Assembly (NCBI GenBank): GCA_017633985.1
Contig: JAGBOF010000034.1
Location: 1 to 39,024 of the forward strand
From: Bacteroidales bacterium
GTDB taxonomy: Bacteria > Bacteroidota > Bacteroidia > Bacteroidales > P3
Length of the DNA: 39,024 nt
Direction: 5' to 3'
A model generated the notes under the pieces. It saw only the letters and a program-made list of their open reading frames with translations, was not told the origin of the DNA and did no database searches. A program made the translations under genes and the position numbers. Positions 1 to 39,024 of the stretch are shown here, piece by piece; position 1 is the first letter of the stretch, and each line of letters begins with the position of its first letter.

Positions 1-3000
1 AAGGTTGCATCGCTTGTCGTAGGGTTAGGATATGTGCTTATCAACATCATGTTTGCTATCTCTGCCAAGCCCGATGTTGCCAACGTCTTGAACGTCTTGA
101 TGTCACCCATCAAATGTCCGTCAGCAGTGTTTACAAAGCCTGCAAACTGATATTCGGTATCAGGTGTCAAGCCTGTAAGTTCGTAGTTCATCATGCCGTT
201 ATTGATTGCAGCTTCAACGGTTGTGTATTCGCTGTCGGTAGCTTTTCTGTACATGAAGCCCGAAGATACGACTGCCTTCGTAGTCTCTGTAACTGTTACC
301 GTTGCGTTCAACGTAGCTTTAACTGAATCAATACCCGATGCATCAGCAGTACGTACAACAGGATCTGTCTCAACAATAGGTTCAGCCAAAGTGGTGAATG
401 TTTTTTCCTCACCCGCAATAATATTACCGCCTGCCTTAACATAAGCATAGAACGTGTATTGTGTCTCGGCAGTCAAACCTGTAATATCCACAGTGAAAGT
501 TTTGTCTTCTTCGGATACGGTAGCGGTTACATCCGTTTCTTCTCCGTCAGACTTGTAAACAAAACCGTAAGAAGTTATTTCCACATTGCCTTCTTCAAAA
601 GAACCGTTTAATGTCACAGAGTTGATTTCTACTGAAGATGCATCCTCGGTTATGACAACAGGATAAATTTTCTCACCTTCTTTTGTAGTAAATGTAAGAG
701 TTTCGCCTTTTATCATTCCCGTGCCGTTATACGTTGCCGTGATTGCAAATGCGTAGAACGTATAGTTTCTTGCAGGAATCAAATCCGTTACGGTTACCGA
801 CATTTGAACGTCATCCGTAAATACCGTATCTATTCTTGCAGAACCTTCCGCTCTGTAAATAAATCCCATCGTATCAACAGCTTCATCGCCTAAAATAACT
901 TCACCCTTCAATGTTACGGATGTTGAATCAATATCGGCATCTTCCACCGGATATGTAGTTACCGTAGGAGCAACAGGAATGTATTTTTCGGTCTTAAAGG
1001 TCAACCATTCACCGTAGAACATCGTTCCGTTTTCATTCGTTGCAAATGCTCTGAACGTATATTCCGTTTCAGGCAACAAACCTGTTACCGAATATTCGAA
1101 TTCATCGGTGGTTACTTCGTACGGAGTTGCATTAATAACAGCTGCCTGAAGTAATTTAACTTGAAAACCTCTCTTGTCAATAGTTGCCGAGTTAGCAAGA
1201 ACTCTACCCTTTAACAATATGGATTCCGAAGTAAGGTCTGAATAGCTTACAGTAGTTACTTCCGGTGCCAAATAAGGAGCATCGGTCATTATTTTCAGTG
1301 TAGCCCAATCGGATACCGTATATTTACATTTTGCACGTACAAATACAGTATATTCTTTTGAACTTGAAAGATTTTTGAATTCATATTCCTTATCGAATGT
1401 TTCGTAGATATCCATGAATGTAAGCGCTGATGCATCGTCCAAATCACTTATAGCTACCTGCCAAACTGAAGATTCCGTATTGTCATAAGACCATGTAACC
1501 TTTACGGAATTATCCGTAACAGTCTCTGCCGTAAGATTAGTTACTTCAGGACAGAAGCATGGACATTCGCCTGCAGTAGTAAACTTGACGGAATCCCAAG
1601 GGGAAACATCGCCCGTTTCTTCGTATTCACCCGTTTCTTCATTCAATTCGAAACAATAAGTACGCACATAAGCAGTATAAGCTGTTCCTGGGATTAAATC
1701 ATGGAACGTTACATTACGGCTTACAGTTGACATTACCGTACCGTTCAGATTCAACTTATAATCCCATTTTTGTGAATGTGAGGAAGATTCCCATGACATT
1801 GAAGCACTTTGTTCTTCAGGTGCAACGGTAACTCCGTCTATAACCGTAGCTCCGTCTATAGATAATTCCGATATTTGGGCTGCACACGGTTGTTCCTTTT
1901 GTTTGTCAGTCAATACGGTTAATCTCAAACGGTCTATATACCACGAAGATATTGTATTATCAACGTATTCAAAGATTACACATCTGTTTTTACCTTTATT
2001 GATAATATTATTGAAAGGTATCGTAAATTCGGTATAATCAAACGGTGCTGACTGGACTGTATTGATCATTGATTTATCAATATGAAGTACAGGCTCCCAT
2101 GAAGTTGTGTCGTACATATCAGAAGCTACATACACCATCATGTCACCGACATTTGAGCTCTTGCAAGCATAGAACGTCAATGCCACATCCTCTATATTTG
2201 TTTCAAAAACAGGAGTTGCTATCGTTCCAGAATATCTGAACTCCAACGAAGTCTGTTTTCCGTCCACACCCGTCATACCGTAAGTTATGACGCTTGGGAA
2301 ATATTCAACTCTGTCTGTACCTGCATCAACACTTCCCGTTGTTTTAAGTCTGGTCCAGCATAAAGGAATCATTCTGTTTTCAGGATAGTCATCTATATTG
2401 AATGCTTCGTACCAACCGTCAGCATCTTCAACTGCCGTACATCTTGTAGAAGATTCCATATAAACAGGAACGGATTCGCTTTCGTTATCACAGTTTGCAG
2501 TGACTTTGATTGAATAAATTGTACCAGGTGCTAAATTCTCAATAACATAAGATGAGTCAAAGACTCTTACGGATTTATATTCAGTTGACACATTGTCTTT
2601 TTCTCTGTAATATACCGTCCATGATTGAGGAACCGTAGCATTATTGTCTTTCCATTGCAATCCTATTTCATTAAGCTGCTTTCTTTCATTTGCCCTTAAA
2701 TTTGAAACGGATGCACAATCAGAACCTTCAATTCTTATATTATCAATAGCAGGTGCAGGATAAGTCACAACATCATTAGTATTTTTCCAATAAAATACAA
2801 GTTGATATTGTCTGTTGGATACAGTATCCAATTTGTAAGAAACATGTTTCCAAGTGTTAATACCGTAAACCAATTCCATCAAAACTCTGCCTTTCAAAGG
2901 TTGTCCTACCTCTATGGATTGACCTGCAGGAATAAGATAAACATTGAAATTATCACGCTTTTCACGTCCTCCTGCATAAAAATCAAATTCAAGATTGTAT

Positions 3001-6000
3001 TCAGCCTGATCTCCGAATTGTACATTCATTACCGCATAAGCATCGGAAGTAGATTTATAGGTATAGTTATTTGTTTCACCATTGTCGTATGATATATACA
3101 ATGAATGTATCTTATCCTCTTGGTTACTTACTCCGACATTATCGCCTATATACCATTGATTGTCGCCTCTTCCGAACATCGTTACGGTATTGTTCTGTAA
3201 TGAGTCTTCGAAATCTTGGAAGTAAGGGAACTCTGAAATAAGTTTACCGATTGTAGCAAATTCTATTTCGTCCGAAGGATCGGAATCAACGGCACAGTTT
3301 GTTACCACACTGATCGCATATCTTGTTCCCGCTTTAAGGTTTTCCAACAAGAATGACACGGTGCCGTCAGCATTCTTTACAGCATCGGTTATAGGCAAAA
3401 CTGTTTCCGTGCCTTGTACTTCACGGTAACGTAATGTCCACTTGTCCGTATTACCGTTACTTTTCCATGATACATTCACGGATTCCGAAGTAATATCTGT
3501 CAAAGTTAAATCCGTAGGACGAGGACAGGTATATCCTTCTATTTTGATATTATCAACAGCTGCAGGATGATTATAGTCATAGTAGCTGTAATAAGAATCA
3601 TACCAATAAAATACTAATTGATAATTCTGGTTCTCTACATTCTGAACACCGTAGCTGAAATTAGTCCATGAAGGTCTATCATAAGCTCTTAACAATAACG
3701 TACCGTTAGGAACCGAGTATGCATCAACCTGCTCAGATGAAGGCACTAAATAAACATCCATATATGCTATTGCAGATGAAGGTGTAACGTGTCCGTTTAC
3801 TGTATAATCAAATGAAATCTGATATTCAGGTTTATCTCCGAATTGCAACGGAATTACTGCTACGGACACAGAACCGTCTCCTGAATAATGATACTGATCA
3901 TCTCCGTCGGAAATATACATTGCATTGGAATTTTGTCCGTCTCCTTTTATTGAATCATAAGCTGCAGAACCTATAACCCATTTGATGTCACCTGAAGATG
4001 ATATAACGACATCTGATAATTTGGATTGTTCGTCAAAGTTTTGTGCATATCCGTTATCACCTATAACAACCATACTTTTGAAGGTTGTGAAAGTAATCTC
4101 CTGTGAAGAACGGGATGCGATATTATTTCCGCAATCTGCGACAACATATACTTGATACGTTGTTTCAGCAGAAAGATCCGTCAATGTATACAATGTATCC
4201 GAAACGCTCTTTGTTGTATAATCCGTATCGTCTGATTTTTTGTAATAAAGCGTCCACTGTTTTGCTTCCCCGTTTTCATGCCAACTTAAAACGGCATTGT
4301 TATCTCCGATTGATTGTACTTTAAACTGTGAAGGCTGTGCGCAACTGTTGCCTGTTATTTTTATATTGTCAACAGCAGCTGCATCGCCCGAGCGGTAATA
4401 GCTTTGCCAAACAAAAACTAATTGCTTATTTGAATTTGCAATATTGTTTAAATTTGTCTCGAAATGCTTCCAACCGTCAGTTGAGTACGCATCATTCAAG
4501 ATTATTTCACCTTCCGGCCAAGTATCTTCAGGTATCAAAGCACCTCCGTCCAAAAGATATACACGTAAGCATGAATATCCGGTACCTGAAACTGAATATC
4601 CTGCAGATTTGTAATCAAAAGATAGTTCATATTCAGGATATTCTCCGAAATTAACATTCAATGCAGCGTAAGAGTATCTGCGTGTATATGTCGATGTATA
4701 GTGATTCTTTTCACCGTTATCATCTGAAATATAAAGAGACTTACCCTCGGCACCTTCTTCGGAATCTCCGTAAAATACGGCAGAACCGATGGTCCATTTA
4801 TTTTCATTGGTAGACATCAAATTGAAGTCATCAACTGTTCCGTCTTCAAATGTTTGAGTATAATTTGTTGCAACAGGTGAACTCTTTGTCGTAAATGAAA
4901 CTATGATTGTAGAGTCTTCACTTTCTTGGTTTGAACAAACTGTTTTAACCCATACATTATATTTAGTAGCAGATTTAAGTGTTAAAACGGTTTCTTTGTC
5001 GGTTGTTTCTGCAACATTAACATCTTCACTGCCGTCTTCATTATAATAAATATTCCATTTTCCGTGATTGATATCAGGATCGGTGAAACTTATTTTTGCA
5101 GAATTATCCTCTATTTCGGATACCGACAGGCTGTTGTAGTCCGGACCTGCACAATCAGGTATTGCACTTACTTCTACATTATCTATGCTCCAACCTACAC
5201 TTGTCTTTGTTGTTTCAAACAAAAATACTATGTAGTTGTTTCCGCCCGATATTCCTGTATTTGCAAAAGATATTATCTGATGTTTAGGGCTCTCATCTGT
5301 CAATACCGCAACGGTTTCCAAAGTTTCTTTGTCGGATAAATCAGCCATAACTCCTATGGTCATCGTAGCAGCGGCGTTGGATGCAGCAATATCAAATTTA
5401 ATTCTCAAATTGTTAATATCCTCTGCAAATGCAGGTGTTGCAATCATACTGTTTTCATTATAAAAACGCAAATAACCGTTAACTGCTATAGGATAAGTTT
5501 GATAAGTGTCATCCCAGTTTAAATAGTGTGCAGTATCTATAATAGTCCAACAGTCCAAGCTATTGTTGTCAAAATCTCTTAAATAAGGAAGTTGTTGAAC
5601 TACGTCACAACCTGAATGAACAGTTACTATCTCCAATGCATCAGTTTCATTCTGTCCGCAAATGGCTGTGACTTTGACATCATAATAAGAATCTGATTGC
5701 ACTCCCGGTATAACGGCATCTGTACCTGAAGATGTCAAAGGGTTTTCCCATTCCGTAGTTCCTGTTTTACGGTAATATACCTTCCATGAATCTACATTAC
5801 CCGATTGTTCCCAAGTAATTGCTAATGAACTTGGCGTAGTATTTTCCTCATCAATTCTTACGTTCTTCGGTTTTGCACAATTTGTTGTAGATATTCTCAA
5901 ATTGTCAATCGCAGCTGCAGGATCTCCGTGCTGTGCTGACGAAGAACTGTTCTGCCAATAAAATACCAATTGTTGGACACTTCCTGATAACGCATCGGTA

Positions 6001-7289
6001 GAGTATGAAAAATGAGTCCATTCGGTTTGTTGTTTCGCTTGATACAAAACTCTTATTCCTCCTGTCGGATATCCCGTTTGAGGAATTTCTATGCCGGCAG
6101 GTACCAAATAAACGGAAAAACTTCCGTAAGAAGCTGTTGAAGAAGCTCCTTTTACTTTATAATCAAATTCTATCGTCTGTTCGGCTTGATCATCAAAAGC
6201 CAAAGGCAAGACAGAGTAAGCATGGGTCAAAACATCGGAATAATTATTCGTTTGTCCGTCATCGTTTGATACATAAAGAGCTGTCGGTTCATCTTCTTCC
6301 GTTCCCGTTGCCGTACCGATAACCCATTTATTTACAGAATTAGAAGTATTGGCAAAAGACGTATTGTATTGCTCCTGGGAAAAATCAATAAATACTTCGC
6401 CTTCAACATTAACAGGAACTGCACTTGTTGTAAAGGTAAGTAAATCGGAGGTATCAACGGCTAAATTCTCGTCACCGCAATTAGTCAATACGAAAACATT
6501 ATATTTTGTAGCAGGCTCTAAATCTTCCAAATCTGCAGTTTTATCAGAATTGGCTTCTGTCATTTGCCATAAAATATCTTCATCTGATTTGTAATAAACA
6601 TTCCATTGTGAGTGTGTTTCATCATTGTCTTCAAAAGAAATTACGGCAGATTTGTCGGTAGCCGACACTAATTGTAAAGATTTTAATTCAACAGCGCCGC
6701 ATGAAGGTATTTTCTCAACAGTCAAATCATCAATATACCAAAATGTATTACTCCTTGCCGAAGTGTAACGGAATGCAATATAGGCATCCTTACTCTCATT
6801 GTAAAACACTTTGTCAAAATTTATAAACTTTTTGTCAGACCATGCTGAATAAGGTGTTTGTGGAGCAATAGTATCAACTACCCTGAAACTTGACGGATCT
6901 GTATTATCCGTCATAATTCCTACCTCCAACACTCCTTTGTATGAAGTAACATTAGCAGAACATCTGTAATAAAATGTAAGACGTAAATCCTTCAAAGCCT
7001 CTCCGTCCTCAATTTTAGCAAGAGCTGCAATACAATCTCCGTTACTGAATTGCAAAGAATTACTTCCTGTCTTGGCTGCATTGGAGCCGAAGCTACTTTT
7101 AGGATATTCTCCCGAAGTTTTTACAGAACTCCAACATTGGGAATCTGTGTCTTCAAAACCCGTGTAATAAGGAATTTTAATGGAGTTGCAAGCAGCATCT
7201 CCGCCTGACTGATCATCGTTTTGTGCGAAAACACCGACAGTAAATAATGTCAGAATAACTGTCAGCAAAAAACCGAATCGCTTGTTCAT
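1..7289 (-). CDS. Giant modular T9SS-secreted adhesin-like protein, C-terminus cut by window edge
   Basis: The frame is open from ATG 7289 to the window edge, at least 2,429 codons. The N-terminus is a signal peptide (MNKRFGFLLTVILTLFTVGVFA, cleavage near residue 22). I read seven jelly-roll modules of the MAM/cleaved-adhesin type, each opening with a Y-x-x-x-FED/FD-like motif and closing with an (A)IDN(I/L)(K/R)I-like strand, near 7220-6720, 6400-5890, 5620-5165, 4870-4360, 4060-3540, 3230-2735 and 2430-1925. Each is followed by a fibronectin type III domain with a W-x-(V/L)-YY(R/K) strand. An extra FN3 domain (about 1560-1300) and four shorter beta repeats containing a GF(V/I/M)Y-like strand (about 1290-110) come next. 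The last visible residues include STYPNPTTSDAT, the start of a type A T9SS sorting domain, so roughly 60-70 residues are probably missing. It is likely a cell-surface adhesin or matrix protein; the ligand is unknown. No frameshift was seen, although I did not check every codon. Confidence 0.9.
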   Translation of the reverse strand, partial: MNKRFGFLLTVILTLFTVGVFAQNDDQSGGDAACNSIKIPYYTGFEDTDSQCWSSVKTSGEYPKSSFGSNAAKTGSNSLQFSNGDCIAALAKIEDGEALKDLRLTFYYRCSANVTSYKGVLEVGIMTDNTDPSSFRVVDTIAPQTPYSAWSDKKFINFDKVFYNESKDAYIAFRYTSARSNTFWYIDDLTVEKIPSCGAVELKSLQLVSATDKSAVISFEDNDETHSQWNVYYKSDEDILWQMTEANSDKTADLEDLEPATKYNVFVLTNCGDENLAVDTSDLLTFTTSAVPVNVEGEVFIDFSQEQYNTSFANTSNSVNKWVIGTATGTEEDEPTALYVSNDDGQTNNYSDVLTHAYSVLPLAFDDQAEQTIEFDYKVKGASSTASYGSFSVYLVPAGIEIPQTGYPTGGIRVLYQAKQQTEWTHFSYSTDALSGSVQQLVFYWQNSSSSAQHGDPAAAIDNLRISTTNCAKPKNVRIDEENTTPSSLAITWEQSGNVDSWKVYYRKTGTTEWENPLTSSGTDAVIPGVQSDSYYDVKVTAICGQNETDALEIVTVHSGCDVVQQLPYLRDFDNNSLDCWTIIDTAHYLNWDDTYQTYPIAVNGYLRFYNENSMIATPAFAEDINNLRIKFDIAASNAAATMTIGVMADLSDKETLETVAVLTDESPKHQIISFANTGISGGNNYIVFLFETTKTSVGWSIDNVEVSAIPDCAGPDYNSLSVSEIEDNSAKISFTDPDINHGKWNIYYNEDGSEDVNVAETTDKETVLTLKSATKYNVWVKTVCSNQESEDSTIIVSFTTKSSPVATNYTQTFEDGTVDDFNLMSTNENKWTIGSAVFYGDSEEGAEGKSLYISDDNGEKNHYTSTYTRRYSYAALNVNFGEYPEYELSFDYKSAGYSVSGTGYSCLRVYLLDGGALIPEDTWPEGEIILNDAYSTDGWKHFETNLNNIANSNKQLVFVWQSYYRSGDAAAVDNIKITGNSCAQPSQFKVQSIGDNNAVLSWHENGEAKQWTLYYKKSDDTDYTTKSVSDTLYTLTDLSAETTYQVYVVADCGNNIASRSSQEITFTTFKSMVVIGDNGYAQNFDEQSKLSDVVISSSGDIKWVIGSAAYDSIKGDGQNSNAMYISDGDDQYHYSGDGSVSVAVIPLQFGDKPEYQISFDYTVNGHVTPSSAIAYMDVYLVPSSEQVDAYSVPNGTLLLRAYDRPSWTNFSYGVQNVENQNYQLVFYWYDSYYSYYDYNHPAAVDNIKIEGYTCPRPTDLTLTDITSESVNVSWKSNGNTDKWTLRYREVQGTETVLPITDAVKNADGTVSFLLENLKAGTRYAISVVTNCAVDSDPSDEIEFATIGKLISEFPYFQDFEDSLQNNTVTMFGRGDNQWYIGDNVGVSNQEDKIHSLYISYDNGETNNYTYKSTSDAYAVMNVQFGDQAEYNLEFDFYAGGREKRDNFNVYLIPAGQSIEVGQPLKGRVLMELVYGINTWKHVSYKLDTVSNRQYQLVFYWKNTNDVVTYPAPAIDNIRIEGSDCASVSNLRANERKQLNEIGLQWKDNNATVPQSWTVYYREKDNVSTEYKSVRVFDSSYVIENLAPGTIYSIKVTANCDNESESVPVYMESSTRCTAVEDADGWYEAFNIDDYPENRMIPLCWTRLKTTGSVDAGTDRVEYFPSVITYGMTGVDGKQTSLEFRYSGTIATPVFETNIEDVALTFYACKSSNVGDMMVYVASDMYDTTSWEPVLHIDKSMINTVQSAPFDYTEFTIPFNNIINKGKNRCVIFEYVDNTISSWYIDRLRLTVLTDKQKEQPCAAQISELSIDGATVIDGVTVAPEEQSASMSWESSSHSQKWDYKLNLNGTVMSTVSRNVTFHDLIPGTAYTAYVRTYCFELNEETGEYEETGDVSPWDSVKFTTAGECPCFCPEVTNLTAETVTDNSVKVTWSYDNTESSVWQVAISDLDDASALTFMDIYETFDKEYEFKNLSSSKEYTVFVRAKCKYTVSDWATLKIMTDAPYLAPEVTTVSYSDLTSESILLKGRVLANSATIDKRGFQVKLLQAAVINATPYEVTTDEFEYSVTGLLPETEYTFRAFATNENGTMFYGEWLTFKTEKYIPVAPTVTTYPVEDADIDSTSVTLKGEVILGDEAVDTMGFIYRAEGSARIDTVFTDDVQMSVTVTDLIPARNYTFYAFAITATYNGTGMIKGETLTFTTKEGEKIYPVVITEDASSVEINSVTLNGSFEEGNVEITSYGFVYKSDGEETDVTATVSEEDKTFTVDITGLTAETQYTFYAYVKAGGNIIAGEEKTFTTLAEPIVETDPVVRTADASGIDSVKATLNATVTVTETTKAVVSSGFMYRKATDSEYTTVEAAINNGMMNYELTGLTPDTEYQFAGFVNTADGHLMGDIKTFKTLATSGLAEIANMMLISTYPNPTTSDAT

Positions 7290-7359
7290 AATGAAACATG
7301 TATTAGTTTTAAATAAAATTCATTTCTATCACATAAGGTGATATTAAATAATTTCACTG

Positions 7360-7390
7360 CAAAAATATAAATAAATTTTGTTTTTCCAAA
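7360..7390 (-). promoter_or_regulatory. Bacteroidota-type promoter of the giant adhesin
   Basis: On the minus strand TTTG (7390-7387) is followed by exactly 19 bases and then TATTTTTG (7367-7360). This matches the phylum consensus TTTG-N17-23-TAnnTTTG. Transcription should start near 7352, giving a leader of about 60 bases before ATG 7289. Confidence 0.75.
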
Positions 7391-7445
7391 TTTTATTTAT
7401 ACTTATTTTTAAAAATAAAATGAAAAGATATACAATGGAAATATG

Positions 7446-7467
7446 TTATTTACGCTTCGGTAAATAA
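7446..7467. terminator. Short hairpin in the gap between exosortase and adhesin genes
   Basis: TTATTTAC and GTAAATAA form an 8-bp stem around GCTTCG, with five T residues on the plus-strand side. A similar but weaker element with the same CGGTA core follows near 7490-7513. It may end the exosortase transcript, but on the minus strand the T-run is poor. The rest of 7290-7553 holds only the adhesin promoter and AT-rich sequence. Confidence 0.35.
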
Positions 7468-7553
7468 TTTTTGCGGTTTGTTTTCAGCATATTACGTCTC
7501 GGTAAGATATTATTGCATCTGAAAAATATTTTGTTATTTTTTTGTAATGCGTA

Positions 7554-8195
7554 TTATTTGATTACCGAAGGGTTCTCATTCTTGGTTGATTTTTGTTTAT
7601 TTTCCGAAAAATAGGTTATCCATATCACCCACATACAAAAAATAATCAAGTACATTGTCGGACGCGCAATCCAATCATGTGTTTGCTGAAACATGTCCGG
7701 ATTATTAATAAACAAAAGCGTAGTTAGAAATATTCTGACAGCATTAAAAAACAATATAACCACACATCCTATCAACCAATATACAAGTCTTTGCCACAAA
7801 ATACCTCTGCAAAGAATCATTATCAACAGGAATTGCAGCAATTGTTTTACTCCTGAACAATCTATATTAATATCCATTGATTGAACATACATTTTCACTC
7901 CGTCCGAAGTTATTTGGTAGAAATAATATGTTGTGTCATATATATCAAATGGCTTATTCAAAAACAATTTACACGGAATTAATGACAGATTGAATGCCAA
8001 ATGTCTGAAAAAGTCGTATACTGTTTGTGTAAATGGTCCGAATATCCATTCGTTCATATTGCCGTACCAATATATAAAATGAAATACAACAGTGGCAATT
8101 CCCAGAAACAAGACATCTCTAATCAGAATTCGGTTCTTCTGATTTTGCCAAATCTTCATGCAATAACTTTTCAATACTCCGATTACATTCATCAT
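7554..8195 (-). CDS. Exosortase/archaeosortase-family membrane transpeptidase
   Basis: This 213-residue protein is mostly hydrophobic with several membrane spans. It carries the family triad in the right order: Cys113 in DCSGVKQ, Arg154 in NAVRIFLTT and His173 in QTHDW. Exosortases are inner-membrane cysteine transpeptidases that cleave PEP-CTERM-like C-terminal tails. The short length resembles the compact Bacteroidota Xrt types rather than long EpsI-fused forms, but I cannot assign a subtype. It starts with two adjacent ATG codons (8195 and 8192). A TAATTTTG promoter box ends only five bases before the first, so the mRNA is probably leaderless or nearly so. No substrate with a matching C-terminal tail is visible in the window; the adjacent adhesin ends in a T9SS signal instead. 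The charged C-terminal tail (about residues 196-213) is probably cytoplasmic. Confidence 0.8.
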   Translation of the reverse strand: MMNVIGVLKSYCMKIWQNQKNRILIRDVLFLGIATVVFHFIYWYGNMNEWIFGPFTQTVYDFFRHLAFNLSLIPCKLFLNKPFDIYDTTYYFYQITSDGVKMYVQSMDINIDCSGVKQLLQFLLIMILCRGILWQRLVYWLIGCVVILFFNAVRIFLTTLLFINNPDMFQQTHDWIARPTMYLIIFCMWVIWITYFSENKQKSTKNENPSVIK

Positions 8196-8199
8196 TTTG

Positions 8200-8207
8200 C
8201 AAAATTA
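8200..8207 (-). promoter_or_regulatory. -7 box abutting the exosortase start codon
   Basis: CAAAATTA on plus reads TAATTTTG on minus, a perfect TAnnTTTG. Its last G lies 5 bases before the A of ATG 8195. No TTTG sits at the usual upstream spacing, so this is a half-supported promoter. Confidence 0.45.
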
Positions 8208-8314
8208 ACATATTTTATCAAAATACATAAAATTCTTTACGCTAATTCTGATACTTCTTCTTAATAGCTTCATATAGGACTGAAAGAATCTATAGAAGAA
8301 ATTTAAGCACAAAC

Positions 8315-8356
8315 AAAGAATCCTTGTAAGTTTAACATTTACAAGGATTCTTTTTT
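8315..8356 (-). terminator. Strong terminator hairpin after tRNA-Val
   Basis: A perfect 15-bp inverted repeat (8315-8329 with 8339-8353) closes a 9-base loop. It lies directly 3' of the tRNA on the minus strand and is followed there by a T-rich stretch. On plus it is followed by a T-run, so it could work in both directions. Confidence 0.8.
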
Positions 8357-8359
8357 CTG

Positions 8360-8434
8360 TGGGAGTAATAGGAGTCGAACCTATGACCCTCTGCTTGTAA
8401 GGCAGATGCTCTAAACCAACTGAGCTATACTCCC
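8360..8434 (-). tRNA. tRNA-Val (anticodon UAC)
   Basis: The minus strand gives a full cloverleaf: acceptor GGGAGTA pairing with TACTCCC, D-arm GCTC/GAGC, anticodon stem TCTGC/GCAGA with loop CTTACAA (anticodon TAC), variable region, and T-arm CCTAT/ATAGG with TTCGACT. The discriminator base is A at 8360, and CCA is not encoded. It lies between pyrC and the exosortase gene and has its own downstream terminator. Confidence 0.97.
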
Positions 8435-8521
8435 TTTTGCGATTTGCGAGTGCAAAATTACAACAACTTTTTATTCTGACCAAATAAAATCACAAAAAAA
8501 TGCAAATTTTTATTATTTTTT

Positions 8522-9802
8522 TTATTTTTCCGTATTATCCCGATAAACTATTTTTCCGTTTAACACAGTCATTTCTACCGAATTATCAAATGTATCACCG
8601 ATCAACGGAGACCATTTACATTTTGAAAGAATTTGATTGTCTTTTACAACAGTTTTTTTATTCGGATTGACAATTACAAGGTCTGCAAAGTAATTTTCTT
8701 TGATAAATCCGCGGTGTTTTATACCGAATCTTACTGCAGGATTAGCGCACATCTTTTCTGCAATCAATGATAAATCCCAATTCTCCTCTTTTGCAATTTG
8801 CAACATCATAAGTAAAGAGAATTGTATAGACGGAATACCGCTCGGCGCCGAAAAATAATCCTTCTGTTTTTCACTTAACAAATGCGGGGCGTGATCCGTG
8901 GCTACAATATCTATGTATCCTTCTTTCAATGCCTGCCGCAATGCCTTTCTGTCGAAGGAAGATTTTACGGAAGGGTTGCACTTAATAAGATTCTTATATG
9001 TCTTATAATCTTCTTCACAAAAATAAAGATGATTCGGAGACACCTCGGCAGTTATATTTTTATTTTCCAATCTGTCATCAGACAGCAATGATATCTCTTT
9101 TGCCGTTGTGATATGCGCAATATGAAACTGCGAACCGTATTTCTTTGCCGTTTCAACCGCAAACCTGCTGCTATTATAGCAAACCTGGACATCTCTTATC
9201 AACGAATGGATATTATAAGGTAAAGGTGACAAACTGCCGTAACGCTCCTTATTATTTCGGATAAGATTCTCATATTCACAATGTGCAACGATGATTTTAT
9301 CAGATTTCTTAAACAATCTTTCTATTGCTTCCGTGTTATCCACCAACATATTGCCGGTAGAAGAACCTAAAAACAATTTTAATCCTGCAAGAAATTCGCT
9401 GTTCAAGCTTAAAGCTTCATCAATATTATCATTAGTCAAACCGAAAAACAGCTTGAAATTGCAACGCATTTTCCGTTTTGCCAGTTCTAACTTATTAAAG
9501 AAAGCCTCTTTTGTCGTAATTGCAGGATTATTATTAGGCATATCAAACACAGTAGTAACTCCGCCGGCTAATGCCGCTGAAGATTCACTGTCCATATCTG
9601 CTTTATATTCCGCCCCGGGTTCTCTGAAATGAACATGAACGTCTATAATCCCGGGTAATATTATCTTACCCTTGCAATCTATAATCTCCGTATTCTCCGG
9701 TAAAGAAATATCCCCATCGGAAATTTCCTTTATACGGTCATTTTCTATGAGGATATTTTGCGGAGTGTTTATAACAGTCCCGCCTTTAAAATATTTGTAC
9801 AT
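8522..9802 (-). CDS. pyrC: Dihydroorotase
   Basis: This 426-residue amidohydrolase catalyses the reversible cyclisation of carbamoyl aspartate to dihydroorotate in pyrimidine synthesis. The metal-binding HVH (His56, His58) sits in DVHVHFREPG. Further metal or catalytic positions are His174 (AHCE), His230 (HIAHIT) and the ATDHAPH motif with Asp303 and His304. FREPG and the overall length fit the class I (AllB/PyrC) group. The last residue of the upstream zinc-ribbon gene is only three bases away, so the two are co-transcribed. Allantoinase is the main alternative for this fold; the FREPG context favours dihydroorotase. No other pyrimidine gene is in the window. Confidence 0.9.
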   Translation of the reverse strand: MYKYFKGGTVINTPQNILIENDRIKEISDGDISLPENTEIIDCKGKIILPGIIDVHVHFREPGAEYKADMDSESSAALAGGVTTVFDMPNNNPAITTKEAFFNKLELAKRKMRCNFKLFFGLTNDNIDEALSLNSEFLAGLKLFLGSSTGNMLVDNTEAIERLFKKSDKIIVAHCEYENLIRNNKERYGSLSPLPYNIHSLIRDVQVCYNSSRFAVETAKKYGSQFHIAHITTAKEISLLSDDRLENKNITAEVSPNHLYFCEEDYKTYKNLIKCNPSVKSSFDRKALRQALKEGYIDIVATDHAPHLLSEKQKDYFSAPSGIPSIQFSLLMMLQIAKEENWDLSLIAEKMCANPAVRFGIKHRGFIKENYFADLVIVNPNKKTVVKDNQILSKCKWSPLIGDTFDNSVEMTVLNGKIVYRDNTEK

Positions 9803-9805
9803 TCT

Positions 9806-10627
9806 TTATATGATTCCTTCGTTTTCCACTTCCTGTTTAATTGAGTCATCCACCAATATTCTGCCACAATATTCGCATACCAATATTTTCTTATGCATTT
9901 GAATATCCATCTGACGCTGGTGTGTAACTTTATTGAAACATCCGCCGCAAGCATCTCTGTCTACCGTTACAACTGCCAATCCGTTTCTCGCATTGCCTCT
10001 TATACGTTTGAAAGCCTGAAGGTATCTTTCCCCTTTAGGTTCATTCATCAACAATTCTTCTTCCTTCAATTGGCGGTTCAAAAGCTTGTCTTCCTGCTCG
10101 GAAGTTTCCTTTACGATTGTTTCAAGCTCGGTTTTCTTATGTTCCAAATCACTTTGCTTTTGTACAAGTTTTTCCTGTGCTTCCTCTATCGTTTTCTTAT
10201 AAGATTCTATCTCATTATTAGTTTCACGGATTCTTTTTTCGCAAAGTTCTATCTCCAATTGCTGGAATTCTATTTCTTTGGCAATGGAATCGTGCTCACG
10301 GATATTTTTTACCTTATTTAACTGACCTTCGTATTTCTCAATTGCAGCGTTGTGTTCCTCAATAGCCTGATTGTACTCTGCTATTTTTGCATTGCATTCT
10401 GCCTGTTGTTCAGTTTGCTTTGCAATTCTGGTATTCAATCCCTCTATTGTATCTTCCAATAACTTAACTTCTTCGGGTAATTCTCCTCTTACTTTGCGTA
10501 TCTTGTCTATTTCTGACTCTATTTTCTGCAATCTGTAAAGAGAAGTCAATAACTTTTCAATACTCTTGTCCGCATCAACCGCATGGAATACGACCTTTGG
10601 CTCTTCTGTTTTAGTTTTCTTTGCCAT
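9806..10627 (-). CDS. Coiled-coil protein with C4 zinc ribbon
   Basis: This 273-residue protein has a long charged coiled coil (about residues 20-200), then a zinc ribbon with two CxxC pairs: Cys227/Cys230 (CGGC) and Cys251/Cys254 (CEYC). It matches the widespread C4-type zinc-ribbon family (zf-RING_7 type), for which nucleic-acid or ribosome-related roles have been proposed. No signal peptide is present, so it is cytoplasmic. It lies 4 bases after the Nif3-like gene and 3 bases before pyrC in a tight operon. The Nif3 plus zinc-ribbon pair recurs across bacteria, which supports the call. Confidence 0.85.
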   Translation of the reverse strand: MAKKTKTEEPKVVFHAVDADKSIEKLLTSLYRLQKIESEIDKIRKVRGELPEEVKLLEDTIEGLNTRIAKQTEQQAECNAKIAEYNQAIEEHNAAIEKYEGQLNKVKNIREHDSIAKEIEFQQLEIELCEKRIRETNNEIESYKKTIEEAQEKLVQKQSDLEHKKTELETIVKETSEQEDKLLNRQLKEEELLMNEPKGERYLQAFKRIRGNARNGLAVVTVDRDACGGCFNKVTHQRQMDIQMHKKILVCEYCGRILVDDSIKQEVENEGII

Positions 10628-10631
10628 ATTA

Positions 10632-11435
10632 TTATAAGAATTTTATTCTGTTCAATTCCTCTGATATATATAAGGGTGCAAAATTACACATTTTTTTTGA
10701 AATAATATCAAAAAACCTCTGTTTTATGAAAATTTCACTCTCAAAATGACCTATATCCGCCAATATAATTTCATTCTCATAGGAAAGAAAATCGTGATAT
10801 TTCAAGTCTGCGGTAAGAAACATGTCGCAATTTCTGTCAATTGCATTACGGATAAGAAAACTTCCCGAACCGCCGCAAACACCCACACGTTTAATCTCCT
10901 TTTGTGTGTTTCCGATGCAACGAAGCACAGGAAGATTCAATTTTTTCTTCACTTCAATCAAATAATCCTCCGCTTTAATGCACTCTTGCAACTCCCCTAT
11001 CGCTCCGCCGCCCATATAACCCGTATCAGCGGGGTATCTGCTGTTGTCAAGAGGCGATATATTCTGCAATCCTAACTTTTCCGCCAAAATATGACTGACA
11101 CCTCTCAAGGCATTATCCATATTGGTGTGCGCAGCATATATAGCAATGTCATTTTTCACCGCCATACGCAAAATTTTCTCGATATCGCTGCCGTAACGCA
11201 ACTGTTTAAAAGCTTTATATATGAAAGGATGATGCGAAATTATCAGATTGCAATTCTTCTGTAACGCATCATTGACAGTATCAGCAAAAACATCCAAACA
11301 AATCAACACTCCCGTACAATCACTGTCCCTATTACCTATAATAAGTCCCGCATTGTCGTAATCTTCCTGCCAATAAAGCGGAGCAACCGCTTCTATACAA
11401 TTTAGAATATCCTTGATTTTTACTTTTTCTTCCAT
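10632..11435 (-). CDS. Nif3-like dinuclear metal centre protein
   Basis: The sequence matches the Nif3/YbgI (GTP cyclohydrolase I type 2-like) family: WQEDYDNAGLIIG, the metal-binding ISHHPFIY motif, HTNMDNA, and the late GHFESE motif. I chose ATG 11435 (MEEKVKIKDILN, 267 residues) because it aligns with the family N-terminus. An upstream in-frame ATG at 11477 would add 14 residues of unrelated character. Many Bacteroidota homologues are near 365 residues because of an inserted domain; this copy lacks the insert and has the short YbgI form. Its exact reaction is unsettled in the family. It is cytoplasmic and co-transcribed with the zinc-ribbon gene. Confidence 0.85.
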   Translation of the reverse strand: MEEKVKIKDILNCIEAVAPLYWQEDYDNAGLIIGNRDSDCTGVLICLDVFADTVNDALQKNCNLIISHHPFIYKAFKQLRYGSDIEKILRMAVKNDIAIYAAHTNMDNALRGVSHILAEKLGLQNISPLDNSRYPADTGYMGGGAIGELQECIKAEDYLIEVKKKLNLPVLRCIGNTQKEIKRVGVCGGSGSFLIRNAIDRNCDMFLTADLKYHDFLSYENEIILADIGHFESEIFIKQRFFDIISKKMCNFAPLYISEELNRIKFL

Positions 11436-11553
11436 AATTCTTTCTTGTCCTGTCATATTTTGGATTTTAAGGCTCATATCTTAAAATTAAAAGACCTCAA
11501 CTTAAAATATTAAACCGTAAACTCCGGAATCTAAAACTAAACTTTAAACTTTT

Positions 11554-12609
11554 TTATATAATCATGCCGCTACCGTAACACAAACGGCAGTCTGTATCGT
11601 ATATCACACAATACTGTCCCTGCGCAACACCCTGCAATTTCGTGTCAAAACGGACATGATAAGTGTCTTCATTTTTGCTTATCCATCCTTTAGTAAAATC
11701 AGGCGTATGACGGATTTTCAAACGTATCTCTTTTTCGCCCTCAAAATCCCCGAAAACATCTTCGGTTATAAAATGCATGCCTTTCAAATCCGTCTCCGTA
11801 CCGTATTGTGTTATCGGGTCGTAACCCTGAGACACATATAATATATTATTAGGTATATCCTTTTTCACTACAAACCACGGACCGCCGCTAAGTCCCAATC
11901 CCTTACGCTGTCCTATCGTATGAAACCAAAAACCCTTATGTTTGCCGAGTTTCTTTCCCGTCTCAAGCTCTATAATATCACCTTCCCTTTCACCCAAATA
12001 GCGTCTGATAAAATCATTGTAATTTATTTTTCCCAAAAAACATATTCCTTGCGAATCCTTACGCTTTGCCGACGGTAATTTCTCATCAATTGCTATCTGT
12101 CTTACCTCACTTTTATCCAAATGACCGATAGGAAAAATTGTTTTTTCAAGTTGGCTGTAAGTTATTCTCGCTAAAAAATCCGTCTGATCCTTGACAGGAT
12201 CTTTTGCCGTTGCAAGAAATTTTTTACCGTCTTCTCTTTGCCATACATTACAGTAATGTCCCGTCGCTATAATGTCAAAATCCTTTCCCCATTTGTCATT
12301 AAATGCTCCGAATTTTATCAAACGGTTGCACATAATGTCGGGATTGGGAGTCAAACCTGCCGCAACGGTGTCCACGGTATATTTTACAACGCTGTCAAAA
12401 TATTCCTTCTGCAAATTGACAATCTCCATTTTGCAGCCGTATTTCTTGGCAACGAAAGAAGTAATCTCAATATCTTCTTCTTTGGGACATTCGCTGTCAT
12501 CCATACCTATCATGATATAAAACACGGTAGGAGTTATTCCCTGCTCTTTGAGTTTGTAAACCACAACCGACGAATCTACGCCTCCTGATACTAATGCTGC
12601 TACGTTCAT
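11554..12609 (-). CDS. mnmA: tRNA-specific 2-thiouridylase MnmA
   Basis: MnmA adds sulfur at position 2 of the wobble uridine in tRNAs for Lys, Glu and Gln, using ATP. The P-loop SGGVDSS is at residues 8-14. The two catalytic cysteines are Cys94 in NPDIMCNRLIKF and Cys190 in GICFLG. Length is 351 residues, normal for the family. ATG 12609 is the start: it aligns with the family N-terminus, and the in-frame codon at 12618 is TTG. A TAATTTTG box ends 7 bases before this ATG, so the transcript would have almost no leader. The gap to the next gene (118 bases) has no clear terminator. Confidence 0.95.
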   Translation of the reverse strand: MNVAALVSGGVDSSVVVYKLKEQGITPTVFYIMIGMDDSECPKEEDIEITSFVAKKYGCKMEIVNLQKEYFDSVVKYTVDTVAAGLTPNPDIMCNRLIKFGAFNDKWGKDFDIIATGHYCNVWQREDGKKFLATAKDPVKDQTDFLARITYSQLEKTIFPIGHLDKSEVRQIAIDEKLPSAKRKDSQGICFLGKINYNDFIRRYLGEREGDIIELETGKKLGKHKGFWFHTIGQRKGLGLSGGPWFVVKKDIPNNILYVSQGYDPITQYGTETDLKGMHFITEDVFGDFEGEKEIRLKIRHTPDFTKGWISKNEDTYHVRFDTKLQGVAQGQYCVIYDTDCRLCYGSGMII

Positions 12610-12615
12610 AATTTG

Positions 12616-12623
12616 CAAAATTA
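12616..12623 (-). promoter_or_regulatory. -7 box next to the mnmA start
   Basis: TAATTTTG on the minus strand, with its last G 7 bases before ATG 12609. No TTTG is found at 17-23 bases upstream. The position supports the ATG start over the upstream TTG. Confidence 0.45.
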
Positions 12624-12643
12624 CAAAATTTTTACATAGCGCT

Positions 12644-12830
12644 AAAAAAAGACGCCGTTAAAAAAAATTAAAACGGCGTTTTATTTTATTAATCAGCCTG
12701 ATTAATTTATTAAAACGCCGTTTTATTTTGACGGTTTGTAATATACTGTTATTCAAACTGTAATAAAGGCCGTTTTTCTGCGTTTTTTTTGCCTGATTTT
12801 AGGCCTAAATTTCAGCAAAACCGCCTGTTT
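12644..12830. repeat. Palindromic intergenic repeat, copy A
   Basis: The gap between yqeY and mnmA is filled by a long imperfect palindrome. GACGCCGTT (12651) faces AACGGCGTT (12672). ATTAATCAG-C-CTGATTAAT (12688-12706) forms the tip, and the flanks 12669-12687 and 12707-12726 pair almost throughout. A tail at 12727-12760 containing GACGG and CTGTTATTCA, plus TTTCTGCGTTTTTT and TTTCAGCAAAA, is shared with copy D. It may end the yqeY transcript; it may also be a mobile or REP-like sequence. Confidence 0.75.
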
Positions 12831-12840
12831 TTACCGTCAC

Positions 12841-13287
12841 TTATCCCAATAATTCTTTGACCAGCGAAGATACAATTTTGTTGTCGGCACTTCCTTGGAA
12901 TTTTTCCTGTGCAAGCTTCATTACCTTGCCCATATCTTTCATTGAAGATGCGCCTGTTTCCATTATTATCGCTTTCAACTGCTCTTTTATTTCATCTTCG
13001 CTTAATTGTGCGGGCAAGAATTCTTCTATTACGTGTTGTTGAAATGTTTCTTCTTCAAAAAGATCCTCTCTGTTTTGGTCTTTGTACATCAAAGCGGATT
13101 CTTTTCTTTGTTTTACAAGTTTTTGCAATACCGCTATTTCTTCCTGCGAGGTTATAACATGACCCGCTTCTTTTGTTTTCAATAACAACAGTTCGCTTTT
13201 TACGGCACGTAACGCCGCCAAACGTTTCTGATCCCTTGCCAACATACTTTCTTTTATGCAGGCATTAATTCTTTCTTCTAATGTCAT
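12841..13287 (-). CDS. GatB/YqeY domain protein
   Basis: This 148-residue protein is helical throughout and matches the YqeY family, which resembles the tail domain of GatB, the B subunit of the tRNA amidotransferase. Recognisable stretches are the RINACIKESMLARDQ N-terminus and IEEFLPAQLSEDEI. Free-standing YqeY proteins are widely conserved but their role is not firmly known; tRNA-related binding is inferred from the GatB tail. It lies 2 bases after the GHKL ATPase gene, so it is the last gene of the operon, and copy A of the palindromic repeat follows it. Confidence 0.9.
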   Translation of the reverse strand: MTLEERINACIKESMLARDQKRLAALRAVKSELLLLKTKEAGHVITSQEEIAVLQKLVKQRKESALMYKDQNREDLFEEETFQQHVIEEFLPAQLSEDEIKEQLKAIIMETGASSMKDMGKVMKLAQEKFQGSADNKIVSSLVKELLG

Positions 13288-13289
13288 GG

Positions 13290-13838
13290 TTATTGATTAT
13301 AATTTATCCGTTCAAGATTTCTTTGCAATACTTTCTTTAATTTTTTCAAATCCGAAGAAGATTCAAACTTTTCCAAACCGTACATATAAGCCATTGCAGG
13401 CAAATAAAACGAGAATGTACCGTCATCGGTTGCGTAGGTAAATCTCACTTCCTTCTCTTTGTGGGCGTAAATAAAGTCGGCAATCATGCCTGATATGTCA
13501 CCCAAAGGTTTGGCCGCCTCACTGCTTAATTTTACCGTATATTCCAAACGTGTGGACTTGCCGTTGTGGGAAGAAAGTTGGAACATTCCGCCGCAATCCT
13601 GCGTCATGGTTTTGATAAGATACAGTCCCATGCCTCTGTTTGCACCTTCTTTTGTAGTAACTCCTTTGTCCGCAGCCGTCTTAAGGAATTGTTTTGTCAT
13701 ACCTATGCCGTTGTCCTGAACGACAAAGCGTATAACGTCCTTTTCTTTGGACTCCCTAACGGTGATTTCTATTTCGTCCGCTTCGGCTTCGCAACTGTTA
13801 GTCATCACATCCAATAAATGATGGGTCAAAGTTTCCAT
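13290..13838 (-). CDS. GHKL-fold ATP-binding protein without a kinase domain
   Basis: The first about 110 residues are a histidine-kinase-type ATPase domain with an N box (Asn14 in DVMTNSCEA), G1 box DNGIGM (42-47) and G2 box NRGMGLYL (67-74). There is no dimerisation/phosphoacceptor His domain, sensor or membrane span. The C-terminal 70 residues are an unassigned helical part. The protein is therefore an ATP-binding regulator of the anti-sigma or switch-kinase type rather than a classic sensor kinase; its target is not evident. It begins one base after the preceding gene ends and is followed 2 bases later by yqeY. Confidence 0.8.
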   Translation of the reverse strand: METLTHHLLDVMTNSCEAEADEIEITVRESKEKDVIRFVVQDNGIGMTKQFLKTAADKGVTTKEGANRGMGLYLIKTMTQDCGGMFQLSSHNGKSTRLEYTVKLSSEAAKPLGDISGMIADFIYAHKEKEVRFTYATDDGTFSFYLPAMAYMYGLEKFESSSDLKKLKKVLQRNLERINYNQ

Positions 13839-13839
13839 T

Positions 13840-14382
13840 TTATTTAAATCTTTCTTGTATTTCTTTTTTCAAAAACTCCTGCGCAAGTTCCGTTTGGGAT
13901 TTTCCCTGTGACATCTTCTCAAATAACATTCCCGCATATTGGGTCGGTGTAAGTTTTTCGTCATCTTTAGGAACCAAGGAATTAAGGATGTTGATAATTT
14001 CTTCTTTTGCGTTCTTTATATAGACCCATGCTTGGGATGAAATATAAAGCTGTTGCGACAGATTGTGTTCATACTCATCCCTTATATTTTGAATCATCAC
14101 GTCCCTCAACAGACGTGTGTTCATATCGGGTTGATAGCAACGCAAAACCAAATTATCGGGTTTCATTCTCTCTAAAAACAACACCAAACGTTCGTATGCC
14201 TGCAACTGAATAGGTGTTACTGTTTTTGTTATTTCACTCTGTGATATTTTCTGTATTTCCAAAAGAGTTTTCTTTTGTTCGTTTTCCACGAATTCTTTCG
14301 TTTGATGCAACATGTAGTAACCTGATATTACCAATGCGAACAGATAAACTACCGCAATCAATACAAATGCCCCTGTTTCCAT
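13840..14382 (-). CDS. Bacteroidota conserved membrane-anchored protein (DUF7935-like)
   Basis: This 180-residue protein has one N-terminal membrane span (about residues 5-25), then a cytoplasmic helical part containing PIQLQAYERLVLFLERM and LLRDVMIQNIRDEYEHNLSQQLY. This pattern is what I recall of a conserved Bacteroidota family (DUF7935); the assignment is from memory and not certain. Function is unknown. It sits in a run of four genes with gaps of 20, 1 and 2 bases, between a glycosyltransferase and a GHKL ATPase, which suggests a shared regulatory or envelope context. Confidence 0.7.
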   Translation of the reverse strand: METGAFVLIAVVYLFALVISGYYMLHQTKEFVENEQKKTLLEIQKISQSEITKTVTPIQLQAYERLVLFLERMKPDNLVLRCYQPDMNTRLLRDVMIQNIRDEYEHNLSQQLYISSQAWVYIKNAKEEIINILNSLVPKDDEKLTPTQYAGMLFEKMSQGKSQTELAQEFLKKEIQERFK

Positions 14383-14402
14383 ATCCTTCTTTTTTATTTT
14401 AA

Positions 14403-15368
14403 TTAGTTATTTACCGTTTGTTCTTCTAAATTTTCTGATATTATGTAACGCGGACGGTGCTTCGTCTCCTTATAAATCTTTCCTATATATTCACCTATCA
14501 CTCCTATGGCTAAAAGTTGTAAGCCGCCCAGCATCCAGATTGACACTAATATACTCGACCAACCTGTTGCTGCATGTCCCGTTAATTTCACAACCAATAC
14601 CCATATCAAAGCAATAAGCGAAACCAAAAATATGATAAGTCCGAGTTTTGTTATCAATGTTATAGGCTTTATACTCAAGGATGTTATACCGTCTATTGCA
14701 AAAGCAACCATCTTCTTTAAAGGATATTTGCTTTCCCCTGCCAAACGTCTGTTTCTTACATATTCCACCGTCGTAGAAGTGTAACCTACCATCGGTACCA
14801 AACCTCTTAAAAACAGGTTTACCTCACCAAACTGCGACAAACCCTGCAATGCACGTTTGGACATCAACCTATAATCGGCGTGATTGTAGACAGTATCTGC
14901 TCCGAGCCAATTCATAAGACGGTAAAATGTCAGTGCGGTATTCCGTTTGAAGAAAGTATCCGTTTGTCTTGAAGACCTGACACCGTAAACAATATCATTG
15001 CCATTATAAAAGGCTTCAATAAATCGGTCAATTGCATCAATATCGTCCTGCATATCCGCATCCATGCTTATAACTGCATCGGCATAATCTTTTGCCGTCA
15101 TAAGACCTGCCAAAAGTGCATTTTGATGTCCGCGGTTACGTGAAAGTGAAATGCCTGTAAAGATATTATCTTCTTTATGCAACTCTTTAATAATCTGCCA
15201 CGTGTCGTCTTTGCTACCGTCATTGACAAACATTATCTTACTTTCTGAAGATATTTTCTTTTGTTCAAATAAGGCAGTCATCTTTTCCTTTAATTTTTGT
15301 GCAGTTGTCCGCAAAACTTCACTTTCATTATAACACGGAATGACTATATATAATATTGATGCATTCAT
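14403..15368 (-). CDS. Family 2 glycosyltransferase, polyprenyl-phosphate sugar synthase type
   Basis: This 321-residue protein has a GT2 catalytic domain (about 1-225): VIPCYNES at the start, VNDGSKDDTW for nucleotide binding, MDADMQDD as the metal-binding DxD region, and RNRGHQNALLAG. Two C-terminal membrane segments (about 235-258 and 270-292) follow, ending with IGEYIGKIYKETKHRP. This is the layout of DPM1/GtrB/ArnC-like enzymes, which move a sugar from a nucleotide donor to polyprenyl phosphate at the inner membrane. The sugar cannot be read from the sequence. It lies 46 bases after lepA and is probably the first gene of the downstream cluster. Confidence 0.88.
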   Translation of the reverse strand: MNASILYIVIPCYNESEVLRTTAQKLKEKMTALFEQKKISSESKIMFVNDGSKDDTWQIIKELHKEDNIFTGISLSRNRGHQNALLAGLMTAKDYADAVISMDADMQDDIDAIDRFIEAFYNGNDIVYGVRSSRQTDTFFKRNTALTFYRLMNWLGADTVYNHADYRLMSKRALQGLSQFGEVNLFLRGLVPMVGYTSTTVEYVRNRRLAGESKYPLKKMVAFAIDGITSLSIKPITLITKLGLIIFLVSLIALIWVLVVKLTGHAATGWSSILVSIWMLGGLQLLAIGVIGEYIGKIYKETKHRPRYIISENLEEQTVNN

Positions 15369-15414
15369 TTCACGATATCTTTGCTTCTTATATAATGTTA
15401 CTGCTTTGTTTTTG

Positions 15415-17202
15415 CTAATCCAACTTCAAAACTGCCAAGAATGCACTCTGCGGCACCTCAACAGAACCCACTTGACGCATACGTTTTTTGCCTTCTTTCT
15501 GTTTTTCCAACAATTTACGCTTTCTTGTAATGTCGCCTCCGTAACATTTAGCCGTTACATCCTTTCTTACGGCTTTTACGGTCTCTCTTGCTATGATTTT
15601 GCTGCCTATTGCTGCCTGTATAGCGACATCAAACTGTTGACGCGGTATCAGTTCCTTAAGTTTTTCACACATTCTGCGACCGAAAGGATACGCATTGTCG
15701 GCATAAATCAATGTAGAAAGGGCATCAACCGGTTCTCCGTTCAAAAGAATCTCCAGTTTAACGAGTTTTGACGGCTTATAATCAAAAGGATGATAATCAA
15801 AAGAAGCATAACCTTTGGAAATACTCTTGAGTTTATCGTAAAAATCAAAAACAACTTCGGAAAGAGGTAATTCAAATATTATCTCGGCACGGTCGGTTGT
15901 TATATAAGTTTGGTTTTTCAGTATTCCGCGTTTGTCAATGCACAGTTTCATTATCGCACCTATGTATTCCGTTTTAGTAATTATGGAAGCAAGAATATAA
16001 GGTTCCTCGATATGCTCAATATGAGATGGATCCGGAAGACCCGAAGGGTTATACACTTCCAAACATTCGCCTTTTGTTGTAAATATCTTGTAGTTTACGT
16101 TCGGTACGGTGGTAATTACGTCTATATTAAATTCCCTTTCCAAACGCTCTTGTATTATCTCCATATGTAAAAGTCCCAAGAAACCACAACGGAATCCGAA
16201 TCCCAACGCCAAAGAACTTTCCGGAACAAAGGTAAGCGACGCATCGTTAAGCTGCAACTTCTCTATACTGGAACGGAGTTCCTCATAATCCTTTGCATCC
16301 TGCGGATAAACGCCCGCAAACACCATCGGTTTAACATCCTGAAAGCCTTTCACTGCTTCGGTGCAAGGATTTTCTAACGTAGTTATCGTATCGCCGACTT
16401 TAACTTCACTGCTTGTTTTAATGGAACTGATAATATATCCCACATCTCCCGCACTCAATTGTTTGCAAGGGGCAAGATCGTATTTTAATATACCTATTTC
16501 ATCGGCATTGTAATCTTTTCCCGTTGCCATAAACTTAACTTTATCGCCTTGCTTCAAGGTTCCGTTGAATATACGGAAATAAGAAATAACTCCTCTGTAT
16601 GAATTGAAAACCGAATCAAAGATTAAAGCCTGCAATGGTGCAGTCTCATCACCCTGCGGTTGCGGAATCTTTTCGACAATTGCCTTTAAAATATCTTCAA
16701 CTCCCTGTCCCGTCTTTCCGCTTGCAAGAATAATATCTTCCCGTTCGCAGCCTATCAAATCCATTACTTGATCCGCCACTTCTTCCACCATGGAATTTTG
16801 CAGATCAATCTTATTTAATATAGGTATAATCACAAGATCATTATCCAAAGCCTGATAAAGATTAGAAATAGTCTGGGCTTGTATTCCCTGTGTGGAGTCT
16901 ACAATCAATAAAGCTCCCTCACAGGCGGCAATACTTCGGGAAACCTCGTATGAAAAATCCACATGACCCGGCGTATCTATCAGGTTAAGATAATATGTTT
17001 GGTTGTTGTAAGTATATTCCATCTGAATGGCATGCGATTTTATCGTTATACCTCTTTCTCTTTCCAAATCCATATTATCAAGCACTTGATTCTCCATCTC
17101 ACGTTGCGGAACTGATTTAGTAAACTCCAACAAACGGTCTGCAATGGTGCTTTTACCGTGATCGATGTGTGCTATTATACTGAAATTTCTTATGTTTTTC
17201 AT
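15415..17202 (-). CDS. lepA: Elongation factor 4 (LepA)
   Basis: LepA is a ribosome-associated GTPase implicated in translation and 30S biogenesis. At 595 residues it is of normal length. The P-loop AHIDHGKST is at residues 11-19, the switch II motif DTPGH near 77-81, and NKID near 130. The LepA-specific C-terminal domain ends in [17 protein letters not shown], typical of the family. The start ATG 17202 fits the alignment ([19 protein letters not shown]). A TAACTTTG box lies just before it. aroB ends 100 bases upstream. Confidence 0.97.
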
Positions 17203-17206
17203 ACTG

Positions 17207-17214
17207 CAAAGTTA
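17207..17214 (-). promoter_or_regulatory. -7 box abutting the lepA start codon
   Basis: TAACTTTG on minus, with its last G 5 bases before ATG 17202. This predicts a transcript with virtually no leader. No TTTG is found at the usual upstream spacing. Confidence 0.45.
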
Positions 17215-17302
17215 CAAAAAGATTTTTAAAATGAAAATATTTTCCGATTATGCCTGATATTTTCTGACTGTAAACAGGTTTTTATTCATCCAAACAGTTT
17301 TA

Positions 17303-18238
17303 TTACTGACCGTCTGCTAATATAAATTTAATTTCTCCGTCTGTATTTTTCTTGTCTTGACGCATCAGCGGAATCAACTGTTGCATATCGCTGCGGTAAT
17401 CTGGAATTTCGTAATTATTTTCTATGAAACCCTTTATTTTGTCTGCCTTTTGTTTGTCATAACCCGTATGTTCAACGCTTAAATCCAACGCATAATGCAT
17501 ACCTACAGCAACGCTGTGTCCGTGAGACAATCCGTAAAACATCTCAACTGCATGTCCGAGCGTATGACCGAAGTTTAGTTTTTTTCTTATTCCCCTGTCG
17601 TAAGGGTCCTCTAGGGTAATTTTTTCTTTAATCTCCGCACAATGCAAAATCAAATCCCGTTTAATTTCCGTAAAATCCGTTATCTGCATCAACTCCTCCG
17701 CACCGGAGTAATCAAACATAACAAATGTTTTAAGCATCTCGGCAATCCCGTCCATAATTTGCGAAGAAGAAAGCGTAGATAGAAATTCCGCATCAAAAAA
17801 CACTTGGCTTGTGAAATTAAACGTACCTATCAGGTTCTTTATCCCCGAATGATTGACGGCAGTCTTGCCTCCTATTGCCGCATCCACCATTGCCAAAAGC
17901 GTTGTCGGGACATTTACGTTTTGAATACCCCGTTTGTAAACGGATGCAACAAAACCTCCCAAATCACAAATGACACCTCCGCCCAATGAAACAATACAAG
18001 AATTGCGGTCCGCTTCGCTCTCTGTCAAAGAATCAATGATATTTTCCGCCGTGTTAAGTGTTTTATTCTCTTCTCCAGCAGGAATTTCCAACAAAACCGC
18101 CTGCCTGTCGGTTAATATATCAACTTTTTCCAACAAAACAGGTAAACAAAACTTTGAAGTATTGTCATCGGTTAATATAAACAGTTGTGAAAAATCCTTT
18201 TCTGTAAGATATGTCTGTAATTGTTCAATATTTTTCAT
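17303..18238 (-). CDS. aroB: 3-dehydroquinate synthase
   Basis: AroB makes 3-dehydroquinate from DAHP, step two of the shikimate pathway, using NAD and a divalent metal. Diagnostic segments are SLGGGVICDLGGFVASVYKRG, the PTTLLAMVDAAIGGKTAVN block, NFGHTLGHAVE and SHGHSVAVGM; the histidines of the last two are metal ligands. I chose ATG 18238 (MKNIEQLQTYL, 311 residues); an in-frame upstream start at 18301 would add 21 residues not typical of the family. It is shorter than the usual 340-360 residues, mainly at the N-terminus. It follows the ABC-F gene and is probably co-transcribed. Confidence 0.92.
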   Translation of the reverse strand: MKNIEQLQTYLTEKDFSQLFILTDDNTSKFCLPVLLEKVDILTDRQAVLLEIPAGEENKTLNTAENIIDSLTESEADRNSCIVSLGGGVICDLGGFVASVYKRGIQNVNVPTTLLAMVDAAIGGKTAVNHSGIKNLIGTFNFTSQVFFDAEFLSTLSSSQIMDGIAEMLKTFVMFDYSGAEELMQITDFTEIKRDLILHCAEIKEKITLEDPYDRGIRKKLNFGHTLGHAVEMFYGLSHGHSVAVGMHYALDLSVEHTGYDKQKADKIKGFIENNYEIPDYRSDMQQLIPLMRQDKKNTDGEIKFILADGQ

Positions 18239-18313
18239 CTTAAAATCCCTTTTATCATTCAAAGGCAAACAATAATCCCGTAAGTTCCTATTATAATCCA
18301 AAATTTAAGAATC

Positions 18314-20155
18314 TTAAACCGAAACTCTCTCGGATAATTCCAACCAAATCATTTCTTTTTCTTCCGTTTGAGCGATAATATCCTGCAGCTCGTTACCTAC
18401 TGTTTGTAATTCGTCATTGGAAAGTTCTCCCGAGGAAAGTTTTTCAGTCAGTTCTTTCTTTTTTTGCTCCAAAACAGGAAGAAGTTTTTCTATCTCTTCA
18501 AGAATTTTCTGTTCTTTGTAAGAAAGTTTGTTTGCTTTACGTTCCTGCGCTTTCTGTTTCTTCTGTTTTTCGTAATCGTTCTCCTTATCATCCTGATAAG
18601 ACGCAGAATTATTCTTTTTATCTGCCGCTTTTTGTTTCAAATATTCCTGATAAGGTTGATAAAAATCCTTTATCTTGCCTCCGTCACCGAATATAAAATA
18701 ATGGTTCTGCGAAATATTTTCTATAAACCTGCGATCGTGGGAAACAATAAGCAAACATCCTTTATAATTAATAAGGAATTCTTCCAAGGTAAGCAATGAA
18801 TAAATATCCAAATCATTGGTCGGCTCGTCCAAAATCAAGAAATTCGGATTCTTAATAAGCGTTTTCAATAGATACAACCGCCTTTTCTCCCCTCCTGACA
18901 ATAATCCGTACTGATGAAACTGCATATCCTTACTGAAACCGAACTTTTCAAGAAAAGAAGATGCCGACATGTCAAATTTCTTATTCTCATTCTGCACGGT
19001 AATTGACTCGGCTTCTTCTTTAATTATATCAATAACGCGTTTTGAAGGGTCTTCTTCCAAACCTTTTTGCTGATAATAACCGAAATTGATAGTCTCGCCT
19101 TTTATTATTGTGCCGCATGATTGCTTTTCTTTGCCCATTATTATATTCAAAAGCGTACTTTTGCCGCATCCGTTATGTCCTATGACGGCTATTTTGTCTC
19201 CTTTTTTAAATGTATAGGAGAAATTATCAATCAACGTGCGGTTTTCTTCGAATGACTTGCTTATGCTGTTAATCTCCAATATCTTTTTGCCTATACGGGT
19301 ATCCACTACCGACAATGCAGCCTGCTCTTTCTCCTGTTTTTGAAACGCTTTTTCTTTTATATATTGGAAATTTTCAATACGTTTTTTGCTTTTCGTTCCT
19401 CTGGCCTGCGGCATACGGTTTATCCAATCCAATTCCCTGGCATATATATTACGTGCCTTATCTATTTCCGCGCGCAGCAATGCCGCACGTTCTTCTTTCT
19501 TTTCCAAATAGTAGTCAAACAAAGGAATGTTTTCATGTCTGTCGCAATTATAACGCGAAATCTGTCCCTTGTAAAGCTCATAAATATCCGTACAAACCTT
19601 ATCTATCAAATCCCTGTCGTGAGTTACTATCAGCAATGTTGCATTCTTTTTTATCAAATAGTTCTCCAACCACGCTATCATGTCCATATCCAAATGGTTG
19701 GTAGGCTCGTCAAGCACATAAAACTGCGAATTTTTAAGCAAAACCTTCGCCAAAGCGACTTTTTTCTGCTCTCCGCCTGAAAGAAGATTCAAAGGCTTTT
19801 CCAACTCCTTCATCCCGAAGACATACATCATCTGCGAAGCACGGGCAATAAACGATTCCCTGTCTTCATTATGCGGTTCAAACGATGTAAGCAGCTCCTG
19901 AATTATTGAAACAGTCCCGTCTTTCCATGTCTTTTGCGGAAGATAGGACGGATATGCCTGCGAATTAAAGATAACATCGCCTTTGTCACGTTCGTTTTCG
20001 TTGAATAACATGTTCAAAAGCGTTGATTTGCCCTCGCCGTTACGTCCTATCAATGCTATCTTCTGTCCTTTATTAACCCCGAAGGACAAATCTTCAAAAA
20101 TAACTTTGTCTCCGAAGGATTTGTATAAATGTTCCGCCGTTAATATTGCTTCCAT
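18314..20155 (-). CDS. ABC-F ATP-binding protein, Uup-like
   Basis: This 613-residue protein has two ABC ATPase domains and no membrane span. Walker A motifs are GRNGEGKST (37-45) and GHNGCGKST. Signatures are LSGGEQKK and LSGGEKRR, each followed by a Walker B LDEPTN(H/D)LD. The linker between domains is rich in charge. A C-terminal coiled coil (about 540-610, with KKQKAQERKANKLSYKEQKILEEIE-type heptads) is like that of Uup. ABC-F proteins act on the ribosome or on branched DNA (Uup). Resistance-type ABC-F proteins share the fold, but the coiled coil favours Uup. A -7 box TAATTTTG (20200-20193) lies about 38 bases upstream of the ATG. Confidence 0.9.
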   Translation of the reverse strand: MEAILTAEHLYKSFGDKVIFEDLSFGVNKGQKIALIGRNGEGKSTLLNMLFNENERDKGDVIFNSQAYPSYLPQKTWKDGTVSIIQELLTSFEPHNEDRESFIARASQMMYVFGMKELEKPLNLLSGGEQKKVALAKVLLKNSQFYVLDEPTNHLDMDMIAWLENYLIKKNATLLIVTHDRDLIDKVCTDIYELYKGQISRYNCDRHENIPLFDYYLEKKEERAALLRAEIDKARNIYARELDWINRMPQARGTKSKKRIENFQYIKEKAFQKQEKEQAALSVVDTRIGKKILEINSISKSFEENRTLIDNFSYTFKKGDKIAVIGHNGCGKSTLLNIIMGKEKQSCGTIIKGETINFGYYQQKGLEEDPSKRVIDIIKEEAESITVQNENKKFDMSASSFLEKFGFSKDMQFHQYGLLSGGEKRRLYLLKTLIKNPNFLILDEPTNDLDIYSLLTLEEFLINYKGCLLIVSHDRRFIENISQNHYFIFGDGGKIKDFYQPYQEYLKQKAADKKNNSASYQDDKENDYEKQKKQKAQERKANKLSYKEQKILEEIEKLLPVLEQKKKELTEKLSSGELSNDELQTVGNELQDIIAQTEEKEMIWLELSERVSV

Positions 20156-20224
20156 GGTCTTTACGGATTCAAAATAAAAATTTTTCCGTCTGCAAAATTA
20201 CAAAATAAATCAGTAATACCCTAA

Positions 20225-20310
20225 CAAAACGGCGTTATGCAAAAATAATCACGCAGAATATTTTATTAATCTGCGTGATTATTTTATTAATATCGCTGAT
20301 TATTTCCGCC
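20225..20310. repeat. Palindromic intergenic repeat, copy B
   Basis: AAAATAATCACGCAGA (20242-20257) and TCTGCGTGATTATTTT (20270-20285) form a perfect 16-bp inverted repeat with a 12-base loop. AAAACGGCGTT precedes it, and ATCGCTGATTATT follows it. These modules recur in copies A, D and E. It lies between the 3' end of the sugar transferase and the start of the ABC-F gene, where it could end transcription. Confidence 0.7.
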
Positions 20311-20350
20311 TTTTGTAACATGCGGAAAATAAGGTGCTTGAAAAAGGGCT

Positions 20351-21772
20351 TTATTTACCCCTTCCCTGCAAGATTATAAGGAAGGTGTAAAGCAGGATTT
20401 TGATGTCAGTTGCAAAGGACATATTCTCCAAATACAATAAATCGTATTGCAATCTTTCAACCATCTGATCAACCGTATCGGCATAGCCGAATTTCACCTG
20501 TCCCCACGATGTCATTCCCGGTTTTATCTTTTGCAATAATTTATATTCAGGTGCTTTTTGCACGATTTGGTCAATAAAATACTGTCTTTCGGGTCTTGGA
20601 CCTACCATACTCATTTCTCCTGTAAAGACATGCCAAAACTGCGGCGTTTCATCCAACCTTACCTTACGCATAAATCTTCCGAAAGGCGTAATTCTCGGAT
20701 CCAATTCACCGCTTGATAACATCGGTCCGTTTTTCTCCGCATCGGTGTACATGGAACGGAATTTATACATCTTAAAAGGCTTGCCGTATCTGCCTATACG
20801 CTCTTGGGCATACAAAACAGGACCTTTGGAGGTGCTTTTCACTGTTATTGCCACAACGATATATACAGGAATAAGAACAATCATTGCTATCAAGGAGACA
20901 AACACGTCAAAAGTCCGTTTAAGAGAGAATTCCCACGGTTGCATAAGGTTTTGCGATATTCTCACAAGCGGAACGGAGAAAATGGCGCTTAACTTTATGC
21001 TGCCTGTAAGCAAATCCTTTCTGTCCGAAGGCATGAATATCTCAATATTCGGATTCTGTACCGAATAAATAAGGTTGTATATCTCGTTTTCGTCCTCTTT
21101 GGCAAGGATTATAATAACTTCTTCTATTCCGTAATTGACAAGTATGGTTTTTAAATCATCGGAAGTACCCAAACATTTGAGTTTACGTTCCAATTTATTA
21201 AGTTTTTGTTGCCTTAAAGTAACGAATCCCGTAAACAAATAGCCCGAAGATATTTCCTGATTGCTTATCTTTTTGTACAAAGACAAGGCTTTGTTTTCGT
21301 CGGAAGTTATTATAAGGGTCGGAAAACCTATTTTGCCTGTATGAACCTTATGTACGGTAACCGTAGTAAGTACAAGGCGCGGAATATATGTCAAAGTGAA
21401 GTGCAAAACAAGCAATATGAAAAACGTAAAGTAGTAATTGCGGTAAGTAGAAACATAATCGTCCAAAAGGAATGCGAAAAATATTACAATAACACCGATT
21501 ATGCTTTCTATGAAAGTCTGTAATAAATCATGAAGACGCGATTTTTTGTAAACGCTGCGGTATTCTCCTGCACACCAATACAGTAGCAGCCAAAAAAGAG
21601 GTATGAATATTATGCCTTTATATAGGTTGGTATCGGCAAAGACCTGATTAATGTCATTGAAGCCGTCTGTTTCCACCGTAAACTTACGGAAGAAGAAAAA
21701 AACACTCCATGTCAGCATTGCCGATAAGTAATCCGCAATAATATATTTAGCACATTGAAGTTTTTTGTTCAT
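20351..21772 (-). CDS. Polyprenyl glycosylphosphotransferase (WcaJ/WbaP-like sugar transferase)
   Basis: This 473-residue protein has four or five N-terminal membrane spans (about residues 10-130), a nucleotide-binding-like middle domain, and a C-terminal bacterial sugar transferase domain (about 285-473). The latter contains KRTFDVFVSLIAMIVL, the FKMYKFRSMYTDAE block, DPRITPFGRFMRKVRLDETPQ and SMVGPRPER. Such enzymes transfer a sugar-1-phosphate to undecaprenyl phosphate at the inner membrane to start exopolysaccharide or O-antigen synthesis. There is no polysaccharide cluster nearby, so it may be a housekeeping initiator. The lipoprotein gene 19 bases upstream is probably in the same operon. 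Confidence 0.92.
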   Translation of the reverse strand: MNKKLQCAKYIIADYLSAMLTWSVFFFFRKFTVETDGFNDINQVFADTNLYKGIIFIPLFWLLLYWCAGEYRSVYKKSRLHDLLQTFIESIIGVIVIFFAFLLDDYVSTYRNYYFTFFILLVLHFTLTYIPRLVLTTVTVHKVHTGKIGFPTLIITSDENKALSLYKKISNQEISSGYLFTGFVTLRQQKLNKLERKLKCLGTSDDLKTILVNYGIEEVIIILAKEDENEIYNLIYSVQNPNIEIFMPSDRKDLLTGSIKLSAIFSVPLVRISQNLMQPWEFSLKRTFDVFVSLIAMIVLIPVYIVVAITVKSTSKGPVLYAQERIGRYGKPFKMYKFRSMYTDAEKNGPMLSSGELDPRITPFGRFMRKVRLDETPQFWHVFTGEMSMVGPRPERQYFIDQIVQKAPEYKLLQKIKPGMTSWGQVKFGYADTVDQMVERLQYDLLYLENMSFATDIKILLYTFLIILQGRGK

Positions 21773-21791
21773 CGTCTTAAAAGTAAAAACG

Positions 21792-22757
21792 TTATTGCGG
21801 GTCGTGAATTACTTTTATGTTGTCGATATAAACGAATCCGTCGGACAGATTATCGGTATTGACGGGTTGGAACCATATCTTAAAATCATTATACTTTAAC
21901 TGTCCCCAAACTTTTCCCAATATAACATACATTTTCTGCCAATTCCTTTTGTCATTGTCTGCATACGAAGGATTGTGGTTGGGTTTTATCCTAAGGCAAC
22001 TTATATAAACAGGATTGGATTCCTGCATCTGTCTTCCGTAGAGTCCTATTTCGAACGGTATATTGGCATGATAATCTATTTCCATAATCATAGGTGAGGT
22101 TTTTCCGTCCCATGAAACCGAGTCTTTGGTTATAAAACGGTAGTTATCCGAAGAAGACGAAGAATAAAACACTCCGCATCTGTCACCGTAAGCTGCTTTG
22201 CCGTCGCCGACAATTGACAAATAACAAGGAAGATCGGGATTGGTTGTAGAAATATTCTCAAAAGGATTGTAAGTCTCCTCAAAGGTAATTCTTCTTGCGA
22301 TGTTGGTTAAAGAATTATAAGAAACTTCCATAATATCCACGTCAGTTATTTCCCCTTCTTTCAACTCCAAGGTATCTATATATGTAGTGTAGTACCTGTA
22401 AGCTTCTCTTGTTGCGTTCATTCCGTTAAATTTCACTCCGGGACGCAATTCCACTTTTCTTTTTCCTTTTGCCAATACGGGGATAATCAAATCTCCGTCT
22501 TTAGTCAGCGAATATGCTCCGATTTCTTTTTGTTCGTTATTATCGGTAACCCTTACCCATACATCACATATATCACTTGTAAGAAATCCGTCGTCTTGTG
22601 GAAATGTAAAATTCAGATCAGAATCTGCAACAAGTTTAAATCCTTTTACCCTTATATAAGAAGGAACGGTTTGTTCTCCTTCGAAATTGTCACATCCGCT
22701 GAATATAAAGGACAGGAATGTTACAGTAAGTAATAATTTCAACGTCTTTTTTATCAT
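21792..22757 (-). CDS. Conserved lipoprotein of unknown function
   Basis: This 321-residue protein has an N-terminal lipoprotein signal with lipobox FSGC (Cys22). The rest is beta-rich, with no motif I recognise. The final 170 residues (RRITFEETYNPFENIS to DGFVYIDNIKVIHD) resemble the jelly-roll modules of the large adhesin: an FE-like opening, a NDFKIWFQP strand and a closing YIDNIKVI strand. It is probably an outer-membrane surface lipoprotein. It lies between cutC and the sugar transferase, with short gaps (44 and 19 bases), suggesting one transcript. No enzymatic role is evident. Confidence 0.8.
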   Translation of the reverse strand: MIKKTLKLLLTVTFLSFIFSGCDNFEGEQTVPSYIRVKGFKLVADSDLNFTFPQDDGFLTSDICDVWVRVTDNNEQKEIGAYSLTKDGDLIIPVLAKGKRKVELRPGVKFNGMNATREAYRYYTTYIDTLELKEGEITDVDIMEVSYNSLTNIARRITFEETYNPFENISTTNPDLPCYLSIVGDGKAAYGDRCGVFYSSSSSDNYRFITKDSVSWDGKTSPMIMEIDYHANIPFEIGLYGRQMQESNPVYISCLRIKPNHNPSYADNDKRNWQKMYVILGKVWGQLKYNDFKIWFQPVNTDNLSDGFVYIDNIKVIHDPQ

Positions 22758-22801
22758 AATTCAGAATTATTGGATAATAGATTAACGCTTTATAATTTTT
22801 T

Positions 22802-23560
22802 TTATTGTTTTTCAATAGATTTTATTACATCCGCCGCTCTGCGTATCTCTTTAATGTCACTTACGGACAAATCATATTCGCTTACATCGCCTACTCCGCC
22901 CATTGAAACTACAGGATTCTTAAATTTCATGCCTCCCGAAACGGTCTTTTTTGCAGAAAAATGAAACGCATGCGGATGGGATTTATCAAAAATATCTTTT
23001 ATATTGTCAGGATTCACTCCACTGCCTGCCATAATCTCAATTCTGCCGTCTAAAATATCCGAAATCATTTTTATGTTTTCTGTTCCTTGTAGTGCTTTGT
23101 TTTGTCCGCCGGAGGTAAGTATACGCGTAAATCCTAAATCTGCGATGTCTTTTGCTGATTGTACATAATCACGAGTCATATCTATTGCTCTGTGAAAACA
23201 GGTCTCCATTCCGTGGGCACAATCCAATAAGATTTTATTTCTTTGCTTATCAACATCACCTTCTTCGGTCAGAATACCGAAAACAACACCCTTAACCCCT
23301 ATGCGTTTGCACAATTGAATATCCTTTTTCATCAACTCAAACTCATAATCATCATAAAGGAAATCTCCGCCGCGTGGTCTTATCATAACCATGGTATCAA
23401 TAGTCAAATTGTCTTTCGCAAATTCTATTAAAGCATGTGACGGTGTTATGCCGCCTTCGGGCATTCCTGCACAAAGTTCAATTCTGTCCGCCCCGCCTTG
23501 TTGTGCAGCAAAGCACGAAACAGGATTATATACGCATATTTCAAGTTTTATATTCTTCAT
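22802..23560 (-). CDS. cutC: CutC family protein (copper homeostasis protein CutC)
   Basis: This 252-residue TIM-barrel protein carries the CutC opening LEICVYNPVSCFAAQQGGADRIELC and segments MVMIRPRGGDFLYDD, ILTSGGQ and IMAGSGVN. Family members have been linked to copper tolerance, but the biochemical role is disputed. It is cytoplasmic and of normal length. A TAAATTTG box (23587-23580) lies about 20 bases before the ATG. It is transcribed away from the plus-strand operon that starts at 24129. Confidence 0.93.
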   Translation of the reverse strand: MKNIKLEICVYNPVSCFAAQQGGADRIELCAGMPEGGITPSHALIEFAKDNLTIDTMVMIRPRGGDFLYDDYEFELMKKDIQLCKRIGVKGVVFGILTEEGDVDKQRNKILLDCAHGMETCFHRAIDMTRDYVQSAKDIADLGFTRILTSGGQNKALQGTENIKMISDILDGRIEIMAGSGVNPDNIKDIFDKSHPHAFHFSAKKTVSGGMKFKNPVVSMGGVGDVSEYDLSVSDIKEIRRAADVIKSIEKQ

Positions 23561-23763
23561 AACTGTTACTTTAAAGTTGCAAATTTACAAATTATTCCGT
23601 ATATATGATATTGTATTACACACTTTATGATGAAATTATTTTTCTTTACACCAAAGATTTTAATGTATCTAAAGTATATATAAACAATAATTACATGGCA
23701 TAAATTTATTTCTGATAAAACCGTAATTTCAGATACAATAACAAACAAGATTTAATAAAAATA

Positions 23764-23794
23764 TTTGTTACTTAATAAATATTTTGTATTTTTG
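23764..23794 (+). promoter_or_regulatory. Promoter for the structured leader/RNA upstream of the envelope operon
   Basis: TTTG (23764-23767), exactly 19 bases, then TATTTTTG (23787-23794): a full match to the Bacteroidota consensus, with the same spacing as the adhesin promoter. Transcription should start near 23800. Between cutC and this promoter (23588-23763) I see only AT-rich sequence. Confidence 0.75.
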
Positions 23795-23799
23795 CAGGT

Positions 23800-24045
23800 G
23801 CAATTGTGCAGAAAACTTAACATTTAATTATTATTTCGCATCAAATTAAAGCCTGGAAACTTTCATTTGACATATTTACAAGAAATAATACTTAAAACGG
23901 ACAAAGTTTTGGGTAGGATATGTCCATATCTGAAAATTTACACCTTCTGGTGTGAACTTCGGATAAAATAGAAATCAGATATGGGACGGGTATTCTTCCA
24001 GGCTTTACCCGGGATGCGAAAAGAAGTTTCACACCTTTTTGTATT
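23800..24045 (+). ncRNA. Structured RNA candidate: 5' leader or free ncRNA
   Basis: Downstream of a good promoter the sequence folds into nested stems. TTTCGCATC (23834-23842) pairs with GATGCGAAA (24013-24021), and AAAGCCTGGAA (23848-23858) with TTCCAGGCTTT (23996-24006). Inside are a 9-bp hairpin (23890-23898 with 23906-23914), and CCATATCTGA (23924-23933) with TCAGATATGG (23975-23984), which encloses ACACC-TTCT-GGTGT (23940-23953). GGTGTGAACTTC (23949-23960) can instead pair with GAAGTTTCACACC (24023-24035), which is followed by five T residues. This could be a free RNA (6S-like or a Bacteroidales-specific class) or a leader that controls transcription of the operon at 24129. The family is not identified. 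Confidence 0.6.
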
Positions 24046-24128
24046 ACTTTCTTTCTTCGGAATTTTAGTTAAAGTTAAGATCATCGGCAATTAATAACAA
24101 ATAATAACAATTTAAACTTTAAACTAAA

Positions 24129-24728
24129 ATGAGAAAAAGTACATTAAACAAGACTTTATCAGTCGTAGCATTGGCAGGAGTTTTAAGCTTTTCGTCCTGT
24201 TCTTCAAACAAAAAAGCCGCAGAACAACAAGTAAAGAAATCTTTCGGCGAAGAAGTGAAATTGCCGTGTCTCAGTGAGTCCTATGATGATGCCGATTACT
24301 TCAAAGCAATGGGAACCGCAAACAGTATTAATGCACAAAACGCAAGAACTGGAGCATGGGACGCAGCAAAGAGTATGCTTTTAAGACGTTTGGGCGGTTT
24401 TGTATCAGGTCTTTCTGCTGATTATACCCGAAGTGTTTCAGGTGATGCGAAACAAGATAAAGTTCAAAGATTAATTGAAAGCGAAATGAACACTCTTGTA
24501 CAAAAAGAAATAAACGACGCTGAAAAGACTTGCGAAAAAATCTTTGTTGACGAAGCGGGGAACTACAATTCATTCATCGCAATCAGGGTGCCGAAAAAAG
24601 AATTATTAAACAAAATCTTAGACAAATTATCAGATAACGAAGAATTGTCAATAGAGTTTAACAGAGAACAATTCCGCAAATATGCAGACGAGAAAATGAA
24701 ACAAATGCAAGAACAACAAAAAAGATAA
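24129..24728 (+). CDS. LPP20-like lipoprotein
   Basis: This 199-residue lipoprotein has a signal peptide with lipobox SFSSC (Cys24). The mature part carries a short alpha/beta domain with DYFKAMGTANSIN and NARTGAWDAAKSMLLRRLGGFV, then an acidic/basic helical C-terminus. The pattern (repeated A-x-x-x-A helices, YNSFIAIRVPKKEL strand) resembles LPP20-type surface lipoproteins of Bacteroidota. Its role is unknown; an envelope location is inferred. It is the first gene of a plus-strand run and lies about 85 bases after the terminator-like end of the structured RNA. No separate -7 box was seen in 24041-24128. Confidence 0.75.
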   Translation: MRKSTLNKTLSVVALAGVLSFSSCSSNKKAAEQQVKKSFGEEVKLPCLSESYDDADYFKAMGTANSINAQNARTGAWDAAKSMLLRRLGGFVSGLSADYTRSVSGDAKQDKVQRLIESEMNTLVQKEINDAEKTCEKIFVDEAGNYNSFIAIRVPKKELLNKILDKLSDNEELSIEFNREQFRKYADEKMKQMQEQQKR

Positions 24729-24735
24729 AACTTCT

Positions 24736-24774
24736 ATGCGGTATGTAATATAGGATATGTATTACATACCGCAT
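24736..24774 (+). terminator. Intercistronic hairpin, no U-tract
   Basis: ATGCGGTATGTAAT (24736-24749) and ATTACATACCGCAT (24761-24774) form a perfect 14-bp stem with an 11-base loop, 7 bases after the lipoprotein stop. No T-run follows, so it may be a processing or stability element, or a leaky terminator, rather than a strict one. Confidence 0.6.
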
Positions 24775-24792
24775 ATTACTGTACACATTAAT

Positions 24793-25617
24793 ATGAAAAA
24801 ACTATTACTTATACTTTTAACATTAACCATTTATTCGGTATCCTTCGGACAATCAATGCCTGAATGGATTTATAAATTGCCAAAACCAGGCAACAACACC
24901 TATTTATATGAGAAAGAAATGGGATTGGGAAGTACAGAAAACGAAGCACGCAACCAAGCAATAGCAAGAGTGTTTCAATCAACGGCATTGCGTATCGGAC
25001 AACCTATATCTTCGGACGAGATATTCCGTGCCGTTCAGAATAATACGGAATTCTCGGTTATTGCTCGTACATTTAAGCTTAATGTACATAAGGTCTGTGA
25101 ATATCCAACCAGAACTGTTGACGGTAATTACAAAGTTTACATTCTTTATCAGGTAGCAAAGGCGGGTAATATTGAACCCAGATTTGATTATAATTTTGAT
25201 GAGTGCTATCACGTCCAACAATACAGCAATGCTTCGGCACTGTTGAAATCTATGTTTATACCAGGGCTCGGTCAAATAGGCAAACGGCATTATGCAGAGG
25301 GTATTTTAACTTTGACGGGTGAAGTTTTATTGGTCGGTGTCGGTATCGGATGTTATTATTCTGCACAGCACCAGTTGGATATTATGAAAAAAGACAATGT
25401 TTCTTATTCAGACTTTGCCGATGCTACAAGTAAATACAATTCACTGCAGACAACAAGTTATTTTATTTGGGGAGCGGCTGCGGCATTGTATGTATTTAAT
25501 TTATTACGTGCCGTAACATTACATCCGTTGTATAAAGAAACATTGGCATTTTACCCTGCGGTTAATACAAACGGTGATAACTTGGCATTGGGATTTGGTT
25601 TAACTTATAAATTTTAA
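24793..25617 (+). CDS. Secreted/membrane protein with DUF5683-like domain
   Basis: I chose ATG 24793 (MKKLLLILLTLTIYSVSFGQ, 274 residues), which gives a clean signal peptide; the upstream ATG at 24757 lies inside a hairpin. Residues about 20-150 form a domain related in pattern to the preceding lipoprotein (STENEARNQAIARVF), and the C-terminal half has SMFIPGLGQIGKRHYAEGIL, the DUF5683-type motif, with two membrane segments (about 180-205 and 228-248). The function is unknown; DUF5683 proteins are common in Bacteroidota envelopes. It is co-directional with, and just before, a lipoprotein gene (6-base gap). Confidence 0.75.
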   Translation: MKKLLLILLTLTIYSVSFGQSMPEWIYKLPKPGNNTYLYEKEMGLGSTENEARNQAIARVFQSTALRIGQPISSDEIFRAVQNNTEFSVIARTFKLNVHKVCEYPTRTVDGNYKVYILYQVAKAGNIEPRFDYNFDECYHVQQYSNASALLKSMFIPGLGQIGKRHYAEGILTLTGEVLLVGVGIGCYYSAQHQLDIMKKDNVSYSDFADATSKYNSLQTTSYFIWGAAAALYVFNLLRAVTLHPLYKETLAFYPAVNTNGDNLALGFGLTYKF

Positions 25618-25623
25618 ACTGTG

Positions 25624-26874
25624 ATGAAAAGAATTCTGTACATTATAATATATATTGTATGCATTACAATGTTTTCTTCCTGTATAAAGGATCTGGAAGA
25701 AGAAGGTATATTTGAGACGACAACAATCAAAGGTTGTGTATTGGAAGACGGAACTTTTAAGCCGATAAAAGCAACGATACGACTGAAAGATAAAAACTCC
25801 TCTGTGTATGAAGAAAAAACAACGGATGCTGACGGTAATTTTGCAATAGATGTTACCGTTAAGCAAATGGCAAAAGAATATGTCTTATCTATAGAAACAG
25901 ATTCATTGTACGGCAATATAGTAAAAACTTTTGAAAATATAAGTATCGGGTCGCAATACTTTGATATAGGAAAGATATTGTTTGCCCAACCGTCTGTTCC
26001 TGTTATAATAATAGATGAAACAAACAATCTAACCTCTACATCAATAGATATACTTTGTTCTCTGATAGATTCCAAGAACGCAACCATAACAAGTAAAGGA
26101 GTTTGTTTTGCAACCCATAACAACCCTACTGTCAATGATCAAATATTATCTAATGCGATAGATAATAAATCTTTTACTTGTAATCTGACGGATTTGCAAC
26201 GCAATACTACTTATTATTTAAAAGCTTTTGCACAATCAAGCGTAGGTACAGGATATTCCGAACAAATAACCTTTACAACTTATGACGGTTTGCCTGTTGT
26301 TGTCACTAAAGACATAACAAATATCAGTCAAACTACGGCAAGTGCGGGTGGTAATGTAACTGATGACGGTGATTTTACTGTAGAAGAAAAAGGTGTTTGT
26401 TATTCTATGTCTATAAACCCAACTATCAATAATAATCACACATCCAACGGCACGGGTGTTGGAGAATTTATAAGTAATATAACCAATCTGCAACCTAATA
26501 CAACGTATTACTTGCGTGCATTTGCAAGAAATAAAGTAGGTGTCGCATACGGAGAACAAAAAACTTTTACCACATTATCGGGATTGCCTACAGTTACAAC
26601 CGAAGAAGTAACAAATATTTCTTCGTCTTCGGCGGTAAGCGGTGGCAATATATCTTCGGACGGCGGATTTTCAATTACCGCAAGAGGTATTTGCATAAGC
26701 ACCTCACACAACCCTACAATAAATAACACACATACAACAGATGGAACTGGTACAGGCAAGTTCACAAGTTACCTAACAGACCTATCATCCAACACTACCT
26801 ATTATATCCGTGCCTACGCAACAAATTCCGCAGGTACATCCTACGGCAAAGAAATAAGTTTCACAACAAAATAA
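25624..26874 (+). CDS. Lipoprotein with three fibronectin-like repeats
   Basis: This 416-residue protein starts at ATG 25624; a GTG directly precedes it. Signal peptide ends in the lipobox FSSC (Cys20). Residues about 35-120 look like a carboxypeptidase-regulatory-like beta sandwich (GCVLEDGTFKPIKATIRLKD). Three repeats of about 95 residues follow, each with a T-(T/D)-(I/V)TNIS start, a KGVC(F/Y)S-like strand with NPT, and NTTYYL(R/K)AFA near the end. The repeats resemble the four tail repeats of the giant adhesin at 110-1290. A surface-exposed structural or binding role is likely. The downstream DUF2971 gene begins 15 bases later. Confidence 0.85.
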   Translation: MKRILYIIIYIVCITMFSSCIKDLEEEGIFETTTIKGCVLEDGTFKPIKATIRLKDKNSSVYEEKTTDADGNFAIDVTVKQMAKEYVLSIETDSLYGNIVKTFENISIGSQYFDIGKILFAQPSVPVIIIDETNNLTSTSIDILCSLIDSKNATITSKGVCFATHNNPTVNDQILSNAIDNKSFTCNLTDLQRNTTYYLKAFAQSSVGTGYSEQITFTTYDGLPVVVTKDITNISQTTASAGGNVTDDGDFTVEEKGVCYSMSINPTINNNHTSNGTGVGEFISNITNLQPNTTYYLRAFARNKVGVAYGEQKTFTTLSGLPTVTTEEVTNISSSSAVSGGNISSDGGFSITARGICISTSHNPTINNTHTTDGTGTGKFTSYLTDLSSNTTYYIRAYATNSAGTSYGKEISFTTK

Positions 26875-26889
26875 CAGGAGAAAGAGAAA

Positions 26890-27684
26890 ATGAAAATTAT
26901 TAAAAACAATAACTGGGATGGAGTATTAATACCACCTATATTATACAAATATAGAGATTGGGATAATTCTTATCATAAAACAATCTTAACAAATAATAAG
27001 TTGTATTTCGCATCACCATTAGATTTTGAAGATCAAAATGATTGTAGACCTCGTGTTAAATATCCGGAGACGCAAGATGAAATTTTTGCATATATTTTGA
27101 AAACACATTATATATGCTCTAATAAATCTTTTAAAAATTATGATGAATATAGACTCTGTTGTAAGAAAGTTTTTAAAACTTCCCCATTATTGAATCCAAT
27201 GGAAAGAGATAGTATTTTAAGAAAATATCATGAAGATTATATGAATGCTCATGGTGTTTTGTCTGTTACTGAGAATGCTAATAATGATTACTTATGGAAA
27301 ACTTATGCAAATAACCACAGTGGAGTTTGTGTGGGGTTTGATACTAACGTATTACGACAATTCATAATAGGAGGTGCTCCTATTACTTATTACAAAGAAC
27401 TGCCAACCATAGATTTTATGAATGATTGCAATACTACAAAGATACAAAAACAAATTTGGAGTAAATCGGATAAATTTAAAGAAGAGCAAGAGTATAGACT
27501 CATAAAAATATGGCCTCCTGATAATCATGTTATAACTCAAACAGATAGATGTATTACTTTCCCGAATGAGGCTGTTCTTGAAATTATTTTAGGAAAGAAT
27601 ATGAAAGAAGAAAACAAACAAGAAGTAAGAAATATTGTTAAAAATAAGTTTGTCAATGCTAGAATTATAGAACAAAAGAAATAA
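26890..27684 (+). CDS. DUF2971 protein, cytoplasmic
   Basis: This 264-residue protein matches the DUF2971 family: PPILYKYRDW near the start, NNKLYFASPLDFEDQND, then VLSVTENANNDYLWKTYANNHSGVCVGFD. The family is widespread, often in accessory regions and on mobile elements; its biochemical role is unknown. There is no signal peptide, so it is a cytosolic protein within a run of exported ones. It is more AT-rich than its neighbours, with much AGA for arginine, which suggests recent arrival. It has an unusually clear AGGAG sequence upstream, which the next gene shares. Confidence 0.88.
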   Translation: MKIIKNNNWDGVLIPPILYKYRDWDNSYHKTILTNNKLYFASPLDFEDQNDCRPRVKYPETQDEIFAYILKTHYICSNKSFKNYDEYRLCCKKVFKTSPLLNPMERDSILRKYHEDYMNAHGVLSVTENANNDYLWKTYANNHSGVCVGFDTNVLRQFIIGGAPITYYKELPTIDFMNDCNTTKIQKQIWSKSDKFKEEQEYRLIKIWPPDNHVITQTDRCITFPNEAVLEIILGKNMKEENKQEVRNIVKNKFVNARIIEQKK

Positions 27685-27698
27685 AAGGAGAACGAGAA

Positions 27699-30176
27699 AT
27701 GAAAAGGTTAAGGAAAATTTTGTGCTTAGTTGTAGTATTATTTATGCACATTCCAGCATTTGCACATGATTGCTATATTAATGGAATCTATTATAATTTA
27801 AATTCAGATAATAAGACATTGACCGTAACTTCTAAGTATTCAAGTTCCTCCGGTAGTTATTCTGGAATAGTTAATATTCCATCATCTGTAACTATTGCCT
27901 CTAAGACCTATAAAGTCACTTCTATCGGTTCAAGAGCATTCGATGGTTGTTCACGTTTAACAAGTATAACTATAGGGAACAGCATTACTTCTATCTATTG
28001 GAGAGCATTCGATGGTTGTACGAGTTTAACAAATGTAACCATACCGAACAGCGTTACTTCTATTGGTAATGCTGCTTTCTTTGGTTGTACGAGTTTAAAA
28101 ACTGTAACCATAGGAAACAGCGTCACTTCCATTGGAGATGGTGCATTCTCTGGTTGTACGAGTTTAACAAGTATAGAAATTCCAAACAGTGTTACGTCTC
28201 TCGGAAGTTACGCATTCATGGGTTGCACTAGTTTAACAAGTGTAACTATAGGAGACAGCGTTACTTCTATTGGTGGTGCATTCTCTGGTTGTACAAGTTT
28301 AATAAATGTAACCATACCGAACAGTGTTACTTCTATTGGTGCTGCATTCTCTGGTTGTACAAGTTTAATAAATGTAACCATACCGAACAGTGTTACTTCT
28401 ATTGATAGTGCTGCTTTCAAAGATTGTAAACATTTAGAGATAATAAATCTTCCAAGTAATATAACTAATATTGATGCAGAAGCATTTGAAGGATGTACCA
28501 GTCTAACAACAGTCAATATACCCAATACTGTTAAATCTATAGGGAATAATGCATTCAAAAATTGTATAAAATTAAATGTAAAATTACCAATAAATTTAGT
28601 AAGTCTTGGATCATGGGCATTTGCTGGATGTTTTAATATTAAAGATACTTTAACAATACCTAAAAAAGTAGATCAGATTGGAAAATCTGCATTTTATAAT
28701 TGTGTAGAAATAAATACCGTAATTATGCTAGGAAGTTGTCCTACTATTTATGAATATCGACCTTTTGGAAACTATCTAAAGACTATTTATGTACCCTGTG
28801 GAGAGAAATATTTTTATGAATTAGCAAATTATTGGACATATTTATCTTCTCTCATACAAGATAAATTTCCATATGATATAAATGGAAATTCTTTTGATAC
28901 TACATATGGAAACGTCTCTGTTATTCAACCGACATGTAGTGATAGTTTAGCACATATAACGGCTATTGCCGATGAAGGCTATCATTTTACTTATTGGAAT
29001 GATGGTAATACAGATAATCCAAGAGAAATATATGTAACACAAGACTCTTCTTTTACTGCATATTTTGCGATAGATACTTTAAATTTGGTATTGAAAACAA
29101 ATAATCAGCAGATGGGTTCTGTTGTTGGTAATCAAGGTTTATTTGAATATGGTAGCAGTATAAAAGTTTCAGCTGTGGCGAACGAACATTATCATTTCGT
29201 TAAATGGAGTGACGGGAATATTCAAAACCCTAGGCAAATAGTCTTAACACAAGATACAATTCTTACAGCAATATTTGAAATAGATAATCATACCGTAACA
29301 TTGAAAGTAAACAAAGATGAATTCGGCAACGTTACCGGTAGTGGTGTTTATGATTACAATTCACAGGTAACAGTATCTGCCAATGCTGTTAAGGGTTATC
29401 ATTTTGTAATGTGGAACGATGGCAATACTAATAATCCCCGCTCTATCATCCTTACACAAGATACTGTTTTTACTGCTATCTTTGAGATAGACACATTTTT
29501 TGTTACGGTAAAAAGTAATGACGATGCGGCAGGAACAGTTAACGGAAGCGGGATATATGATTACCACAGCGAAATAATTATCTTTGCTACCGCTAATACG
29601 CATTATCATTTTGTTTCGTGGTCTGACGGCAATACAAGCAACCCTCGTATGGTGACAATAGATAAAGATACTGTCTTTATTGCACAGTTTAAGGAAGACA
29701 ACAAATACAATATTCAGGTGTTAAGCAATGACAATACAATGGGTTCTGCCGAAGGCGGAGGCATATATTATGAAGGAGAGCAAATACAAATAAATGCTAC
29801 AGCCAACAGTGATTATATCTTTAAAGAATGGTCGGACGGCAATAGTGACAATCCCCGTATAATTACCGTCTTATCCGATAATGTTTATATTGCTAATTTT
29901 GAGAAAGAATCTTCGCTACAAGACATTTCAGATTTACAACAAATACAAATTTATCCTAATCCTGCGAAAGATATTATTACATTGGATGTCGGGGATTTGA
30001 CATTGGATATAAACAATGAACTATTCATAATAAATACTATAGGACAGGTTGTATATTCGTCAAATATCCAGAGTCAAATATTCAATATAGACATCCGTAA
30101 ATTACAAAGCGGGGTTTATTATATCCGATTGATCGGTGTGGAAAACTCAAAAGTATTTAAATTAATAAAAGAATAA
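27699..30176 (+). CDS. BspA-like leucine-rich repeat protein with T9SS sorting domain
   Basis: This 825-residue protein has a signal peptide (about 1-22), then about a dozen BspA/LRR_5-type repeats (about 50-340) of the form VTSIG-x-x-AF-x-GCTSL-x-x-VTIPNS. Five beta repeats of about 60 residues follow (about 405-735), each with YHF-x-x-W-(S/N)DGN and PR-x-(I/V), similar to divergent InlB B-repeats. The end is a type A T9SS sorting domain: IQIYPNPAKDIITLDV and SGVYYIRL, finishing in KVFKLIKE. It is thus an outer-membrane-translocated, surface-anchored protein. BspA-like proteins bind host or microbial partners in some species; the partner here is unknown. The LRR block contains a near-exact tandem duplication (28278-28407). 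Confidence 0.95.
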   Translation: MKRLRKILCLVVVLFMHIPAFAHDCYINGIYYNLNSDNKTLTVTSKYSSSSGSYSGIVNIPSSVTIASKTYKVTSIGSRAFDGCSRLTSITIGNSITSIYWRAFDGCTSLTNVTIPNSVTSIGNAAFFGCTSLKTVTIGNSVTSIGDGAFSGCTSLTSIEIPNSVTSLGSYAFMGCTSLTSVTIGDSVTSIGGAFSGCTSLINVTIPNSVTSIGAAFSGCTSLINVTIPNSVTSIDSAAFKDCKHLEIINLPSNITNIDAEAFEGCTSLTTVNIPNTVKSIGNNAFKNCIKLNVKLPINLVSLGSWAFAGCFNIKDTLTIPKKVDQIGKSAFYNCVEINTVIMLGSCPTIYEYRPFGNYLKTIYVPCGEKYFYELANYWTYLSSLIQDKFPYDINGNSFDTTYGNVSVIQPTCSDSLAHITAIADEGYHFTYWNDGNTDNPREIYVTQDSSFTAYFAIDTLNLVLKTNNQQMGSVVGNQGLFEYGSSIKVSAVANEHYHFVKWSDGNIQNPRQIVLTQDTILTAIFEIDNHTVTLKVNKDEFGNVTGSGVYDYNSQVTVSANAVKGYHFVMWNDGNTNNPRSIILTQDTVFTAIFEIDTFFVTVKSNDDAAGTVNGSGIYDYHSEIIIFATANTHYHFVSWSDGNTSNPRMVTIDKDTVFIAQFKEDNKYNIQVLSNDNTMGSAEGGGIYYEGEQIQINATANSDYIFKEWSDGNSDNPRIITVLSDNVYIANFEKESSLQDISDLQQIQIYPNPAKDIITLDVGDLTLDINNELFIINTIGQVVYSSNIQSQIFNIDIRKLQSGVYYIRLIGVENSKVFKLIKE
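28278..28407 (+). repeat. Recent 66-bp tandem duplication inside the LRR block
   Basis: The 66-bp unit starting at 28278 is repeated from 28344, identical until about base 28404, then diverging. It encodes two 22-residue repeats instead of the usual 23 residues, reading VTSIG(G/A)AFSGCTSL. It points to a slip or unequal-crossover event of recent date. Confidence 0.9.
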
Positions 30177-30182
30177 AAGGTT

Positions 30183-31673
30183 ATGAAGAAGATATTGTGT
30201 TTATTATTGTGGTTCTTGCCGTGTGTTATCTATTCTCAAAATAATTTTGAGAAATTCTGGCAAAAGGCTAATCAACAATACGAACGTTTTAAACAGAATG
30301 CAGATAAAAATTACAGTGATTTCAAAGACAGAGCCAATCAACAGTATGCGGAGTTCATGGAAAGGGCTTGGAGGCAGTATAATGCTTTTGCAGGAATAGA
30401 AACTCCGAAAGAAGAACCTGTACCTCCCGTTGTTATGCCCGAAGAAGACAGAAACAAACCTGTTATTGACAACAACAAACTGATAGAAGATGTTATCAAA
30501 CCTCAACCCGTCACTCCTCAACCCGAACCTGTTGAACCTATCAAGGAAGATAAACAAGAGGACAAAGGACAAACATTTACTTTTCAGTTTTACGGCACGG
30601 ATATAAAAGCACCTTTCTTTGATAATTACAAATATAAACTTGACGGTGTCAGTGAAAAACAAGTTGCAGATGGATGGAAAACTCTTTCCTTGCCGAAATA
30701 CAATCACCTTATAAACGAATGTTTGAAGATTAGGAAAGATTACCGATTGAATGATTGGGCTTATTTGCAGATGTTGGACAATCTTTCCGTCAGTATTATG
30801 AATAAACAATGCAATGAGGCAACTCTTTTGATGGCTTACTTGTATTGTCAAAGCGGTTACAAGATGCGTATAGGCGAAAGTGATAATAAACTTTACATGC
30901 TGTACGCAACACAAAGTACGGTATACGGAGTGTCATATTACGTAGTGGATGCAGATATTTATTATTTGTACAAAGGAGATAAAGTGGAATATATAAGGAT
31001 TTGTCAAGCCGCCTTTCCTCAAGAACAAGAGATGTCATTTCAGTTAAGACAACAACCCGTGTTTGCAATGCAGACTTCCTCGTACCGTACATTGCAATCT
31101 GAATATTATCCCGAAATAAAGGCAAATGTAAGAGTGAATAAGAATCTTATAAACTTCTATAATAATTATCCGACATCATTTATTAACGGAGATTTCGGTA
31201 CACGCTGGGCAATGTATGCTAATACGCCCTTAAGCGATGAAGCAAAGAATACCTTATATCCTGCACTGAAGAAAGTTTTGCAGGGCAAAAGTAAGGCGGA
31301 ATCGGCGGAAATGCTTTTGAATTTCGTTCAGACTTCGTTGGTTTATGAATATGACGATGTCGTTTGGGGAGATGACCGTGCATTTTTCGCAGAAGAGACT
31401 TTGTTTTACCCATACGCCGATTGCGAAGACCGTGCTATCTTATACTCCCGCTTGGTCAGGGATTTGTTAGGCATAGATGCCGTCCTGATTTATTATCCCG
31501 GACATTTGGCAACGGCTATATGTTTGAATTCTCCCGATGTTAAAGGCTATTACTTCATAATGGAGAATAAAAGATATTACATTGCCGACCCTACATATAT
31601 CGGCGCACCGATAGGATTACAGATGCCTGAAGTAAGAAATGAGCAAATCAAAGTAATATTACTGGATAATTAG
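30183..31673 (+). CDS. Secreted transglutaminase-like protein
   Basis: This 496-residue protein has an N-terminal signal peptide (about 1-18), a charged helical part with FEKFWQKANQQYERF-type repeats, a proline-rich linker (PQPVTPQPEPVEP, about 110-125) and a C-terminal domain with a papain-fold triad: Cys414 in ADCEDRA, His441 in GHLATAI, Asp469 in IADPTY. This order is that of the transglutaminase-like superfamily, which includes peptidases and cross-linking enzymes; the substrate cannot be told. It is the last gene of the envelope operon and overlaps the 3' end of the convergent GSCFA gene by 15 bases. Confidence 0.85.
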   Translation: MKKILCLLLWFLPCVIYSQNNFEKFWQKANQQYERFKQNADKNYSDFKDRANQQYAEFMERAWRQYNAFAGIETPKEEPVPPVVMPEEDRNKPVIDNNKLIEDVIKPQPVTPQPEPVEPIKEDKQEDKGQTFTFQFYGTDIKAPFFDNYKYKLDGVSEKQVADGWKTLSLPKYNHLINECLKIRKDYRLNDWAYLQMLDNLSVSIMNKQCNEATLLMAYLYCQSGYKMRIGESDNKLYMLYATQSTVYGVSYYVVDADIYYLYKGDKVEYIRICQAAFPQEQEMSFQLRQQPVFAMQTSSYRTLQSEYYPEIKANVRVNKNLINFYNNYPTSFINGDFGTRWAMYANTPLSDEAKNTLYPALKKVLQGKSKAESAEMLLNFVQTSLVYEYDDVVWGDDRAFFAEETLFYPYADCEDRAILYSRLVRDLLGIDAVLIYYPGHLATAICLNSPDVKGYYFIMENKRYYIADPTYIGAPIGLQMPEVRNEQIKVILLDN

Positions 31674-32597
31674 GCTTTGTTGTAATTGTTTAATTTTTTG
31701 CAGATGCTTTTTGTAACCGTCACTGTCCGGATTAAACGGACGGTGTGACTGCATAAGGTGCAGTTTTATGTATTTGTCATTCAACAACTGTTCTTCTAAA
31801 GAAAAATATACCTCACCGAACCGTTGCCATATATAATCAACCGCCGTTTCGTTGATATGTACCATATCTTTCGCATAAAAGCGGTAATCCCTTAATTCAT
31901 CATTGACGATTTCATACGAAGGAAAATAATACGAATCATTATTATTCCTTATCACCTCATCTATGGCTAATGCCAATACCGATTTGGAAAGTTTATTGTC
32001 ATAAAAACCCTCTTTTATATGCCTTACAGGCGACAATGTATAAAGGAATTTGACCGAAGGATTGATTTGTTTGATACTTTCTGTCATCAAATGCAACGAA
32101 GATACCGTCTGTTCAACTGTAAGCAACCGCCTTGTAATAAATTTCTGCGGTATTTTATGACAATTAGCCATCAAAATATCACCCTCTTTATACCAATAAC
32201 TCCACGCAGTACCCAAAGTAATAATTATTACGTCTGTCTGTTTTATATAATCATTAACTTTGTCCAGAATTGCATTAGCATTTTGCAGACATTCACGCAT
32301 TGAAACTCCCCTTACATCGCCGTGTGCCTGAAAAAGGTAATAAAACTCCCCGCTTAATATAACATCCTTATCTTCAAAAGGCGTTTTGGCGGCGGATCTT
32401 ATCAAAAGATTTGCAATACTTACAGGATTATATACCGTACCGAACGGATTTTTCATTGTCTTGTATCCGCTTATCTCAAGCCTCTTGCCTATTTCATCCG
32501 TAAAACACGAACCTATAAGCAATATCCTGTCTTTATGGGTTATCTGCCAATCAGAAGGCGGAATTGTTACCTGCGTAAAAAATATATCCTTTGCCAT
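31659..32597 (-). CDS. GSCFA-domain protein
   Basis: This 312-residue protein has the GSCF motif (Gly29-Ser30-Cys31-Phe32 in LLIGSCFTDEIGKRLE), after which the family is named, plus KNPFGTVYNPVSIANLL and ITLGTAWSYW. These are hallmarks of the SGNH-like GSCFA family, with Ser30 as the predicted nucleophile. Family members are thought to be esterases or lipases related to GDSL enzymes; the substrate is unknown. There is no signal peptide. Its stop overlaps the end of the convergent transglutaminase-like gene, and it lies 13 bases after the exonuclease gene, likely the same transcript. Confidence 0.92.
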   Translation of the reverse strand: MAKDIFFTQVTIPPSDWQITHKDRILLIGSCFTDEIGKRLEISGYKTMKNPFGTVYNPVSIANLLIRSAAKTPFEDKDVILSGEFYYLFQAHGDVRGVSMRECLQNANAILDKVNDYIKQTDVIIITLGTAWSYWYKEGDILMANCHKIPQKFITRRLLTVEQTVSSLHLMTESIKQINPSVKFLYTLSPVRHIKEGFYDNKLSKSVLALAIDEVIRNNNDSYYFPSYEIVNDELRDYRFYAKDMVHINETAVDYIWQRFGEVYFSLEEQLLNDKYIKLHLMQSHRPFNPDSDGYKKHLQKIKQLQQSLIIQ

Positions 32598-32610
32598 AAA
32601 ATATCAGTAA

Positions 32611-33162
32611 TCAAAATCTGTAAGATTTAATCTGCGTTACATGCCGCAATTGTGCGAAATCTTCACACTTTAAGACCTCGGCTTCTTTCAACAAAAGCTT
32701 TGCACATGCCTGTGCATCCGAATCCGAATGGTGATGGTCCAGTTCAATCATTTCCTGATTGCACAAATAATCCAGCGAAAACTTCTGATTATTCCTCCAA
32801 GCCTGCTTTGCCAATATATAGGAACACATATAACGTGCCTGCGGCCGCGGTATTTTGTAATGTGCAAGCGTACGGCGCAACACATTTATGTCAAAAGCCG
32901 CATTATGCGCTATAAGCATGGTGTGGTTGAAGTATTTCTCTATCTGCGGCCACAAAATGTCAAACGTAGGTGCATCGGCAACGTCTTCCTTATGTATTCC
33001 GTGGATTTTTTGTGCGTACCACTGAAAATAAGGGTAACATATAGGTTTGATAAGATGGTTTTCCACATGCACAACCTCATTTTCCCTTACAACGGCTATG
33101 CCTAAAGAACAGGGTATATACCCCGCCGCCGTCTCGAAATCTATCGCCGTAAAATCAAACAT
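32611..33162 (-). CDS. DnaQ-like 3'-5' exonuclease
   Basis: The DEDDh exonuclease core is complete: DFET (Asp8, Glu10), HNAAFDINVL (Asp) and HHSDSDAQA (His, Asp). I chose ATG 33162 (MFDFTAIDFETA, 183 residues). A longer in-frame start at 33261 lies upstream of a TACCTTTG promoter box (33215-33208), so it cannot be the main start; the chosen ATG would have a leader of about 40 bases. The family includes the epsilon proofreading subunit and free-standing exonucleases. It precedes the GSCFA gene on the same strand. Confidence 0.87.
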   Translation of the reverse strand: MFDFTAIDFETAAGYIPCSLGIAVVRENEVVHVENHLIKPICYPYFQWYAQKIHGIHKEDVADAPTFDILWPQIEKYFNHTMLIAHNAAFDINVLRRTLAHYKIPRPQARYMCSYILAKQAWRNNQKFSLDYLCNQEMIELDHHHSDSDAQACAKLLLKEAEVLKCEDFAQLRHVTQIKSYRF

Positions 33163-33207
33163 ACCTTTTGTGCCTTTCCTGTCGCTGCTTATTGAAATTT
33201 CAGTATG

Positions 33208-33215
33208 CAAAGGTA
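33208..33215 (-). promoter_or_regulatory. -7 box that decides the exonuclease start
   Basis: TACCTTTG on minus, a perfect TAnnTTTG. It lies 46 bases before ATG 33162 and inside the longer reading frame, arguing for the shorter protein. Confidence 0.5.
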
Positions 33216-33298
33216 CGATATTTTTATAAACTGCGGCGGTTTTATTATGTTTTTGCGTCATATAAACCCAGTTTGCCGTACCTAAATTTCATACCGCT

Positions 33299-33440
33299 GA
33301 AAAAAGACGCCGTTTTAAGAAATTAATCAGCGATAAAAAAATATTAATCAGCCTGATTAATTTTTTAAAACGGCGTCTTTTTTTGACGGGATGTAATTAC
33401 CTGTTATTCAGTTGCTGTCTTTCTGCGTTTTTTCAGCAAA
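33299..33440. repeat. Palindromic intergenic repeat, copy D
   Basis: AAAAAGACGCCGTTTTAA (33301-33318) and TTAAAACGGCGTCTTTTT (33365-33382) form a perfect 18-bp inverted repeat. It encloses ATTAATCAG (33322-33330) and the palindrome ATTAATCAG-C-CTGATTAAT (33343-33361). The tail from GACGG (33385) through CTGTTATTCA to TTTCAGCAAAA (33430s) matches copy A. It occupies the gap between dsbD-type and exonuclease genes. Confidence 0.8.
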
Positions 33441-33460
33441 AAATAATCTAAAACAGCCAT

Positions 33461-33497
33461 AAGCAAGCAGGCGGATGTAATATCCGCCTGCTTGCTT
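33461..33497 (-). terminator. GC-rich hairpin after the DsbD-type gene
   Basis: AAGCAAGCAGGCGGAT (33461-33476) and ATCCGCCTGCTTGCTT (33482-33497) form a perfect 16-bp stem with a 5-base loop, about 30 bases past the DsbD stop. No long T-run follows on the minus strand; it may still end transcription. Confidence 0.7.
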
Positions 33498-33525
33498 TGC
33501 AATCAACTTCTTTGTTGTATGCAGT

Positions 33526-35577
33526 CTATTTCTTAAAATTCTTCAATCCCGTCTCAAGGAAGTCAATGAAATTATTGACATTCTTATCGTACGGCTGCGG
33601 CTTATCGGTCAAAAGGTTGCCATCACCGTCCATAAGCACGTAAAGAGGTTGCGCATTGGCGTGGAACTTCTCTATCTGGTAGTTAAGATTCCTTCTGCCC
33701 AATGTTTTTATTGTCTTGCCGTTCATTTCGGTCCATTCGTCCTGCGGAAGCGAGATAGTGTTCTCGTCACAGTACAAAGAAACCAAAATATAATCGTTTT
33801 GAATCATTTGTTTTACCGTCGGATTGCTCCAAACAGCCGTTTCCATCTCACGGCAATTAGCACAACTTTTGCCCGTGAAGTCTAAAAACAACGGTTTACC
33901 CACTTGTTTGGCATACTGCTGCGCTTCTTTCAAATCAAAGAATGCTTTAAAGCCTACAGGTACGTGTTCGTCCAATTTATCGGCGTATTTTCTTTGTTGA
34001 GGAAAGCCGTCATTGTTGGTATTTACGGCAGAACCTCCGCCGTTTTCCACGATTATTTTCTCAATATTGTATTCCTGCGAAGTCAATGGAGGTAAATAAC
34101 CCGATATTGTGCTTAAAGGTGCTCCCCAAAGGCCCGGTATCATATATATCGTGAATGAAAACGAAATTATTGCAAGGAATAAACGCGGTACACTGATGTG
34201 TTTTAAATCGGAATCGCCTTTGAATTTCAATTTTCCTAACAAATAGAAGCCTATCATAGCAAATATTACTATCCAAATGCAAAGATAGGTCGTTCTCGGA
34301 AGTATTCCCCAATTTTGTGCTTGGTCTGCAACCATCAAGAACTTCAATCCCAATGCTATTTCCAAGAATCCGAAAACTATCTTAACACTGTTAAGCCAAG
34401 AACCGCTCTTTAAATTCTTTAAGAACGAAGGGAACATAGCCAAAAGGGTGAAAGGAAGTGCGAAACCGATAGCAAATCCCAACATGGAGACAAAGAAAAT
34501 AAACGAATTGCTTGATCCCGACGCCATTTCGACCAATGCTGCTCCTAAAATAGGGCCTGTGCATGAGAAAGAGACCAATACGGTAGTCAAAGCGATGAAA
34601 AATGCTCCTAAAAGTCCGCCTTTTTCACTTTCTTTATCGGATTTGTTTACCCATTTGCTCGGCATAGTGATCTCAAACAGCCCGAAAAACGAAAGGGCAA
34701 ACACCATAAAGATGATAAAGAAGATAACGTTAGGAATCCAATGCGTGGATATGATGTACATTGCGTCTTTTCCGAAAATCAAAGTAAGTAATAATCCCAA
34801 TACAGCGAAGATTAAAACTATTGACAAGCCGAAAAAGTATGCTTGTTTTCTGCCTTGGCGGTTGGTTTTCTTACCGTGAAGGAAGAAAGAGATAGTCATA
34901 GGAATCATAGGGAAGACACAAGGAGTAAGAAGTGTTATCAAACCCACACCGAACGATATAAGAAAGACCATAAGCAATGATTTGTTGGCTAAATCCTGCG
35001 TATCACCCATGGCAGTGGCTTCCGCAATTGTTTCCGTAGGAGTTTCAACTGCAGCCAAAGGCTCGGTAACGGCAGTTTCTGTCACTGTCTCCGTAATTTC
35101 TTCGGATGGTACCGCCTTTAAGTTAGGATTGCCTTTAACGTCAAATGAATATTCCACATCATCCGGAGGAATGCAAGATCCGTTCTCACATAATTGGAAC
35201 GTAACCATGCCTTTTACCTTGAAATCTTTATCGGTCTTTACTTTTATTTGCTGATGGAACACTGCCGATGACTCAAAATAACGTGTGGAATCCTTTGCAA
35301 ATTTATCATATTTGGCAAGATATTTAGGTTCTCTGACATTACCTATTCTTTGATAGTCACTTGATTTTTCGAAAGTGAACTCTATCGGAAGTTCCGTACC
35401 TTTGGTGTATTGCGAATATATGTGCCAACCAGGTTGAAGGTTGCATGTCATCACCAAATCGGCAACAGAATCGTTTATCTTGTTTGTTTTGAACGTCCAT
35501 TTGGCAGGACTTTGTTGTGCCGACGCAACTCCGAACAATATTACGGCAATTGCAAACAATTTGATCTTTTTAAACAT
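33526..35577 (-). CDS. DsbD-type thiol:disulfide interchange protein
   Basis: I chose ATG 35577 (MFKKIKLFAIAVILFGVASA, 683 residues), preceded by an AAAGGAAAT sequence; an upstream ATG at 35604 adds 9 residues. After the signal peptide comes a periplasmic DsbD-alpha-like domain (about 20-175), with the cysteine pair in LCENGSCIPP. Next is an acidic low-complexity linker, then eight or so membrane spans with CcdA-type cysteines in TPCVFPMIPMT and FSCTGPILGAAL. The C-terminal thioredoxin domain has CANC in TGKSCANCREME. It passes electrons from the cytoplasm to periplasmic proteins. EnvC-like protein gene lies 57 bases upstream. Confidence 0.92.
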   Translation of the reverse strand: MFKKIKLFAIAVILFGVASAQQSPAKWTFKTNKINDSVADLVMTCNLQPGWHIYSQYTKGTELPIEFTFEKSSDYQRIGNVREPKYLAKYDKFAKDSTRYFESSAVFHQQIKVKTDKDFKVKGMVTFQLCENGSCIPPDDVEYSFDVKGNPNLKAVPSEEITETVTETAVTEPLAAVETPTETIAEATAMGDTQDLANKSLLMVFLISFGVGLITLLTPCVFPMIPMTISFFLHGKKTNRQGRKQAYFFGLSIVLIFAVLGLLLTLIFGKDAMYIISTHWIPNVIFFIIFMVFALSFFGLFEITMPSKWVNKSDKESEKGGLLGAFFIALTTVLVSFSCTGPILGAALVEMASGSSNSFIFFVSMLGFAIGFALPFTLLAMFPSFLKNLKSGSWLNSVKIVFGFLEIALGLKFLMVADQAQNWGILPRTTYLCIWIVIFAMIGFYLLGKLKFKGDSDLKHISVPRLFLAIISFSFTIYMIPGLWGAPLSTISGYLPPLTSQEYNIEKIIVENGGGSAVNTNNDGFPQQRKYADKLDEHVPVGFKAFFDLKEAQQYAKQVGKPLFLDFTGKSCANCREMETAVWSNPTVKQMIQNDYILVSLYCDENTISLPQDEWTEMNGKTIKTLGRRNLNYQIEKFHANAQPLYVLMDGDGNLLTDKPQPYDKNVNNFIDFLETGLKNFKK

Positions 35578-35634
35578 CTTTATATTTCCTTTATTTATAT
35601 TCATTATTATATATACGCCAGATATTTTACTGTC

Positions 35635-36927
35635 TTACCGTCTTAACCACAAAACAGGATTCTGTGTTTTAGCCCCCTTACGGACTTGGAAATTCATTTC
35701 GCTTTGTCCGCTTTCGTTTGTGGAAATCACACCTATCTTTTGACCCATGGTAACTTTAGTGCCTTTTGCCACCGATGCGCTCTCCAAATTAGTGTATACG
35801 GTCATGTATTCACCATGGCGGATAATGACAACTTTCTTTCCGTTAGGTCCTTGGAACACACTGCAGACTTCCCCTTCGTAAATGCTTTTTACTGCCGAAC
35901 CTTTAGTAGTCCGTATATCTATACCTTGGTTCTCTACTTGCACACCTTTAATATCAGGATGTTCATGCACACCGAAACTGCTTACGATAACACCTTTGTC
36001 AACAGGCCACGGAAGTTTGCCTTTGTTCCCCTCAAATCCTTTGTTCAATTCCACGTCTTTGGCAGTGGCAAGCATTGAATATTCTTCTTTTTTAGTCTGT
36101 GTCTTATTGGCGGGTGCGTTGGCAGAAGTCGTTTTTGCGTTGTTTTTACCCGCAGCTGCTGTCTTTTGTGCGGCTAACTGCTGTTGTTTCTTTATCTCCG
36201 CATTGATGGCGGCATTGATTTGTTGTTGCAGTTTCTTTTTCTTGGCTTCCGCCTGCTTGATCTGCTGGGTCAGCTGCTTTTCCTGACTCTTTATATCTTT
36301 TACAGCCTTTTCTTTTTGTTGTTTTTCCTTTTGTAATGTCGCTGCATGGGCTTGCTCTTGACGCAAAAGGACACTTTGAGATTGTTTTTGATTCATCAAA
36401 TCCTGCGACATCGTCGTCAGTTCGTTTGTTTTCTTGGTTATAAGCGCCATTTGCTGCCTTTGAATCTGGGCAAACTTCCTGAAGAAAACATATCGCTGAT
36501 AAGCCTCATGATAATCCTTTGCTGAAAAAATGAATAACAATTTGTCGGTTGCCGTTCTGTTCTTTTGGGCGTAACGCAACATCTGGGCATAATTCTGTTT
36601 GAGGATTTCAAGGTTACGGTATTCCTCGCCTATTGATTGCTGCGTAGTTTTGATTTGATCGTTAAGCATATTAACCTGCGAAGTAATGTTATTGACAAGT
36701 TGTTGGCGCTGCTCAACTTTCTTTTTTATTATCTGCAATTCGGAAGCCGACATTTTGTTTTTCTTTTTCGTCTCCTTTAAAATTGCATTCATTGAGGCTA
36801 TCTCTTTTTCCAGTTTAGCCTTCTCATTCTCCAACTTCTGACGGTTTTGTCCCTGTACATCCTGCGGAGAAAAAAACAATATAAGCCCTGTAAACAGCGG
36901 TATCAGTATGTATCTTATTGTCTTCAC
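35635..36927 (-). CDS. EnvC-like coiled-coil protein with degenerate LytM (M23) domain
   Basis: I chose GTG 36927 (MKTIRYILIPLFTGLILFF, 430 residues), because a TAACTTTG box at 36959-36952 lies between it and the longer in-frame ATG at 36981. After a signal peptide there are two long coiled coils (about 30-260), then a low-complexity linker rich in Ala, Lys and Thr, then a LytM domain (about 315-425). The catalytic residues are altered: NQGID replaces the usual HxG(V/I)D, and YTNL replaces Y(A)HL. Such domains activate amidases instead of cutting peptidoglycan, as EnvC does in cell division. Confidence 0.88.
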   Translation of the reverse strand: MKTIRYILIPLFTGLILFFSPQDVQGQNRQKLENEKAKLEKEIASMNAILKETKKKNKMSASELQIIKKKVEQRQQLVNNITSQVNMLNDQIKTTQQSIGEEYRNLEILKQNYAQMLRYAQKNRTATDKLLFIFSAKDYHEAYQRYVFFRKFAQIQRQQMALITKKTNELTTMSQDLMNQKQSQSVLLRQEQAHAATLQKEKQQKEKAVKDIKSQEKQLTQQIKQAEAKKKKLQQQINAAINAEIKKQQQLAAQKTAAAGKNNAKTTSANAPANKTQTKKEEYSMLATAKDVELNKGFEGNKGKLPWPVDKGVIVSSFGVHEHPDIKGVQVENQGIDIRTTKGSAVKSIYEGEVCSVFQGPNGKKVVIIRHGEYMTVYTNLESASVAKGTKVTMGQKIGVISTNESGQSEMNFQVRKGAKTQNPVLWLRR

Positions 36928-36951
36928 TTTTACAAAAAATAATTCAGTCGG

Positions 36952-36959
36952 CAAAGTTA
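36952..36959 (-). promoter_or_regulatory. -7 box that decides the EnvC-like start
   Basis: TAACTTTG on minus, 25 bases before GTG 36927 and inside the longer reading frame from 36981. It supports the GTG start. Confidence 0.5.
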
Positions 36960-37047
36960 ATAAATTTTTGTGTAACTGCAATAAATTTACTGAAAAACAT
37001 CTAATATCAACCCGTTCAGACTATGACAAAAAGCATTCAAACAATGC

Positions 37048-37710
37048 TTACTTTACATCCTTGTATCCTTTGACGTATTCAAACGGATATTCATTTTTAC
37101 CGTTAAGCTTGTAACCGTTTACCGTAAGTTTTATTTTTTGTTGCTTACCTTTGATTTGACCGTCTATATTTATTTCTTCGGGCAGCGACACGCCGTCAAT
37201 TGAGGTTAATTTCTTGACAACAGTGCCGTTAAACTTCGCCGTATTGTAGGATTTAACCAAAACGGTGTCGGTAAACAGTTCCTGAATAAAATCAAAGGTC
37301 AAAGGCAGACCCGCATACACCGACGCCCTTTGGTAACTCCACCTTACATTCTCTCTGTTGAGCTTGTCAATCATATAAACCGAATCTTTCATGGCTTTTA
37401 CACGCATGGCTTCGAACCCCATAGACGATGCAGACACCCAGAATATACTGTCATAAGATGTTCTCACCACGGCGCTGACAGGCATTCCCTTAAAAGATGT
37501 TTTTACCTTGAAACTGCACGTATTATAAGGCGGTTTCTTTTTTGTAACCGACTGTATTGTGTTTCCGTTTGACGTATTCTTATTGTTTTTTGCCGTTATC
37601 TCGGTTTGCTTATCGGATTTCACCTTATCTTTTTTCTTCGAAGATTTCTTAAAAACCGAACATCCCGACATCAAAACCGCTATCAGCAAAATGTATACTG
37701 CTTTTTTCAT
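37048..37710 (-). CDS. DUF4292 lipoprotein
   Basis: This 220-residue lipoprotein (lipobox MSGC, Cys17) has a lysine-rich linker (about 19-60), then a beta-rich LolB/LolA-like domain starting at YNTCSFKVKTSFKG, with DSIFWVSASSMGFEAMRV and YMIDKLNRENVRW. It matches the DUF4292 family of Bacteroidota, likely outer-membrane-associated; the LolA-like fold suggests binding of lipid or lipoprotein. A TAAATTTG box (37749-37742) lies about 32 bases before the ATG. The EnvC-like gene lies 120 bases downstream and is likely separately transcribed. Confidence 0.9.
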   Translation of the reverse strand: MKKAVYILLIAVLMSGCSVFKKSSKKKDKVKSDKQTEITAKNNKNTSNGNTIQSVTKKKPPYNTCSFKVKTSFKGMPVSAVVRTSYDSIFWVSASSMGFEAMRVKAMKDSVYMIDKLNRENVRWSYQRASVYAGLPLTFDFIQELFTDTVLVKSYNTAKFNGTVVKKLTSIDGVSLPEEINIDGQIKGKQQKIKLTVNGYKLNGKNEYPFEYVKGYKDVK

Positions 37711-37795
37711 TACTGCTATACGTTTTTATATTATCAGAATGCAAATTTACAACATTTATTCCATATAATAAATATGTATAAAAACATCCCGCAAA

Positions 37796-37880
37796 AATAA
37801 CACGGCGTTACAGAAAAATAATCAGCCGTAATAATAAATTTTTATCGCTGATCAGTAAAATAATACGCCTGATTATTTTG
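37796..37880. repeat. Palindromic intergenic repeat, copy E
   Basis: AAAATAATCAG (37815-37825) and CTGATTATTTT (37869-37879) are perfect arms with further imperfect pairing (CGTAATA with TAATACG). ACGGCGTTA precedes the left arm, and ATCGCTGATCAG lies in the loop. These are the same modules as in copies A, B and D. Unlike those, this copy sits between two divergent genes, so it cannot be only a terminator. Confidence 0.65.
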
Positions 37881-37971
37881 ATGCGATATCTGACTGTTGC
37901 ATCATTGTGATAATCAACAACTTCTCAAATTGCTTAAAAATGCACAAAAATGCAGTTTTTACAGCTTCATT

Positions 37972-38002
37972 TTTGGTAATTCAAAAACATTTTGTATATT
38001 TG
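37972..38002 (+). promoter_or_regulatory. Promoter of the antitoxin-like gene
   Basis: TTTG (37972-37975), exactly 19 bases, then TATATTTG (37995-38002): a full consensus match. Transcription should start near 38008. The rest of 37711-38035 holds copy E of the palindromic repeat and no gene. Confidence 0.75.
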
Positions 38003-38035
38003 CAGACAGAAAGAACATCAACCGATAAAATTATT

Positions 38036-38254
38036 ATGGTGACAGATGATATAACAACAATGAAATACAATGTTATTCAGGACTTTGTCAATTTGAATGA
38101 TGTTGACATTATCAAGAAAATTGTTTTGTATATGCGCAGTATTATGCCTGCGGATAAGCACGATAATAATATACAGACGTTAAGGAGTTTGTGCGGAAGC
38201 ATCAGCGAAGAAGACGCCGACAAAATGCAGAACGCAATAAGATTTATGCGGTGA
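38036..38254 (+). CDS. Small antitoxin-like protein of a decayed VapBC-like module
   Basis: The frame is open from further upstream, but the promoter (ending 38002) limits the start to ATG 38036 (72 residues) or ATG 38060 (64 residues). The protein is acidic and helical, with VIQDFVNLNDVDIIKKIV and a C-terminus GSISEEDADKMQNAIRFMR. I do not recognise a named family, but the size, acidity and overlap with the following PIN-toxin remnant fit a type II antitoxin. It appears intact. If so, it is an orphan antitoxin, which can persist as a regulator or to counter a toxin elsewhere. Confidence 0.6.
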   Translation: MVTDDITTMKYNVIQDFVNLNDVDIIKKIVLYMRSIMPADKHDNNIQTLRSLCGSISEEDADKMQNAIRFMR

Positions 38255-38340
38255 AGAATAATATGGTTATGGTAACAGATAATGTTAAACATTTATCAAG
38301 AGTACCGAATATTAATATTGAAAATTGGATTGAGAGATAA
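38251..38340 (+). pseudogene. C-terminal remnant of a PIN-domain (VapC-like) toxin
   Basis: A GTG overlapping the antitoxin stop opens a 29-residue frame ending in VTDNVKHLSRVPNINIENW and a stop at 38340. The string (V/L)(T)(D/N)N-x-(K/R)(H/E)(F/L)-x-R(V/I)P-x-(L/I)-x-(I/L)ENW is the classic C-terminus of VapC-type PIN ribonucleases. The other about 100 residues, including the first three acidic catalytic residues, are missing, so the toxin is dead. The start of the frame directly abuts the tail, consistent with one internal deletion. Confidence 0.75.
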
Positions 38341-38378
38341 ACTAAAAATAAGAAATATATGTAAATATAAGAAAATAA

Positions 38379-38411
38379 TTTGACATAAAGAAGATAAAAG
38401 CGTTAGATTAG
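38379..38411 (+). promoter_or_regulatory. Possible promoter of the second structured RNA
   Basis: TTTG (38379-38382), 21 bases, then TAGATTAG (38404-38411), one mismatch from TAnnTTTG. The predicted start near 38417 coincides with the first base-paired residue of the RNA. Confidence 0.4.
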
Positions 38412-38414
38412 TGT

Positions 38415-38590
38415 TCGTTACTTCACAATAACTTTCCACAAAAAATAAGTAACAAGTGTATATACTTTGAACATTAGCCGTGACGCCTGCGAGAAATCGT
38501 GGGCTTTATAGTGTTAAAGTATATGGGTCGTGGAAAGCCTTGTGAAGTAAGACATAAGAAGTTACCACGGTTTTATTTTTATGTCTTATT
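38415..38590 (+). ncRNA. Rod-like structured RNA candidate
   Basis: TTACTTCACAA (38418-38428) pairs with TTGTGAAGTAA (38540-38550), and CTTTCCAC (38432-38439) with GTGGAAAG (38530-38537). After a bubble (about 20 bases on the left, 5 on the right), ATATACTTT (38460-38468) pairs with AAAGTATAT (38516-38524). The tip is an 8-bp stem GCCTGCGA/TCGTGGGC (38485-38504) with a GAAA tetraloop. TAAGACATAA (38548-38557) and TTATGTCTTA (38579-38588) form a possible 3' terminator stem. The rod with one central bubble resembles 6S RNA; a retron-type or gene-linked regulatory RNA is an alternative. It lies before an unrecognised gene. Confidence 0.65.
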
Positions 38591-38637
38591 GAAAGACAAA
38601 GAAGCAAAATAATGTATAAACTAAATATTTTAAATTT

Positions 38638-39024
38638 ATGGCAGAAATACAAGAACAATTAAATCCTACGGCAGATATTGGAAAATATCTTGAGAAGTAC
38701 AAGGATTTATTAAACGATGACAACCAAAACTACAAGGCACACGCTGAAGTGCTTAAAAGAGTAATGGGCGAAAGCAATAAACAAGTACTTGATAAGTATG
38801 ATATATTGCTGCAAGTTACTCTTATAAGCAAGTTTATGCATACTGTTGTTTTGGATGTGGACAGTGTCGCACGGCACTATGCACAAGTAAAGGATTTGAA
38901 TAAACGTCTTGACAAAGGAGATATTTCTTTGGTGGATGAGTTAAGAAAAGTCAAGATGGCAGACGGCAAGGTAAGGGATTTTTATTCTCTTGCTACCAAG
39001 TTCTGTTCACGTCATAATGAGGAA
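38638..39024 (+). CDS. Unrecognised protein, 3' end beyond the window
   Basis: The frame is open from ATG 38638 to the edge (129 residues). It is highly charged and helical, with no signal peptide. The strings VRDFYSLATKFCSRHNEE near the edge and HTVVLDVDSVARHYAQVKDL in the middle are recognisable in uncharacterised Bacteroidota proteins, but I cannot name a family or function. It follows the structured RNA and a decayed toxin locus, so it may be an accessory gene. Confidence 0.65.
   Translation, partial: MAEIQEQLNPTADIGKYLEKYKDLLNDDNQNYKAHAEVLKRVMGESNKQVLDKYDILLQVTLISKFMHTVVLDVDSVARHYAQVKDLNKRLDKGDISLVDELRKVKMADGKVRDFYSLATKFCSRHNEE

What the first reader, a model, noticed from the sequence alone, without database searches (positions are those of the whole stretch)
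12644..37880. A family of modular palindromic intergenic repeats (four copies)
Copies at 12644-12830, 20225-20310, 33299-33440 and 37796-37880 share a (A)ACGGCGTT/AACGCCGTT core and arms of ATTAATCAG or ATAATCAG. Copies A and D also share about 80 bases past the palindrome (GACGG, GTAAT, CTGTTATTCA, TTTCTGCGTTTTTT, TTTCAGCAAAA), so they are homologous rather than chance hairpins. Three lie 3' of minus-strand genes; one lies between divergent genes. I know of no named repeat of this type in Bacteroidota. It could be a REP/MITE-like mobile element, a terminator, or a protein-binding site.
Basis: partly seen in the sequence, partly recalled or inferred. Interest (0 to 1): 0.72.

Follow-up and report, generated by a model that had tools for sequence, protein, structure and literature searches.

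The report
Exact 21-bp-grid intergenic repeat arrays
A Bacteroidales bacterium, probably from the rumen or gut, carries several hundred scattered repeats, mostly just after genes, built from short words set exactly 21 base pairs (two turns of the DNA helix) apart; some related genera keep the same spacing but spell it with other words, which fits no repeat family we could find described.

Summary
The four copies are real and belong to a large family. In 439 kb of this 2.39-Mb genome a profile finds 79 arrays (0 in one shuffled copy), about 430 genome-wide by extrapolation, 1.6% of the sample. An array is a row of 11-bp GC-centred words in AT-rich DNA, most often four words (47 of 79); 242 of 253 steps between words are exactly 21 bp. 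Two tests without the profile agree. Words reassort as if drawn freely: arrays fold no better than unit-swapped ones. Arrays favour gene 3' ends (median 41 nt from the stop) and are terminator-like more often than other 3' ends. A few lie in frame inside genes; relatives lack arrays at orthologous places. Genomes of two other genera keep the exact spacing with other words. REP/RAYT is not supported: no Y1 transposase in 14 of 14 genomes of the genus; no target duplication seen. Best reading: a dispersing, non-autonomous palindromic repeat of new layout, kept in helical phase; mobiliser and reader unknown.

The parts
12645..12728 (.). array A: four words at exact 21-bp steps (ACGCCGT, ACGGCGT, CAGCCTG, ACGCCGT)
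12729..12830 (.). flank of array A (GACGG..TTTGTAATA..CTGTTATTCA), shared in degenerate form with array C and some other copies
20222..20305 (.). array B: words ACGGCGT, CACGCAG, CTGCGTG, ATCGCTG at exact 21-bp steps
33300..33383 (.). array C: words ACGCCGT, CAGCGAT, CAGCCTG, ACGGCGT at exact 21-bp steps; lies within a long imperfect palindrome (46-nt arms, 87% complementary)
33384..33440 (.). flank of array C, alignable with that of array A
37795..37878 (.). array D: words ACGGCGT, CAGCCGT, ATCGCTG, ACGCCTG at exact 21-bp steps

Best explanation
A dispersed, non-autonomous palindromic repeat family with a fixed DNA-level architecture. The unit is 21 bp (half spacer, 11-bp word with a GC centre, half spacer); the usual array is four units, 84 bp, that tends to start with A-rich and end with T-rich sequence. 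Shown: high copy number, exact 21-bp register, a shared word list within the genome, free reassortment of words, 3'-end preference, arrays in frame inside a few genes, absence at orthologous places in relatives, the same register with other words in two other genera. Inferred: copies are spread or rewritten by an activity acting in trans (none identified), and something that reads double-stranded DNA on one face, at two-turn intervals, removes copies whose phase is broken by an insertion or deletion. At gene 3' ends the copies are tolerated and some double as bidirectional terminator-like hairpins.
For: 79 arrays in 439 kb, 0 in one shuffled copy. 242 of 253 steps exactly 21 bp. Without the profile: 9-mer repeat pairs in 400 kb at lags 20/21/22 = 8/197/19 and 41/42/43 = 2/178/5; genome-wide, two ACGSCGT words 4-34 nt apart occur 168 times (12 for the pattern read backwards), and 46 of the 50 places listed have the 14-nt gap that makes 21 bp. 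Exact shared runs of 28 bp or more between arrays: 246 of 246 in register mod 21, the longest 63-66 bp (105 of 114 arrays). Swapped-unit null: mean MFE -25.05 observed, -25.06 swapped, -12.2 Markov (63 arrays). Array-free orthologous junction of array C in G004, G006, G007, G009, G010, G012, G013 (by eye; BLAST-supported for G004 and G010); L061:12188 against G008. Four words in frame in GcpE, adding residues that the 12 relatives aligned lack; two words in EPSP synthase, and one such unit in the same loop of G004. Exact ladders with other words in G022, G024, G034 and, in the genus, G007. Bricks differ by substitutions (mean 0.89 to the nearest elsewhere; 203 of 418 have an identical one) but hardly in length. 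Terminator-like fold: plus 66, minus 60, both 46 of 114 arrays; 29 of 108 array-free 3' ends on the coding strand.
Against: No mobiliser found; no target duplication; element ends only approximate. In one gene (flavodoxin-like lipoprotein, L041) the array lies in a linker that aligns with relative G013 without a length change, so it looks rewritten in place rather than inserted. Linkage is as weak at word edges as at unit joints, so no fixed exchange point. Four of the five longest shared blocks involve an array beside a sorting-domain-like gene end, where gene duplication could have helped copying. No same-species strains were available, so no recent jump was seen. In several genus members (G004, G008, G012) the ladder is weak or absent in the stretches read. 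The copy number is an extrapolation.
Confidence: 0.55

Rival explanations
1. Binding platform: each unit is a site for a dimeric DNA-binding protein, and arrays of about four sites on one face of the helix organise the chromosome or act on transcription at 3' ends. Words drift with the protein's specificity in each species; the repeats are kept by selection, not by mobility.
For: Exact two-turn spacing with almost no length changes; near-palindromic units; most words confined to arrays (TCACGCAGA 33 in, 1 outside); AT/GC phasing of about 11 bp locked to the array out to about 110 bp; spacing kept while words change between genera; in-place rewriting at L041.
Against: Several unlike words per genome; identical multi-unit blocks at different loci imply copying; flank phasing is partly shared ancestry and could not be tested on homology-free flanks (7 of 228 left, and these showed nothing above the null); predicted bend no greater than shuffles with recalled wedge values. 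No protein identified.
Confidence: 0.22
2. Ordinary MITE of a DDE transposase with worn target duplications.
For: AT-rich, palindromic, short, biased outer words (AGACG in 49 of 202 outer halves), mostly no coding capacity.
Against: No direct-repeat signal above permutations for k = 4-9 over 114 arrays; for k = 3 one pair exceeds them (30 against at most 26) but it lies inside the array's own A/T tracts. No parent element was seen, though DDE families were not searched. Neutral decay does not explain the lack of length changes.
Confidence: 0.12
3. Ordinary intrinsic terminators that share a look.
For: 3'-end bias, stable folds, T-rich ends on both strands.
Against: A 21-bp ladder and shared word list are not needed for termination; arrays occur inside genes; a separate perfect 16-bp hairpin stands at 33461-33497 between the DsbD-like gene and array C; G004 and G006 have plain hairpins at that junction (by eye); a strict scan of half the window found 14 terminator-like sites against 13.1 expected and only one touching an array.
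Confidence: 0.06
4. REP elements moved by a RAYT (Y1) transposase.
For: Palindromic, 3' of genes, CGTC at some outer ends.
Against: PF01797 in 0 of 14 genomes of the genus. IS110 DEDD transposase not found in G000. The Y2 search was uninformative because no control rang.
Confidence: 0.03

Closest known systems
BrickBuilt MITE of Porphyromonas gingivalis (PMC4596501; abstract, section 5 and passages seen)
   Same: Bacteroidales; intergenic; short tandem unit of about two helical turns; variable unit number
   Different: 23-nt direct repeats of one sequence, 19 copies, long leader and tail with IS-like terminal repeats, 0-6% indels within elements; here 21 bp exactly, several words, both orientations, about 430 copies by extrapolation, a few inside genes
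REP elements with RAYT (PMC3733652; abstract and passages seen)
   Same: high-copy palindromes, mostly downstream of genes, some inside genes
   Different: no Y1 transposase found in the genus; not one tagged palindrome but a 21-bp multi-word grid
BOX and SPRITE of Streptococcus pneumoniae (PMC3049150; passages seen)
   Same: modular interspersed repeats; SPRITE is terminator-like and near CDS 3' ends
   Different: BOX has boxA and boxC ends, TIR and TSD
Rickettsia palindromic elements (passages in PMC10969869 and PMC3733652 seen)
   Same: palindromic repeats in frame inside genes
   Different: about 150 bp, not described there as a 21-bp word array; unrelated host
DNA uptake sequences (recalled, no call)
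   Same: short species-specific words, often in terminators
   Different: lone words hardly enriched here except ACGSCGT about two-fold; several words; the array is the unit

Membership tests
REP/RAYT | Y1 tyrosine transposase in the genome | tested here: not met
   PF01797: 0 of 14 genomes of the genus at E 1e-5; 5 of 14 control genomes rang
REP/RAYT | single 20-40-bp palindrome with GTAG or CGTC tag | tested here: not met
   multi-word arrays, 47 of 79 with four words; AGACG/CGTCT at 49 of 202 outer halves only
MITE | target site duplication | tested here: not met
   no signal outside the array's own tracts in 114 arrays; old TSDs could be worn
MITE | terminal inverted repeats matching a resident IS | not tested
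   ends are A-rich/T-rich and AGACG-biased; no IS with such ends was searched for
BrickBuilt | 23-nt direct repeat between leader and tail | tested here: not met
   21 bp, both orientations; outside motif TGTA-like on one side or both in 48 of 114 arrays, neither in 66
Rickettsia palindromic elements | in-frame palindromic insert in genes | tested here: met
   GcpE and EPSP synthase; a shared behaviour only
Rickettsia palindromic elements | sequence relation to RPE families | not tested
   no RPE sequence compared
Intrinsic terminator | GC hairpin followed by U-tract at the 3' end | tested here: inconclusive
   66 of 114 plus, 60 minus, 46 both; control 29 of 108; strict scan without excess; no transcript data
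Known structured RNA | Rfam gathering score | tested here: not met
   only a tRNA in the window
DNA uptake sequence | single word enriched throughout the genome | tested here: not met
   most words confined to arrays; ACGSCGT 84 outside against 44 expected in one draw

The most novel reading that the evidence does not exclude
A genome-wide grid of double-stranded sites, read on one face of the helix every two turns by a lattice-forming protein whose word preference changes from species to species while the spacing does not: a spacing-coded chromosomal platform that copies itself between loci and can even be written in frame into essential genes.
Probability: 0.2. Interest if true: 0.88.

Novelty: new variant of a known kind. 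Interest (0 to 1): 0.64.

Why it matters
Interspersed palindromes are usually explained by a transposase and a hairpin fold. Here the best-kept feature is neither a sequence nor a fold but a spacing, exact to the base over many copies and found in related genera with other words. That points to recognition of duplex DNA in helical phase and gives a clean test: shift the phase by 5 bp and see what is lost. It also bears on how small repeats enter genes in frame (21 = 7 codons) and on how 3' ends are built in uncultured Bacteroidales.

Tried and rejected
RAYT mobilisation: PF01797 not found in the genus. IS110 DEDD: not found in G000; 1 of 22 genomes searched. IS91-like Y2: uninformative, no control rang. 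DDE families were not searched. Target duplications: none. Hairpin selection inside arrays: pairing equals the swapped-unit null; core-core complementarity is near its between-array null, the largest excess being words 2 and 4 (11 near-complementary pairs against 5.1). Curvature: no difference from shuffles, wedge values recalled from memory. Unit exchange at spacer centres: suggested by the five longest shared runs, not upheld by the linkage test. One-way A-to-T order of joints: 57 of 101 arrays only. Flank phasing as an independent property: strong but not separable from shared flank ancestry. Tail subfamily with GTAGTAAA: by eye the end of sorting-domain-like genes. Phages, plasmids and viral contigs: no match with copy A or two word patterns. 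A first permissive regex caller was too loose and was replaced. One search did not turn minus-strand loci and is superseded. Case 3 (G001) shows no array but its gap could not be aligned. In brick counts 13 of 114 arrays with a step other than 21 were left out, 9; arrays too near a stretch end were dropped. The 114-array set mixes the place-chosen sample with BLAST-chosen loci, so rates are quoted from the 79-array sample. In one search relatives' groups held BLAST-chosen loci and one overlap in G024; one search repeats the count on place-chosen stretches only, and its figures are used. Those stretches of relatives lie mostly on contigs known from a match.
Full report
What was given. Four intergenic palindromic repeats in a 39-kb contig, read as one modular family of unknown kind.

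Check. All four are there. Each has four GC-centred words whose centres are exactly 21 bp apart. Copies A and C, not A and D, share sequence beyond the array. The window is the whole of contig C33 of G000, a 2.39-Mb assembly of 36 contigs, 97% complete. The nearest named relatives of its YqeY-like protein are two roe-deer-rumen Bacteroidales MAGs at 88% and 84% identity, and a fragment of 40 residues at 95% in an uncultured Bacteroidales assembly. No tool names the window's own organism; rumen or gut Bacteroidales is my inference.

Copy number. BLAST with copies A and B scored only 40 of 391 and 40 of 243 first-look candidates. I took 20 stretches of 20 kb at places chosen without regard to matches, plus the window. 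A 21-bp profile with chaining finds 79 arrays at score 18 or more against 0 in one shuffled copy of the same DNA; at score 16 it is 84 against 1. That is 0.18 per kb, about 430 per genome by extrapolation, and 1.62% of the sample. Words per array: 2 in 6 arrays, 3 in 10, 4 in 47, 5 in 9, 6 in 1, 7 in 5, 16 in 1.

Register. Steps between neighbouring words: 242 at 21 bp, one each at 19, 20, 22 and 23, and 7 at 42-43, of 253. Because a chaining caller favours 21, I tested without it. In the 400 kb of stretches, repeated 9-mers, direct or inverted, lie at lags 20/21/22 in 8/197/19 pairs, 41/42/43 in 2/178/5 and 62/63/64 in 2/64/2; other lags average 9.7, with one unrelated peak of 134 (one search shows a peak at lag 69, not followed up). 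Genome-wide, ACGSCGT-gap-ACGSCGT with gaps of 4-34 occurs 168 times, 12 for the pattern read backwards; of the 50 places listed, 46 have a gap of exactly 14, that is 21 bp centre to centre. Among 418 units the mean distance to the nearest unit in another array is 0.89 substitutions, and 203 have an identical one, so substitutions are common and length changes rare. Those 418 come from arrays with 21-bp steps only.

Grammar. Word types that dominate are ACGSCGT, CAGSCTG, CAGCGAT, CTGCGTG and CTGCGAT. Halves pair within a word by strict rules: for example ATCTG with ATCAC 21 times against 2.9 expected, with itself 0 against 2.4. Spacers come from a small AT-rich list; the two bases at a spacer centre are AA or TT in 296 of 317 joints; 84 of 101 arrays start with A and 93 of 101 end with T. 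Most words hardly occur alone: TCACGCAGA 33 times in arrays, once outside; ACGSCGT 136 in and 84 outside, against 44 expected overall in one simulated draw. Exact shared runs of at least 28 bp between different arrays number 246, all in register; the five longest are 63-66 bp, three units. Four of those five pairs have a member beside a sorting-domain-like gene end. By linkage the word is the tight unit (correlation 0.46 across its centre), while word edges and spacer centres are about equally loose, so I do not claim exchange at one fixed point.

Fold. Sixty-three four-word arrays fold better than Markov shuffles (-25 against -12 kcal/mol) but exactly as well as arrays made by swapping units between loci. 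Pairing inside an array is thus a by-product of a self-complementary word list. Terminator-like form: plus strand 66, minus strand 60, both 46 of 114; array-free 3' ends 29 of 108 on the coding strand; mean fold energy -24.8 against -20.5. The stricter terminator scan of window 19025-39024 found 14 sites against 13.1 expected, one of which (37805-37789) touches an array.

Place. Of 79 arrays: 41 between tandem genes, 12 convergent, 7 divergent, 13 inside called ORFs (several of these ORFs are short and doubtful), 6 at stretch ends; all gaps of 120 bp or more are 81 tandem, 20 convergent, 29 divergent. Median distance to a stop 41 nt (65 distances), to a start 108 (55); in 34 of 41 tandem cases the array is nearer the upstream stop. 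64 of 172 gene 3' ends with a gap of at least 110 nt have an array within 250 nt. ORFs were called by length only.

Inside genes. A four-word array lies in frame in GcpE (IspG; Pfam E 3.7e-123) and adds residues that the 12 relatives aligned lack. A two-word array lies in EPSP synthase; relative G004 carries one unit, with the DNA of AAATAAAACGCCGTTTTATTTT type, in the same loop. A two-word stretch in FtsK is weak evidence. In a flavodoxin-like lipoprotein the array occupies a linker that aligns without a gap in G013, which looks like rewriting rather than insertion.

Comparison with relatives. At the junction that holds array C, seven relatives (G004, G006, G007, G009, G010, G012, G013) keep the two genes together with short gaps and no array (by eye; BLAST confirms both sides for G004 and G010); G004 and G006 have a plain hairpin there. 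At L061:12188 relative G008 lacks the array. Beyond YqeY, G003 and G008 have none, while G012 has what looks like a 21-bp-spaced array of other words (by eye). With copy A as query, 19 of 190 genomes of the family match, in 4 of 12 genera; this finds only genomes with similar words. A word-free autocorrelation of G+C in non-ORF DNA gave z of 3 or more at lag 21 in 7 of 30 genomes: G000, G007, G008, G012, G022, G024, G034 (20-60 kb each apart from G000, so negatives are weak). Exact ladders of repeated 9-mers on place-chosen stretches are clear in G000, G022 (lags 20/21/22 0/40/0; 42: 25), G024 (9/109/14; 83), G034 (1/28/1; 7) and G007 (1/14/1; 12), that is 5 of 30 genomes in three genera; G001, G004, G008 and G013 are weak, G010 prefers 43 to 42, and G012 shows no peak at 21. 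One BLAST-chosen locus of a fourth genus, G187, also has it. The G000 profile finds 6 arrays in G004, 6 rows in G024 (two of them repeats of overlapping loci), 3 in G034, 2 in G022, 3 in G008, 1 in G010 and 0 in G007 and G012. Examples of other word sets: G024 AAAGTGGCGTTT, G022 AAACAGCGTTT and AAACGAAG, G004 AAACAAGGTTT, G008 ATCACGCAT.

Machinery. Y1_Tnp was not found in any of the 14 genomes of the genus nor in G022; 15 of 37 genomes searched have it; absence is also seen in array-poor relatives. DEDD_Tnp_IS110 was not found in G000. Y2_Tnp gave no match even in controls, so it says nothing. No target duplication. No match among phages and plasmids, nor by two word patterns in viral contigs.

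How it most likely works. The data call for copying between loci (shared words, long identical blocks, array-free orthologous places) and for a constraint on helical phase (few length changes). I think the likeliest account is a non-autonomous repeat spread by an unidentified activity, with copies read in duplex form two turns apart. 3'-end placement would follow from tolerance plus use as a terminator. A selected protein-binding platform without mobility is the main rival, and the two can be parts of one system. Spread, reader and terminator use are inferred; the architecture and its distribution are shown.

What is known. BrickBuilt of P. gingivalis is nearest by host and by having a short tandem unit; it differs in unit length, copy number, single repeat sequence, leader and tail. 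REP/RAYT fails on the transposase. BOX is modular but has TSDs. RPEs share in-frame entry into genes. Searches for a described repeat of this layout in the held library found none; most subscription papers are not held, so this is not proof of absence.

Verdict. A real, large, lineage-restricted repeat family with an unusual defining feature, an exact spacing. I file it as a new variant of interspersed palindromic repeats, not as a member of REP, MITE or BrickBuilt.

Noticed in passing
window 33461-33497: Perfect 16-bp GC-rich hairpin between the stop of the DsbD-like gene and array C; it has no T-tract directly after it and the terminator scan did not flag it.
   Followed up: partly
L075:14552-14877 (G000 C1): A 16-unit array, 11 units with CTGCG in one orientation, like a minisatellite grown from one unit type.
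   Followed up: no
L008, L046, L047, L053, L054, L058, L060: Arrays shortly after the stop of genes whose ends look like type IX secretion sorting domains (recognised by eye).
   Followed up: no
array flanks, both sides: AT content is phased at about 11 bp, locked to the array out to 110 bp; partly shared ancestry of flanks, cause unresolved.
   Followed up: partly
G010 (L114, L115): Repeat ladder with lags 21 and 43 rather than 21 and 42: a relative with a slightly different grid.
   Followed up: no
L171 (G013): ACATATG words repeated at about 21-22 bp 3' of the sugar transferase gene, possibly G013's own word set (by eye).
   Followed up: no
L061-L080: A strong 9-mer repeat peak at a lag off the 21-bp ladder (134 pairs; lag 69), probably a coding tandem repeat.
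   Followed up: no
window 8360-8434: tRNA gene, minus strand.
   Followed up: no
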